DNA from: an uncultured Bacteroidota bacterium
GTDB lineage: Bacteria > Bacteroidota > Bacteroidia > Flavobacteriales > Flavobacteriaceae
DNA: 64,000 nt
Reading direction: 5' to 3'
NCBI GenBank assembly: GCA_902626365.1
Contig: CACOFE010000003.1
Span: forward strand, 33,145-97,144
The translations under genes were made by a program, and so were the position numbers. The notes under the pieces were generated by a model. The model made no database searches, was not told where the DNA came from, and saw nothing but the letters and a program-made list of their open reading frames with translations. Of this stretch, positions 1-64,000 are shown piece after piece. Position 1 is the first letter of the stretch. Each line of letters starts with the position of its first letter.

Positions 1-497
1 TAATACATATAGTATGATCCGTCATCATCTTTAAATACTGCAGGATCAATTGAATAACTGCCTTTGATTGGTTCATCTTGTGGAATAAATGGACCATAAG
101 GTTTATCACCTATAGCAACGCCAATTCTAAAAATTCCATCATAATCTTTGGCAGGAAAAAAGAGATAGAACTTTCCATCTTTTTCATTAGCATCGGGGGC
201 CCACATTTGTCTTTCAGCCCATTTAACATCATCAACATGAAGAGCCATTCCATGGTCGGTAATATGACCACCAATATTATCCATTGAAAGAACATGATAA
301 TCCTCCATTGCAAAATGACTGCCCAAATCATCAAAAGCATCACCCGTATCAATGTCATGAGACGGATAAATATAAATTTTCTCGCCAAAAACATGTGCCG
401 AAGGATCAGCAGTATATAAGTGAGTTACAATTGGTTTAGAAATTGCTCTTTTGTTTAAGTCTTCAAAATCTATATGATCTATACTTTCTTCAGGCAT
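1..497 (-). CDS. Partial glycoside hydrolase family 43-like protein (beta-xylosidase/arabinofuranosidase type), 5' part only, truncated by window edge
   Basis: Own reverse-strand translation from ATG at 497: MPEESIDHIDFEDLNKRAISKPIVTHLYTADPSAHVFGEKIYIYPSHDI...DHGMALHVDDVKWAERQMWAPDANEKDGKFYLFFPAKDYDG...SYSIDPAVFKDDDGSYYMY; open to position 1; typical GH43 blade motifs (ADPSAH, MWAPD, SIDPAVFKDDDG). No signal peptide, so probably cytoplasmic. Not in ORF track because it has no stop inside the window. Confidence 0.85.
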   Translation of the reverse strand, partial: MPEESIDHIDFEDLNKRAISKPIVTHLYTADPSAHVFGEKIYIYPSHDIDTGDAFDDLGSHFAMEDYHVLSMDNIGGHITDHGMALHVDDVKWAERQMWAPDANEKDGKFYLFFPAKDYDGIFRIGVAIGDKPYGPFIPQDEPIKGSYSIDPAVFKDDDGSYYMY

Positions 498-508
498 AAT
501 AAATCGAA

Positions 509-1942
509 TTAATCCTTTCTTCTATTCAATAAATCTTGTTCAATTTTATCTTCAAGATTCTTGTCAATGATATAAAATAACAGTAGTCCTGCTGCAAGTA
601 AAAATGGTATTGATGGAAATACACTAACAAGCATTTTAGTTCCTAAAATCGCGGATTCAGTTTGCTCACCAGCACTGTTGGGAATATATCCATAACTTGC
701 TAATATAGATGCTACTAATGCACCCCCAATACTTAAGCCAAGCTTTAGGCCTACCATCATTGCTGAAAAAATTATTGCTGTAGCTCTTCTATTGTTTTTC
801 CACTCTGAATAATCTGCTACATCAGCAATCATAGCCCAGAGCAGTGGTATTGTTATACCATAAAAGAAACCATGAAATATCTGAGCTCCAAAAATCAAAC
901 TAATTGAATCAGGTGAAAGAATATAAAAGACTAAAATAAATAAGGTTGAAATAAATAAAAAGACTGCAAATACATTTCTTTTGCCATACTTATCAGCTAA
1001 CATTTTTGATAAACCAATTCCAATTATCATAAATATAATTCCACCTGCATTAAACAATCCAAAGCCAGCAGAAACAGGATCATTCCCAAAAAAATTAATA
1101 CCAATATTTGATAAAAAATCTATTATTGGAGAGATGAAATCACTCAAAGAATTTTTTGAAACATAGTTCTCAAAATAATAGACATATGCGCCCCCTTTCA
1201 TAGCAAGGGTAGTGAACTGTAAAATGGTAACCGTTAGCATGATAACCCATGGAATATTTTTTACTAAATCTTTCAAATCATCCGATAAACTAGATGATTG
1301 TTCAGGCTTAGGAACAATTCTTTCCTTAGTGGTTATGAATGTGATGAGTAATAAAATAGTTCCTATTACAGCAAGCCATGTCATAGTTATTTCGATCCCA
1401 AGTGCTTTATCTCCATCACCAACATAATTTATAATAGGGAGCATGAAAACCTGAACAAAGAATTGGGCAAACATTACAGCAACAAACCTATAAGCTGAAA
1501 TACTATTTCTCTCTTTCATGTCGCCGGTAATTACTCCACTTAATGCCGAGTACGGAAGATTGCTTCCAGCATATAATAACAATAATAATGTGTAGGTAAC
1601 TACAGCATAAATAACTTTGCCACTGTATGAAAAGTCAGGCGTAGTAAATGCTAGTAAGGATGTAATACCTAAAGGTACCGCAGTCCATAATATCCAGGGT
1701 CTAAACTTTCCCCATTTACTATTTGTTCTATCAGCTAATGCCCCAACTATTGGGTTAAAAGCAAAAGCAGCAACAGTTCCAACGGTAAATATAATTTTAG
1801 TTGCATCATCAGCATTTAATCCATAAATATCAGTGTAGAAATATGCTAAGTATGTGATTAAAGTTTGGAATACAAGATTAGCTGATAAGTCTCCAAGACT
1901 ATATCCAATTTTTTCTTTTATAGAAAGTGGTTGTGTTATCAT
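509..1942 (-). CDS. MFS/GPH-family sugar:cation symporter (MelB/XylP-like)
   Basis: 477 aa, 12-TM-like; N-terminus KEKIGYSLGDLSANLVFQTLITYLAYFYTDIYGL and NPIVGALADRTNSKWGKFRPWILW typical of GPH transporters. Confidence 0.9.
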   Translation of the reverse strand: MITQPLSIKEKIGYSLGDLSANLVFQTLITYLAYFYTDIYGLNADDATKIIFTVGTVAAFAFNPIVGALADRTNSKWGKFRPWILWTAVPLGITSLLAFTTPDFSYSGKVIYAVVTYTLLLLLYAGSNLPYSALSGVITGDMKERNSISAYRFVAVMFAQFFVQVFMLPIINYVGDGDKALGIEITMTWLAVIGTILLLITFITTKERIVPKPEQSSSLSDDLKDLVKNIPWVIMLTVTILQFTTLAMKGGAYVYYFENYVSKNSLSDFISPIIDFLSNIGINFFGNDPVSAGFGLFNAGGIIFMIIGIGLSKMLADKYGKRNVFAVFLFISTLFILVFYILSPDSISLIFGAQIFHGFFYGITIPLLWAMIADVADYSEWKNNRRATAIIFSAMMVGLKLGLSIGGALVASILASYGYIPNSAGEQTESAILGTKMLVSVFPSIPFLLAAGLLLFYIIDKNLEDKIEQDLLNRRKD

Positions 1943-1945
1943 ATA

Positions 1946-3058
1946 TTATTTAATATTTGAAAGATCAATCTCAAGTAGCTCAAAATATGCAGGCTTCTTA
2001 TTGTAGACTCTATCGAATAATAAGGGGTAGTCTGTTCTGCCTCTAATAGGATTTTCATTTCTCCACGTATACTTATCGGTAGTTCCCCAAAAAGTTACCC
2101 TGCTAATTTTATCATGATGTTTCAGAAATAGCTCAAAAATCTCTTTATATCTATTGGTTAATTTTTTCTGGATATTGTGAGGTATTCCCGATTGATATGG
2201 ATCCCATTTTTTATCACCTTCAAATTTTTTAAATTCTTCTCTTGCAATTCCCGCCAACTCATATGGGTTTGGTATTACCGTTATGTCAAGTTCAGTTATC
2301 ATTACATCAACTCCAGTGGCTGCTAGATCAACAATTGTTTCTTCAATTTCTTTAATGCTTGGAAAGTGAAGATCCCAATGAGCTTGGATTCCAACAGCAT
2401 CAATTCTAATTCCTTTTTCTTTTAAAGAATTAATGATTTTAATTGCACCCTTTCTCTTTTTTGGTTTCCAAAGATTATAATCATTATAGGCAAGTTCAAC
2501 ATTTGGATCAGAATCATTTGCATATTGAAATGCTTTTTCAATGTAATCATCCCCAATCATTTCAAGAAATACAGTCTCTCTCAAAGTTCCATCATCATTT
2601 AAGGCTTCGTTTACAACATCCCACATGTCAACTTTTCCTTTGAATCTTGTAACTAGTTGGAATATGTGATTTTTTAAATGTAGATTGAATTTAGCTTTGT
2701 CGTTAATTTCCGAAACATACTCAGGAACTTGATTGTGCCAAACTAAGGCATGGCCCAACAAATACATGTCATTATCTTTAGCAAAATCTGTAATTTTCTG
2801 AGCATTTGAAAATGTAAACTTTGAATACTCTGGATGAGAGTGCATCCACTTCATTGAATTTTCTGGAGTTACAGAACTAAAATCTTCAGAAACAATTTTT
2901 AAAATCTTTTCGTCTTTATCGATAATTTGATAATCCTCCTGATTAATAGTTGCTCCAATTAAAAAGTAATCTGCAAATTTTTCTTTTAAACTTTCTTTTT
3001 CTTGTGAATAAGCAAAGAAAGGTATAGAAGCAAAGAGAAAAATAAATATCTTTTTCAT
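1946..3058 (-). CDS. GH10 endo-1,4-beta-xylanase, secreted
   Basis: 370 aa with signal peptide; GH10 motifs HALVWHNQVPEYV, WDVVNEALNDDG (acid/base Glu), VMITELDI (nucleophile Glu), VTFWGTTDKYTW. Confidence 0.95.
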   Translation of the reverse strand: MKKIFIFLFASIPFFAYSQEKESLKEKFADYFLIGATINQEDYQIIDKDEKILKIVSEDFSSVTPENSMKWMHSHPEYSKFTFSNAQKITDFAKDNDMYLLGHALVWHNQVPEYVSEINDKAKFNLHLKNHIFQLVTRFKGKVDMWDVVNEALNDDGTLRETVFLEMIGDDYIEKAFQYANDSDPNVELAYNDYNLWKPKKRKGAIKIINSLKEKGIRIDAVGIQAHWDLHFPSIKEIEETIVDLAATGVDVMITELDITVIPNPYELAGIAREEFKKFEGDKKWDPYQSGIPHNIQKKLTNRYKEIFELFLKHHDKISRVTFWGTTDKYTWRNENPIRGRTDYPLLFDRVYNKKPAYFELLEIDLSNIK

Positions 3059-3074
3059 AGTGGTTTAAATTATT

Positions 3075-3107
3075 TAAAAAATGCCAGATAAAAATTTATC
3101 TGGCATT
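3075..3107 (-). terminator. Intrinsic terminator-like hairpin between the T9SS binding protein gene and the GH10 gene
   Basis: Near-perfect inverted repeat ATGCCAGATAAAA/ATTTATCTGGCAT at 3081-3106; on the minus strand it is followed by a T6 run. Confidence 0.75.
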
Positions 3108-3129
3108 CTTTATTTATAGGCTTAATAAA

Positions 3130-4866
3130 TTATCTAACAACTAGTTTAGATACTTTACTTTGTCCATTGATTGTAACCTTAAGCATATAGAATCCGCTGT
3201 TGAATGAACTCACATCTAATGTGTTTCCATTAATAACAGTATCCATTACTTTTCTACCAGTTACAGTGAATACTTGGATTTCTTTTGATCCTTGTACCGG
3301 AGATAGAATATTAACGTAGTTACCATCTACTGGGTTAGGATAAACCATCATATCAAGTATTTCATTATCTGCTGTAGAAAGTCCAGCTTGAACGCACACA
3401 TCATCAATATACCAGTCGTCACCGTCATCATTTGTCATAACAAATGCAACATAAATTGGGACTCCGATATAATCAGCTAAGCTAAATTCAATTGATGTGA
3501 ATTCACTTGGCTCAAAATCAGCTTCAGTCCAAGTAGCTATGTCAGTAAAGTCAGCATGTGTTGTTTGACTTACTGTAGAAACTTTTACAGCGTATGTAGA
3601 ACCATAATCCGATCCATAAGCTTGTCTGTGGCTGAATGAAATATGATTATTTGAAGCATCAGGAATAAACATTGGTGTAACTAACCAGTCTTCTGCAAGA
3701 CCACCGGTAACATTTTCATACCTAACGTGAGCTGAATTAGCTCCACTAACTGAATATGTTGAACTAGCTTCCCAGTCATATCCTTCACCAAGGCCATTTT
3801 CGCCTCTGAATGTTGCCCAACCTTCAACTGGGAATGATTCTCCATCAAAATCCTCACACCAGGATCCTTCAAGGGGAGCATCTGAAGGATTAATAGATTC
3901 CATAGCAAATAAAATTTGTTGAATATCCATTGAGCCTGCCGATGCGACAGCTCCATCACCTGGATTTTCAACTAGCTGGAACCACCAGTTTGCTTGAGTC
4001 CCATTCCAATTAGTAAATGCTGATAAATCTACTTCAACTGTTTGAGCTTCAGCGGAATTTGGGGTCATATCAGAAGTTGAAAATTCATTTCCTCCACTTG
4101 GTGATACAAATGTTAATTTATTTTTAGGTGAATTATTTACAAGTGTTACCTGAACATATTTATAAGTATCAGCATCAACACTATAAAGCCCTGTTTGTTC
4201 CAACTTAGGGTAAGGACTTTGGTTTGCTATTTCAAGATGAAGTTCTCCAGCAACTGGCTGGGACATAGTAACACCATTAGCCGTGGTAAATCCTTCAGAA
4301 TCAGAAGTATCATCAAAAGTATAATCAACTCTTGGTGTTGCGGGAATTGATTCAACTATTTCAATATGATCAAATAAAACATCTCCTGCATATACATTGT
4401 TGTTAACACCATTTCCCTGTTTAAATCTAAAGTTAATCGTGTCAACTGTCCCGCTCCAATTTGCATTACTACTCATATTTATATAATGAGTAACAAAATC
4501 TGAATTGTTAGATGAAAGTCCGTCAAAGTTTGTGAAGGCATTACTACCATTCACAGTTGTTATGACTTGTAATTTAGCATTACCTGTCAAATTCTGCATG
4601 GTAATAGCAACATAATTTCCTGCGGATGTATCAATATTAGCTGATGTATTTTTGAAATTTGGATTGGCTGAATCACCATTTCCATCACCATCATTATCCA
4701 CTATAGTGTAAGTAAGATAAGTGTCCCCAACAGCTAAATTAGAATAGTTTTGAGCAACAAACCCATGGTCTGTTCCATTAAAATCCCAAGGCGGACCATC
4801 CTGAGCAAATAAACTTATATTAAAAAACATCAAAAAAGCTACAACAATTGAGTAAAGTTTTTTCAT
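3130..4866 (-). CDS. T9SS-secreted multidomain protein, candidate surface glycan-binding protein (two N-terminal jelly-roll-like modules, cleaved-adhesin/choice-of-anchor-J-like module, type A sorting domain)
   Basis: Signal peptide; CEDFDGESFPVEGW...DWLVTPMF...DGDDWYIDDVCV (choice-of-anchor J); C-terminus VYPNPVDGNYVNI...GFYMLKVTINGQSKVSKLVVR. Confidence 0.75.
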   Translation of the reverse strand: MKKLYSIVVAFLMFFNISLFAQDGPPWDFNGTDHGFVAQNYSNLAVGDTYLTYTIVDNDGDGNGDSANPNFKNTSANIDTSAGNYVAITMQNLTGNAKLQVITTVNGSNAFTNFDGLSSNNSDFVTHYINMSSNANWSGTVDTINFRFKQGNGVNNNVYAGDVLFDHIEIVESIPATPRVDYTFDDTSDSEGFTTANGVTMSQPVAGELHLEIANQSPYPKLEQTGLYSVDADTYKYVQVTLVNNSPKNKLTFVSPSGGNEFSTSDMTPNSAEAQTVEVDLSAFTNWNGTQANWWFQLVENPGDGAVASAGSMDIQQILFAMESINPSDAPLEGSWCEDFDGESFPVEGWATFRGENGLGEGYDWEASSTYSVSGANSAHVRYENVTGGLAEDWLVTPMFIPDASNNHISFSHRQAYGSDYGSTYAVKVSTVSQTTHADFTDIATWTEADFEPSEFTSIEFSLADYIGVPIYVAFVMTNDDGDDWYIDDVCVQAGLSTADNEILDMMVYPNPVDGNYVNILSPVQGSKEIQVFTVTGRKVMDTVINGNTLDVSSFNSGFYMLKVTINGQSKVSKLVVR

Positions 4867-4895
4867 AAATAAAATTTTAATAATAATTTAATGAT

Positions 4896-5432
4896 TTATA
4901 TTGAGATGGATACATCGTCTAAGAAAAATTCTGTTCCCTCAGTCATGTACCAAAATCTAATTGCTTGGTTTGAACTATCAGATTTTAAACTAAAAGTATG
5001 AGAATATTTAGTCCAATCTTCGGTAAGAATAAAATCCTTTCCTTGATAACTTCCTTGAACATCGGACTGAATAACTAATTTCATTTTTCCCTTTCCGCCC
5101 TTATTCTTCGCATGAAAAGTTATTGTTACCGCATCTCCTTCTTTGCCCTTAAACTTTTGATTGTACTGTGAACTTAAATGAAAACCTTTTTCACCCAGCC
5201 TATGAGTTTCTACTTTAAGGGCCCTTTGACTGCCTGGGTTTGTATCGAAGTCTTCTACAGAAAATGTAGCATCAGCCCCTTTTCGTGTTACGTTATTCCA
5301 CCACCAAAACTTACCCTCAGGGCTTACGCCTTCCAAATTTGAATTCTTTAATTCTAAACTTTTTTGAGAAAACGAATTGGTGTAAAATAGAAATGTAAAT
5401 AGAGCTAAAATAAATTTAATTGTTAGTTTCAT
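4896..5432 (-). CDS. Stand-alone secreted carbohydrate-binding module-like protein (178 aa)
   Basis: Signal peptide plus one jelly-roll-like domain ending FFLDDVSISI; strongly similar by eye to the N-terminal domain of the GH30 protein at 12458-14614. Confidence 0.7.
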   Translation of the reverse strand: MKLTIKFILALFTFLFYTNSFSQKSLELKNSNLEGVSPEGKFWWWNNVTRKGADATFSVEDFDTNPGSQRALKVETHRLGEKGFHLSSQYNQKFKGKEGDAVTITFHAKNKGGKGKMKLVIQSDVQGSYQGKDFILTEDWTKYSHTFSLKSDSSNQAIRFWYMTEGTEFFLDDVSISI

Positions 5433-5457
5433 AATTGATTATTTAGTTTATATAATA

Positions 5458-7953
5458 TTATTGTTTTATTAACCTTAAGGTTTTTAATTGCCTGGTATTT
5501 ATATCTTCAATTATTATAAAGTAAATCCCCAAATCAAGATTTGAAATATTGATAGAAATTGAATTATTTTCAATATTATTTATTTGAATGGATTTATAAT
5601 TTTTTCCTAATATGTCATAGATAGAAATATTTTTTTCTGAATAAATATTATTAATACTGACAATGTTTTCTGCAGGATTTGGAGATAAATATATATTTTC
5701 AATATAGTTTTCCGAAATGGATAATGGATCGAAAACCGTAACCTCCACCTGACTACTTGTAGAATTTCCAGAATAATCAGAGGCTGTAAAAGTAACTAGG
5801 TATATGCCTGTTGTTGATGTATCTACATTATGAGAAACATCGTAGCTAACATTACCATCACAATTATCTGTTACCGTTGGCGGTTCGATATCATCTACAT
5901 CAAATGTCGAATCTATCTCATACTCATAATTACATCCTGGTCCTCCACAATCTGATAATTCTATTACAGGCGGAGTCGTATCATTTGCACATTCATTAAA
6001 ACTAAACTCATATGCTCCGATATCAACTATATCTCCAGAATTTTCAAAATCAACCTCAGGAGAGCCTTGAGTAACAAGTGAAAAATCATCAATATAATAG
6101 TCAGCTCCAACACCGCCTTGAACCGGTGGTCCTTTCACATACAAAAAGAAATTATTAGAAATATTGTGAGTAAAATCAGCAGTTAATAAAGTCCATTGTT
6201 GATCTGAAGCATCAATAGGCTCAGTTAAATTATAATACTCGTTTTGATCTGTATCCTTTATAGTTAATTGAGAGGTGCCTGTTTCTCCCTCAGCTAATTT
6301 TACCCAAACATAAAATGTATATGTCTCACCTTGATCTAATAAATTGTTTAATACAATTCTAGGGCTATGCCAATTAGCTGTCCTGTCTGTTGTAAATAAA
6401 CTTCTATCGCCAGACAATGATTGATCAGATGTTGTTTCAATTGTGGACCCAAATGCGGTCCATCCGCCAGTTGCATTTTCAAAGCTTGTGGATGCAATTG
6501 CGCTGCCCACAACCGGTCTTGGGTTTCCTTCTATATCATGAGTAGGGCTGTAACTTGGGTTTCCAGCATTTATTGCTGGAGACCCTTCAGTAAGTGAAAA
6601 ATCAGTTCCTTCAATAGTCAATGGGCCATCGACAGTTTCAGGTGCTGAAGTAAACATAGGATCTACATTGATAAGGTTATTGCTTTCAGTAGCCGGCCAT
6701 GCATAGGTACCATTTACAATTATATTGTCAACGGCAACTCTCGTGCCGTATACATTATTTAACTGAAGGGCTGAAAACTCATTATCTCTAGTTACTATTA
6801 TATTATTTACAACAGTTGCATTTAACACATGGTTTGCTTTTATCCCGCCTACTTTTTGTCCTCTATGTGCTGGATTACCTTCAGCTTCAGAGATGTCTTG
6901 TATAATTTCATGGACACCATTATAGTAAAGCGTATTGTTTTGATAAATTGCCGAGGCAGAGTGTGAATGGTCAAAATTAATTCCATTTTTACCATTATTT
7001 AAACATAAGTTATTTTCAAATAAGAAAGTTCCGTTATAGTCAGGATCACTTCTTGTTACATATATTCCTTGACCATCCCATATAGATTGAAAATTTGCTG
7101 TTCCATAATTTGGATTATTATTACCTGAATTATCTGGAAGTTGAGTCACATAAAATCGAATTCTATTCCAATTATTATAAACAATATTTCCACGAATTAT
7201 CATTTTAATATCATTAGTATTATCACCTGAAACCGCAACAGATTCAGCCAAAACAATTGCACTGGAAGCTGAGGAAGTCCACCAGTTAGAGTTATAAACT
7301 ATATTGTTTTCTATTAATATATGATCGCTGTCATTGAATCTAATTGCAGAACCACAAGTGTCATGTACAATATTATTTCTTATTATGATATTGTGGTGAG
7401 CTCCGTAGCCTCCCCAAATTCCTTTTCCTCCAAAATAAGAATGGTTATAATTTGTGGAATCATCTTCATCTTCGGCCATCTCAATTTTATAATTTCTGTC
7501 TGCCTCTGCCATTTCATAATCAATGTCTTGTGCTGGCCCTTCAACCTCAAATCCCTGGACAATTATATAATTCATATTATTAGAAATAACTATACCACCT
7601 CTTCCATCAAATTGAATTTTGGGTGTATGTCCTGGGTAATTTCTTAATGTAATATATGCACCTTCAGCCCCTGATTTATTTATAGTAACCACGTGTGGAT
7701 TATCCATGTTCGTATTTGTTGAAGGGTCAACAGTACCATAATTTGCGTTTTGATAAATACCATCCATAACATATACTGTTCCACCAGCACTTACCATTGA
7801 AATTCCTTTATTTATGGTCTTAAAAGGAGACTCAATTGTTCCTGAATTATTGTCTGAACCATTTGAATCAGAAACATAGAAGTCCTGTGCTGTCACCAAC
7901 TGAATACTTAAAAAGAAAAAAAGAAAAAATATATATGTTTTGAATATTGTCAT
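5458..7953 (-). CDS. T9SS-secreted right-handed parallel beta-helix protein (DUF1565/choice-of-anchor-Q type) with inserted CBM22/CBM4_9-like domain, Ig/HYR-like domain and sorting domain
   Basis: DFYVSDSNGSDNNSGTIESPFKTINKGI and repeated beta-helix rungs (NNIVHDTCGSAIRFNDSDHILIENNIVYNS); SFENATGGWTAFGS...YYIDDFSLV; DIVDIGAYEF; C-terminal LSPNPAENIVSI...IFIIIEDINTRQLKTLRLIKQ type sorting signal. Confidence 0.8.
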   Translation of the reverse strand: MTIFKTYIFFLFFFLSIQLVTAQDFYVSDSNGSDNNSGTIESPFKTINKGISMVSAGGTVYVMDGIYQNANYGTVDPSTNTNMDNPHVVTINKSGAEGAYITLRNYPGHTPKIQFDGRGGIVISNNMNYIIVQGFEVEGPAQDIDYEMAEADRNYKIEMAEDEDDSTNYNHSYFGGKGIWGGYGAHHNIIIRNNIVHDTCGSAIRFNDSDHILIENNIVYNSNWWTSSASSAIVLAESVAVSGDNTNDIKMIIRGNIVYNNWNRIRFYVTQLPDNSGNNNPNYGTANFQSIWDGQGIYVTRSDPDYNGTFLFENNLCLNNGKNGINFDHSHSASAIYQNNTLYYNGVHEIIQDISEAEGNPAHRGQKVGGIKANHVLNATVVNNIIVTRDNEFSALQLNNVYGTRVAVDNIIVNGTYAWPATESNNLINVDPMFTSAPETVDGPLTIEGTDFSLTEGSPAINAGNPSYSPTHDIEGNPRPVVGSAIASTSFENATGGWTAFGSTIETTSDQSLSGDRSLFTTDRTANWHSPRIVLNNLLDQGETYTFYVWVKLAEGETGTSQLTIKDTDQNEYYNLTEPIDASDQQWTLLTADFTHNISNNFFLYVKGPPVQGGVGADYYIDDFSLVTQGSPEVDFENSGDIVDIGAYEFSFNECANDTTPPVIELSDCGGPGCNYEYEIDSTFDVDDIEPPTVTDNCDGNVSYDVSHNVDTSTTGIYLVTFTASDYSGNSTSSQVEVTVFDPLSISENYIENIYLSPNPAENIVSINNIYSEKNISIYDILGKNYKSIQINNIENNSISINISNLDLGIYFIIIEDINTRQLKTLRLIKQ

Positions 7954-7956
7954 GAC

Positions 7957-9396
7957 TTAATTTGATTGATTTTGAAAAGGGTCATCATTTACATAATTTC
8001 TCATTTCTTCTAATTTAATACTATATTTTTTAACTAACTCCTTATTTTCGGGTAGTTTCGAAATATCTATATTTTGCTTTTTATCGTTTTTCATGTCATA
8101 AAGCATATTTCCTAAATATTTTTCTCCTATTACAAATTCAGTGTATGAATAGTTTTTGTCTATAACTGCTTCACCCTGCTTATATCTTGTATAAATCTCA
8201 TCTTTTAAAATAGTTTTTGGGTTTTTAAGAACTGGTGTTAAGCTTTGTCCCTGTATGTAATTTGGTGGTTTTATTCCCGCAAGTTCACAAAGCGTTGGAT
8301 ATATATCAACTAACTCTGTGAAAGAATCTGAATTGTCTTTCGCGCTATATTTTGGAGAAGATATAATCAACGGAATTTGGACTGCTTCGTAAAAAGTACT
8401 ATGCTTACACCAGAAGCCATGTTCACCCAAGAAGTATCCGTGATCACTCCATAAAATTATTGTTGTATTTTCTCTTAATCCAGCTTCTTCTAATCCTTCA
8501 ATTAATTTTCCAATCATTGCATCCATGTATGAAACACTGGCATAATAACCATGAATCAAATCCTTTGATAATTCATCGTCAAGTAGACCTTCTGCGGGAA
8601 TTCCAAGATAATTTTTTCTTAATTCAGCTGAATTATGCTGTGCTTCAATTGCTATGTCAGGTGAATTTAAGGGTTGATATAAGTTGTCTGCTAATTTAAT
8701 TTTATCATGGTCATACATATCCCAATATTTTTTGGGTTGTATAAAAGGAAGGTGTGGAGAAACATATCCGATAGCCATAAAAAAAGGTTTTCCATTGCTA
8801 CTAAACTCATTAAATTTTTTAATGGCTTTAAGTGTAATTTTTCCATCATTATACGCATAGTCATCTACATCTGGATATTCAACAATGGGATTTTTCTTTC
8901 CGTACTCACCTGTTTCGGCATTGTCTCTTAATCTAATAGATTCGGGATCTTGAAAATCAGCCTGATCAGCACCTCCATCTTTCTCAGTCCAATGTTGTGC
9001 AAAGTCATCGTTATGATGATAAATTTTTCCATATGAAATAGTTTCATATCCGTTCTCCTTAAAAATCTGATTTAGTGGAATTGCATGTGGAGCATCAACT
9101 GATGCTCTTGTAGAGAAGTCATTGAACCTTTTCTCACTAGGTCTAACACCGGTCATAATACTTGCTCTGCTTGCGCCACATACTGCTATGTTTGTAAAAG
9201 CATTATTAAATTGTACACCCTCCGATGCTAACTTATCCATGTAAGGGGTAATCATTGTTTCCTCTTCATAATTATATGAGTTCATGGTTGGTCTTAAGTC
9301 ATCAATTGAAATAAAAAGTATATTGTGTTTTTGTTCAACTTTATTATTGCATGAAATTAGAAATACTCCTAAAATGATTACTAAAATTTTTTTCAT
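7957..9396 (-). CDS. S1-family sulfatase lipoprotein (iduronate-2-sulfatase-like)
   Basis: NILFISIDDLRPTMNSY; formylglycine motif C-G-A-S-R in NIAVCGASRASIMTGVRPS; WSDHGYFLGEHGFWCKHS; lipobox LISC. Confidence 0.92.
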   Translation of the reverse strand: MKKILVIILGVFLISCNNKVEQKHNILFISIDDLRPTMNSYNYEEETMITPYMDKLASEGVQFNNAFTNIAVCGASRASIMTGVRPSEKRFNDFSTRASVDAPHAIPLNQIFKENGYETISYGKIYHHNDDFAQHWTEKDGGADQADFQDPESIRLRDNAETGEYGKKNPIVEYPDVDDYAYNDGKITLKAIKKFNEFSSNGKPFFMAIGYVSPHLPFIQPKKYWDMYDHDKIKLADNLYQPLNSPDIAIEAQHNSAELRKNYLGIPAEGLLDDELSKDLIHGYYASVSYMDAMIGKLIEGLEEAGLRENTTIILWSDHGYFLGEHGFWCKHSTFYEAVQIPLIISSPKYSAKDNSDSFTELVDIYPTLCELAGIKPPNYIQGQSLTPVLKNPKTILKDEIYTRYKQGEAVIDKNYSYTEFVIGEKYLGNMLYDMKNDKKQNIDISKLPENKELVKKYSIKLEEMRNYVNDDPFQNQSN

Positions 9397-9403
9397 TATA
9401 AAT

Positions 9404-11059
9404 TTAGTTTGATGTTATTTCTGAAGCCTTATATCCGATCCTAATTGCTCTTGCAACAATTTTTTGTTTATCTCCGATTGTAATCGGTGTGTGATATAAG
9501 CTCCAACTATTGGTTCCTATTTTTTCATCTATTTGATAGCCTATTGATGCTCCATTTGTAATTGAAGTCAATTCATATAATCCGTCATTCCTAATTTTAA
9601 ACTCAACATTTTCTGTCTTTGGTTGAATCATGTTTGGCCAAAATGATTCAACTAATTTATTCTCAGGAATAAAGCCCTGATCATTAATTTCTTTCTGCCA
9701 ATTTTCTAAAGCAATTCTAAAGTTGTTTATCCTGTCCGCATGTTTTGGGTCATCGATAATATTATTAACCTCATAAGGATCATTAAGTAAATCATAAAAC
9801 TCCTCTAAAGGCTTTGTTTTCATAAATATGTATTTTGCATCTCCATCCAACATATCTAAACTGTCCATTTGAATAAGTTTAGAGTTCATTGTAATTCGCT
9901 CTCTATATTTATTACGATAAATCAAAGGTTGCTCTGGCATAAAGTTTTTGATATAGACATATCTTCCATCTAAAACAGACCTTTGCATATCAGTACTTTC
10001 ATCGAATCGATCTGCTGTACCAAATGCATATTGTCTAGGACTATCTTCATATATTCCAGCTATAGCCTTGCCATCATAATGCTTAGGAGGCTCAATATTT
10101 AAAAGAGATAGTACAGTAGGACCTAGATCCATTAACGAAACTATTCTTTCATCAACTTTACCGGCATCCATTTTATTTGGGTATCTAATAATTAAAGGGA
10201 CATTTAGCCCACTGTTTCCAACAGCTCTTTTTTGTCTAAGTAAATTTCCTCCATGGTCGCTCCAAAACATAATAATAGTGTTTTCCAACAACCCATCCTC
10301 TTCTAGTTGGCTAATCAGCTCTCCAACTTTTTTATCCATTGCTTCAATATTAGAATACTTTCTTGCAATATCAGTTCTAACTTCTGGAATGTCTGGGAAA
10401 TATGATGGAATTATAATATCCTCTGGGCTAACCGTTAGAGGTTGATTGCTTCTTTCCCATATTCTAGATTCGTGTGTTAGTAAAGTATTCCATACATAAA
10501 AAAATGGCTTATCTTTTGGTGCGTCCCTATAACTTACTGTTGACGAAACCTCATCCCAAGCTGTAAATGGGGCGTTGAATTGATAATCACATTTAAAGTT
10601 ATTGGCGCAATAATATCCATTAGTTCTCAGAATCTCAGTAAATGGTTTGACATAAGTTGGAGGGACAACTTCGTATTCAGGAATATTTTTTCCTTCTTTA
10701 TCAATAACACCAATATTTTTTCTGTATGATACCTGTTCAGGAGTTTTATAATTATGATAATCTCCTGTCCTCATATTATGAGCTCCAAGCCTAGCTGAAT
10801 ACATTCCGGTTATAACAGAAAATCGACTTGGTGCACATACTCCAGCAGTTGAATAGGCATTAGTATATCTAACCCCCTCAGATGCAAGCTTATCAAGGTT
10901 TGGTGTTTTGATTATGTCATTTCCATATGACCCCAAAATAGGTCCCATATCTTCACAGCTTATCCATACAATGTTAAGAGGCTTTTCGAGAACTTTTAAA
11001 TTATTAGAGCATGAATAAAAAAGCAACAAAAAGGATAATATGAGTTTGATTTTATACAT
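9404..11059 (-). CDS. S1-family sulfatase lipoprotein with C-terminal chitobiase/beta-hexosaminidase-C-like domain
   Basis: GVCAPSRFSVITGMYSARLGAHN; WSDHGGNLLRQKRAVGNSGLNVPLIIRYP; start trimmed from 11104 to ATG at 11059 (MYKIKLILSFLLLFYSCSNN lipoprotein signal); C-terminus SITNGASIGYQIDEKIGTNSWSLYHTPITIG...ARAIRIGYKAS. Confidence 0.9.
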   Translation of the reverse strand: MYKIKLILSFLLLFYSCSNNLKVLEKPLNIVWISCEDMGPILGSYGNDIIKTPNLDKLASEGVRYTNAYSTAGVCAPSRFSVITGMYSARLGAHNMRTGDYHNYKTPEQVSYRKNIGVIDKEGKNIPEYEVVPPTYVKPFTEILRTNGYYCANNFKCDYQFNAPFTAWDEVSSTVSYRDAPKDKPFFYVWNTLLTHESRIWERSNQPLTVSPEDIIIPSYFPDIPEVRTDIARKYSNIEAMDKKVGELISQLEEDGLLENTIIMFWSDHGGNLLRQKRAVGNSGLNVPLIIRYPNKMDAGKVDERIVSLMDLGPTVLSLLNIEPPKHYDGKAIAGIYEDSPRQYAFGTADRFDESTDMQRSVLDGRYVYIKNFMPEQPLIYRNKYRERITMNSKLIQMDSLDMLDGDAKYIFMKTKPLEEFYDLLNDPYEVNNIIDDPKHADRINNFRIALENWQKEINDQGFIPENKLVESFWPNMIQPKTENVEFKIRNDGLYELTSITNGASIGYQIDEKIGTNSWSLYHTPITIGDKQKIVARAIRIGYKASEITSN

Positions 11060-11060
11060 G

Positions 11061-12461
11061 CTAATAATGGAGTTTAACATAATCGTCATCATTAAGTTTA
11101 CCAATTAAATCATCTGGAACGTTGTTCCATTTAGACTTTTTATCCAAAGGATGAAGAGTAGGCTTCAATACTGAAATTGGATTGTCTAAAAGAAAATCCT
11201 CTTGACTTTTCATCCAATTTTCAAGAGCAACTGACAGCCTGTTTCTTATTTGTTTGTATTTAGGATTGTCTATTAGATTTACTTTTTGATATGGATCTTT
11301 TTCCAAGTCATATAATTCTTCATAAGGAACATTTGGAAACGATTCAGCTCCAATTTTAGCAAATTCATTTATAACTGGGTTGTTGCCTAAGTTTGAATTA
11401 ACAACTTCAACAGAATTAAAGTTTCTTATTAGCTTATACCTGTTACCTCTTATCATTCTTGATGGAAATATTTTACATTCTCTTATGTTTTGTCTTGTCG
11501 AAACCCCAAAAACATAATCATGAATTTTCATCTTACTTCCATTTAAAGTCTCAAGAAAACTCTTTCCATCTATTTCGCTTGGAATTTCAGTATTGGAAAC
11601 TTCTAATATAGTGGGCAAAACATCAACAAGGGTCAACAATGTTTCAGATTTAGTGTTTGGCTTAATTTTTCCAGGCCACCTAACAATAAATGGCACTCGC
11701 AATCCCTGCTCTTTTAAACTCCACTTGCCACTTAAGCCGTGGTCTGATGCATAAATAAACATTGTATTTTCTTTAAGGCCATAATTATCAACCATATTTA
11801 AAACTTGCCCTAGTTGATCATTATCATCTTGAATATTTTGATAATAACCTGGCTTGTGATTTCCTATATAAGATGGGTCGTATGGTAATTTAAAAATATC
11901 TGCTTTACTATAATTTGATGTTTGTGGATATGGGCCATGTGGATAATCTGATGCAATAATTAAACAAAAAGGGTTGTTTACATTTTTTAGGTAATCATCA
12001 ATTTGGTCAAGAGGTAAGTACCTATTATTAATTTTTGGAAAATAATGAGTCCAGTCAAATACTTTGTTTGGTTTAACATGGCTTTTTCCTGCTAAAACTA
12101 CTTCATAACCTGATTCCTTTAATAATGATGTGATGCTTTTAATATCAGGTTTAACACCAATATGATTAGCCATACATCCGTTTTTCACAGGATACATTCC
12201 TGTAAAAATTTGAGATCTACTAGGGGCGCATATTGCCTGACCTGTGTAAAAGTTTGAAAACTTCATGCCTTGGCTAGCAAGAAGATCAGCATTACTCGTT
12301 TGAACATTTGGGTTTCCATACACCCCATAATCTAGTAAATCCTGATCATCAGAAAGATAAAAAACTATGTTAGGTGTTTTTGGTTCTTGCTGAGCATAAA
12401 AGGGGTTGAAATACAATAAAGATATTAGGAGAATATAATAAGTAAGTCTGTTTTTTCTCAT
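11061..12461 (-). CDS. S1-family sulfatase (heparan N-sulfatase-like subfamily), secreted
   Basis: NIVFYLSDDQDLLDYGVYGN; AICAPSRSQIFTGMYPVKNG; YASDHGLSGKWSLKEQGLRVPFIVRWPGK; ATGA overlap with upstream GH30 gene. Confidence 0.92.
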   Translation of the reverse strand: MRKNRLTYYILLISLLYFNPFYAQQEPKTPNIVFYLSDDQDLLDYGVYGNPNVQTSNADLLASQGMKFSNFYTGQAICAPSRSQIFTGMYPVKNGCMANHIGVKPDIKSITSLLKESGYEVVLAGKSHVKPNKVFDWTHYFPKINNRYLPLDQIDDYLKNVNNPFCLIIASDYPHGPYPQTSNYSKADIFKLPYDPSYIGNHKPGYYQNIQDDNDQLGQVLNMVDNYGLKENTMFIYASDHGLSGKWSLKEQGLRVPFIVRWPGKIKPNTKSETLLTLVDVLPTILEVSNTEIPSEIDGKSFLETLNGSKMKIHDYVFGVSTRQNIRECKIFPSRMIRGNRYKLIRNFNSVEVVNSNLGNNPVINEFAKIGAESFPNVPYEELYDLEKDPYQKVNLIDNPKYKQIRNRLSVALENWMKSQEDFLLDNPISVLKPTLHPLDKKSKWNNVPDDLIGKLNDDDYVKLHY

Positions 12462-14614
12462 TGCTTAATTATCTTTTTAGTCGTTGTCTTATGATTAAAT
12501 GTGGATGTAATATTGAGTAAATATGTGCCGTGTTCTAAAGTTGATATATCAATTATAACTTCTTTATTATTACCAAACCTTTCAATTAATTTTTGACCCT
12601 GCAAATTAAAAATCTTAATATTATAATTTGAATAATCAGGTAGAATCAAATTGAGTTGATCTTCTGCTGGATTAGGGAATAACTCAACTTGAAAATCATT
12701 ATTATTTACATAATTAAACTCACTGCTAGAAAGAGACTCGTCAATATCAAAGACTAGTGAAGTTAGAGATAGTTCGGGCAGAGTAGCTGTAAAATATCTA
12801 TTATAATAATCTATTTGATTTATGCCCAACGATGAAAACTCCTCAGAATCATTATTAGTAGTTAAAAAAGTTTCCACTGATGTTGCGCCAAGCGGAACAT
12901 CTATTGAAAAATCTTTTTCATTTCCCTCATTAAATATTTGAACTATTACTTTAGATTCATCATCTGAAATAAAACCCCCAACATAAACTCCGTTTTCGTC
13001 GGTGGAATTTGAACTTATCAAACTATAGCCTTTCTTAACAAGGTTTGTAAAATGCTTAAATGAATAGTATCTTTTTGGTAAAATTATTTCACCTGTAGGG
13101 GTCCACGCAACTAAACTAGAATAACCATTGTTATCAGCTTCCTCATAAAATAAGTGTAGCATATAAGCAGTAACTCCACCTTCATTAAACCCTCTTATTA
13201 TCCACTTAATATAATTTGCTGCATCTGTCATTGATTGATCTGTACTATTGAGATTAGCAGATTCTGTTACCCATACTGGTTTACCATTAGCCGCTACTTT
13301 TAATGCATTCCAATTAGCATTATGATTTGGGTCTGCATAAGTATGGGTGCCGACAATGTCAATAGCAGCTTCAACAGCTGAATTTTCAAACATTGTGTTA
13401 ATATAATTTGTAGCAGAGGTTCCCGAATTTTGAGATTCAACTCTAAAGCATTCGGGTGAAACTATATTAATATGATCCAAGCCAGAATTTGATAACCTAG
13501 CATTTAAGTTTATTAATATACTTGATAATTCTGAAGGTGTGGTATTCATTGACTCGTATGAAACCTCATAATCAGGCTCATTTGTAGGAGAAATTGCAGT
13601 GACTTCAATTCCATATCTAGACTCCATACCATTTAAAAATGCAACAAGAAATTCACTAAATTCAGACTCTCCTCCAGATATTAAAGTTCCTCCATTATCA
13701 TGCTGACCATTAGTCTTTAACCATCCAGGAGCGCTATTACAATTTCCAATAATATGATCAAAGCCATTGATACTTAAGTCAAAGGCATTTTGTAGAGCTT
13801 CACCAACATAACGAGTTCTCCAAATATTAGGATCACTGTCATATCTTGTCCAATCAAGCTGTGATTCGTCTAAGTCGTAAGGATCATCATTATCATTTTC
13901 AGGTTCTAAATCATGATATACAAAAAAGCGAATCATATTAACCTCTAGGTCACTAAAACAATATTCCTCAATCTGCTCTCTAAAAGAATCATTTAACACA
14001 TATAATTGTTCAGTTCTCCTTTTAATTCCAGCCCCAAAACCATCAACTATTTGCAATTTTTCATTAGGTGCAAAAGTGATTCTATCACCAGGAGAAATAC
14101 TTACTTCGTCTAAGAAATATGTAACATCGGACTGCATATACCAAAACCGAACCCTATTGTTATCACTAGAGTGCTCAACGGTAAAGGTGTGACTATATCT
14201 TTGCCATTCATTTGTAATCCAAATATTTTGACCTTGATAACTTCCGGAAACCTCTGATTGAAAAACAAGTTTCATTTGTCTGGAGTCAGCTCCTTCAACT
14301 TTTGCATAAAAAGTAACGGTATACTTTTGGCCGGCAATCACTTGAAATGGATATTCGCTTTTTGAGCTAACATGCCATCCATTTGTGCCAAGTGAGTGTA
14401 CTTCACACTTCAAGGCTTTAGTACTTCCTTCAACTAAATCATCAGTTGCAATTGAATATGTTGCATCGCCCCCTTCGTTGGCTTGATGACTCCAATATTG
14501 AAAATCATTATTTTCAATATCTTCTAAAAAACCATTAGCAAGAGGAAGTTGATTCTGTGATATCGACGGATACCAAAATAAATTAAGTAATATTATTAAT
14601 ACTAATTTCCTCAC
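12458..14614 (-). CDS. GH30-family glycosidase (xylanase/glucuronoxylanase-like) with N-terminal CBM-like domain and T9SS sorting domain
   Basis: VDGFGAGIKRRTEQL; NCNSAPGWLKTNGQ; AISPTNEPDYEVSYES (acid/base); GKPVWVTESANL (nucleophile); C-terminal ELFPNPAEDQLNLILPDYSNYNIKIFNLQGQKLIERF...HKTTTKKIIKQ. Confidence 0.88.
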   Translation of the reverse strand: MRKLVLIILLNLFWYPSISQNQLPLANGFLEDIENNDFQYWSHQANEGGDATYSIATDDLVEGSTKALKCEVHSLGTNGWHVSSKSEYPFQVIAGQKYTVTFYAKVEGADSRQMKLVFQSEVSGSYQGQNIWITNEWQRYSHTFTVEHSSDNNRVRFWYMQSDVTYFLDEVSISPGDRITFAPNEKLQIVDGFGAGIKRRTEQLYVLNDSFREQIEEYCFSDLEVNMIRFFVYHDLEPENDNDDPYDLDESQLDWTRYDSDPNIWRTRYVGEALQNAFDLSINGFDHIIGNCNSAPGWLKTNGQHDNGGTLISGGESEFSEFLVAFLNGMESRYGIEVTAISPTNEPDYEVSYESMNTTPSELSSILINLNARLSNSGLDHINIVSPECFRVESQNSGTSATNYINTMFENSAVEAAIDIVGTHTYADPNHNANWNALKVAANGKPVWVTESANLNSTDQSMTDAANYIKWIIRGFNEGGVTAYMLHLFYEEADNNGYSSLVAWTPTGEIILPKRYYSFKHFTNLVKKGYSLISSNSTDENGVYVGGFISDDESKVIVQIFNEGNEKDFSIDVPLGATSVETFLTTNNDSEEFSSLGINQIDYYNRYFTATLPELSLTSLVFDIDESLSSSEFNYVNNNDFQVELFPNPAEDQLNLILPDYSNYNIKIFNLQGQKLIERFGNNKEVIIDISTLEHGTYLLNITSTFNHKTTTKKIIKQ

Positions 14615-14628
14615 TCTTATAAATTATA

Positions 14629-14661
14629 ATGCTACCACTAATAATTTACTAATGGCAGCAT
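14629..14661 (-). other. Stem-loop downstream of susD (possible attenuator/mRNA-stabilising hairpin)
   Basis: ATGCTACCA/TGGCAGCAT inverted repeat, one G-U pair on the minus strand; no strong U tract follows. Confidence 0.45.
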
Positions 14662-14677
14662 ATTGTAAATTTAATTT

Positions 14678-16201
14678 TTAGTCAATTAAATCATTGGTAT
14701 TGATTTCAATTAACGGAATCGGTAATGACATTACTTGAGCCTCATCAGTACTCAATGTTAGGTCAACAGAAGGGTTGTGGATAGGATTATTGTTGTGGAA
14801 TAAAATCGTTTTATTTAAAAAATAATCGAACCCTCTTCTTCTATTGTTGTGAGCGTCTTCGCCTTCACCTAACATTTCAAATCTATATTCATACATTACT
14901 GCCTCTCTAAACTCATCTTGAGTTCCAAAATAAGCACCTTGCGGGCTCATTCCCACTCTACTTAAAAGCTCTGTAATAAATCCTAATTGTTGCCCATTAT
15001 CTAATTCATTAGAAATTTCGGCCAACATTATTAATACTTCACCATACCTGTATATAATTACATTTTGATCTCCATATTGATTGCTGTGTTGTGTGTCCTT
15101 TTCAGTGAATTTAAAAAAGTATGGATGTGCTTTTGAAAAATTTGGCCTACCTGGATTTGAAGGATAGACAGTTATTAGATTGCCATTGTCTGCTCTATTA
15201 TAACTATGCAAATAGGTTCCTTCTAATCTAGGATCATTTGGATATGTCGAAGCATGGTGGTCATGAACATCTGCGCTAACTCTTAACCATCCAAAATGCT
15301 GTCCTAATTTATATTTCCAAGGGGTAAAGTTTCTTCCCATCTGTGAGTTAGCTGCATCTTGACTAATTTGTAATTCCCATATTGACTCAGGTGAATTTTC
15401 ATTAGTATCTGTAAATAAACTGCTGTAGTCAGCAACCAAACTATATTGACCATAAACCTGCATTGCTTGATCATAGGCTAATTGCCAATAATCCATTTCA
15501 CTTACTCCAGCAGCTCTTAAATCTGGATTAGTAGCTAGTGTCATATAAACTTTTGCTAATAACATATTAGCAGCATACTGTTTAGGATATCCTGTTCCAA
15601 AATTACCATTCATTAGAGAAGCTGCCATTTCAGCGTCAGCAATTATTTGCGCATAAACATCTTTTGACGGAGAAGTTGCTAAATGTAAATTTTCATTGTT
15701 AGGTAATGACAACCAAAGTGGGATATCGCCCCAAAGTCTAGTCAATGAAAAATATGACCATGCCCTAACAAAATATGCTTGACCCGCAATATCGTTGAAG
15801 CCAGATTCATCTGAAGTTGAAGGCTCTATAACAGTTACCACATTTTGTATCGCGCCATTACATCTTGCGATTACAGAATATAATCCTCCCCACATTGCCT
15901 CCGAGTCAGCATCATAAGTTGGCTTAAGTGAAAAAAGGTTTGCATTATTTATGTTGTTTACATTATTGCCGCCATTTTTTCCTGCAGTAAATAATCCAGA
16001 AAATCCATTGATTGCAAATATTCTTCTTTCTTGCGCATTGTAGCTAGTCAATGCCTGGTAGATCCCATCTAATGCGCCTTTTGCAACATTTATATCAGTG
16101 TATACCGCTTCAGAATCTAAAAATATAGGATCTTCATCAAGGTCACATGACATTGAGAATAACCCAATTATAGCTAATAATATTATTTTAAAATTTTTCA
16201 T
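14678..16201 (-). CDS. susD: SusD/RagB family starch/glycan-binding lipoprotein
   Basis: Lipoprotein signal LFSMSCDLDEDP; SusD features YNAQERR, GQAYFVRAWSYFSLTRLWGDIPL, RRRGFDYF. Confidence 0.95.
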   Translation of the reverse strand: MKNFKIILLAIIGLFSMSCDLDEDPIFLDSEAVYTDINVAKGALDGIYQALTSYNAQERRIFAINGFSGLFTAGKNGGNNVNNINNANLFSLKPTYDADSEAMWGGLYSVIARCNGAIQNVVTVIEPSTSDESGFNDIAGQAYFVRAWSYFSLTRLWGDIPLWLSLPNNENLHLATSPSKDVYAQIIADAEMAASLMNGNFGTGYPKQYAANMLLAKVYMTLATNPDLRAAGVSEMDYWQLAYDQAMQVYGQYSLVADYSSLFTDTNENSPESIWELQISQDAANSQMGRNFTPWKYKLGQHFGWLRVSADVHDHHASTYPNDPRLEGTYLHSYNRADNGNLITVYPSNPGRPNFSKAHPYFFKFTEKDTQHSNQYGDQNVIIYRYGEVLIMLAEISNELDNGQQLGFITELLSRVGMSPQGAYFGTQDEFREAVMYEYRFEMLGEGEDAHNNRRRGFDYFLNKTILFHNNNPIHNPSVDLTLSTDEAQVMSLPIPLIEINTNDLID

Positions 16202-16230
16202 AATTAAAGAATTTAGTTTTTTTAATTTTT

Positions 16231-19200
16231 TTAAAATCCAACGTTAAGCCCTACAATAAATGTTCTTGCATTTGCTCGACCATTCCAATCAACTCCATTT
16301 ATTAAACCATTATAAAGGAAGCTTGAAATTTCAGGGTCATATCCTGAGTAGTCTGTCCAAGTAAGTAAATTTTGTCCGGCTATAAATAATTTTAAATTAC
16401 TGATTGAATCATTATTATTTACGTCAAAGTCATAACTAACAGTTAAATTACTTAACCTCAAATAGCTTCCATCCTCAATAATTCTATCAGTCATTGCTGG
16501 TTGTCCATTAGTTGAATAACCAATTCTTGGGTAGGTGTTTGTTTGGGCGTCAGGTCTCCAAGCATTATAATAAGCATCGGGTGCTATATTTAAATATGTT
16601 AAGCCCTCTGCATTATCTAATTGTAGTAGATTACCATTAGCTATATCATTACCATAAACACCATTAAATAGAATACTCGCTGTTAGTCTTTTGTAGGTTA
16701 GGTTAAAATTAAATCCATAAATAAAATCAGGGTTTGGATTACCGATGAAAGTTCTGTCATTTAAGTCAATTATTCCGTCTCCATTTTGATCAACAATTCG
16801 AACATCACCGGGAACAGCAGTTGTTCCAAAAACATCTGGTAAAATATCTCCTGTTTGGTAAATTCCGTCTGTTTCTAAACCATAAAATAAACTTGTTTCT
16901 TCACCTTCAACAAATACATTTGCTGGATACCTAAATAAATTACTTCTAGTGACCTCAGATCCAAAATAGAATCTTCTTTCTTCTGCTATTCCATCAACAT
17001 AAAACTCATCCAAAGGTTGTGAAGATAAATCAGTTATTTTTGTTTTATTAAAACCAATATTTCCTCCCATTGTTAGCTGTAAATCATTGCCAGAAATTAG
17101 ATCCATGTTTAATGAAATTTCCAGTCCCTTGTTTGTTATTTCTCCTTGGTTAACCAGAATATTAGAAAAACCTGACGATGTTGGAATACTAACTCTTTGA
17201 AGAAGGTCTTTAGTTACCTTTTCATAAATATCAACTGTACCTGTTATTTTTTTATTATTTGTAGCAAAGTCAGCCCCAAAATTTACCTGCTCTGTTGTTT
17301 CCCAAGTTAAATCAGGATTTGCAACATTTTGTAAAGCAATTGGAACATTTGTTCCTCCGTCAGAATTTCCGTATAAATTTGGTGAAACCCCGTAATTAGA
17401 TAAAGTTCCATAGGATCCGATTCCATGATTACCAATTTGACCCCAACCAGCTCTTAACTTAAGTTCTTCAAATAACTTTAAGTCATTGTTCTGATGAACA
17501 TTCCATGCTAGTGCAAAAGACGGGAAAAAACCATAACGATTATTTTGAGCAAACTTTGAAACACCATCTTTTCTAAACGTTGCTGTTAAGATATATGTGT
17601 TATCATAAGTATAATTAAATCTTCCTAATAAAGAGAAAATTTGCTGATCGCCCTTAATGTAGGTTAGTGGTCTTGTTATAACCTGACCATAGGCAGGGTT
17701 TTGTGTTGTAAATTGTGTTGTAACAAAATCCTCAACAGCATAAATATTATTAGACACCTTTCTTACGTCATAAGTGACACCAAGTACACTATTAATCCTA
17801 TGCTTTCTTTTTAAAGTTCTATTAAACCTTAAAAAATTATTCACTTGAAAAGATGAATTATTCAGTCCCGTAATTTGCAATGATCCGTTAGCATTGTTTC
17901 CTTGCCATGTGGTTGTTCCAAAAAATCTTCTTCTTTCTTTATTTCGAATATTACCGCCAACTTTAACCTGATATCTTAAACCTTGTACCGGTAATTTATA
18001 TGTTAATGCAAGGTTACCAATATACCTGCTTTCTTTGGAAATATCTTCAAAATCATTTATCCATGCATAAGGATTAGAAATGTCTAAATCTTCACCAAAA
18101 TCTTCAAACTCTTCTGTAATGATAGGCCTAAATGAAATTGCTTGTTTAATAAAGCTTTGATTTGATCCACCCAATAAATCACCACTTTCAGCGAAATTTG
18201 TTGAACTAATATAACCACTCATTCTTGCTTCAAGTATTAACTTATCGTTTAAATCCTGATTGAAATTTATTCTCATATCACCACTTTGAAAAGATGATGT
18301 AGGAACAATACCTTCTTGATCATCAAATCCCGCAGAGATATAGTAGTTTCCATTGTCAGTTCCTCCAGAAACAGAACCTCCAACTTTTCTGCTAATACCA
18401 TTTCGATAGATTTCATCCTGCCAATGATAAGAACGGGCTGGGATGCCTGAAATAGTACCATCCGATTCAACACCATAAATTGCGTAATCATCATCTACAA
18501 AATATCTTGGAGCTAAACCATTGTTTGCCTGTACTTCATTTGCGTAAGCAGCAAAACCATAAGGATCTAAAACATCATATTTTTTTGACATGACTCTAAC
18601 CGAAGTATTTGAAAAGGTTTCGATTTTAACTTTTCCGCTCTTACCTTTTTTTGTGGTTATTAACACAACTCCATTAGCACCTCTGGAACCATAGATTGCA
18701 GTTGCTGACGCATCTTTTAAAACCTGAATACTTTCAATATCTCTTGGATTAATGCCATTTAAACCATTTTGGCTTTCTTGGCCTAAATTTCCTACCCCTG
18801 CTGGTAACACATCTTCCCCGGCAGATGAAATAATTACGCCATCTACAACATATAATGGTTCGTTATTACCTCTCAAACTATTTGTTCCTCTAATTTTAAC
18901 ACTTATTCCAGCGCCTGGCGTAGCAGAATTTTGAACTACTTGAACACCTGCGGCTCTACCCTGCAATAATTGATCAATAGAGTTAGATTGATTTGCAACT
19001 TCTTCCTCGACCTCGACCTGAGACAATGAACCTGTTAAATCTTTTTTCAATACCGATCCATAGCCTATTACTACAACTTCCTCAAGCTGCTCAAGATCTG
19101 GTATCATCATAATACTAATATTATCTGAGGACGAAACATCAACCTCCTGAGTTGTGTAGCCTAAATAAGAAAATATCAAGACCTTTTCTTTATCAGATGG

Positions 19201-19380
19201 AATTGCGATTGAATAGTTTCCATCAAAGTCTGTCAAAGCTCCAATATTAGAGTTCTGAACGGTGATATTCACCCCCACTAGTGGAAGATTATTTTCATCA
19301 TTAACAGTTCCCGAAATCGTTTTCGTTTGTGAGAAAACTAAAATTGGGAAAAGAATAAATACTACAAGTAAGTTTTTCAT
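16231..19380 (-). CDS. susC: SusC/RagA family TonB-linked outer membrane protein
   Basis: Carboxypeptidase-like N-terminal domain TISGTVNDENNLPLVGVNITVQ, plug PLYVVDGVIIS, DASATAIYGSRGANGVVLITTKKG; start trimmed to MKNLLVVF at 19380. Confidence 0.96.
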   Translation of the reverse strand: MKNLLVVFILFPILVFSQTKTISGTVNDENNLPLVGVNITVQNSNIGALTDFDGNYSIAIPSDKEKVLIFSYLGYTTQEVDVSSSDNISIMMIPDLEQLEEVVVIGYGSVLKKDLTGSLSQVEVEEEVANQSNSIDQLLQGRAAGVQVVQNSATPGAGISVKIRGTNSLRGNNEPLYVVDGVIISSAGEDVLPAGVGNLGQESQNGLNGINPRDIESIQVLKDASATAIYGSRGANGVVLITTKKGKSGKVKIETFSNTSVRVMSKKYDVLDPYGFAAYANEVQANNGLAPRYFVDDDYAIYGVESDGTISGIPARSYHWQDEIYRNGISRKVGGSVSGGTDNGNYYISAGFDDQEGIVPTSSFQSGDMRINFNQDLNDKLILEARMSGYISSTNFAESGDLLGGSNQSFIKQAISFRPIITEEFEDFGEDLDISNPYAWINDFEDISKESRYIGNLALTYKLPVQGLRYQVKVGGNIRNKERRRFFGTTTWQGNNANGSLQITGLNNSSFQVNNFLRFNRTLKRKHRINSVLGVTYDVRKVSNNIYAVEDFVTTQFTTQNPAYGQVITRPLTYIKGDQQIFSLLGRFNYTYDNTYILTATFRKDGVSKFAQNNRYGFFPSFALAWNVHQNNDLKLFEELKLRAGWGQIGNHGIGSYGTLSNYGVSPNLYGNSDGGTNVPIALQNVANPDLTWETTEQVNFGADFATNNKKITGTVDIYEKVTKDLLQRVSIPTSSGFSNILVNQGEITNKGLEISLNMDLISGNDLQLTMGGNIGFNKTKITDLSSQPLDEFYVDGIAEERRFYFGSEVTRSNLFRYPANVFVEGEETSLFYGLETDGIYQTGDILPDVFGTTAVPGDVRIVDQNGDGIIDLNDRTFIGNPNPDFIYGFNFNLTYKRLTASILFNGVYGNDIANGNLLQLDNAEGLTYLNIAPDAYYNAWRPDAQTNTYPRIGYSTNGQPAMTDRIIEDGSYLRLSNLTVSYDFDVNNNDSISNLKLFIAGQNLLTWTDYSGYDPEISSFLYNGLINGVDWNGRANARTFIVGLNVGF

Positions 19381-19605
19381 GATTAGTTTATTTCTGTTAT
19401 TAAATATAATGGCTAAATATAACACTATAGCTTATTTTAGAAAAGGTGTTTGTAAATAATACTGTAAATTTTTGATGTTTTAATATTTTTATAGCTCAAA
19501 TGCTGCAATATTCATAAGTTTTTATAGAATAATTTGTCAATTTTCTCACGAAGCATTCATTAAAAAATCCTTCGCATGCATAGTATTTTTTTTTATATTC
19601 GAATC

Positions 19606-20913
19606 ATGAAAAAAAATAGTAGCTACTTCTTATTTATTCTATGCTCTTTATTTTTTATAAATCCAATTGAGGCGCAAATCAATTTACCTATAGATTTTGA
19701 GAATGAGCAAATTACTAATGATGATATTATTCATTTTAATGGTGGCTCAGGATATGTTGTGTATAATCCTCAAATCGATAATGACAACCCAAGTGAATAT
19801 GTTGGTGTAATCATAAGAGATGGGGGTGATATTTGGGCGGGAACCTATATTGAACTTGATAGTTATTTAGACTTTTCAACCAATACTACGTTAAACATGC
19901 GTGTTCTTTCACCCTACCCAGGTTTATTGGTCAAGTTTAAAATTGAAGGTGATCAAGGAGCTTTTCCCTCTGAACCAGCAACAGAAAGGGATAGTTATAC
20001 AACTAAGACTAATGAGTGGGAAATACTATCATGGGATTTCTCTGGCGAACCTTCAAACACATATAGAAAGCTTGTTTTAATGTTTGATTTTGGAAATGTT
20101 GGTGACGGTACTGCCAACTCTACATTTTATTATGATGATATTTATCAAACTGACCCAAGTGGAGGTCTTAGTCAAATGGATTTACCAGTTACCTTTGAAG
20201 ATCCTGGTGTATATTATGTATTGACAGACTTTGGAGGGAACGGTCCTTCAACAATTTTAGAAACAGTTGACGGCAATTACGCAAGAGTAGAAAAAAATAG
20301 CGGCGCTGAAACATGGGCTGGAGTTACAATCGGTTCTGGAGCTGGATTTTTGAACGATATTCCAATTACGAATAACGATAAAAAAATGTTTGTACATGTT
20401 TATGTCTCTGGCACAACTCAAACTGGGATTCCTATAAAATTAAAAATCGAAAATTCACAGGACCCTACTCAATCCGTTGAAACGGACACCTATACGACAG
20501 TTGCTGGGGAATGGGAAATAATGGAGTTTGACTTTTCAAATGAGTCAGAAGGAACAGCTGCACTTAACACAAATTATGTTTTTGACATGGCCTCTATATT
20601 TTTTGATTTTGGATCTACTGGAAATCAAAATACGGTATATTATTTTGACAATGTTTCATTTGGCTCTCCGCTTAATGTTGATGAAAGCTTATTTTTATCC
20701 TATAGAGTTTATCCGAACCCATTTACAGAAATAATTAATATTTTTGGAATTGAAGGGGCTGAAATCATTGTTGTTAATGATATTCTTGGAAAGGAGATGT
20801 TTAGAGGAGTTGGGGTTAGAAAAATTAATTTATCAAATTATCAAAAAGGAACATATTTCTTGACCGTTACAAAAAATACACTAAGTAGTACTTTTAAAAT
20901 CATAAAAAAATAA
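19606..20913 (+). CDS. T9SS-secreted protein with two tandem jelly-roll-like domains (candidate glycan-binding protein), divergent from susC
   Basis: Start moved to MKKNSSYF at 19606; repeats LPIDFENE...FYYDDIYQ and LPVTFEDPG...YYFDNVSFG; C-terminus YRVYPNPFTEIINIFGIEGAEIIVVNDILGKEM...TFKIIKK. Confidence 0.75.
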   Translation: MKKNSSYFLFILCSLFFINPIEAQINLPIDFENEQITNDDIIHFNGGSGYVVYNPQIDNDNPSEYVGVIIRDGGDIWAGTYIELDSYLDFSTNTTLNMRVLSPYPGLLVKFKIEGDQGAFPSEPATERDSYTTKTNEWEILSWDFSGEPSNTYRKLVLMFDFGNVGDGTANSTFYYDDIYQTDPSGGLSQMDLPVTFEDPGVYYVLTDFGGNGPSTILETVDGNYARVEKNSGAETWAGVTIGSGAGFLNDIPITNNDKKMFVHVYVSGTTQTGIPIKLKIENSQDPTQSVETDTYTTVAGEWEIMEFDFSNESEGTAALNTNYVFDMASIFFDFGSTGNQNTVYYFDNVSFGSPLNVDESLFLSYRVYPNPFTEIINIFGIEGAEIIVVNDILGKEMFRGVGVRKINLSNYQKGTYFLTVTKNTLSSTFKIIKK

Positions 20914-20917
20914 ATTT

Positions 20918-21097
20918 ATGAGTAATTTTTGGAATCCATATAATTATCGTAGACTTTTCAATCTAGCTATTTTTTTAATACTTCTTGGCGGAGTGCTTTC
21001 TATTATAGAATTACTTACTGAAAATAGTAGCTCAATATTTATCTCTGGAGTTGTTTTGATAATCCTAATAAATATTTTTAAATCAAAGTTTCACTAG
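20918..21097 (+). CDS. Small (59 aa) predicted two-TM membrane protein
   Basis: Own translation MSNFWNPYNYRRLFNLAIFLILLGGVLSIIELLTENSSSIFISGVVLIILINIFKSKFH*; below the ORF-track length cutoff; fits exactly between neighbours. Confidence 0.5.
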   Translation: MSNFWNPYNYRRLFNLAIFLILLGGVLSIIELLTENSSSIFISGVVLIILINIFKSKFH

Positions 21098-21100
21098 ATC

Positions 21101-21598
21101 TTATTTTCTAAGTGAAGTAGGATTTGCAAAGTCTGTAGTAACATACGCATCAGGATTTACTGACCTGATTATTCCAAGCACCTTGCTCAGTTTTTTCCTA
21201 GGAACAATACACCAAGAAATAGTTACAGCCCCATCTCTACCTTTTGCATTTATGTCTGTTACTAAGAAGCCCTTTTCTCTAAGTATTTTAGAAATGCTTG
21301 TTGACTTAGAAGGGCTAAAAACTCGTACTACTGCACTGCCTAAACCAATAAATTTTTCAAGCTGAATACCTAGTAATGTGCCTGCGGCAAAACCAAATGC
21401 ATAAGCAGCAATTAAAAATGGGTCATTTATATCTTTGATCACTTGTGAAACAGCCACGATCCAGATTGCTGATTCGATTAAACCAATAAATGCACCAAGC
21501 ACTGGGTTTTTTGTTACTACTAAGGCCCTAACTGTAGTTAGAGACTGGTCGATTAGTCTTAGCACAAAGATTAAAAGTGCTGATAAGAAAAGAGTCAT
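21101..21598 (-). CDS. UPF0316/DUF2179-DUF5698 family membrane protein
   Basis: FVLRLIDQSLTTVRALVVTKNPVLGAFIGLIESAIWIVAVSQVI... typical of YebE/UPF0316 proteins. Confidence 0.85.
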   Translation of the reverse strand: MTLFLSALLIFVLRLIDQSLTTVRALVVTKNPVLGAFIGLIESAIWIVAVSQVIKDINDPFLIAAYAFGFAAGTLLGIQLEKFIGLGSAVVRVFSPSKSTSISKILREKGFLVTDINAKGRDGAVTISWCIVPRKKLSKVLGIIRSVNPDAYVTTDFANPTSLRK

Positions 21599-21601
21599 AT
21601 A

Positions 21602-21823
21602 CTATTTTTTATATATATCAACTTTAGGAATATTACTTTTTTTAATTCTTACAATATCTCCTGTCCTTGTATCTAGTCTATACAAAATGCCTGAATCAGA
21701 CATGGTAGCTATTTGATATGTTCCTGTTTCATTTTTTTGAATTTCTGAAATAGATAATAGCAAAGACAAAGTGCCTATACAAGCTAAAGAATAAAGTAGT
21801 GAATATTTTAATTTATTTTTCAT
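21602..21823 (-). CDS. Hypothetical small membrane-anchored protein
   Basis: 73 aa with N-terminal TM helix, 3 bp upstream of UPF0316 gene. Confidence 0.55.
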   Translation of the reverse strand: MKNKLKYSLLYSLACIGTLSLLLSISEIQKNETGTYQIATMSDSGILYRLDTRTGDIVRIKKSNIPKVDIYKK

Positions 21824-21882
21824 GATAAAAATTTGAAATTAGTATTATCTAAAATTAGATGATTTTATAAAGCATTTAATTT

Positions 21883-21890
21883 TAAATTTG
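21883..21890 (+). promoter_or_regulatory. Bacteroidota-type -7 element candidate for GNAT-MATE operon
   Basis: TAAATTTG matches TAnnTTTG, 20 bp upstream of ATG at 21910. Confidence 0.4.
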
Positions 21891-21909
21891 TTTTTTTATT
21901 CACTTATTT

Positions 21910-22410
21910 ATGATAAGGCCTGCTAATATTTCTGAAATTGATCCGATACTGAATATTACAAAGTCTTGTGCGCTGCATATGATTGATAATGGTATATTTC
22001 AGTGGAATGAATATTATCCAGACAAAGAATCATTTATTAATGATGCAGAAAATCAGGAGTTATATGTTTATGTCTTAAACGGTAAAGTGGTTGCATGTAT
22101 TTCTCTTTGTCTGCATATGGATGAAGTTTATTTGCCAGTAAAATGGAAAACCAAAAATGATAATAATTTATATGTTCATCGATTAGCTGTTCACCCTGAT
22201 TTTCAAAAAAAAGGCTTGGGAAAATCTTTGATGGACTTTGCAGAAAATTATGCAAAGGATAACAGCCATGTTTCAGTACGACTTGACACATTTTCAAAAA
22301 ACAAAAGAAATTTAAAATTTTACGAATCAAGAGGATACCAAAGACTAGACGGAATTTATTTTCCAAAACAAAGTGAGTTTCCTTTTTATTGTTATGAACT
22401 AATCCTTTGA
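21910..22410 (+). CDS. GNAT family N-acetyltransferase
   Basis: YVHRLAVHPDFQKKGLGKSLMDFAENYAK; VRLDTFSKNKRNLKFYESRGYQRL. Confidence 0.9.
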   Translation: MIRPANISEIDPILNITKSCALHMIDNGIFQWNEYYPDKESFINDAENQELYVYVLNGKVVACISLCLHMDEVYLPVKWKTKNDNNLYVHRLAVHPDFQKKGLGKSLMDFAENYAKDNSHVSVRLDTFSKNKRNLKFYESRGYQRLDGIYFPKQSEFPFYCYELIL

Positions 22411-23732
22411 CAAAATCTATTAAAATTTCCGACATTCAAAAACTGGCAATACCTGCTTTAATTTCTGGTATTGCAGAACCAATTTTATCAATAACTGATA
22501 CAATCATTGTAGGAAATATGGCTGAAAATGCAACCATATCGCTTGGAGCAGTTGGTATTGTAGGTAGTTTTATTTCCATGTTAATTTGGGTGTTTGGTCA
22601 AACAAGAAGTGTAATTGCCTCTATTATTGCTCAAGCACTCGGTCAAAAAAAATTAGAGGAAGTTGAGGATCTCCCTGCTCAAGGAATTTTAATCATTATA
22701 TCCAGTAGCTTTCTGATTATATTGCTAACATACTTTAACTCCGAGGGTTTATTTAAATTTTACAATGCAAGCGGTAATCTTCTCAAATTTTGCGTTGAAT
22801 ATTTTAATATTAGGGTTTGGGGGCTGCCCTTTACTTTATTAACCATAGGCATATTTGGAATATTTCGAGGATTGCAAAACACATATTACCCGATGATAAT
22901 TGCTATTGTTGGGACGATATTAAATATAGTATTAGATATAATTTTAGTATATGGAATTGAAGGTTTTATAAATCCAATGTTTATTCAAGGAGCTGCCTAT
23001 GCTAGCTTGGTTGCTCAAGTAACTATGGCATTTCTTGCCGTTATATTGTTGTACAAAAAAACAAATATCAAGCTTGCTGTCAAATTTCCTTTTAATCCCA
23101 AGATTAAATCTTTTATGCAAATGTTTGGAAATTTAGTAATTAGAACTGCTTCACTTAATGTGACCTTATATTTCTGTAATGCCTTTGCTACTAAATACGG
23201 GGATGAGTTTATCGCTGCTTATACCATAGCAATTAATTTGTGGTTCCTTGTCGCGTTTATTATTGATGGCTACTCAAGTGCAGGGACAATACTTTCCGGA
23301 AAATTATATGGTGAAAAATCATATGGTGTGCTGATGAAATTTGGAAATGATTTAACAAAAATCGGTGTCAAAATCGGTTTTATTATGTGTATTATTGGGT
23401 TTGTTTTTTATTATCCTCTAGGAAGAATATTTAATAATGACCCTGTTGTTTTACAAGAGTTTTACAATATTTTTTGGATTGTATTAGCGATGCTCCCACT
23501 TTGCTCAATTGCATTTATTTTTGATGGTATATATAAAGGTTTAGGGTGGATGAAAGGTCTTAGAAATGTATTATTATTCTCAACTTTTATAATCTTTGTT
23601 CCCTTTGTTATTTTATTTGACCATTATGATCTTGGGCTGCATGGAATCTTTTACGCGTTTACTCTTTGGATTTTATCAAGATCAATTCCGCTAATAATTA
23701 AATTCAGAAAAACATTTAATAAGCTTTCATAA
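22407..23732 (+). CDS. MATE family efflux transporter
   Basis: 441 aa, TTG start overlapping upstream TGA; IPALISGIAEPILSITDTIIVGNM. Confidence 0.92.
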   Translation: MTKSIKISDIQKLAIPALISGIAEPILSITDTIIVGNMAENATISLGAVGIVGSFISMLIWVFGQTRSVIASIIAQALGQKKLEEVEDLPAQGILIIISSSFLIILLTYFNSEGLFKFYNASGNLLKFCVEYFNIRVWGLPFTLLTIGIFGIFRGLQNTYYPMIIAIVGTILNIVLDIILVYGIEGFINPMFIQGAAYASLVAQVTMAFLAVILLYKKTNIKLAVKFPFNPKIKSFMQMFGNLVIRTASLNVTLYFCNAFATKYGDEFIAAYTIAINLWFLVAFIIDGYSSAGTILSGKLYGEKSYGVLMKFGNDLTKIGVKIGFIMCIIGFVFYYPLGRIFNNDPVVLQEFYNIFWIVLAMLPLCSIAFIFDGIYKGLGWMKGLRNVLLFSTFIIFVPFVILFDHYDLGLHGIFYAFTLWILSRSIPLIIKFRKTFNKLS

Positions 23733-23765
23733 AAAATGTACATTTGGAGCTCAATAATTAACTAA

Positions 23766-24215
23766 ATGCCAAAGATTAGAATTACCAAAAAGTTTAGATT
23801 TGAAGCTGCACATGCTCTTTATGGTTATGATGGAAAATGTAAAAATATTCATGGTCATAACTACAATCTTTTTGTAACCGTAATCGGAGTTCCTGTTAGT
23901 GATAATTCTAACGTAAAGTGTGGAATGGTTATGGATTTTGGTGATCTAAAAAAAATAGTCAATTCTGAAGTTATTGAGAAATTTGATCACTCTGTAATTT
24001 TTAATAAAAACTCACCACATAAAGAGCTTGCTAAAAATTTAGCAAATGATGGCCACAAAGTGGTTATGGCTAATTATCAGCCAACAATTGAAGAAATGGT
24101 AATAGATTTTGCGAATAAAATCTCATCAAAGCTTCCTGATTATATCAGTCTTCACTCGCTAAAATTAGAGGAAACTGAAACATCATATTCAGAATGGTTT
24201 GCTGCTGACAATTAA
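23766..24215 (+). CDS. queD: 6-pyruvoyl tetrahydropterin synthase / 6-carboxytetrahydropterin synthase (QueD)
   Basis: FRFEAAHALYGYDGKCKNIHGHNYNL; MVMDFGDLK; FDHSVIFN; PTIEEMVI. Confidence 0.93.
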   Translation: MPKIRITKKFRFEAAHALYGYDGKCKNIHGHNYNLFVTVIGVPVSDNSNVKCGMVMDFGDLKKIVNSEVIEKFDHSVIFNKNSPHKELAKNLANDGHKVVMANYQPTIEEMVIDFANKISSKLPDYISLHSLKLEETETSYSEWFAADN

Positions 24216-24244
24216 TCTTTTACATATCTTTGAGCTAAGAAGTC

Positions 24245-24997
24245 ATGAAAGTAACTGAAGGAAAAAAAATATATTTTGCATCTGACAACCACTTAGGTCT
24301 TCCGAACTCAAAATCTAGTTTACTTCGCGAAAAGAAGTTTGTTAAATGGTTGGATATTATTAAAGAAGATGCACATTCAATTTATCTTCTGGGAGATCTA
24401 TTTGATTTTTGGTTTGAATACAAAACCGTTATCCCTAAGGGATTTACCAGGGTCTTAGGAAAAATCGCGGAAATTTCTGATTCTGGAACTCCAATTTACT
24501 TCTTCACTGGAAATCATGATATGTGGGTAAACGACTACTTCCAAATGGAGCTTGGAATAAAAGTGATCACTGAACCCCAGCAATTTGAAATGAATGAAAA
24601 AAGCTTTTTTATTGGCCATGGAGATGGTTTGGGTCCAGGCGATAAATCTTATAAATTGATGAAAAAATTCGTGACTAATAACAAATTTTTTAAATGGTGC
24701 TTTAGCTGGATTCACCCTGACATAGGAGTTAAGCTAGGTCAATTTTTATCAAGAGAAAAGAAAATCATGTCTGCAAAAAAGGACATTGGAGACATTGAAA
24801 ATCAATGGCTAACCCAATACTGCAGAAAAAAGTTAGAAACTAACAATTACAATTATTTCATATTTGGGCATTCACACACTCCAGTTGAGTTAGAGTTAAA
24901 TTCTGAGTCCAAATACATAAATCTTGGGGATTGGATTACAAATTTTACCTATGCTGAATTCGACGGGGAAAATTTATCCCTAAATAGATTTGATTAA
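24245..24997 (+). CDS. UDP-2,3-diacylglucosamine diphosphatase-type metallophosphoesterase (LpxH-like)
   Basis: IYFASDNHLGL; LLGDLFDFWFEY; FTGNHDMW; FIGHGDGLGPGD; FGHSHTP. Confidence 0.9.
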   Translation: MKVTEGKKIYFASDNHLGLPNSKSSLLREKKFVKWLDIIKEDAHSIYLLGDLFDFWFEYKTVIPKGFTRVLGKIAEISDSGTPIYFFTGNHDMWVNDYFQMELGIKVITEPQQFEMNEKSFFIGHGDGLGPGDKSYKLMKKFVTNNKFFKWCFSWIHPDIGVKLGQFLSREKKIMSAKKDIGDIENQWLTQYCRKKLETNNYNYFIFGHSHTPVELELNSESKYINLGDWITNFTYAEFDGENLSLNRFD

Positions 24998-26961
24998 AAA
25001 TTAGTTGACAAACTAAATAAATAGGATCTTAAACTTGCAGGCTCATAAAATCTGTTGCCAAATGCATTTAGCCTAATGTTGTCAAAATACTTTTCGTCAA
25101 ATAAATTTCGTATTTGCAGGCCTGCTGTAATTTCTAAATCTTTTATTCTGTAGGAGTTTTTTAAAGCAAGATTTGACAAGAAAAATGAAGGAACTTTAAC
25201 CTGATTCATATCATCAGCAAATAATGAATGTGCATACTTTAGGTCAAACTTTGCATAAAAGCTGTCTTTATTATAAATCCATTCAACTGAAAAATTTGAT
25301 TTCGGCACACCAGGTAGCTGCCCATTAATAAGTTGGTTTGTGAACTCATAATTTGCTTGAGTATAAGAAGCATTAAAAGTGTTTAGCTTACTTGGCCTGT
25401 AAGACCCTTCGAGTTCAATTCCATATCTTTTTGAGGTTCCGAGGTTTCTATAATAATTCATTCCCCAAATTTCATAACTCACAATTTCATCTTCAGTATC
25501 AATATAAAAAGCTGTTAAATTATAAGAAATATTTTTATGAGATTTTCTAAAACCTAGATCTGCACCTTTTGAAATCATTGGTGATAGTTCTTCGTTAAAA
25601 CCTGATCCAAACGGGTTTGATGAAAGCTCGCTTAGCGAAGGTGTTTCATAGGCATGACCATAGTTAATATAAATTTCTCCATTTTTAGTTGCTTTAAAAA
25701 TTAATCCCAGATTTGGCGATAATGCGTTTAATGATTTTGAGTAGTCAATATATTGTTGGTCTATCCCAATATTGTCATCCAAAGAAATTTCATGCCCGTC
25801 ATATCTCAACCCAGCTTGTATACTATATTTTGGTTTATTATATGAGCCCAAAATAAATGCTCCATAAGACCTGAAGGATTCTATTTGGTCCATTACTTTG
25901 ACTCCTTTTTCACCGTCATTGTTTTCAAATCTTTTTCTGTCATCTTTCTGACCTTGAATAGATGTACCGACTATCCATTCAAAATTCTGAGATTTGTCTT
26001 TAATACTTAATTCTACTCCAGAAAAATCTCTGTTTAATTCAACATAACCTCCATTTGTAAATGGAAGTAGTCCAACAAAATCTCTATTACTGTAATATAA
26101 GTTTGAATTAATCTGGCCTAGTTTTGTATCCCATTCTAAAACCACCCCCGTTTGTATTTGTTTGATTGATTCTTGGGAATTGTAAAGCACATTTCTATCC
26201 CTAGCTTGAGATCTGTTTTCCTCTACTGATTCAATATTTAATCCTCCAGGATCAAAAGCATACGGGCTATCAAAATAAAGCAAATTGAATTTCAAATTCA
26301 TGTTTTGAAATTTCCTGGCATGCTTAAAAAACAAGGACTTATTTAAGTAGCTGCTATGATCTCTATAGCCATCACTCTCAGCTTGAGAGATGTTTAAAAT
26401 AGTGGATGACTTTTCACTTTCTTTTGAATATATTCCTCTGATATTTTTATATCCATAACTTCCATAGCCAGCTTCAATAATATAATCGTCAGAAAGATTA
26501 GAATAGGTGTTTATACTTACTAACCCTCCAGAAGCATTACCATGTCTTGTGGATGACAGGCTTTTCATAATCTCAACATTCTCAATTAGCTCAAAAGGGA
26601 TGTTATCTACTTGTGATTGGCCATCTGGTGTTGTAAGTGGTATTCCATCTAGAATAATTTTTAACCCCCTAATTCCAAAAGCTGAACGGGCACCAAAACC
26701 CCTAATTGCCATTCGGTTGTCTTGTGCTTGATTTTCACTATTTGTAATCCAAAGTCCAGCAGAAAAATCAATTGCATCTTGAAAATTCACAGGTCTAATT
26801 TGATATTCATCATAAGAAATTTCTGATACCGATAGTGCAGGGTTAGTCTGATTAATTAGTGCGCTCTTAAGCACCACCTCATCCAAATTCAAAGTGTCTG
26901 ATTGTATGGCAAATACATTGATTTGAATAAAAAACAAAACAAATGAAAATGTTTTTTTCAT
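24994..26961 (-). CDS. TonB-dependent outer membrane receptor (FecA-like)
   Basis: Plug MAIRGFGARSAFGIRGLKIILDGIPLTTPDGQSQVDNIP; C-terminal barrel YFDNIRLNAFGNRFYEPASLRSYLFSLSTNF. Confidence 0.92.
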   Translation of the reverse strand: MKKTFSFVLFFIQINVFAIQSDTLNLDEVVLKSALINQTNPALSVSEISYDEYQIRPVNFQDAIDFSAGLWITNSENQAQDNRMAIRGFGARSAFGIRGLKIILDGIPLTTPDGQSQVDNIPFELIENVEIMKSLSSTRHGNASGGLVSINTYSNLSDDYIIEAGYGSYGYKNIRGIYSKESEKSSTILNISQAESDGYRDHSSYLNKSLFFKHARKFQNMNLKFNLLYFDSPYAFDPGGLNIESVEENRSQARDRNVLYNSQESIKQIQTGVVLEWDTKLGQINSNLYYSNRDFVGLLPFTNGGYVELNRDFSGVELSIKDKSQNFEWIVGTSIQGQKDDRKRFENNDGEKGVKVMDQIESFRSYGAFILGSYNKPKYSIQAGLRYDGHEISLDDNIGIDQQYIDYSKSLNALSPNLGLIFKATKNGEIYINYGHAYETPSLSELSSNPFGSGFNEELSPMISKGADLGFRKSHKNISYNLTAFYIDTEDEIVSYEIWGMNYYRNLGTSKRYGIELEGSYRPSKLNTFNASYTQANYEFTNQLINGQLPGVPKSNFSVEWIYNKDSFYAKFDLKYAHSLFADDMNQVKVPSFFLSNLALKNSYRIKDLEITAGLQIRNLFDEKYFDNIRLNAFGNRFYEPASLRSYLFSLSTNF

Positions 26962-26964
26962 TAT

Positions 26965-28227
26965 TTATTTATTATCGTTCATGTCTTTAGTTAAATCTAA
27001 TTTTCTAAATGTTGGAAATTTAATTGCCGTAAACCCAACTGTCAATATTGTCATCACCCCTCCAAAAACCACAGCAGGCACAGTTCCCATTAGTTTTGCA
27101 GTTGCACCACTTTCAAATGCCCCTAGCTCATTAGATGAACCTACAAATATTGAATTCACAGAAGCAACTCTTCCTCTGAATTCATCTGGGGTTTTTAATT
27201 GTAAGATTGTTTGTCTTATAATCATTGAAACTCCATCGGTTAACCCATACATAAACAAAGCAAAGACCGATAGCCAGAATATGTCGGAAACTCCAAATAC
27301 AATTATGGAAATTCCAAAACAGAAGATAGCAAAGAGCAACTTCTTACCAGCATTTCTTGTAAGCGGTATATGTGCAGAAGCAATCATCATTAAAACTGAG
27401 CCAACGGCTGGTGCTGCCCTTAAAATTCCAAACCCCTCTGATCCCACATTTAATATGTCTTGAGCATAAATTGGAAGTAGTGCAATAGCTCCTCCAAATA
27501 ATACGGCAACCATATCAAGAGTCAATGCAACTAGTATAGATTTTGTTTTGTAAACAAAATTTAGTCCAGCCTTAAGGCTTTGAAATATTGGTTCGCCAAT
27601 CTTGGGATTTAAAATAGGTTTCTTTTTTATAAATCCGATTAATAAAAGTCCTATTACAATTGTAGCAAGTACTATTCCCATTGAATTGTGAACACCAATC
27701 CAAGCAATGGAAAATCCTGCAAATGCTGGGCCTAAGACTACAGCTAATTGCCAGGTTGAACTACTCCAGGTTGCTGCGTTTGGATAGACACGTTTTGGCA
27801 CAATCAAAGCAACTAATGAAAAAATTGTTGGACCAATAAACGCTCTTACAAATCCACCAATAAATACTAATATATAGATGCCAATTAAGATTTCAGAGTT
27901 TTCATAATTTTCATAAGCATAGGGGCTTGTAATGAAATAGTAGCCTATGGCAACCAATAAAAATGCTGTAATACATTGAAGAAATAGCATCTTTTTTTCC
28001 CGTTGATCAACTATGTGGCCCGCAAACAGTGCTGTTGAAATTGCAGGGACAACTTCCACTAGCCCAATCAAACCTAATGATAAGGGGTCTTTTGTTAAAC
28101 TGTAAACCTCCCACTCAACGATTATAAACTGCATGGACCAGCCAAAGACTAGAATGAATCTTATGACAAGAAAAAAGTTAAATTCCTTAAATCTTAGTGC
28201 TGCGTACGGGTCTAGTTTTTCTTCCAA
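26965..28227 (-). CDS. MFS transporter, enterobactin-exporter-like (MFS_3) type
   Basis: FLVIRFILVFGWSMQFIIVEWEVYSLTKDPLSLGLIGLVEVVPAISTALFAGHIVDQREKK. Confidence 0.88.
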   Translation of the reverse strand: MEEKLDPYAALRFKEFNFFLVIRFILVFGWSMQFIIVEWEVYSLTKDPLSLGLIGLVEVVPAISTALFAGHIVDQREKKMLFLQCITAFLLVAIGYYFITSPYAYENYENSEILIGIYILVFIGGFVRAFIGPTIFSLVALIVPKRVYPNAATWSSSTWQLAVVLGPAFAGFSIAWIGVHNSMGIVLATIVIGLLLIGFIKKKPILNPKIGEPIFQSLKAGLNFVYKTKSILVALTLDMVAVLFGGAIALLPIYAQDILNVGSEGFGILRAAPAVGSVLMMIASAHIPLTRNAGKKLLFAIFCFGISIIVFGVSDIFWLSVFALFMYGLTDGVSMIIRQTILQLKTPDEFRGRVASVNSIFVGSSNELGAFESGATAKLMGTVPAVVFGGVMTILTVGFTAIKFPTFRKLDLTKDMNDNK

Positions 28228-28228
28228 G

Positions 28229-29008
28229 CTAATTGCTTAATTCTTTTGCTTGATCAATCAAAAATTCTGCCTCTTTTTTCATCTCTGGTAATTTTAAATG
28301 TACATAGTCATCATAATTCGGATGTAAAACTAGCAAGTTCATTGAACTGATTTTCTTTTGATAGTACTTTTCAATTATATATTTATAAACATTTTGTTGA
28401 AGTGTGTATCTGTTAAAACTATTGTCTGCTACGTGAGATAAGCCATCATAACCAAAGTTAAAATCCTTCAAAATGGGGTGATTGTTTTGATCAATCAATT
28501 TCGAAGTTCTTTTCCAGTCAAAAATAAATAGTTCGCCGTTTTCTTTTTCATAAACCATGTCAACAGTACCAGCTAATGAAAGATGTTCGTCATAAATTCT
28601 CCACTCTGTTCTGTATGCTTTTAATCTTTTGTATTTATTGTGAAAATTTTTAAAGTATTGAAACTCAGGAGGATACTCTTTGTGGAGTTTTGAGTTGTAA
28701 AAATCTTCTATCTTCTCATGTAATATGGTCCCTTTTGATGCTGCATCAACTCTCTTATTTTCCCAATCATCCAAGATTTGTTTTATAACTGACTCTAATA
28801 TTTCAGAATCATAATCAATATAATCTCGTTCTAATTTTTCTTTAGCCTTTCTTTCTGCCCAGTAAGCTTTATCAAATTTTGGGAAAAACTTATCAATTAT
28901 TTCTGTAACTGAAAATTTAATCTTTTTGCCATCAACAAAATAATTGTGATTAGCCTCATCAAAACTAATCCTGTCATCGTTTATATGTCTATTAGATTCT
29001 GCTAACAA
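28229..29008 (-). CDS. PD-(D/E)XK (RecB-like) nuclease family protein
   Basis: GTILHEKIE; LAGTVDMVYEKENGELFIFDWKR (D...DxK); QQNVYKYIIE (QxxxY-type motif). Confidence 0.75.
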   Translation of the reverse strand: MLAESNRHINDDRISFDEANHNYFVDGKKIKFSVTEIIDKFFPKFDKAYWAERKAKEKLERDYIDYDSEILESVIKQILDDWENKRVDAASKGTILHEKIEDFYNSKLHKEYPPEFQYFKNFHNKYKRLKAYRTEWRIYDEHLSLAGTVDMVYEKENGELFIFDWKRTSKLIDQNNHPILKDFNFGYDGLSHVADNSFNRYTLQQNVYKYIIEKYYQKKISSMNLLVLHPNYDDYVHLKLPEMKKEAEFLIDQAKELSN

Positions 29009-29010
29009 TT

Positions 29011-29427
29011 TTAATTGTACTTAATTTCAATTTTAACTTTAGAAAATCCTCTAAACATTTCCATTACTCCGCAATATCTTGTTACAGATAAATCAACAGA
29101 TTTTTTTATTTTATCTTTGTCTAAATCTGTTCCGAAAAAATGATATTCAACTGTGACTTCATTATAATATCTTGGGTGCTCATCTGTCAATGACGCTGTT
29201 GTATTTATTTTAAAATCGTCTAATTCAACTCTCATTTTTTTAAGAATTGCAATAACATCCAGGCCTGAGCATACTGCCAGCGACCCTAACATAATTGCTT
29301 TAGGTGAAGCAATTTTTTCTTCTCCATCCGTACTAGTTCCCAGAATTGTTGAAACGCCATTTGGGTTAATGCATTCAAACTCTGTCGTTCCTTTTTTCCA
29401 ATTTGTAATAACTGTATTTGTATCCAT
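29011..29427 (-). CDS. OsmC family protein
   Basis: SPKAIMLGSLAVCSGLDVIAILKKM; SVTRYCGVMEMFRG. Confidence 0.9.
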   Translation of the reverse strand: MDTNTVITNWKKGTTEFECINPNGVSTILGTSTDGEEKIASPKAIMLGSLAVCSGLDVIAILKKMRVELDDFKINTTASLTDEHPRYYNEVTVEYHFFGTDLDKDKIKKSVDLSVTRYCGVMEMFRGFSKVKIEIKYN

Positions 29428-29432
29428 ATTTT

Positions 29433-30101
29433 TTAGTTTGGTGAAAGGACAATTACAAATTCTCCTTTCGGTTTCTTTTTTTCAAAGTGCTCAATTGCAT
29501 CTTTAATTTTTCCACGAAAAGTTTCCTCATGGATTTTTGTAAGCTCTCTAGAAACACTTACGCTACTCTCTTCATTATAGTAAGTTGATAAATCATTTAA
29601 TGTTTTTAGAATCCTATGAGGAGATTCATAAAATATAACTGTCCTGTTCTCTTCTGATATTTCCTTTAATCTTTTAGTTCTTCCTTTTTTTACCGGTAAA
29701 AAACCCTCAAATAAAAATCTGTCAGACGGCAAACCTGAATTAACCAGAGCTGGAATCAAGGCTGTTGCACCAGGCAGGCATTCAATCTCAATATTGTTCT
29801 TAATGGACTCACGAATCAATAAAAATCCTGGATCAGAAATCCCAGGTGTTCCTGCATCAGAAATTAACGCAATTTCAAAACCACTATTTAACTTATCAAT
29901 GATTGATATTAGCTTTTTGTGCTCATTGTGCATGTGATAAGACTCAACGCTGTTTTCAATATTGTAATGCTTTAATAATTTTAATGAGGTTCTGGTATCC
30001 TCAGCTAAAATTAAGTCAACTGATTTAAGAGTTTCAATTGCTCGAAATGTGATATCAGCTAAATTCCCTATTGGTGTTGGTACAATGAATAGCTTACTCA
30101 T
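29433..30101 (-). CDS. rsmI: 16S rRNA (cytidine(1402)-2'-O)-methyltransferase
   Basis: LFIVPTPIGNLADITFRAIETLKSVDLILAEDTRTS; LISDAGTPGISDPG; GATALIPALVNSGLP. Confidence 0.95.
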   Translation of the reverse strand: MSKLFIVPTPIGNLADITFRAIETLKSVDLILAEDTRTSLKLLKHYNIENSVESYHMHNEHKKLISIIDKLNSGFEIALISDAGTPGISDPGFLLIRESIKNNIEIECLPGATALIPALVNSGLPSDRFLFEGFLPVKKGRTKRLKEISEENRTVIFYESPHRILKTLNDLSTYYNEESSVSVSRELTKIHEETFRGKIKDAIEHFEKKKPKGEFVIVLSPN

Positions 30102-30214
30102 TAAAAATCTTTAAATTAAATTTAACTTAGGTTAATATCAGCTTGTTTTTTACTAAATTTATTTGATTCAATTTTAAAAATCAATTAAGCTATCAACTTT
30201 TTTAAATTTACAAA

Positions 30215-30829
30215 ATGTTTCTTGAAAATACTTTAAACTTTAATAAACAAACTGGATGGATTGAGGTTGTTTGTGGATCAATGTTTTCTGGAAAAACTGA
30301 GGAGTTGATAAGAAGAATTCGAAGGGCTCAGTATGCTAACCTTAATGTGATAATTTTTAAGCCCAAATTGGATACAAGGGATAAAAAAAACACTGTAGTG
30401 TCTCATGATGGCACAGTTATTCAATGTGAAACAATTAGGAAATCTGAAGAAATCTATAAAAGAGTAAAAGATTATAAAGTTGTAGGAATTGATGAAGCAC
30501 AATTTTTCGATGATGGTATTGTTGAGGTTTGTAATACGCTTGCTGATCGTGGAATAAGGCTTGTCGTTGCTGGACTTGATATGGACTATAAAGGAGTTCC
30601 TTTTAAAAATATGGCCAATCTTATGGCAACCGCTGAATATGTCACCAAAGTCCACGCTATATGTCCAAAAACCGGCGGGCTTGCTCAATATAGTTACAGA
30701 AAAACAAAGAGTAAAAAAAGAATTCTATTAGGAAAAGAAGATGAATACATGCCTTTAAGCCGAGCAGCATACGTTGAAAAATCTGTCAAGAAAGCAAAAA
30801 AGGTGTCAGGAAAAAAAAATAAAGATTGA
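30215..30829 (+). CDS. tdk: Thymidine kinase
   Basis: VVCGSMFSGKTEELIRRIRRAQYA; VGIDEAQFFD; VAGLDMDYKGVPF. Confidence 0.95.
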   Translation: MFLENTLNFNKQTGWIEVVCGSMFSGKTEELIRRIRRAQYANLNVIIFKPKLDTRDKKNTVVSHDGTVIQCETIRKSEEIYKRVKDYKVVGIDEAQFFDDGIVEVCNTLADRGIRLVVAGLDMDYKGVPFKNMANLMATAEYVTKVHAICPKTGGLAQYSYRKTKSKKRILLGKEDEYMPLSRAAYVEKSVKKAKKVSGKKNKD

Positions 30830-31914
30830 AAAAAACAATATTAGAAATTGACCTTAAAGCCCTTGGGCACAACTTCAATGTTATTTCTTCCAAATTAAGT
30901 TCTCAAACAAAGTTTATGGCTGTAGTTAAAGCCAATGGATATGGGTCTAACAGTGTAGAAATTGCAAAAAGATTAGAATTCTTGGGTGTCGATTATTTTG
31001 CGGTTGCATTTGTAAGCGAAGGGGTTGCTCTGAGGAAATCTGGAATTAAAACACCTATTTTGGTGTTACTTCCGCAGGTTGAATCCATTAAAGAAATTAT
31101 AAAATATAACTTAGAGCCAAGCCTCTATTCATTTTATTTTCTTGATAACTTTATTGATTATCTAAGTTCTAATGAAAGAAAAAATTATCCATGTCATTTT
31201 AAAATAAACACTGGGCTAAATAGAGTTGGATTTAATGAAAAAGAAACAGAAAAGGCTATAAGTAAAATCCAAAGTTGTGATTCTATTAGGTTAGTAAGCA
31301 TATATTCGCATTTAGCTGCAACTGATGATTCTCAGGAATCAAAGTTTACATTATCTCAAATAAATCTATTTAAAAAAATATCCTCAAATATAAAATCCGA
31401 GCTTTCATATAACCCTATTCTTCATATGTCAAATACTTCTGGAATTTATAATTATCGTGAGTGTGAATTTGATATGGTACGATCTGGAATCGGATTATAT
31501 GGTTATAATAATGAGCTTAACAAAGAGTTAAGGCCAGTTCATACGTTAAAATCTATTATTGCTCAAATAATTGAAGCTAAAAAAGGAGACTCAATTGGGT
31601 ATAACCGAGCCTTTATTTGTACAGAAAAAACAAAAGTTGGAATTATTCCTCTTGGGCATGCTGACGGAATTAATAGATATTTCTCAAATAACGGATATGT
31701 TATTGTAGGTGGTAAAAAAGCTAAAGTAATAGGGAATATATGCATGGATGTATTTATGGTAAAGCTAAATGATTTTGATGTGCATGAGGGAGATGAAGTA
31801 ATCATATTCGACGAAAACAATAATGCAGAAGATTATGCAAGAAGTGTTGGTACAATTTCCTATGAAATTCTGACAAATTTGTCAGAGAGAATCGAAAGAA
31901 AATATATCGGATAG
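30826..31914 (+). CDS. alr: Alanine racemase
   Basis: TTG start overlapping tdk stop; FMAVVKANGYG (PLP Lys); VRSGIGLYGY; GDSIGYNRAF; GNICMDVFMV. Confidence 0.95.
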   Translation: MKKTILEIDLKALGHNFNVISSKLSSQTKFMAVVKANGYGSNSVEIAKRLEFLGVDYFAVAFVSEGVALRKSGIKTPILVLLPQVESIKEIIKYNLEPSLYSFYFLDNFIDYLSSNERKNYPCHFKINTGLNRVGFNEKETEKAISKIQSCDSIRLVSIYSHLAATDDSQESKFTLSQINLFKKISSNIKSELSYNPILHMSNTSGIYNYRECEFDMVRSGIGLYGYNNELNKELRPVHTLKSIIAQIIEAKKGDSIGYNRAFICTEKTKVGIIPLGHADGINRYFSNNGYVIVGGKKAKVIGNICMDVFMVKLNDFDVHEGDEVIIFDENNNAEDYARSVGTISYEILTNLSERIERKYIG

Positions 31915-32005
31915 TATCATCAGGGACTTGTTTTAATTGATTTTTGTAGCTTTAGACTCGTTTGCAATGCAAAAAATGCGTGGTATTTTGAGACAAATTA
32001 TATTT

Positions 32006-33088
32006 ATGTTTGGCGGATTTAAACCCATTTTAAGAAAATTACTTTTATGTTTTATTCTTTTCAGCTACAGCTGTAGCGATGAGCCTTATGTTTTAGTAGA
32101 GTTTTCACCTGTAAATTATAACCTTGCTGAAATGCCTTATGATAATTTGTCTGAATACAATTTTTTTGAGGGAAATATGAAAGAACTAAGCCCTGTATAT
32201 GGAGTAATTCCTTATGAACTAATCAGCTCTTTATTTACTGATTACTCTGTTAAAAACCGTTTTCTTTGGATGCCTGATGGCAAAACTGCTAACTACATTT
32301 CAAGCTCAAGCGTATTTGACTTTCCAGTGGGTACCATTTTAATAAAAAACTTTTCTTATGATAATATTTTACCTGACTTAGTTAGTAAAAATATTGAAAC
32401 GAGACTTATGATAAAAAAAGACAGTGGTTGGATATTTGCTGACTATATATGGAATGAAGATCAAACCGAGGCAGAGTTCAGTTTGGATGGAAGTGTGGTT
32501 GATATCACCTGGCTTCAAAACGGAGTTGAAAAAACCGCTAATTATAGGATTCCAAGTGCAAGCGAATGCTTAACTTGTCATAAAATGTCTGATGTGGCTA
32601 TCCCTAATGGTGTAAAACCAAGAAATATAAATAAAACCCTTGAGTATAGTTCACATTCAATGAATCAGCTTGACAAATGGATGGAAATGGGTTATTTGAA
32701 TACCTATCCCGAGGATTTGGAATCTGTTGTAAATTGGAAAGATTTATCGGAACCGCTGGAAAATAGGGTAAGATCTTACATCGATATAAATTGTGCCCAT
32801 TGTCACTCTGATAATACTCACTGTGAATATAGGCCAATAAGGCTTAGTTATGAAGCAACACAAGATCTGGCAAATATGGGGGTTTGTTTAACTCCTGACA
32901 CCAATCTAGGAAATGGGACTGATATGGTAATTAACCCTGGTAATATTAATAGGTCTGTTCTACACTTTAGAATGACCAGTAACGAAGAACAATATAGAAT
33001 GCCATTAATTGGAAGAAGTATCGTGCATGATGAAGCAATTGCTATGATCGAAGAATGGATTACTTCTTTAGATGATGACTGTAACTAA
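32006..33088 (+). CDS. Lipoprotein with two CxxCH (c-type heme) motifs
   Basis: Lipoprotein signal MFGGFKPILRKLLLCFILFSYSCSDEP (start trimmed from 31937); ECLTCHKM and NCAHCHSD. Confidence 0.75.
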   Translation: MFGGFKPILRKLLLCFILFSYSCSDEPYVLVEFSPVNYNLAEMPYDNLSEYNFFEGNMKELSPVYGVIPYELISSLFTDYSVKNRFLWMPDGKTANYISSSSVFDFPVGTILIKNFSYDNILPDLVSKNIETRLMIKKDSGWIFADYIWNEDQTEAEFSLDGSVVDITWLQNGVEKTANYRIPSASECLTCHKMSDVAIPNGVKPRNINKTLEYSSHSMNQLDKWMEMGYLNTYPEDLESVVNWKDLSEPLENRVRSYIDINCAHCHSDNTHCEYRPIRLSYEATQDLANMGVCLTPDTNLGNGTDMVINPGNINRSVLHFRMTSNEEQYRMPLIGRSIVHDEAIAMIEEWITSLDDDCN

Positions 33089-33097
33089 AACAACAAT

Positions 33098-35209
33098 ATG
33101 AAAAAAACAATACTATTTATAATGCTTTTAATGATATACTCAGCTGAGATGTTATCTCAATCAGGTAATTCATGTGAAGATTCAATTCTAATAACTGCTG
33201 GAACTTATAATGTTGACGGAATAAATGGAGAGACCTTTGGCTCAAACTGTACTGAATATGATGCGTCTAATGGAGAGCTCGAATGGTACTCGTATACAGC
33301 TGCACAAGATTTTTTAGTTACAATTTCAACTGATTATGCGATTAATGATAATTTGGATACGCGATTTCACGTTTATGAAGGTACCTGCCAAGACCTTCAG
33401 TGTGTAGGAGGAGATGATGATAGTGGTGATGGGTATCTTTCTCATGGTTCTTTTTATGCATACACTGGAAACACCTATTATATTGCTTGGGACGATAGAT
33501 GGGGTACTGAAACATTTGAATTCACCCTTGAAGAAAGCGATCCGCCGCCTCCACCTCCTTTTGAGTTTACATCAATAAATGTAAATTCTACAGGATCAGA
33601 AAGAGGTTTAGTTGATATGAATGGCGATGGTCTTGATGATTTAGTTTCTATTCAAGCTAGTAATATTAATTTATTAGTACAGACTGAGGGAGGATTTGAG
33701 GAAATAAACATTTCAACTGATCAGGCTGATTACACCCCATCTTGGAGTATGGCTGCAGCAGATTTTGATAGAAATGGATATACAGACCTATTATATGGTG
33801 GTGGTAGTGGAGTTACGTTTATGCGAGCTAATAACGACGGAAGTGGATTTACTGAAATTTCTGGGAACGAATATGTGTTTTCTCAAAGATCTAATTTTGT
33901 TGATATAAATAATGACGGGCATCTAGATGCTTTTGTCTGTCACGATGTTCAACCAACTGTTTACTACATTAATGATGGTGAAGGAAATTTACAATTCTTC
34001 CAAGGACCAAACGAAGATGGTGTAGTCTCTGGAATAGGAGGTGTAGCATATGAACTGTCTCCATACCCTGGCGAGCAAGAGGGTGGAAACTATGGGTCTG
34101 TTTGGATTGATTTCGATAATGATAGAGATATTGATTTGTTTATTGCTAAATGTAGAGGTGGAAATATTCAGTGGAAGTATAATGAGCTTTGGAGAAATAA
34201 CGGCGATGGAACATTTTCTAATATTGCTGATGCCACTGGTTATTATAGTGGGTTCTATCCTCAAGGGGGTCATGACAACAGCTCAAATTTAGGAGACCCA
34301 GTACAGACGTGGTCTTCTGCTTGGGGCGACTTTGACAACGATGGTTATATGGATGTTTATGTTGGTGCAAGTGCAAGTGGAGATGGTAGCCATAAACTAA
34401 TGCAAAATAATGGTGACGGAACATTTATTGACAGAACAGATGGGTCAGGTGTTGAAGATGCGCCATATGGAATTGAAAATGATTCAGGTGATTTTAATAA
34501 CGATGGTTATATAGATATTCTTTCAAATGGAAGTATTCTTTTAAATAATGGAGATTTTACTTTTACTCGATATGATGCAGGCGTCCCAGGGCCAGGCGCA
34601 ATTGGAGATGCAAATAATGATGGATTCTTAGATGTTTTCAATGGAAATAACTTATATCAAAATAATGACAATGGCAATAATTGGCTAAAGATTATTACAA
34701 TTGGTACAACCTCAAATATCAATGGGATTGGGGCTAGAATTGAAATTACCTCACCTCAAATTGGAACACAAATCAGAGATGTTACAAGCGGTACAGGATT
34801 TCGATATATGGGTAGTCTTAACACCTATTTTGGTTTAGGAGAAGACACCAATATAACGACTCTTACAGTTTATTGGCCATCTGGAACAGTTGATACACTC
34901 AATAATGTCAGCGTAAATCAACCTTTAGAAATTATAGAGGGTCAAACACTGAGCACAGAGATATATAGCTTAGACCAAATAACTGTTTTCCCAAATCCAG
35001 CTGATAATTATATTACCATCAAATCTGATTATAACTTAGAAGATGCGATAATTAGCTTATTTGATTTAAACGGAAGAAGGGTGCTTAATTATAAAAACAG
35101 CAGTAATAATAATATTGTTGACATCTCTAGTTTAAGTGATGGGGAGTATGTTTTAAGAGTAATTTTATCTGAAGGTGGAATTTATTCTACTAAGGTCTTA
35201 AAAAGATAA
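33098..35209 (+). CDS. FG-GAP/VCBS-repeat protein with ASPIC/UnbV domain and T9SS sorting domain
   Basis: Repeated DxNxDGxxD motifs (DMNGDGLDDLVS, DINNDGHLDAF, DFDNDGYMDVY, DFNNDGYIDIL); GTGFRYMGSLNTYFGLGEDTNITTLTVYWPSG; VFPNPADNYITIKS. Confidence 0.88.
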   Translation: MKKTILFIMLLMIYSAEMLSQSGNSCEDSILITAGTYNVDGINGETFGSNCTEYDASNGELEWYSYTAAQDFLVTISTDYAINDNLDTRFHVYEGTCQDLQCVGGDDDSGDGYLSHGSFYAYTGNTYYIAWDDRWGTETFEFTLEESDPPPPPPFEFTSINVNSTGSERGLVDMNGDGLDDLVSIQASNINLLVQTEGGFEEINISTDQADYTPSWSMAAADFDRNGYTDLLYGGGSGVTFMRANNDGSGFTEISGNEYVFSQRSNFVDINNDGHLDAFVCHDVQPTVYYINDGEGNLQFFQGPNEDGVVSGIGGVAYELSPYPGEQEGGNYGSVWIDFDNDRDIDLFIAKCRGGNIQWKYNELWRNNGDGTFSNIADATGYYSGFYPQGGHDNSSNLGDPVQTWSSAWGDFDNDGYMDVYVGASASGDGSHKLMQNNGDGTFIDRTDGSGVEDAPYGIENDSGDFNNDGYIDILSNGSILLNNGDFTFTRYDAGVPGPGAIGDANNDGFLDVFNGNNLYQNNDNGNNWLKIITIGTTSNINGIGARIEITSPQIGTQIRDVTSGTGFRYMGSLNTYFGLGEDTNITTLTVYWPSGTVDTLNNVSVNQPLEIIEGQTLSTEIYSLDQITVFPNPADNYITIKSDYNLEDAIISLFDLNGRRVLNYKNSSNNNIVDISSLSDGEYVLRVILSEGGIYSTKVLKR

Positions 35210-35211
35210 GA

Positions 35212-36321
35212 TTATTTTTTTGACACTTTGTATATAACATTTCTTTCTTTTAAGTAACTGTTTATATAATCGAAATGGTCGCCCAGAAACTCTGGAGGTG
35301 ATATTCCTGTTTGACTAAACTTGTTTTCTAAAATAAGATTTACAACTGAAGTACAAGTAAACCCTGTTGTTCTAGCCATAGATATTGTATTATTCTGATA
35401 TCTGTCAAGTAGGGTGTATGTATATTGTCTGTCTTTACCCCCCTCTTTTCCAGAAATTTTTATTCTCATCACTGTGAAATCTTCATCGCCTTCTTTCATC
35501 TGCCATTTTGGAAATAGTAATTTTGCTGTTAAATCTATTGGCCTTATCGAATTCCCTTTTATTTGAACTGGGTCATATGAAAAATATCCACATTCACGAA
35601 GCACTTTTAAATATTCAACACAGCCTGGATATCTTAATGTTTTTTCAATCATATTTGGAACATGACTCATTGTTTGAATTAATGTTCTTAGGCCGTCTGA
35701 ATTCCAGCTTTCAAGTGTTCCAATTTCATCAAAATCAACCAGCTCAGTATCTGAAAGGGCCTCTTTAATTACTAGGGATTTATTTTGAACGTATCTGGCA
35801 GGTCTTATATATTCTTCAATAACATCAATTGGAGAAAAAACTGCCTGGTACTCAAATGGCCATTCTCTTTTTTTTGGTAATCCCCCAACCAAACATTCAT
35901 AATCTGTTATTTCCATTGACTTATCATGATGAGAAAAAATGATATTTCCCATTCCCGGTGCAACCCCACAATCCATTACAGCGACAACGTTATTTTCTTT
36001 TGCTAATTTGTCAAGTGTAAATGGATCTTCTGGGTAAAATGAAATATCTACGATATTTTTTTTTGCCATTATAACCCTTTTCATTGTCTCGTGACCCATA
36101 AATCCTGGTAGTGCACCAACCACCAAATCAAAATCTTTTATGATATAATTTAAAATTTTTGCATCAGAAACATCTTTACAAATTTTATCAACCTTCTTTG
36201 ATCTTATCTTATCTAAATTATCTTGGGAAATATCAACAGATGTGACGTTATGATTTTGTGAAAGATCCTCCGCCATTACTCTGCCCACAAGGCCACAACC
36301 TAAAACAACAATATTCTTCAT
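35212..36321 (-). CDS. Saccharopine dehydrogenase family protein
   Basis: NIVVLGCGLVGRVMAEDLS; VVGALPGFMGHETMKRVIMAKKNIVDISFYPEDP; MDCGVAPGMGNI. Confidence 0.88.
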   Translation of the reverse strand: MKNIVVLGCGLVGRVMAEDLSQNHNVTSVDISQDNLDKIRSKKVDKICKDVSDAKILNYIIKDFDLVVGALPGFMGHETMKRVIMAKKNIVDISFYPEDPFTLDKLAKENNVVAVMDCGVAPGMGNIIFSHHDKSMEITDYECLVGGLPKKREWPFEYQAVFSPIDVIEEYIRPARYVQNKSLVIKEALSDTELVDFDEIGTLESWNSDGLRTLIQTMSHVPNMIEKTLRYPGCVEYLKVLRECGYFSYDPVQIKGNSIRPIDLTAKLLFPKWQMKEGDEDFTVMRIKISGKEGGKDRQYTYTLLDRYQNNTISMARTTGFTCTSVVNLILENKFSQTGISPPEFLGDHFDYINSYLKERNVIYKVSKK

Positions 36322-36322
36322 A

Positions 36323-37663
36323 TTAATCTTCCATTGAAAAATCTTCCATAAACTTGGTGGTGTATTTTCCTTCTACATACGCCTTACTGTCCATTAACTT
36401 TCTGTGAAATGGAATAGTGGTTTTTATTCCTTCTATTACAAACTCATCTAATGCTCGTTTCATTTTATCAATTGCTTCTTCCCTTGTTTGAGCTGTTGTA
36501 ATTAATTTTGCAATCATTGAATCATAGTTTGGCGGGATGGTATAGCCTGAATATACATGTGTGTCAATCCTAATTCCATGTCCTCCCGGTAAATGTAAAT
36601 TAGTAATTTTTCCAGGTGAAGGTCTAAAATCGTGGTATGGATCTTCCGCATTTATTCTACATTCTATCGAGTGAAGCTGAGGCATATAATTTTTTCCTGA
36701 GATTTTGGTTCCTGCAGCAACCATAATTTGTTCCCTAATTAAATCATAGTCTATAACTTGTTCTGTAATAGGGTGTTCAACTTGAATCCTAGTGTTCATT
36801 TCCATAAAATAGAAATTCCTGTTTTTGTCCACTAAGAATTCTACTGTGCCAACACCTTCATATTTTATATATTCTGCTGCTTTAACTGCTGCTGCACCCA
36901 TTTTTTCCCTTAACTTATCTGTCATAAAAGGAGATGGAACTTCTTCTGTTAATTTTTGATGGCGTCTTTGAATTGAACAATCTCTTTCGGACAAATGACA
37001 TGCTCTTCCTTTTGAATCTCCAACAATTTGGATCTCAATATGACGCGGCTCCTCAATAAGCTTCTCCATATACATATCGTCATTTGCAAAAGCAGCTTTA
37101 GATTCAACCCTTGCGGAATTCCAAGCATCCTCTAATTGGTCAGCCTTCCAAACAGCCCTCATACCTTTACCGCCTCCACCTGCGCTAGCCTTTAACATTA
37201 CAGGATATCCTACTTCTTTAGCTAGTTTTTTACAGTGGTCAAAAGATTCAATGATTCCTTCACTACCAGGAACACAAGGCACACCAGCCTCAATCATAGT
37301 GGCTTTGGCAGTGGCTTTATCACCCATTTTATTAATCATTTCAGGTGATGCGCCAATAAACTTAATGTTGTGTTCTTCACATATTTTGGAGAACTTAGCA
37401 TTTTCTGAAAGAAAACCATAGCCTGGGTGAATAGCATCGGCATTTGTTATTTCTGCTGCAGCAATAATATTAGAAATTTTCAAATATGAGTCAGAACTTG
37501 GTGCTGGCCCTATACAAACAGCCTCATCTGAAAACTTTACGTGAATACTTTCTGCATCAGCTGTTGAATAAACAGCAACGGTTTTAATGCCCATTTCTTT
37601 ACACGTTCGGATTACACGTAGAGCAATTTCACCTCTGTTGGCAATTAATATCTTTTTAAACAT
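36323..37663 (-). CDS. accC: Acetyl-CoA carboxylase biotin carboxylase subunit
   Basis: [68 protein letters not shown]. Confidence 0.96.
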
Positions 37664-37677
37664 AATAGCTTATTTGT

Positions 37678-38151
37678 TTAGGATGGATCAACTAAAAATA
37701 GGGGTTGATCAAATTCAACTGGACTCGTGTCATCAACTAAAATCTTTACAATTTTTCCAGAAACTTCGGATTCTATATCATTAAATAGTTTCATCGCTTC
37801 AATAACACACAAGACAGTTCCTTCGGAGATAGTATCACCAACTTCTACAAATGATGGTTTATCAGGTGAAGGTTTCCTGTAGAAAGTACCAATTATAGGT
37901 GATTTAATTGTAATGTAGTTGCTGTTTTCATCTGTTGATTTTACCTCTGGTGTATCTATTGAAGGGGATACTGATGGTGAGGGTGCAGATTGGATTTGTT
38001 GAGGAATAACAACTGGTTCTTGTACAACAACTTTAGGTGAATCATTAGATGTTTTAACAGTAATTTTAACGTTTTCCATCTCAAGACTAACTTCACTTGC
38101 ACCAGACTTGGCAACAAACTTTATCAAATTTTGAATTTCTTTTAGTTTCAT
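37678..38151 (-). CDS. accB: Acetyl-CoA carboxylase biotin carboxyl carrier protein
   Basis: ITIKSPIIGTFYRKPSPDKPSFVEVGD; VIEAMKLFNDIE biotinylation motif. Confidence 0.95.
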   Translation of the reverse strand: MKLKEIQNLIKFVAKSGASEVSLEMENVKITVKTSNDSPKVVVQEPVVIPQQIQSAPSPSVSPSIDTPEVKSTDENSNYITIKSPIIGTFYRKPSPDKPSFVEVGDTISEGTVLCVIEAMKLFNDIESEVSGKIVKILVDDTSPVEFDQPLFLVDPS

Positions 38152-38416
38152 AAATATCGATTAATTAAGTCAAAATTGAGCACTTTTTAGACAAAAAACA
38201 ACAAAAAATGATAAAAATTAAGCAATATTGATAAAAAAAGGAGTTAAAATAATGATTTATCACAGGTTAATAAATTATTAATATGATAAACGCGTATATT
38301 AATGGAATTTTTACTATATATAAGCGCTATTTAAGCCATAAATTGAATTATTTTAGAATTTTATGTTAATATTTAGCAATTATTTTACAAAAATTAACTA
38401 TTTAAAATTTACTTAT

Positions 38417-38430
38417 TAATTGCGAATAAT
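38417..38430 (+). repeat. Short direct repeat TAATTGCGAAT[A/T]AT, copy 1, in AT-rich intergenic region
   Basis: TAATTGCGAATAAT; 13/14 identical to 38561-38574. Confidence 0.4.
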
Positions 38431-38560
38431 GTAATAATATTTTTAGCATTAAAAACAACTACTTTTACTCAAAACCATATAAATTTAACCGATTAATGTT
38501 AATAATTATATAAATATGACCTATTATTTAATTCATTAGCTCATTATTTATTATTTATAA

Positions 38561-38574
38561 TAATTGCGAATTAT
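38561..38574 (+). repeat. Short direct repeat TAATTGCGAAT[A/T]AT, copy 2
   Basis: TAATTGCGAATTAT; imperfect palindrome centred on GCG. Confidence 0.4.
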
Positions 38575-38662
38575 ATAAAATTTTAACACTTTTAATAACA
38601 CATTCATTGTATTTTGAAAAACAACTTCAAACTTTAGTATCTTAACTAAAAAATAATTTAGG

Positions 38663-39688
38663 ATGAAAAAACCATTTACACTTTTAACACTAATATGCCT
38701 TTTTAATATGAATGCACAAATAAGTACTGGGGACACAAACAATTCTGGAACATATTCTTCGGCAATAGGCTATCAGACATCAGCAGCTGGAGACTACTCT
38801 ACCGCAATGGGCTATAACACAACTTCAAGCGCTAGCTATTGCACTGCAATGGGATATGCGACAACAGCAAGCGGGAGCACCTCCACGGCTATGGGGGTTA
38901 ACACAACGGCAAGTGGAGATGGCTCTACGTCCTTAGGTAACCAAACGATTGCAAGTGCTAACAACTCCAGCGCAATGGGGGCAAGCACAACTGCAAGCGG
39001 CGAAGTGTCTACTGCAATGGGATATGCGACAACTGCGAGTGGAAGTACGTCTACATCAATGGGCTTAAGCACAACAGCAAATGGTGACGTTTCTACAGCA
39101 ATGGGATTAGGTACAATGGCAAATGGTAGTGTTTCCGTAGCAATGGGAAGAAATACAACTGCTAGTGATTATGGTTCTTTAGTAATTGGACAATTTAACT
39201 CCGCAGGCTCCTCAGTTACAAGTGACCAACAATCAGCATTTGTATTTAGTCCAGTAAACACAGCTTTTGTGATAGGAAATGGAACAAATGTGTTAAATAA
39301 ATCTGATGCTTTTAAAGTGATGTTTAACGGAGATGCCACGGTTAGCAATAACCTTACTGTAGTGGGTGATGTTGAAGTTCAATCCGATGCAAGATTAAAG
39401 TCAAACATCACATCTTTAGGGTCTACAATCTCTAAGCTATTACTAATTGATGGTAAGTCATATGAAATGAAAGGCAAACAAAAGATTGGTGTCCTTGCGC
39501 AAGAGATTAAAGAGGTGTTTCCTGAGCTTGTAAGCGAGGATGATAATAAAATATTAGCAGTAAACTATCAAGGATTGGTGCCTGTGCTTATCAATGCATT
39601 GAAAGAGCAGCAAAGCGAAATAAACAGACTGAAAGAGCAAGAAAAAAGGATTGAAAGATTAGAGAGGTTAATTGCTAATATTAATTAA
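38663..39688 (+). CDS. Secreted YadA-head-repeat protein with C-terminal S74/endosialidase-type intramolecular chaperone domain
   Basis: About ten 14-aa repeats ([28 protein letters not shown]...); [51 protein letters not shown]-terminal coiled coil [27 protein letters not shown]. Confidence 0.88.
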
Positions 39689-39882
39689 GCTTCAGTTTCT
39701 GCAGTGTTATCAAGCAGAACCTTGCCCCTGTAATATAGCTTACCCTCATGCCAGTAGGCTCTGTGGTATAAATGGCTCTCACCAGTTTTTGAACAAACTG
39801 CAACCTGAGGCATTTCAGCCTTATAATGAGTTCTTCTTTTGTCTCTTCTAGTTTTTGACGTTTTTCTTTTTGGATGTGCCAT
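39685..39882 (-). CDS. rpmF: 50S ribosomal protein L32
   Basis: [44 protein letters not shown]. Confidence 0.96.
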
Positions 39883-39893
39883 TGTAAACTATT

Positions 39894-40412
39894 TTATTTT
39901 TTTAAACTTTTTAGCTGTTCCCATCTAGGGTCGGCTAAATTACTATTTTCTTTTGGTTTAAGATCTTCTAATATTTCTAATATTTCTGACTTTAAGCTTC
40001 CGTCTTCAACGCCAGGATGAATTCTCTTAGGCGGTAAAGATAACACAATCAATTCAAATATGTACTGGTCAACATAAAGCTTGTGCTCTCCATGAGGCAA
40101 AACAAGTATTTCATCATCCTCATCATTGTATTCTTGACCAAACTTCACCACAAGAGAAGCTTCATGTTTTATTTGAAAATCAAAAGGCTCATTAGTTAAA
40201 TCGCAATTTAGATTTACTACACCCTTTAAGATAAATTCCAACTCAAGCAGTGTTGATTTTTTTGTTAAATCGATGTCTATATTTACAGAGACATCATTAA
40301 AATCAGAAAAATTAAATCTATCAAAGAACTTTTTGTCTGCATTAAAATCAAATTGATGGCTTCCGATCTTTAAACCTGCAAACTCAATTTTATATTTGCT
40401 ATCAGACTTCAT
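39894..40412 (-). CDS. DUF177 (YceD-like) protein
   Basis: Position upstream of rpmF; VNLNCDLTNEPFDFQIKHEASLVVKFG...LPPKRIHPG. Confidence 0.85.
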   Translation of the reverse strand: MKSDSKYKIEFAGLKIGSHQFDFNADKKFFDRFNFSDFNDVSVNIDIDLTKKSTLLELEFILKGVVNLNCDLTNEPFDFQIKHEASLVVKFGQEYNDEDDEILVLPHGEHKLYVDQYIFELIVLSLPPKRIHPGVEDGSLKSEILEILEDLKPKENSNLADPRWEQLKSLKK

Positions 40413-40483
40413 CTCTAAAATTTTAAGGCGAGCAAATATATAAATTTTCTTAAAAAATCTACAAGAAAAGAACCTGATTTAAA

Positions 40484-41524
40484 CTATTTTGATGTTTCTA
40501 ATTTATTTTTAGAGAACTCATCATAAATCTTTCTTCGCCTATAAACATCAATTGCAAGATAAATCGAACATAAAAATGATTCTGTAGACGCAACTCCTTT
40601 TCCGGCAATAGAATAAGCTGTTCCATGATCAGGGGATGTTCTAATTTTATCTAATCCTGAAGTATAGTTTACTCCCATTCCAAAAGACAGAGTTTTAAAG
40701 GGAATAAGACCTTGATCGTGATATGCTGCAATAATTAGGTCATACTTCTTATACTCAGCCGATCCAAAAAAACTATCAGCAGAGAAAGGGCCATAAACTA
40801 AAACTCCAGAGTCTTGCATTTTCTTAATTGCGGGGACAATTAAATTTTTATCATTTTCTGCAATTACACCTCCATCACCTACATGGGGGTCTATTGAGAG
40901 AAGCGCAATTTTTGGTCGCTCTATTTGAAAATCCCTCATCAGTGTTTCGTTCAGCGCGTCAACTTTGTTTTCGACAAGATTTGGTGTAATCGAGTCTGTA
41001 ACCTTAGCAACTGGAATATGCTCTGTCAACAAAGCTATCCTTAAATCATTTGAAACCATCATCATGGTTGAGCTGCCATTAATCTCACTATTAATATAGT
41101 CAGTATGCCCCATAAACAGGAAATCATCCGAGTGTATAGCTTCTTTATTAATAGGAGGGGTTACTAAAACATCTATTTTACCCTCTTTTAAATCCTTAAC
41201 CCCCATTTTTATCGACTCAAAAGCAGCATGTCCCACCTCTTTATTTAACACTCCGAATGAAATTTGGGGTGGGTTTTTAAAATCATCAACTACATTGATT
41301 TTGCCTTCTTTAGATTTGTCAGCAGAACTTATTTTGTTAAATGAAATGTCAAAACCCAAATGATTCAAAGTGTAGCTTAAGTTTTTTAATGGCCCGTAAA
41401 TGACTGGTGTACATAGAGATAGCAACTCATTATTTTGAAGAGAACTCAAAAGAATCTCAGGCCCAACACCATTCATGTCGCCTGTTGTAAATCCTACTTT
41501 AATATTGTTTTCTTGATCTTTCAA
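40484..41524 (-). CDS. pdxA: 4-hydroxythreonine-4-phosphate dehydrogenase
   Basis: GFTTGDMNGVGPEILL; VTPPINKEAI; FMGHTDYI; AAYHDQGLIPFKTLSFGMGVNYTSGLDKIRTSPDHGTAYSIAGKG. Confidence 0.95.
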   Translation of the reverse strand: MKDQENNIKVGFTTGDMNGVGPEILLSSLQNNELLSLCTPVIYGPLKNLSYTLNHLGFDISFNKISSADKSKEGKINVVDDFKNPPQISFGVLNKEVGHAAFESIKMGVKDLKEGKIDVLVTPPINKEAIHSDDFLFMGHTDYINSEINGSSTMMMVSNDLRIALLTEHIPVAKVTDSITPNLVENKVDALNETLMRDFQIERPKIALLSIDPHVGDGGVIAENDKNLIVPAIKKMQDSGVLVYGPFSADSFFGSAEYKKYDLIIAAYHDQGLIPFKTLSFGMGVNYTSGLDKIRTSPDHGTAYSIAGKGVASTESFLCSIYLAIDVYRRRKIYDEFSKNKLETSK

Positions 41525-41580
41525 ATTGATTTTAGCTATATCCTAAGATTTCTGTAAATTTATCAAATTAAACAGAAATA

Positions 41581-42162
41581 ATGTTTACAGGAATAATAGA
41601 AAGTTTAGGAAAAGTTACAAATGTTAAAGTTGATCGTGGAAACATTGATTTCACAATTGAAAGCGAAATAAGCAACGAGCTTAAAATTGATCAAAGTGTT
41701 TCGCACAATGGGGTTTGTCTAACCGTAACTGAAACAAGTGATAACACCCACACGGTGACTGCAGTAAAGGAAACTTTAGAAAAATCGTCGCTTAAAAGCT
41801 TTTCGGTTAATGACCTTATAAATCTTGAACGCGCAATGAAATTAGGTGAAAGACTAGACGGGCATCTTGTTCAAGGCCATGTAGACGGTATTGCAAAATG
41901 CATAGGCGTCTCTGTTAATGATGGAAGTTGGATTTATAAATTTGAATTTGATATTAAAAATGAAATGCTGTTAATCGAAAAAGGGTCAATTTGTATTAAC
42001 GGTGTTAGCCTTACAGTTTTTGACATTGCGGAAAACACTTTTAAGGTTACAATTATCCCTTACACCCATGAAAACACTTCGTTTAAAAAACTTAAAGAGG
42101 GGGATATAGTTAACATTGAGTTTGATATGATTGGCAAGTATCTCGCTAGGTTTAATAAATAA
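41581..42162 (+). CDS. ribE: Riboflavin synthase (alpha subunit type)
   Basis: MFTGIIESLGKV; NGVCLTV; NLERAMKLGERLDGHLVQGHVDG; GVSLTV; IPYTHENTS. Confidence 0.95.
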   Translation: MFTGIIESLGKVTNVKVDRGNIDFTIESEISNELKIDQSVSHNGVCLTVTETSDNTHTVTAVKETLEKSSLKSFSVNDLINLERAMKLGERLDGHLVQGHVDGIAKCIGVSVNDGSWIYKFEFDIKNEMLLIEKGSICINGVSLTVFDIAENTFKVTIIPYTHENTSFKKLKEGDIVNIEFDMIGKYLARFNK

Positions 42163-42180
42163 TAATTAAAATAATATAAA

Positions 42181-42720
42181 ATGAAAAATGTCTTAAAAAT
42201 AATTGGAGTATTGGTTTTAGCTTTTGTTGGCTATGTAACATATATGCTAATCAACCCTGTAAGCCCTAAGGACACTGTTGTTTACAGCTCAGACAATGCA
42301 AACCTAGAGGTGGTTTACAGCCGTCCATACAAAAAAAACAGACTAATTTTTGGCTCTGAAGAAGATGGTGCTCTGGTTCCATATGGAAAATACTGGAGAA
42401 CTGGGGCTAATGCCGCTACCACATTTGAAACTTCATCAGATATTTTATTTAATGGCAAAAAGTTAAGAGCAGGAAAATACCGACTTTACACAGTTCCTGG
42501 CGAAAAAGAATGGAAAATAGTGCTAAACTCTGAAGGTGATAAATTTTTTGCTATTTCTGAACCTGATTACTCTAAAGATGTTTTAGAGGCTATCGTGATT
42601 CCTCAAATAAAAGATAAAAATACTATTGAGCAGTTTACAATTGGTTTTTCAAAAAATATTGAAGGTGTTGAAATGTATTTAATTTGGGACACAACTGTTA
42701 TATCTATTCCTTTAAATTAG
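42181..42720 (+). CDS. DUF2911 family protein
   Basis: RLIFGSEEDGALVPYGKYWRTGANAATTFETSSDILFNGKKLRAGKYRLYTVPGEKEW. Confidence 0.85.
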   Translation: MKNVLKIIGVLVLAFVGYVTYMLINPVSPKDTVVYSSDNANLEVVYSRPYKKNRLIFGSEEDGALVPYGKYWRTGANAATTFETSSDILFNGKKLRAGKYRLYTVPGEKEWKIVLNSEGDKFFAISEPDYSKDVLEAIVIPQIKDKNTIEQFTIGFSKNIEGVEMYLIWDTTVISIPLN

Positions 42721-42724
42721 TAAA

Positions 42725-43867
42725 ATGTTTAGCCTAAAAAACCTTCTTAAAACTTTATCATTTATTCTTGTTGTTGCCTTGGGAATCTATTTTGCTATTG
42801 ATACAATACAGAAGAAGCAAAACATTATGAGTTTTGAAGATTATGACCCCCCGTCTTCATTAATTGTTGAAGGTGAAGTGATTAAAAAGGCCAAGTATAC
42901 ATTTATAGACGTGCACAGTCACTTGTGGAATATGCCTGTAATGGATCTTGACGAGCTTGTGGCAGAAATGGATGAAATAAACATGGGTTATATTGTCAAT
43001 CTAAGCGGGTCTGGGTTTGGTCCTCAGGCAGCTAAAGACCTGTATTTTGATGAATCAGCAAAAAATATAGAAGAAAACCAACCTGGTCGAATTGGCTTGT
43101 TCGTAAACGTTGACTTTAATTCTGTTGATGTTGAAAATCATGTTGAAAATCAAGTTAATGTTATCAGAAACGCTGTTGCCAAGGGGGCTATTGGGCTTAA
43201 AGTATATAAAAGCTTGGGTCTAACTAATAAAGACTCTAAAGGAAATAGGGTTAGGGTTGATGATGAAAGATTGGGGCCAATATGGGAGGTGTGTGGTGAA
43301 TTGGGTGTTCCTGTGTTAATTCACTCTGCTGATCCTTTCCAGTTTTGGCTGCCAAAAGATGATCAAAACGAAAGGTGGTTTGAATTAAAAGAAAAGCCTA
43401 ACAGGTTTTATGGTGATTCAGATTTTATTCCTCCTTTTGAAGATATTATTCAAGAACAGCATACAATTTTCAAAAGACACAAGAATACAACATTTATCAA
43501 TGCTCATCTTGGGTGGATGGGTAATGATTTAAAAAGGCTTGGTGATCACCTAGATGAATTTCCCAATGTTGTCACCGAGTTTGGAGCTGTAATAGCAGAG
43601 CTAGGAAGACAACCAAAGACTGCTCGTCAGTTTTTCATTGACTATCAAGACAGGATTATGTTTGGAAAAGACTCGTATAATAAGGAAGAGTTTTATACGT
43701 ACTTTAGAGTTTTAGAATCAGATGATGAATACTTTAATTATTTTAGAAAAAGACACGCTTTTTGGAAAATGTATGGGTTAAACCTTCCCGACGAAGTTTT
43801 AAAGAAGATCTATTACGAAAATGCTCTTAATTTATTTCCTTCCATTCCTAGAGATCTTTTTGAATAA
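42725..43867 (+). CDS. Amidohydrolase family protein
   Basis: TFIDVHSHLWNM; VGLKVYKSLG-type motif; VLIHSADPFQFW; FINAHLGWMGNDL; IMFGKDSY. Confidence 0.85.
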   Translation: MFSLKNLLKTLSFILVVALGIYFAIDTIQKKQNIMSFEDYDPPSSLIVEGEVIKKAKYTFIDVHSHLWNMPVMDLDELVAEMDEINMGYIVNLSGSGFGPQAAKDLYFDESAKNIEENQPGRIGLFVNVDFNSVDVENHVENQVNVIRNAVAKGAIGLKVYKSLGLTNKDSKGNRVRVDDERLGPIWEVCGELGVPVLIHSADPFQFWLPKDDQNERWFELKEKPNRFYGDSDFIPPFEDIIQEQHTIFKRHKNTTFINAHLGWMGNDLKRLGDHLDEFPNVVTEFGAVIAELGRQPKTARQFFIDYQDRIMFGKDSYNKEEFYTYFRVLESDDEYFNYFRKRHAFWKMYGLNLPDEVLKKIYYENALNLFPSIPRDLFE

Positions 43868-43927
43868 AAACCATGTGATATTGGCATAAAACTACGATTT
43901 TACAAAAATTTCGTATTTTAGCAAGCC

Positions 43928-43948
43928 GTCTTACGCAGAACGTAAGAC
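43928..43948 (+). other. Perfect 8-bp stem-loop in the 5' leader of the VPS10/BNR gene
   Basis: GTCTTACG-CAGAA-CGTAAGAC, 30 nt upstream of ATG 43978; no U tract. Confidence 0.5.
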
Positions 43949-43977
43949 AAAGTGGACAAAACAAAAAAATAAATTAC

Positions 43978-46900
43978 ATGAAGAATTTGAAACTATTATT
44001 GGTTTCTTTAGCAATCCTTTTCTCTCATAATTTAACCATGGGACAGGGACCTAAGGATGGTAAAAACGAAAGAAATCCTATTAAATCTGCACTTAATGCA
44101 TTTAAATTTAGAAGCATTGGGCCTGCGTTTATGTCAGGAAGAATTGCTGATATTGCAATTGATCCAGAAAATGAAAATGTTTGGTACGTAGCTGTTGGGT
44201 CTGGTGGTGTATGGAAAACTGAAAACTCAGGGACTACATGGTCGCCTTTAGCTGACAACATGCCTTTTTACTCAACAGGGTGTATCACGATTGACCCACA
44301 CAATAATGCTTCTATCTGGTTAGGAACAGGAGAAAATGTTGGTGGCCGACATGTTGGTATTGGACATGGAGTATACCACAGTAAAGATGGTGGAAAATCA
44401 TGGAAGGATATGGGTTTAAAAAAATCCGAGCATATTTCAAAAATAATTGTACATCCAGATGACCCTAATACTGTTTGGGTTGCGTCTCAAGGCCCGTTAT
44501 GGAGCTCAGGAGGCGAGAGAGGTTTATTTAAAACAACTGATGGAGGTAAAACATGGAAAAATACTTTAGATATAAATGAGTGGACAGGTGTAACTGACCT
44601 TGTAATTGACCCCAATAACCCTAATACGCTTTATGCGGCGAGCTGGCAAAAGCACAGAAATGTTGCTGCACTTATTGGTGGTGGTCCTGGAACTTCTCTT
44701 TACAAGAGTGTAGATGGAGGTGACAATTGGTCAAAAATCGACAAAGGGCTTCCGAAGTCTAACAAAGGAAAAATCGGTCTTGCGATTTCTCCAATGCAAC
44801 CAAATGTTCTGTATGCAGCTGTTGAGCTTGATAAAAGGGCTGGTGCTGTTTACAGGTCGGACAACAGTGGTGGTAGCTGGAAAAAAATGTCTGATACGGT
44901 GTCCGGTGGAACCGGGCCTCACTACTATCAGGAATTAGTGGCGTCTCCCCACGTGTTTGATAAAATTTATTTAATGAATGTTCGAGTATTAGTTTCTGAT
45001 GATGGTGGGAAGAATTTTTACACAATGTCTGAAAGACAAAAACACTCTGACAATCATTCATTAACTTTTAAGGCTAATGACCCAAATTACATGCTAATTG
45101 GTACTGATGGCGGTATTTATGAGTCGTTTGACGACTCTGCTAGCTGGAAGTTTGTAGGGAACCTTCCTTTAACACAATTTTATAAGTTAGCTGTTGATGA
45201 TGCTGAGCCTTTTTATAATATTTATGGTGGTACTCAGGACAACAACACTCAAGGCGGACCCTCAAGAACATTTGAATACAGTGGAATTTCAAATTCTCAC
45301 TGGTTTGTAGTTCTAGGTGGTGATGGGCACCAGCCTGCTACTGAGCCTGGAAATCCAGATATTATATATGCTCAATCTCAACAAGGATATATTAATAGAA
45401 TTGATATGACTAATGGGGAGGCTGTGAGTATTAGGCCTCAAGAAGGTATTGACGAGCCATATGAAAGGTTTAACTGGGACTCTCCTATTTTGGTTAGTTA
45501 TCACGACCCTAAAAGATTATACTTTGGAACACAAAGAGTTTGGAGATCAGAAAACAGGGGTGATAGCTGGACTGCTGTTTCCGGAGATTTAACAAAAGAT
45601 GAAGAAAGATTATCTCTTCCAATTATGGGCAGGGTTCAAAGTTTTGACAATGCGTGGGATGTATATGCAATGTCAACATATAACACTGTTACCTCTTTAT
45701 CTGAATCAAGAATTGATGAAAACATCTTGTATGCAGGAACTGATGATGGAATAATTCAGTATACAAGAGATGGTGGGGAAAACTGGACTAAAATGACTGT
45801 TGACAACTTGCCGGGTACTCCGTCAAGCGCCTTTGTTAATGACATTAAAGCCGATCTTCATGACACTGAGACTGCTTATGTTTTATTAGACAATCATAAG
45901 TTTGGAGACTATAAGCCATATATGTTCAAAACAACTAATGGCGGAAAGAAGTGGGTTTCAATAACTAAAGGAATTCCTGATGGAACGTTACTTTGGAGAA
46001 TTGTTCAGGATCATGTAAATCCCAATTTATTATTCTTAGGAACTGAATATGGTGTATACATCAGTCTTGACCAAGGAGACAACTGGCATAAATTTTCTAA
46101 TGGCCTTCCTACAATTCCTGTGAGAGATCTGGCTATTCAGAAAAGAGAAAATGACTTAGTGTTGGCCACTTTCGGAAGAAGCTTTTATGTGCTTGATGAC
46201 TATAGTCCGTTAAGAAGCATGACAAAAGAAAACCTAACAAATGATGGTGTTATTTTTGAGCCAAGAAAAGCTCTTCAATTCAATCAAGTTTATGGTGGAA
46301 CCAGCAGTGATGGTGGTCAAACATATTATGCTAGCAACCCTCAATACGGTGCAAGCATCACATATTACGTGAAAGATGCTCCTGAATCGATGAAGGCTAA
46401 AAGAAAAAAATCTGAAAGAGCTAAAAAAGATGGCGATATACCATTTCCTGGCTGGGATGCTTTAGACGACGAGATGTCTGAGCAGAAAAACCAAGTAGTT
46501 CTTGTTGTAAAAAACAAAGATGGAGATATTGTTTCAAAAATTCCTAGCCCACTAAGAAAAGGGGTTTCTAGAGTTAACTGGAACCTTACAAGCTCTATTC
46601 CAACAACTGTTAGGGCTACATCAAGAACCTCAAGAAGGGGTTGGAGAGGTGGTTCCGGTGGCGGAATCACAACTCAGGTTGACCCTGGCACATATGATTT
46701 GTTTTTAATGAAAAGAGTTAACGGAGAGGTTAGTCAGATTGCTGGACCTGTCGAGCTTGAAGTTGAAAAAATCAGGTCAGGAACCCTGACTAATCCGATG
46801 AAAAGTAAGCATGATGAATATTATGCAAACTTAGCTGATTTTTCTGCAGTTGTCGCATCATATCAACATAAGTTTGAAAAGTCAAAAGCAAGGGTTTCAA

Positions 46901-47247
46901 CATATCAGAGAATGTTAATGCAAATCACATCTAATATTCCTGAAGCGAGCAAAATGCTTTATGATTTAACCGAAACAATGAATGCTCTAGATAGAAAAGT
47001 TGGTGGAAGCGATGCTAAAGCGGAAATTGGTGAAAAAGATTTTCTAACCATAAGTGATAGGCTTTCTACTGCTAGAGGTGGATGGTATCCAAATTCTTAT
47101 GGGCCTACAGAAACACATATGCGAAGTTTTGACATTGCAAAAGAATTGTTCAATAGGGTAAAGCCTGAAATGGACGCCTACTTTGAGGATGTAATGAAAG
47201 TAGGAAAGATCTTGGAGGAGGCCGGTGCTCCAATTGTGCTGGACTAA
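43978..47247 (+). CDS. Secreted VPS10/sortilin-like BNR-repeat (glycosyl hydrolase-like beta-propeller) protein
   Basis: 1089 aa; repeated Asp-box SxDGGxxW motifs (KTENSGTTWSPL, SKDGGKSWKDM, KTTDGGKTWKN, KSVDGGDNWSK). Confidence 0.9.
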   Translation: MKNLKLLLVSLAILFSHNLTMGQGPKDGKNERNPIKSALNAFKFRSIGPAFMSGRIADIAIDPENENVWYVAVGSGGVWKTENSGTTWSPLADNMPFYSTGCITIDPHNNASIWLGTGENVGGRHVGIGHGVYHSKDGGKSWKDMGLKKSEHISKIIVHPDDPNTVWVASQGPLWSSGGERGLFKTTDGGKTWKNTLDINEWTGVTDLVIDPNNPNTLYAASWQKHRNVAALIGGGPGTSLYKSVDGGDNWSKIDKGLPKSNKGKIGLAISPMQPNVLYAAVELDKRAGAVYRSDNSGGSWKKMSDTVSGGTGPHYYQELVASPHVFDKIYLMNVRVLVSDDGGKNFYTMSERQKHSDNHSLTFKANDPNYMLIGTDGGIYESFDDSASWKFVGNLPLTQFYKLAVDDAEPFYNIYGGTQDNNTQGGPSRTFEYSGISNSHWFVVLGGDGHQPATEPGNPDIIYAQSQQGYINRIDMTNGEAVSIRPQEGIDEPYERFNWDSPILVSYHDPKRLYFGTQRVWRSENRGDSWTAVSGDLTKDEERLSLPIMGRVQSFDNAWDVYAMSTYNTVTSLSESRIDENILYAGTDDGIIQYTRDGGENWTKMTVDNLPGTPSSAFVNDIKADLHDTETAYVLLDNHKFGDYKPYMFKTTNGGKKWVSITKGIPDGTLLWRIVQDHVNPNLLFLGTEYGVYISLDQGDNWHKFSNGLPTIPVRDLAIQKRENDLVLATFGRSFYVLDDYSPLRSMTKENLTNDGVIFEPRKALQFNQVYGGTSSDGGQTYYASNPQYGASITYYVKDAPESMKAKRKKSERAKKDGDIPFPGWDALDDEMSEQKNQVVLVVKNKDGDIVSKIPSPLRKGVSRVNWNLTSSIPTTVRATSRTSRRGWRGGSGGGITTQVDPGTYDLFLMKRVNGEVSQIAGPVELEVEKIRSGTLTNPMKSKHDEYYANLADFSAVVASYQHKFEKSKARVSTYQRMLMQITSNIPEASKMLYDLTETMNALDRKVGGSDAKAEIGEKDFLTISDRLSTARGGWYPNSYGPTETHMRSFDIAKELFNRVKPEMDAYFEDVMKVGKILEEAGAPIVLD

Positions 47248-47268
47248 ATCAAGTTTTTAGTTAATATA

Positions 47269-47301
47269 AGCCCTCGCCCTAATCAAGCGGGGGCTTTGTT
47301 T
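47269..47301 (+). terminator. Rho-independent terminator
   Basis: AGCCCTCGC-CCTAATCAA-GCGGGGGCT followed by TTGTTT. Confidence 0.8.
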
Positions 47302-47313
47302 AAAAAATAGAAA

Positions 47314-49329
47314 ATGAAAAAATTATTTTTAGTTATTATCAGTTTTTTAATTTTTATAGGCCACGCCTATTCGCAAGAAAGAAGAGGGCCGAGAGCTGGA
47401 ATGCAAAAAAACACAGAAACAGATAATCAATCAACCTATGATTATGTAAAAGCTTTTGAAACTGCTTTTTATAATGACGGCTCAACTGCAACTAGGTCTG
47501 CTAGCGGAAAACCTGGTCATAAATATTGGCAAAATAGAGCCGACTATATTATTGATGTTGAGCTTGATACTCTTTCTGATATAATTATGGGTAAGGAAAT
47601 CATTAGGTATACCAACAACAGTCCTGATGATTTAGATTTCTTATGGCTACAAATGGATCAAAATCTTTTTATAGAAAACTCAAGGGGAAACGCCATAATC
47701 CCTCTTAGAGGTAGCAGAAACGGAACTAAGGGACAAACGCTTGATGGTGGTTTTAAAATTTCGGCAGTCCAAGTTATTTCTGGAAAAGGAAGGAGTCGAT
47801 CTATAAATGATGTTGATTACGAGGTTTATGACACAAGGATGAAAGTTGTTTTAACAGAGCCATTAAAGGGAAATGGAGGAAAACTCTCATTAAAAATTGA
47901 TTTTTCATTTTTGTCACCTGACTATGGGTCAGACCGTATGGGGATTCTTAGAACCGATAATGGGAAAGTTTATACTGTTGCACAATGGTATCCAAGAATG
48001 TGTGTTTATGATGATTTAAGCGGCTGGAATACTCAACCATACATTGGTCAGGGTGAATTCTATTTAGAATATGGAGACTTTAATGTAAACATAACAGCGC
48101 CATCAGATCACATAGTTGTTTGTTCAGGAGAGCTGCTTAACCCTCTTGAAACCTACACGCTAGATCAGCTTGACAGGTGGGCTAAAGCTGAAGCTAGTGA
48201 TGAGACTGTGATGATAAGATCGCAAGAAGAAATTAACGATCCAGGCTCAAGACCTTTAGGAAGAGATATGATAACTTGGAGGTTTAGGATTGAAAATGCC
48301 AGGGATGTTGCCTGGGCCTCATCATCAGCATTTATTATTGATGCTGCTAGGATTAATCTTCCTAGTGGAAAAAATTCTATGGCAATTTCTGCATATCCAA
48401 TAGAGAGTTACGGGGATAACGCGTGGGAAAGGTCTACGGAATACACCAAGTTTTCTATTGAGCATTATTCAGAAAGATGGTTTGAGTACCCTTATACCAC
48501 AGCTATTAATGTGGCTGGAAATGTTGCAGGAATGGAATATCCTGCTGTGTCTTTCTGCAGTTATCGTTCAAAAGGCGGAAGGCTTTGGGGTGTTACTGAT
48601 CATGAGTTTGGACATAATTGGTTTCCAATGATTGTTGGATCAAATGAGAGGTTGTATGGATGGATGGATGAAGGTTTTAATTCTTTTGTGAATGACATTA
48701 GCACTAAGGAGTTTAATGGCGGAGAGTACCACAGAGGGAAAATGAATATGCATATGGCAGCCCTTCAGTTTGGTTCTGAAAACATAGAGCCTTTAATTAC
48801 AGCTCCAGATAATCTTCGAGAAAGAAACATGGGGTTTCAATATTATAAAACTGCTATGGTTTTGTGGTTATTAAGAGACAATGTAATCGGTGCAAAAAGA
48901 TTTGATGATGCTTTTAAAGAGTATATTCACAGGTGGGCATATAAACATCCTGCTCCTAATGACTTTTTTAGAACAATTGAGGATGTTTCTGGTGAAGACC
49001 TTGGTTGGTTTTGGAGGTCATGGATTTTAAACAGCTGGAGGTTAGATCAGGCGATAACAAATGTTGAGTATGTTGAGGGTGATCCAACTAAAGGGGCTTT
49101 AATTACAATCAAAAACATGAAAGAAATTCCTATGCCTGTTACAATAGAAATAACAACTGTAGGGGATAAGAAGATTAGAAAAGAGCTTCCTGTTGACATA
49201 TGGAAAAAAAATGTGACCTGGAAGTTTATGGTTGATACTTCCGAGGCATTTGAGAAGGTTATGATAGATCCTGATTTTGAATATCCAGATGTTGATGCTA
49301 GAAATAATTATTGGTATAAGACAGAATAA
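47314..49329 (+). CDS. M1 family metallopeptidase (gluzincin)
   Basis: Zinc motif VTDHEFGHNWFPMIVGSNERLYGWMDEGFNSF (HExGH...E); signal peptide. Confidence 0.93.
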   Translation: MKKLFLVIISFLIFIGHAYSQERRGPRAGMQKNTETDNQSTYDYVKAFETAFYNDGSTATRSASGKPGHKYWQNRADYIIDVELDTLSDIIMGKEIIRYTNNSPDDLDFLWLQMDQNLFIENSRGNAIIPLRGSRNGTKGQTLDGGFKISAVQVISGKGRSRSINDVDYEVYDTRMKVVLTEPLKGNGGKLSLKIDFSFLSPDYGSDRMGILRTDNGKVYTVAQWYPRMCVYDDLSGWNTQPYIGQGEFYLEYGDFNVNITAPSDHIVVCSGELLNPLETYTLDQLDRWAKAEASDETVMIRSQEEINDPGSRPLGRDMITWRFRIENARDVAWASSSAFIIDAARINLPSGKNSMAISAYPIESYGDNAWERSTEYTKFSIEHYSERWFEYPYTTAINVAGNVAGMEYPAVSFCSYRSKGGRLWGVTDHEFGHNWFPMIVGSNERLYGWMDEGFNSFVNDISTKEFNGGEYHRGKMNMHMAALQFGSENIEPLITAPDNLRERNMGFQYYKTAMVLWLLRDNVIGAKRFDDAFKEYIHRWAYKHPAPNDFFRTIEDVSGEDLGWFWRSWILNSWRLDQAITNVEYVEGDPTKGALITIKNMKEIPMPVTIEITTVGDKKIRKELPVDIWKKNVTWKFMVDTSEAFEKVMIDPDFEYPDVDARNNYWYKTE

Positions 49330-49797
49330 CTATATCGAAAGAAAATAAATTATTGTCGGCAGAAAAATTATTGCCGACAAATAAGCCACCCATTTAGGGT
49401 GGTTTTCTTTTGAGTGCCAATAAGCAATGACTATTAAAGGGGCTTGAAAAGGCATCCTTGTTAAAGCTTGTGTTTTGGAAACGCCTAGTAGTTGCTGTGG
49501 AATTTCGGAAAGATATAGGTATATATTTGCTGGAAAGACAATAATAAGAAGAAAAATAAGGGTGTATGCGCCAGCTTTTCTTGTCTTTTTGTTTAAAATT
49601 AAAAGCCCCCCTAAAACCTCCAGCGCTCCGGTAAAGTAAACAGCAAAACTTTTATATTCTATTTGTGGGGGGGTTATGTTTATAAAGTATTGAGGGTCGG
49701 TAAAATGTTTAACCCCAATAAACACATACATTAAGCTCATCACCAAAATAGTGATCGATTTATAATTTTTAATTAAACTATTTTCCAGGCTTAGCAT
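49330..49797 (-). CDS. DoxX-like family membrane protein
   Basis: VFIGVKHFTDPQYFINITPP...YFTGALEVLGGLLIL. Confidence 0.85.
   Translation of the reverse strand: MLSLENSLIKNYKSITILVMSLMYVFIGVKHFTDPQYFINITPPQIEYKSFAVYFTGALEVLGGLLILNKKTRKAGAYTLIFLLIIVFPANIYLYLSEIPQQLLGVSKTQALTRMPFQAPLIVIAYWHSKENHPKWVAYLSAIIFLPTIIYFLSI
49353..49380. other. Perfect 9-bp inverted repeat inside the 3' end of the DoxX gene
   Basis: TTGTCGGCA-GAAAAATTAT-TGCCGACAA, 24 nt past the stop of the convergent M1 peptidase gene. Confidence 0.6.
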
Positions 49798-49807
49798 TTG
49801 TCTAGGA

Positions 49808-50731
49808 CTAGATTAGTTTTAGTATGTCTTTAGCTGTCGATTTTTCATCGAATTCAGGGGACCACAAAACATCTTTCCTAAATAGTGAATCATCAATCTT
49901 CTTAGGCCATGTGTCTGCAATACTTTGTCTAAAATCCTCTTTAAACTCTAATTTGAGCCTATACCCAAGTGATGTTATGGTCTTGTTCCACCGCTGAGGA
50001 GAAGTTTCAAATGAGCCAAGGTTATATGCGCTGCTTACAGATATTTTTTCTCTGTCTATGCTCATTAACTTTAAAGTTGCGCTAACTGCATCTTTTATGT
50101 GCATCATGGGCAGGACTGTATTTTTACCAAGAGGGGAAACATAGTTCTTGTTAAGTTTAGCTGCTTTTAACATCTCGACAACATAATCTGTTGTTCCGCC
50201 TCCAGGCTCTGAGGAAGATACTATTCCAGGAAACCTAATCGACCTAATGTCTATGAGCCCTTTAGTGTTAAAATATGACATTGCTTTCTCGCCCGCAAGC
50301 TTTGTAACTCCATACATTGTTGTTGGGAACATTGGGACTTCATTTTTTACGAGCTCCAAGCCTGATTGTTCTGAAAACACAGCAATCGAGCTTGGCCAAA
50401 ATATGGATTTTACTGAGGTTCCTATTGAAGCCTTTACCACGTTTAAAAAAGCCCCCATATTAATCTCCCAAGTTTTCATCGGGTACCTTTCGCCTTTAGC
50501 AGAAAGTACTGCTGCGAAGTTATAAATCTGAGAAATGTTATACTTTAATATTGTTTTTTTAATCTTTCGTGTATTTAATGCATCCAGAAAAACATAATCG
50601 CAGTTGAGTTGGTCGGGGGTAGGTGTGTGTATGTCACTAGCCAAAACAAAGTCTCCGTTTTCCAAAAGAGCGTCAACAAAAACCCCTCCAAGTTGACCTA
50701 ATGCACCAATAATTAAAACCCTATTATTCAA
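49808..50731 (-). CDS. tdh: SDR-type L-threonine 3-dehydrogenase (NAD-dependent epimerase/dehydratase family)
   Basis: RVLIIGALGQLGGVFVDALL; YGVTKLAGEKAMSYF; divergent from kbl. Confidence 0.82.
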   Translation of the reverse strand: MNNRVLIIGALGQLGGVFVDALLENGDFVLASDIHTPTPDQLNCDYVFLDALNTRKIKKTILKYNISQIYNFAAVLSAKGERYPMKTWEINMGAFLNVVKASIGTSVKSIFWPSSIAVFSEQSGLELVKNEVPMFPTTMYGVTKLAGEKAMSYFNTKGLIDIRSIRFPGIVSSSEPGGGTTDYVVEMLKAAKLNKNYVSPLGKNTVLPMMHIKDAVSATLKLMSIDREKISVSSAYNLGSFETSPQRWNKTITSLGYRLKLEFKEDFRQSIADTWPKKIDDSLFRKDVLWSPEFDEKSTAKDILKLI

Positions 50732-50770
50732 AAAACATGTAAATTAGTATATATCAAAATTCAGAAAAAA

Positions 50771-51955
50771 ATGTACAAATCCCTACAAAAAAGACTTAAA
50801 ATAGAGCTAGATGAAATCAAAGCTTCAGGAAGGTATAAAAATGAACGAGAGATAACATCGCCTCAAAACTCCAACATTCACACTGAAGCGGCTGGTGAAG
50901 TAATAAATTTTTGTGCAAACAACTATCTTGGGCTTGCCTCAAATAAAGAAATTATGGCGGCAGCTAAAAAGAGTATTGACTCTCATGGATTTGGGCTTGC
51001 TTCGGTAAGGTTTATATGTGGAACCCAGGATATTCACAAAAAACTTGAGGAGTCTATTTCTGATTTTCTTGGAACTGAGGACACAATATTATACGCAGCT
51101 GCTTTTGATGCAAACGGAGGTCTTTTCGAGCCACTTTTAGACAAAAGGGATGCAATAATAAGCGACTCCCTTAATCACGCGTCATTAATTGATGGGATAA
51201 GGCTTTGTAAGGCTGAAAGATACCGATATATCAATAATGATATGAATGACCTAGAGAATAAGCTTGTTGATTCACAACATTGCAGAACAAGGGTTATTGT
51301 AACAGATGGTGTTTTTTCGATGGACGGCACTATTGCCCAGCTTGACAAAATATGTGACTTAGCTGAAAAATATAATGCGCTAGTTTTTGTTGACGACTGT
51401 CATTCGACTGGTTTTGTTGGTAAAACGGGAAGGGGGACGCATGAGCATTGTGGTGTTATGGGTAAAGTTGATGTAATAACAGGAACTCTTGGGAAAGCTC
51501 TTGGTGGTGGAAGCGGCGGTTTTACCTCTGGAAAAAAAGAAATAATAGAAATCTTAAGGCAAAAGTCTCGCCCATACTTATTTTCGAACACATTAGCCCC
51601 AAGTATTGTGGGTGCATCACTTAAGGCTATAGAAATGGTGAGTGAAAACCCGAATATTATAAAAACCTTAAAAGACAACACAAAATATTTTAGACAAGAG
51701 ATTCAAAAAACCGGCTATGATATTAAAGGAGTTACACACCCAATCGTACCGATTATGATCTATGATGACCAAAAAGCAAGCGATATTGCTGAATATTTAT
51801 ACGAAAACGGGGTTTACGTCGTAAGCTTCTCATACCCGGTTGTCCCTAAAGGGCTTGCCAGAATTCGAGTTCAAGTTTCTTCAAGTCACACAAAAGAACA
51901 AATAGACAAGACTGTTTCCTTGTTTGCAAAAGCCAAAGAACTATATGGTATTTAG
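50771..51955 (+). CDS. kbl: Glycine C-acetyltransferase (2-amino-3-ketobutyrate CoA ligase)
   Basis: NFCANNYLGLAS; VDDCHSTGFVGKTGRGTHEH; GTLGKALGGGSGGFTSG (PLP Lys); PVVPKGLARIRVQ. Confidence 0.95.
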   Translation: MYKSLQKRLKIELDEIKASGRYKNEREITSPQNSNIHTEAAGEVINFCANNYLGLASNKEIMAAAKKSIDSHGFGLASVRFICGTQDIHKKLEESISDFLGTEDTILYAAAFDANGGLFEPLLDKRDAIISDSLNHASLIDGIRLCKAERYRYINNDMNDLENKLVDSQHCRTRVIVTDGVFSMDGTIAQLDKICDLAEKYNALVFVDDCHSTGFVGKTGRGTHEHCGVMGKVDVITGTLGKALGGGSGGFTSGKKEIIEILRQKSRPYLFSNTLAPSIVGASLKAIEMVSENPNIIKTLKDNTKYFRQEIQKTGYDIKGVTHPIVPIMIYDDQKASDIAEYLYENGVYVVSFSYPVVPKGLARIRVQVSSSHTKEQIDKTVSLFAKAKELYGI

Positions 51956-52006
51956 ACTTTAATTTCTTTTGTGGCACGATTTTTTATAATGTGATAATAA
52001 AAAATC

Positions 52007-52567
52007 ATGAAAAAACTAATATATATTTTAAGCTTAAGCTGTTTTTTTGGCTTTTCTCAAGATCAAGTGAACCTAGAAGAAAGCTCTGTAAAATGGACAG
52101 GAGTGCAGCTCTCAGGAAAAACACATTATGGGACTCTTGCGTTTGAATCAGCTGACTTAAGCTTTAGCGAAGATCAATTGGTTGGCGGGAACTTTGTTGT
52201 TAATATGACCTCTCTTTCGGTTGACGATTTAACTGGAAGGGGTAAAAAGTCGCTTGAGGGGCACCTAAAGGCTGATGATTTTTTCTCTGTTAGCGACTTT
52301 AATTTTTCTGAATTAAAACTAAACAACGTTGATATGGTTTCAGAAAATGAATATAGTGCTGAAGGCGACCTTACAATTAAAGGGCGTACTCACAAGGCAA
52401 AAGTTTCTTTCTACACAGAAGAAGGTTCAAAAAATTTAAAAGCAAGACTGGTCTTTGACAGATCAAAATACAATGTTCGCTATGGCTCAGGAAGTTTTTT
52501 TGAAAACCTAGGGGACAAATTAATTCTTGATGATATTGAACTAGAGGTAACTCTGGTAATGATGTAA
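52007..52567 (+). CDS. YceI family periplasmic/secreted protein
   Basis: SSVKWTGVQLSGKTHYGTLAFESADLSFSEDQLVGGNFVVNMTSL; FDRSKYNVRYGSGSF. Confidence 0.92.
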   Translation: MKKLIYILSLSCFFGFSQDQVNLEESSVKWTGVQLSGKTHYGTLAFESADLSFSEDQLVGGNFVVNMTSLSVDDLTGRGKKSLEGHLKADDFFSVSDFNFSELKLNNVDMVSENEYSAEGDLTIKGRTHKAKVSFYTEEGSKNLKARLVFDRSKYNVRYGSGSFFENLGDKLILDDIELEVTLVMM

Positions 52568-52590
52568 TACTCTTAGAATTAGTCCAATGA

Positions 52591-52616
52591 AAAACCCCTC
52601 GATTGAGGGGTTTTTT
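52591..52616. terminator. Bidirectional rho-independent terminator shared by yceI (+) and the tRNA (-)
   Basis: AAAACCCCTC-GATT-GAGGGGTTTTTT; A/T tracts on both sides. Confidence 0.88.
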
Positions 52617-52617
52617 G

Positions 52618-52691
52618 TGGTCCCACCTGGACTCGAACCAGGGACCAAATGATTATGAGTCATCTACTCTAACCAACTGAGCTATAGGACC
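52618..52691 (-). tRNA. tRNA with CAT anticodon (elongator Met or Ile2); CCA not encoded
   Basis: Cloverleaf on reverse strand: GGTCCTA-TA-GCTC-AGTTGGTTA-GAGT-A-GATGA-CTCATAA-TCATT-TGGTC-CCTGG-TTCGAGT-CCAGG-TGGGACC-A. Confidence 0.93.
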
Positions 52692-52737
52692 AAACAGTCT
52701 GCAATATTAATGAATGTTTTGTTAATCACAAAACATC

Positions 52738-53139
52738 TTAAATTTCTTCACAAAGCTCAACAAGAACCCCATTGGTGGTTTTAGGGTGAAGGAACACTAT
52801 CATCTTGTTATCAGCTCCTTTTTTTGGTGTTGTTGAGATAAACTCAAACCCAAGTGGCTCAAGCCTCTCAACCTCCTTTTGTATACTCTCCACGTGCAAG
52901 GCGATGTGATGAACGCCTTCTTTTCTTTTATCAATAAATTTCTTTATTGGAGAATCGTCACTTGAGGCATGAAGAAGCTCAAGCTTTTGGTCACCAACCT
53001 TAAAAAATGAAGTTGTAACAGCTTCTGATTGAATGTCTTCCTTTTTGTACGGTTTTTTTCCTAACAATTTTTCAAAAAGCTGCTCTGATTTACCAAGGTC
53101 TTGGACTGCAATTCCAATATGCTCAATTTTTTTAATCAC
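52738..53139 (-). CDS. mce: Methylmalonyl-CoA epimerase (VOC family)
   Basis: IEHIGIAVQDLGKSEQLFEKLLG; GVHHIALHVESI; GADNKMIVFLHPKTTNGVLVELCE. Confidence 0.93.
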   Translation of the reverse strand: MIKKIEHIGIAVQDLGKSEQLFEKLLGKKPYKKEDIQSEAVTTSFFKVGDQKLELLHASSDDSPIKKFIDKRKEGVHHIALHVESIQKEVERLEPLGFEFISTTPKKGADNKMIVFLHPKTTNGVLVELCEEI

Positions 53140-53160
53140 ATTACAAATTTAGTTTAATTT

Positions 53161-53168
53161 TATATTTG
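53161..53168 (+). promoter_or_regulatory. Bacteroidota-type -7 element candidate for rbfA
   Basis: TATATTTG matches TAnnTTTG, 37 bp upstream of ATG 53205. Confidence 0.4.
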
Positions 53169-53204
53169 TTTAAATTAAAGGTGTAAATGTTCTAATTTTA
53201 CCCA

Positions 53205-53567
53205 ATGGAAACAACAAGACAAAAAAAAATCTCAAAACTTCTTCAAAAAGACATAGCAGAGATTTTACAAAACAAACTCAAAAGGCAGGGTAATTACGGG
53301 GTTTTGCTTTCAATCACCAAGGTTTCAGTTACTGTCGATTTTTCTGTTGCAAAAATCTTTTTGAGTGTGTTTCCATCAGAGATGTCTCAACAAGTTATGG
53401 GCGAGGTGTCTAAAATGTCTAGTAGAATTAGACATGAGGTGGCTCAAAAAGCAAAAAAACAGCTTAGAAAAGTTCCTGAACTATTGTTTTTTCTTGATGA
53501 CTCCCTTGATTATATTGAAAAAATTGAAGACTCCTTAAAGGGTCGTGACAACCCTCTAAAAAAATAG
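53205..53567 (+). CDS. rbfA: Ribosome-binding factor A
   Basis: ETTRQKKISKLLQKDIAEILQNKL; ITKVSVTVDFSVAKIFLSVFP; LRKVPELLFFLDDSLDYIEKI. Confidence 0.93.
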   Translation: METTRQKKISKLLQKDIAEILQNKLKRQGNYGVLLSITKVSVTVDFSVAKIFLSVFPSEMSQQVMGEVSKMSSRIRHEVAQKAKKQLRKVPELLFFLDDSLDYIEKIEDSLKGRDNPLKK

Positions 53568-53570
53568 GTT

Positions 53571-54758
53571 TTGAGTTTTTCTAGATACATATCGTTGCGG
53601 TATTTTTTTACAAGAAGCAAAAATACTGCTGTAAACTACATGTCAATTCTTGCAATAATTGGTGTTATAATAAGTTCGGCCGCAATGCTTATTGTTTTGT
53701 CTGGTTTCAGTGGGCTTAAAAACTACAGTCTTGAATTTATTTCGTCAATATCTCCCGAATTAAAGGTTTCTGTAACAAAAGGGAAGACTTTTGAGTTTAG
53801 CTCAGAAATAAAATCCTTTTTAGAAAAAGAAAACATAAAATACGGGTTGTCTTATGAAGACAAAGCTTTGATTTCTGTAAACGAAAACAACAGAATCGTA
53901 AGGCTAATAGGTTTGGATCAAGGTTTTCCAGAGAACAACATTGACTCGATAATGTATCAGGGCCGATGGTTTAATGTGGAGGAAAATGAAATTGTTGTTG
54001 GTTGGGGTGCTGCTTACGATTTAGGCATTAGTACCATGGATTTTTCAAACCCGGCCCTACTGTATGTTCCTAAAGCAGGAAAGGGTCAGGTTTACTCTGA
54101 AAAAGACATTATGAGTTCTCGTCGAGTAATAAGCTCTGGTGTTTTTTCTTTAAACGAAGAGCTAAACAACAGTCTTGTTTTTTGTAGCCTGGGGCTTGCA
54201 CGAGAACTGTTTGGGCTTGAGAGTCAAGCTGTGGGGGCTATTGATATTTACAGCAATGTCGATTCGGTTGAAAAAATAGTGTCTTTCTTTGGTTCTGATT
54301 TTGAAGTTGAAAACCGTGTGCAACAAAACTCAACGATTTATAAGATGTTAAATACCGAACAATTTGCTGTTTATTTAATTTTCTCTTTAATAGTAATTGT
54401 TGCTCTGTTTAATGTGTTTGGTGCTCTTATGATGATGGGGGTCGAAAAAAAAGAAAACCTTCAAACACTGCTTGTTTTAGGCGGGTCTAAGGAGCAGGTT
54501 GGTAAAATATTCTTTTATCAAGGGGTGATGATTACTGTTTCAGGCTGCTTTATAGGTGTGCTGATTGGCGCTGGGCTTATTTTATTGCAACAAAAACTGT
54601 CTCTTTTTATGATAACCCCCTCTCTTGCTTACCCTGTTGTTTTTGAGCTAAAGAATTTCTTATTTGTATTTTTTGTTGTGGTTATTTTGGGCTGTATTGC
54701 CTCTGCTTTCGTCTCTTATTATGTTAAAAAGAGTATTCCGCAAATTTCTCAGAAATAG
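53571..54758 (+). CDS. ABC transporter permease, LolC/E-FtsX type
   Basis: TTG start; ISLRYFFTRSKNTAVNYMSILAIIGVIISSAAMLIVLSGFSGL; FNVFGALMMMGVEKKENLQTLLVLG. Confidence 0.9.
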   Translation: MSFSRYISLRYFFTRSKNTAVNYMSILAIIGVIISSAAMLIVLSGFSGLKNYSLEFISSISPELKVSVTKGKTFEFSSEIKSFLEKENIKYGLSYEDKALISVNENNRIVRLIGLDQGFPENNIDSIMYQGRWFNVEENEIVVGWGAAYDLGISTMDFSNPALLYVPKAGKGQVYSEKDIMSSRRVISSGVFSLNEELNNSLVFCSLGLARELFGLESQAVGAIDIYSNVDSVEKIVSFFGSDFEVENRVQQNSTIYKMLNTEQFAVYLIFSLIVIVALFNVFGALMMMGVEKKENLQTLLVLGGSKEQVGKIFFYQGVMITVSGCFIGVLIGAGLILLQQKLSLFMITPSLAYPVVFELKNFLFVFFVVVILGCIASAFVSYYVKKSIPQISQK

Positions 54759-55713
54759 AATCAAGAACCTCATATATCTCACCTGAAGATTCAGTTGTTA
54801 CCAGTTTTTGTCTAAATGGCTTAAAGTTTTCTATCCCTTTAAAGTAATTGGAATAGTGTCTTCTTGTTTCATAAACCCCCAGTTTTTCTCCTTTCCACGC
54901 AACTGACATTTCTAGGTGTCGTTTTGCAACTGCTGCTCTTTCCTTTATAGATGCCGGCTGCTTGTGAAGACCTGTTTCAAAGTAGTGTTTGACTTCGTTA
55001 AAAAACCAAGGGTTTCCGATTGAAGCCCTGCCTATCATTGCTCCATCTAAGCCAAGATTGTCTCTAATGTGCATTGCTCTTTCGGGGCTGTTTATGTCAC
55101 CGTTTGCAAAAACGGGAATGTGCATTCTTGGGTTGTTTTTTACTTTTTCTATATAGCTCCAGTCTGCCTCACCCTTATACATTTGAGCGCGAGTTCTTCC
55201 ATGAATGGCAATTGCTTTGCAGCCAATGTCTTGAAGTCTTTCTGCTACTTCAACTATTTTGATTGAATCATGGTCCCACCCCAATCTTGTCTTGACTGTA
55301 ACAGGTAGGCTTGTCCTCTCAACAATTGCTTTGGTTAAGCTTTCCATCAAGCATATGTCTTTTAGAATTCCTGCTCCCGCGCCCTTAGAAACAACTTTTT
55401 TAACAGGACAGCCATAATTGATGTCTATTATGTCTGGGTTTGATTTTTCAACTATGTCAACGGCCTGAAGCATTGAATCAAGGTTTGCTCCAAAGATTTG
55501 TATCCCAACCGGACGCTCTTTCTCATATATATCAAGCTTAATAACGCTTTTTGCAGCATCTCTTATTAACCCTTCTGATGAAATAAACTCCGTGTAAACT
55601 ACGTCAGCTCCATGCTCTTTGCAGAGGGCCCTAAATGGGGGGTCGCTCACATCTTCCATTGGGGCGAGCAATAAAGGAAAGTCTCCTAGCTCTATGTTTC
55701 CAATCTTTACCAA
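54724..55713 (-). CDS. dusB: tRNA-dihydrouridine synthase B-type
   Basis: LLLAPMEDVSDPPFRALCKEHGADVVYTEFIS; INYGCPVKKVVSKGAGAGIL; HGRTRAQMYKGEADW; VFANGDI. Confidence 0.94.
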   Translation of the reverse strand: MVKIGNIELGDFPLLLAPMEDVSDPPFRALCKEHGADVVYTEFISSEGLIRDAAKSVIKLDIYEKERPVGIQIFGANLDSMLQAVDIVEKSNPDIIDINYGCPVKKVVSKGAGAGILKDICLMESLTKAIVERTSLPVTVKTRLGWDHDSIKIVEVAERLQDIGCKAIAIHGRTRAQMYKGEADWSYIEKVKNNPRMHIPVFANGDINSPERAMHIRDNLGLDGAMIGRASIGNPWFFNEVKHYFETGLHKQPASIKERAAVAKRHLEMSVAWKGEKLGVYETRRHYSNYFKGIENFKPFRQKLVTTESSGEIYEVLDSISEKFAEYSF

Positions 55714-55732
55714 ATTTTTAATTTTGTATTTG

Positions 55733-55740
55733 CAAAGATA
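55733..55740 (-). promoter_or_regulatory. Bacteroidota-type -7 element candidate for dusB
   Basis: TATCTTTG on minus strand, ~20 bp upstream of the start at 55713. Confidence 0.4.
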
Positions 55741-55780
55741 ACCAAGTCTTTAATATAGCCTGATAACAATAATTTTTACT

Positions 55781-55788
55781 TACTTTTG
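55781..55788 (+). promoter_or_regulatory. Bacteroidota-type -7 element candidate for lepA
   Basis: TACTTTTG matches TAnnTTTG, 17 bp upstream of ATG 55806. Confidence 0.4.
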
Positions 55789-55805
55789 TTCACTCAGAAC
55801 AGCTG

Positions 55806-57602
55806 ATGAAAAACATAAGAAATTTTTGCATTATCGCTCATATAGATCACGGGAAGAGCACGCTGGCTGACAGGCTTTTAGAATTCACTGGAGCGATCAC
55901 TGATCGTGAAAAACAAGACCAGTTGTTAGACGACATGGACCTTGAAAGAGAAAGAGGTATTACAATAAAATCTCATGCTATCCAGATGTACTATAAGCAT
56001 GGCGAAGAAGACTTTGTTCTAAACCTAATAGACACCCCTGGCCATGTTGATTTTTCCTACGAGGTCTCAAGGTCTATAGCCGCTTGTGAAGGGGCGCTAC
56101 TAGTTGTTGATGCGGCACAAAGCATTCAGGCTCAAACCATTTCGAACCTTTATCTTGCTTTGGAAAACGATCTAGAAATAGTCCCTGTTTTGAACAAGGT
56201 GGATCTTCCAAGCGCAAACCCTCAAGAAGTAACCGACGACATAGTAGATCTTCTTGGTTGTCAAGCTGAAGATGTGATTCCAGCAAGTGCAAAAACAGGC
56301 CTCGGAATTGAAAACATTTTGTCTGCAATTATAGAAAAAGTTCCTTCTCCATCGGGAGACCCAACAAAACCCCTACAGGCTCTTATTTTTGATTCAGTTT
56401 ACAACCCGTTTAGAGGAATTGAAACCTATTTCCGTGTGATCAACGGTTCAATCAAAAAAAATCAAAAAATTAAATTTCTAGCTACTAATAAATCTTACGG
56501 AGCAGATGAGGTTGGAACCCTAAACCTTAAGCAAAAGCCTAAAACAGAAATTTTTGCGGGAGATGTTGGGTATCTTATTACTGGAATAAAAGAGGCAAAA
56601 GAAGTCAAGGTTGGAGACACTATTACAGATTTTGAAAACCCAACCAATGAGGCTATATCTGGCTTTGAGGATGTAAAGCCAATGGTTTTTGCCGGTATAT
56701 ACCCGGTTGACACAGAGGACTATGAGGAGCTTCGTGGTGCAATGGAAAAACTTCAGCTTAATGATGCGTCTTTGGTTTTTATTCCGGAAAGCTCTGCTGC
56801 ACTAGGTTTTGGTTTTAGGTGTGGTTTTCTTGGCATGTTACACATGGAGATTGTTCAGGAAAGGTTAGAGAGAGAGTTTGGTATGACTGTCATAACTACT
56901 GTTCCTAATGTTTCCTATCATGCTTTTTCAAAAAAACACCCCGAAGAAATCATTCTTGTAAATAACCCCTCTGATTTGCCTGATCCGTCATCTCTTGACA
57001 GAGTTGAGGAGCCTTTTATTAAAGCTGCTGTTATTACAAAGTCTGATTTTATCGGAAATGTTATGTCTTTGTGTATTGAAAAAAGAGGGGTAATAAAAAG
57101 TCAAACATATTTAACCACAACAAGGGTTGAGTTGATTTTTGATATGCCTTTGGCAGAAATTGTTTTTGATTTCTATGATCGGTTGAAAACTGTCTCAAAA
57201 GGTTATGCGTCTTTTGACTACTCTCCTATCGGACTTCAACAGTCTAAGCTGGTAAGAGTTGATATACTTTTAAACGGAAAACCTATTGATGCTTTGTCAG
57301 CCCTTATTCACACAGACAACGCATATCGAATGGGCAAAAAAATATGTGAGAAACTTAAGGAATTAATTCCTAGACAGCAATTTGACGTACCTATACAGGC
57401 TGCCATTGGTACAAAGATAATTGCCAGGGAAACAATCAAGGCGGTCAGAAAAGATGTAACTGCAAAGTGCTATGGCGGGGACATAACTAGAAAAAGAAAG
57501 CTTTTAGAAAACCAGAAAAAAGGAAAGAAAAGAATGCGTCAAGTTGGTAGTGTTGAAATTCCTCAAGAAGCTTTTATGGCTGTGCTAAAACTAAACGACT
57601 AG
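55806..57602 (+). CDS. lepA: Elongation factor 4
   Basis: [43 protein letters not shown]-terminal [28 protein letters not shown]. Confidence 0.97.
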
Positions 57603-59767
57603 TCCTTAAGGGTAATTCTTAAAACTGAGCAGGCCGCTCTTTCTGTGAACTTGTCTTTTCCTCCTCCAAACAAAACCTTAATCCAATTGTCTTTTTCGGG
57701 CGTACCAAGAATTAACAAGTCATAGCTGGCAGAAATTTCTGAAATTGTTTCAACAGGCTTGTCGCTTTTTACCACCTCAACAGTAGCTTTTACTTTTGAT
57801 TGTTTTAATTTTTCTTCTGACCTGTGTTTAATGGTTTCGGTTGTTCTGCTGTTCTCAGAAACAACATGAAGAAGGGTTAGAGTTGCTCCAAAGTGTTTAC
57901 AAACACTGTTGGCTATTCCGATAAAGTTTTTATCCTTTCTACCAGGCCTTAAGGCTAAGACTACTTTGCCAATATATCTCACTCCATTGTCTTTATATAG
58001 CGCAAGGTTTGAGTTTATATTCGCCAACAACCAGCCTATTGGATTGCTGATAAAAATACCAGAGTTTGGTCTTGCGCCCCAGCCCATAACAAGCCATTTA
58101 CATGTTTCTTGGGAGCTGAGCCTATTTATAGTTTGTGACAGCTCATAGGTTACTACCGCATCGAAACCAACTGAGAGGGTTTTTGAATCTGCAAGTCTTT
58201 GTATTCTTCTTTTTAATGATGTAGAAGCGGGAGAATCTTCCATAAAAACAGAGGAGTCTGTTTGGTTTGGCACCTCCGTAATATCAAAAGCTTGTATAGA
58301 GTTTTTATTGTTTAGTGCCGAGGCCATCTCGACAAGCATTTCTGGTGACTCTTCTTCTCCCAGCAAAGGAACAACAACTTCGGCATCAGTAGTAATAGCG
58401 TCTTCTGTAACGTCAGTGTCATCAGCATACTCTCTGATTTTTGATGCATCTTTAAAAAAGAACGACATAACGCCGTAGCTTGAAGCTATTCCGCTTCTGT
58501 CCGATTTGCTTCCGTAGAGCAAAAAGATAAAGAACCCCAAAGCTACCACACCTATCACTGAAACGACAGGCATAATGCCTAGAAATGCAAGAAGAACTAT
58601 TCCGCTTAGAATTCCGAAAATCTGTACATATGGATATAGGGGCGACTTAAATGTTGGCTTGTACCACTGTGCATTTGTTTCTCTCAAAACAATAACCGTG
58701 AGCTCATTAAATATAAACATCAAAACTTTAAATGCGCTTGCAAGTTTTGCTATCTTAACTACGTCTAAAAAAACAATCGCTAGTGCAATAAGGGTTGATG
58801 TTGTAAGAATTGCTGAAACCGGGGTCATAAACTTTGAGTTGATCCCTGATAAATAACCTGGAAGTAGTCCGTCTTTGGACATAGCAAACGGAAACCTTGA
58901 TGAAGCTAAAACCCCAGAGTTTGCCATTGATAAAAGCGTAAGTGCCCCAACCACACCAGCAACTAAGCCAAAGGTGTCTCCTCCAATTGTTTGAAAAAGC
59001 GTGTGTATAGGCTTAATGTCTGTTGCTAAAATTGAAGCCTCTACATTCCCAACCAGCGCAAGGGCAACCAAACAGTATATTGTAGTTATCAAAAACAAGG
59101 AAATGATCATTGTTAAAGGAAGGTTTTTGGCTGGGTTTTTAATCTCTCCTGCAATGGCAGCAATTTTTGTTACTCCTGCATAAGAAATGTATAAAAACGC
59201 CACTCCAGCTATAAACCCATTTGCGCCATCAGAAAAAACGGGCTCAGTTAGCTTTGTGTCAAAAGAGCTAAACCCAAGCACTATAATAACAATCAGAGAA
59301 ATTAAACTAACCGACACGATAAACAGCTGCGTCTTTTCAACTTTCTTTAGCCCAAAAACATTTAATAAAAATATTAGCAAAAGAGCTAGTAGGGCAATGG
59401 CCTTGGTATAAGCCTCGTCAATGTTTACAACCACATATAAGTATGCGCTAAGACCAACTAATGAAAATGCACTTTTTAGAAGAAGTGACAACCAAAGACC
59501 TATTCCTGCGATGGTTCCGAAAAGTGGGCCAAAAGCTCTTTCGATATATACATAGGTTCCTCCTGATTTTGGCATTGCTGTGCCTAGCTCAGACTTTGAA
59601 AGAACCGCCGGCAATATACATAGTGCTGCCACTAAAAACGCCAGCCACACAGAAGACCCTGTAATTCCTACTGCTAGGCCTGGGAGGACAAAAATACCGC
59701 TCAGCATTCCTCCAATACTCACCGCAATAGCCCCAGGCAAAGACAATGTTCTCTCTAATTTCTTCAA
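57599..59767 (-). CDS. APC-family amino acid permease with C-terminal universal-stress-protein-like domains
   Basis: [50 protein letters not shown]-terminus [37 protein letters not shown]. Confidence 0.9.
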
Positions 59768-59811
59768 ATTATTGTTTTATATTTATTAAAAATACTAAAT
59801 ATATATTTCAA

Positions 59812-60663
59812 TTGAATTTATACCCCATAATTGCTGGAAACTTTATGCTTGACGGTGGCGCTATGTTTGGTGTTGTTCCTAAATCTATTTGGCAAAAAAC
59901 CAACCCGGCTGACAGCAACAATATGGTGAAAATTGCTGCTCGTTGTTTGCTTGTTGAAGACGAGGACAAGCTGGTTTTAATTGATGCCGGCATGGGCGAC
60001 AAGCAAAGTGAAAAGTTTTTCAGTTATTACTACAGGTGGGGAGAAGACACCCTTGAGTCCTCCTTAAAAAAACATGGGTTTCACCCCGATGATGTAACAG
60101 ATGTTTTTCTCACCCATCTACATTTTGATCATTGCGGCGGCGCTGTAATTAAGACCCGTGAAGGCTCTCTTGAAACTACTTTTAAAAATGCAAAATACTG
60201 GAGCAACAAAGATCATTGGGAGTGGGCAATGAAACCCAACAAAAGAGAGGCGGCTTCTTTTCTGAAAGAAAATATTCATCCGATTATTGGATCTGGTCAA
60301 TTGAATTATTTAGACAAAGACGAAAACAATTATTTAACCAAATCTAATCTTGGGTTTGATGTTTTGTTTGTTGATGGCCACACTGAAAAACAAATGATTC
60401 CGATCATTAGTTATAAAGGGCAAAAAATTGCCTTTGCTGCTGATCTTGTTCCCACGCATGGCCATATACCCCTGCCGTATATTCCGGGATATGATATTCG
60501 TCCGCTAATGTCTTTGCAGGAGAAAGAATTATTCTTAAATTATTGTCTTGAAAAAAACGTTCATCTGTTCTTTGAACATGATGCTTTTGTAGAGCTTGCT
60601 TCGCTTCAAAAAACAGACAGAGGTGTTCGTCTAAACAAAAAACTGAACCTGCTCGACTTATGA
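59812..60663 (+). CDS. MBL-fold metallo-hydrolase
   Basis: VLIDAGMGDK; FLTHLHFDHCGGAV; VDGHTEKQMIPII; FAADLVPTHGH; start likely TTG at 59812 (LNLYPIIAGNFMLDGG) rather than the track ATG at 59746, which lies inside the divergent permease gene. Confidence 0.9.
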   Translation: MNLYPIIAGNFMLDGGAMFGVVPKSIWQKTNPADSNNMVKIAARCLLVEDEDKLVLIDAGMGDKQSEKFFSYYYRWGEDTLESSLKKHGFHPDDVTDVFLTHLHFDHCGGAVIKTREGSLETTFKNAKYWSNKDHWEWAMKPNKREAASFLKENIHPIIGSGQLNYLDKDENNYLTKSNLGFDVLFVDGHTEKQMIPIISYKGQKIAFAADLVPTHGHIPLPYIPGYDIRPLMSLQEKELFLNYCLEKNVHLFFEHDAFVELASLQKTDRGVRLNKKLNLLDL

Positions 60664-62405
60664 AAAAACTATTATTCTTTTTTTTGTTTCCCTTTGTTGC
60701 GATAGCTCAGTCTAACGGAGTAATGGACGACTATTATAACTCGATTACTGACTGGAATATTTCAAGCGCCGCTTTAAAAACTGAGCTTAACACATTAATT
60801 TCAACAAATCATGTTAATTTGCCCTACACTTCTGCAAATGAAGATACCTGGGACGCTTTACAAATAAGTGACCTAAAAGAAAGCACAAATGATGTTTATT
60901 TAATTTATGGCTTTGATGAGGTTCTGACCGATGGCGTGCCAAAAAACGACTATACTAGAAGCAAAACTTTAATGCAGGGGGGCAGTAATGATATTGGTTA
61001 TTGGAACAGAGAACACATGTTTCCTAAGTCTCTTGCAACGCCTGCTCTTACGACATCCAATTCTTCCGGAGGGCCTTCGGGAAATGATTTGCATAATCTT
61101 AGGGCTTGTGATTTTCAAATGAATGCATCAAGGAATAATAATGTTTATGGCGACGGTTCTGGAGACTCTGTTTTAAATAGTGGTGTTTTTTTTCCAGGCG
61201 ACGGTAGTGGAACTGGAGGAGATGATTACCGTGGTGATGTCGCAAGAGCAATAATGTATATGTATATTCGATATCCTTCGGAGATAAACCCAAATGATGT
61301 TGCTTCTTCAAGCAACAATTACCATGAAGACATGCCTGATATTTTTTTAGAGTGGAACAGATTAGACGAGCCAAGCGACATTGAAAAATTAAGAAATAAT
61401 ACTTTTGAATCGAAGCAAGGAAATCGAAATCCTTTTATTGACAACCCATATCTTGCCCACCTTATCTGGGGTGGTCCAACGCCACCGGTCGCGGACTGGT
61501 GGGATCTTTCTTCTCCGAGGATTACTTTTAACAGCACAAGCTCTGTCAACGAGACCAATGGAGATGTCTCAACAAATATTAGTGCAACTATGTCGAGCTA
61601 CAGTGCTCCGGTTACCATAAGTATTTCTGTTGATGGATCTAGCACTGCTGAGAATGGAGACTATACTTTAGACACTTCTTCGCTAACGTTTAACAGCGAT
61701 GGCTCTCAAAATATTTCTGTTACAATAAAAAATGATGACGACAATCATAATGAAACGATCATTCTAACTGTTTCGGTTGATGAGGGATCGTCGGCAAATT
61801 TGGTTAATAGCCAGCATACTATTTCCGTTACCGACGATGAGAAAGAATTAATAATTACTGAGCTGGCTGACCCACAAAACACGTCTGGCTCTAATAGATA
61901 CAGATATGTAGAAGTTTATAATTCTTCTAATAGAAGCGTAGATTTATCAAATTATTATCTGTTACGATGGACTAATGGTAATTCAGACCCAACTTCTAAG
62001 ATTTCTTTAAGCTCTTCTTGTGGTTCGTCATTAGCGCCCAACACCTTTTGTATAATAAGTAATGATAATGTGGGTGACTCCGATTTTAGAACGATTTATG
62101 GTTTTGAGCCTGATGATAATGCTGATGACGGAGGCCCTGTAGATAGCAACGGAGACGACAACATTGCTATTGTTAGCTCGTCTAGCGGAATAACTTATGG
62201 GGACTCTTCAACATGGACAGTTATTGATATGTTTGGTGTAGCGGGTGAAGACGGCACTGGCACTGGACATGAGTTTGAAGACGGAAGAGCGGAAAGAGTC
62301 AGTACGACAACGATACCTAAATCTGTTTGGGATGTCAACGACTGGGACATTGATAATGATAGCGGGGGGGGGGAGTGGAAATCAATATGCTCCTACAGGT
62401 TTTGA
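60660..62405 (+). CDS. Secreted endonuclease I-type nuclease with Calx-beta-like and lamin-tail-like domains (N-terminal part; frame broken at G10 tract)
   Basis: WNREHMFPKS...NDLHNLRACDFQMNASRNNNVYGD (endonuclease I); VNETNGDVSTNISATMSSYSAPVTISISVDGSSTAENGDYTLDTSSLTF (Calx-beta); LIITELADPQNTSGSNRYRYVEVYNSSNRSVDLSNYYLLRW (lamin tail). Confidence 0.85.
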   Translation: MKKLLFFFLFPFVAIAQSNGVMDDYYNSITDWNISSAALKTELNTLISTNHVNLPYTSANEDTWDALQISDLKESTNDVYLIYGFDEVLTDGVPKNDYTRSKTLMQGGSNDIGYWNREHMFPKSLATPALTTSNSSGGPSGNDLHNLRACDFQMNASRNNNVYGDGSGDSVLNSGVFFPGDGSGTGGDDYRGDVARAIMYMYIRYPSEINPNDVASSSNNYHEDMPDIFLEWNRLDEPSDIEKLRNNTFESKQGNRNPFIDNPYLAHLIWGGPTPPVADWWDLSSPRITFNSTSSVNETNGDVSTNISATMSSYSAPVTISISVDGSSTAENGDYTLDTSSLTFNSDGSQNISVTIKNDDDNHNETIILTVSVDEGSSANLVNSQHTISVTDDEKELIITELADPQNTSGSNRYRYVEVYNSSNRSVDLSNYYLLRWTNGNSDPTSKISLSSSCGSSLAPNTFCIISNDNVGDSDFRTIYGFEPDDNADDGGPVDSNGDDNIAIVSSSSGITYGDSSTWTVIDMFGVAGEDGTGTGHEFEDGRAERVSTTTIPKSVWDVNDWDIDNDSGGGEWKSICSYRF

Positions 62406-64000
62406 TCCTGGATATTGGATTGGAGCCACAGACATAGACACGTGGACCGGCCGCTCAAATACCAGCTGGGCAACAGCCGGCAACTGGTCAAGCGGCGTTA
62501 TTCCTGCAACAGGAGATAAGGTTTTTATTCATAATGCCGCTAATGATCCTGATATTTCAACCGACATAACTCTTACAGATATTACTGTAAAAACTAATGG
62601 TGTTTTAGACATTGAAGCTACTGGATCACTAAGCCTTTCTGGCAATTATTCAAATAGCGGTACAGTAAATCTAAATTCTTCTTCGTCTACATACTCATCT
62701 TTAATTATTCAGGGAACTTCGTCTGGAAATATAACTTACCATCGATATGTAAATTCTGTCAGTAACGGTTCTGGATGGGATTTGATCGGTTCACCTGTTG
62801 GTGGCTTGTCAATTAATTCATTTGCTACCACAAATGATACGCCGCTAGCAACTGGAGGGGGAAGTGGTTCAAATCAATATGCTATTGGAACCTTTGATAA
62901 CTCGCAAAGCTCAACAGTAGCTGCGTGGGAAAATTATACAAGTGATGGGGCGGGCTCTACCACTAACATAAGTGACGCTGGGAACTTTACAAAAGGAAAG
63001 GGGTATCAAATGGCAACTGATAGTGGTGCAACATTAGCCTTTACCGGAACTGTTGATACTGATGCAACCGAGACCGTTTCTATTGAAAGCTTTACAGATG
63101 CTTCTGGGTATAGATGGAATTTAATTTCTAATCCTTATCCATCCTATATTACAATTGGGCCTAATACAACGGCCGACACCTTCCTAGAAGTTAATGATGA
63201 TGTAATTGATGACACGTTTGTTGGGGTATATGGATATGATGCGAATACTGATAATGATGGTTTAAGTGAGCTTTTCGATATTTATAATAATGCTTCATCA
63301 GCGAAGATCGCACCAGGCCAGGCATTTATGGTGGCTGCTAGAAGTACTACTGCTGCCAACATTACATTTAAAGAAGAAATGCAAACAGTCACTGGATCAG
63401 ACGACTTTATCTCTGGTGATATAATGGAAAACACAGAGGTTGAGCTTAGAATTTATAATGATGGCACTGGCATTGGTAAAACGAGATTATTCTTTGACGA
63501 GGGGCTTGGTATGGGTCTAGATCGTGGATGGGATGCTGGTCATTATTATGAAAATGCCGCTATCATGACGAGATTAATTGAGGAAGATGAAGGTCATGGG
63601 ATGGCGATTAACGCTATGGGACTTGATGCTATGGAAAACGCAGTGATTCCCCTTGTGATTAATCAATCAGCTGGTCAAGAGTTTAGAATTAATCTTCACA
63701 CAGCAACTATTCCAGATCCTAATGTTTACCTGGAAGATATTGAGGAAGGAACCTTCACCAACCTTTATGAAGGCGATTTTGTTTACACTCCTACTAGCGA
63801 TTTAGAAGGAGTTGGAAGATTCTTCATCCACATGAGTACTGATACAATGAGTGATGAAGAGGTATCAACAAGTATGTTGAATGCTTACAAAGAAATAGAT
63901 GCTAGCTACATCACAATAGAGGGATTAGCTACACAAACAAATGAAACTAACGTTAGTTTATATAATATTCTCGGAAGAGAAGTATTATCTACTACTCTTA
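62374..64000 (+). CDS. C-terminal continuation of the endonuclease I-type T9SS protein in a shifted frame, open to window edge
   Basis: Own translation from 62374: SGNQYAPTGFDPGYWIGATDIDTWTGRSNTSWATAGNWSSGVIPATGDKVFIHNAANDPDISTDITLTDITVKTNG...; 542 codons without a stop; ends NVSLYNILGREVLSTTL, which resembles a T9SS sorting domain. Confidence 0.82.

Follow-up and report, generated by a model that had tools for sequence, protein, structure and literature searches.

A conserved PUL predicted to act on 2-O-sulfated xylan in an uncultured member of the Flavobacteriaceae

The occurrence of xylanase-type genes and three sulfatase genes within a single PUL has led us to wonder which polysaccharide is degraded by the products of this locus and at which position its sulfate groups would be removed. 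The window, that is the whole stretch of 64,000 nucleotides analysed here, corresponds to bases 33145-97144 of contig C3 in an assembly of 1.30 Mb and 63 contigs, estimated to be 68% complete. The locus lies at the left edge of the window, and the 33 kb located leftward on contig C3 were examined too.

Gene content of the locus and of its left flank

A co-oriented block of genes extends on the minus strand from window position 19425 to position 1, from susC to GH43, and encodes a SusC, a SusD, a GH30, three intact S1 sulfatases, a beta-helix protein with CBM22, a CBM-only protein, a T9SS protein with an anchor-J domain, a GH10, a GPH symporter and a GH43 (Table 1). ORF coordinates and domain matches located every gene named by the sequence-only reading at the position it had given, and the co-orientation it described was borne out, its range taking in beyond susC one divergent T9SS gene on the plus strand. 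The claim that all three sulfatases are lipoproteins stands for sulfatases A and B, which possess a lipobox, and not for sulfatase C, which has an ordinary signal peptide; lipoboxes and signal peptides of these enzymes were called by eye.

Table 1. Features of the PUL and its surroundings (window positions unless preceded by C3)
Feature	Position	Strand	Basis and remarks
SusC/RagA-type TonB-dependent transporter	16231..19425	minus	TIGR04056, 835.7 bits; conserved synteny
SusD-like glycan-binding lipoprotein	14678..16201	minus	lipobox MSC by eye; weak NF033072 match (44.9 bits, below cut-off); synteny with SusC
GH30-type glycoside hydrolase, N-terminal CBM4/9/22-like domain, C-terminal T9SS sorting domain	12458..14614	minus	Pfam/NCBIfam domains; PDB match
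S1 sulfatase C, CAPSR, signal peptide by eye	11061..12461	minus	closest solved enzyme S1_8A, only 114 bits
S1 sulfatase B, CAPSR, lipoprotein (FYSC)	9404..11104	minus	S1_8; true start probably inside TTG ORF
S1 sulfatase A, CGASR, lipoprotein (lipobox LISC)	7957..9396	minus	S1_7-like; nearest solved 6hhm
Right-handed beta-helix + CBM22 + Ig-like + T9SS	5458..7953	minus	domain and fold matches
Stand-alone secreted CBM-like domain	4896..5432	minus	weak PF02018 match, below cut-off
Putative glycan-binding surface protein secreted by T9SS, choice-of-anchor J domain	3130..4866	minus	domain matches
GH10 endo-beta-1,4-xylanase, exported	1946..3058	minus	PF00331, 328.9 bits; 4k68, E 5.4e-90
GPH-family glycoside/pentoside:cation symporter	509..1942	minus	TIGR00792, 329 bits
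GH43 without signal peptide	1..497 (whole gene C3:32601-33641, 346 aa)	minus	PF04616; runs off the left edge of the window
Divergent T9SS protein	19576..20913	plus	occupies the place of the HTCS regulator in G047
Formylglycine-generating enzyme (FGE)	C3:22463-23515, 9.6 kb left of the window		PF03781 fold, 223 bits

Among solved structures, the GH30 is best matched by AcXbh30A (7n6h, E 2e-20), followed by other GH30 xylanases, and its catalytic glutamates (NEP and VTE, E346 and E451) are invariant in 13 aligned sequences. Its score falls below the XynC cut-off, and the enzyme could act on a substrate other than xylan. Just after the start of its catalytic domain lies a basic stretch, GFGAGIKRRTE, found unchanged in 13 of the 13 aligned sequences; that this stretch helps to recognise sulfate is no more than a guess. 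The CBM-only protein shares 43% identity with the N-terminal domain of the GH30. As for the GH43, whose family is certain, the closest solved structure is 5glk (E 7.5e-156), followed by the beta-xylosidases 4mlg and 6xn0.

The left flank on contig C3 comprises, in this order, a GH2 mannosidase-type gene, a GH43, a GH3, a GH53, the FGE, a xylulokinase, a xylose isomerase, a sodium:solute symporter, an esterase-like alpha/beta hydrolase, a fourth S1 sulfatase, a second GH10 and the remainder of the GH43 of the PUL. The sequence-only reading is literally right that no sulfatase maturase is encoded in the window, but an FGE is encoded 9.6 kb beyond its left edge, also on contig C3. This protein aligns with the bacterial FGE 6s07 (209 bits) with both active-site cysteines in register (GGSFLCHDSYC versus GGSFLCHESYC; CxxxxC) and the genome contains no other strong match; an FGE with the CHDSYC motif was recovered in all four genomes searched. 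Judged by these sequence features, it is a genuine FGE. The PUL and its left flank hold all four sulfatases found in the assembly. Neither GH67 nor HTCS was found in the assembly.

The fourth sulfatase (C3:28890-30794) and the second GH10 (C3:31265-32473) are separate, divergent genes here, and in G043 an ORF of 878 aa (L018 14553-17189) spans both sulfatase and GH10 domains. Farther into the window lie genes for a protein of 341 aa that combines YadA head repeats with a Peptidase_S74 (endosialidase chaperone) domain at its C-terminus (38663-39688) and for a 581-aa protein with an Endonuclease_1 domain (60660-62405).

Conservation of gene order and divergence along the locus

Among 151 genomes sampled from the family, 4 carry an orthologue of the GH30, and orthologues are also found on 18 public contigs, mostly of uncultured Bacteroidetes isolates; the set of about 20 genomes considered here consists of these 18 public loci, G056 being one of them, plus G043 and G047. 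As far as contigs allow, the order GH30, sulfatases C, B and A and beta-helix gene is unchanged throughout, SusC-SusD stands ahead of the GH30 in all but G043, in which the pair is not adjacent, and GH10, GPH symporter and GH43 come next wherever the contig is long enough. Directly downstream of GH43, G043 carries XylB, XylA and an SSS symporter, and G047 carries XylB, after which the contig ends. In G043, the PUL is adjoined by the other published pattern, made of a sulfatase-GH10 fusion, a GH3 and two sulfatases. Purifying selection acts strongly on all seven core genes tested, with dN/dS values of 0.02-0.13 (0.05-0.13 for the sulfatases). With dN/dS this low and a gene order shared by about 20 genomes, in which protein identity falls to about 50%, the block is not a chance assembly of genes.

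Divergence is uneven along the PUL when window positions 7957-19425 are compared with L020, L026 and L028: relative to L020, dS reaches 1.34 for SusC and 0.90 for SusD, but 0.22-0.54 for the sulfatases, and in L028 the SusD is only 73% identical and sulfatases A and B are 93-94% identical. This pattern suggests recombination inside the locus.

The sequence-only reading was also literally right that no HTCS/SusR-type regulator lies in the window, and no Y_Y_Y (HTCS) protein was detected in the whole source assembly or in that of its congener (68% and 86% complete, respectively). An HTCS of 1377-1381 aa adjoins the PUL in G047 and G043, beside susC in the former (L015, 887-5020) and beside GH30 in the latter (L018, 4095-8240), and the place beside susC is held in the source genus by the T9SS gene. 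It is likely that the HTCS was lost in the source genus.

Sulfatase specificity and the predicted substrate

Sulfatases bear the signature C-x-[PA]-x-R, which CGASR, CAPSR and CAPSR fit. Described from the outset as three full sulfatases, the enzymes do have intact motifs, which are invariant in the alignments of their orthologues together with the other catalytic residues looked for. Subfamilies were assigned here through the nearest solved relatives. Sulfatase A is 42% identical (172/408, E 1.3e-88) to 6hhm, that is P18_S1_7, an ulvan sulfatase of F. agariphila reported to remove xylose 2-sulfate (PMC9096561). Sulfatase B is 35% identical (154/442, E 5.6e-72) to S1_8A (9bb9), and a search with its profile brings only S1_8A/B/C chains of the lambda-carrageenan cascade below E 1e-60. 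Members of S1_8 are 2-O (or N) sulfohydrolases, with xylose 2-sulfate among their targets (PMC12549532), and P32_S1_8 of Formosa agariphila is reported as a xylose-2-sulfatase (PMC9096561). Two reviews, one of them PMC9096561, assign endo and exo action to the S1_7 and S1_8 xylose sulfatases in opposite ways, the sugar being xylose in both. Subfamily membership does not by itself identify the sugar, since S1_7 also includes a kappa-carrageenan galactose-4-sulfatase (PMC9096561) and lambda-carrageenan is the substrate of the closest solved S1_8 enzymes (PMC12549532). A partial check indicated nonetheless that the subfamilies do not match unrelated substrates only, one enzyme being nearest to an S1_7 xylose-2-sulfatase and another to S1_8. 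Sulfatase A is predicted to be a xylose-2-sulfate sulfatase and sulfatase B an exo 2-O-sulfohydrolase; with an S1_7 relative such as 6hhm and the 2-O/N-sulfohydrolases of S1_8, 2-O-sulfated xylose becomes the specific prediction. Sulfatase C has no close solved or characterised relative; its nearest homologue on a plasmid (Persicobacter, 45%) was considered as a clue to its substrate and discarded, belonging to a different sulfatase cluster with no GH10 or GH30 match.

Taken together with the GH10, the GH30, the xylan-type CBM22 and the xylose pathway, the S1_7 and S1_8 matches make 2-O-sulfated beta-1,4-xylan the best guess, and we infer with good confidence that the PUL serves the degradation of a beta-1,4-xylan carrying 2-O-sulfated xylose, the sulfate position, the localisation of the enzymes and the order of the steps being part of the same prediction. 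At the cell surface, the GH30 delivered by T9SS would act as endo-enzyme on the polymer held by CBM22-type binding proteins, and sulfated oligosaccharides would enter through SusC/D. The S1 sulfatases, two of them lipoproteins, would then remove sulfate after maturation by the FGE, the S1_7-like and S1_8 enzymes at O2 of xylose and the third at the same or another position. The chains would be shortened by a periplasmic GH10, small xylo-oligosaccharides would reach the cytoplasm by means of the GPH symporter, and the signal-less GH43 would free xylose for xylose isomerase and xylulokinase. A marine sulfated xylan, as originally proposed for this DNA, is thus supported and agrees with the published prediction for a PUL of such composition. 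The glucuronoxylan variant of that proposal found no support: GH67 was not found in any of the four PUL-carrying genomes searched, two of which are 99% complete, and this speaks against a GH67-type glucuronoxylan.

The CBM22 of the beta-helix protein is clear, with the xylan-binding CBM22 of Xyn10C as best match, and the counterpart gene in the published PUL was annotated as PL9 with CBM22 (Krueger et al. 2019, PMC6794258). A short stretch at the N-terminus matches the PL9 Pfam model, and Pel9A (1ru4) is among the weak fold matches (E 1.2e-5, TMt 0.49), a mere hint given a low-confidence model (pLDDT 60.7). The region of the Pel9A-type motif ADGF...DDG[WY]D, present in the PF22842 relatives examined from the same family, is absent from the protein and from three orthologues aligned, and other motifs (DGQGxYVTRSD, NNGKNGINFD and HRGQ) show no variation across 13 aligned sequences. 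On sequence grounds, the published annotation as PL9 is accordingly doubtful; the protein may be a divergent lyase, and we would suggest, quite tentatively, that it is not a pectate-type PL9 lyase and represents either a class of enzymes not described so far or a binding protein at the cell surface, dedicated to sulfated xylan.

If this protein were an active lyase, the target could be a xylan- or xyloglucan-like polymer with uronic acid in its backbone, as the PL9 annotation, the Pel9A fold match and the short Pfam match might indicate; yet the motif of the PF22842 relatives is missing, and none of the four genomes contains a GH88/105 for unsaturated products or a GH67, so that we regard such a polymer as unlikely. 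The lyase-like character of the protein, the kinship of sulfatase A with an ulvan sulfatase and the presence of xylose 2-sulfate in ulvan might equally evoke ulvan or an ulvan-like green-algal polymer, in which the sulfatases would act on xylose 2-sulfate of a xylorhamno-uronan and the beta-helix protein would be a lyase. However, neither a GH78-type rhamnosidase nor a GH88/105 was found in the four PUL-carrying genomes, a xylan backbone is indicated by two GH10 genes, the GH30 and the CBM22, and the Pel9A-type motif is lacking, all of which leaves ulvan a slim chance. It is generally known of xylan PULs that xylanase genes alone suffice for plain xylan, and one may thus imagine an ordinary PUL for unsulfated xylan into which unrelated sulfatases were inserted. 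In about 20 genomes, however, the three sulfatases occupy a fixed position, in fixed order, between the GH30 and the beta-helix gene, at dN/dS of 0.05-0.13, and a fortuitous insertion is hardly credible. A beta-1,4-xylan with 2-O-sulfated xylose remains our preferred substrate.

Relation to known PULs

That major bloom bacteria feed on sulfated xylans is a prediction rather than a biochemically proven fact, and no characterised enzyme of such a PUL type was found in the papers searched. The gene cluster described here turns this into a testable prediction, namely that sulfatases A and B, after maturation by the FGE of contig C3, remove 2-O-sulfate from xylose. The present analysis adds the FGE and a xylose pathway alongside the PUL, the conserved gene order and purifying selection, the prediction of 2-O-sulfated xylose, the HTCS in two relatives and the doubt about the PL9 label.

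By its composition and gene order, the locus is a well-conserved member of a PUL type already published, itself a prediction. The second conserved pattern of "sulfated xylan/xylose-rich" PULs of marine Bacteroidetes consists of GH30, three sulfatases, PL9 with CBM22, GH10, GH43 subfamily 1 and SusC/D, and was reported from North Sea bloom MAGs of Formosa, Aurantivirga and Polaribacter (Krueger et al. 2019, PMC6794258). GH30, three sulfatases, GH10 and the SusC/SusD pair (SusD by its weak match and position) are all found here, as are a GH43, closest to solved beta-xylosidases, and the CBM22; a PL9-like fold is among the weak matches of a low-confidence model, and the Pel9A-type motif is absent. 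The present locus differs in belonging to another genus, in its additional CBM-only gene and T9SS protein, and in that no HTCS was found. In contrast to the first pattern of the same study (GH10-sulfatase fusion, GH3 and two more sulfatases), the fourth sulfatase and the second GH10 are here adjacent, separate genes. Public relatives of the source genus are mostly uncultured Bacteroidetes isolates with AG- and AH- names, and close orthologues on public contigs of such isolates and of MAGs point to a trait that extends beyond the North Sea clades of the original description.

PUL136 of Formosa sp. Hel3_A1_48 (Kappelmann et al. 2019, PMC6298971), with SusC/D relatives that were expressed during the bloom of 2009, is likewise a predicted sulfated beta-xylan PUL of a marine flavobacterium. 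The ulvan PUL of Formosa agariphila resembles the present one in combining S1_7 and S1_8 sulfatases, P18_S1_7 and P32_S1_8 both being reported to act on xylose 2-sulfate (PMC9096561); yet it relies on ulvan lyases, GH105 and GH78, whereas here GH88/105 and GH78 were not found and GH10, GH30 and CBM22 are central.
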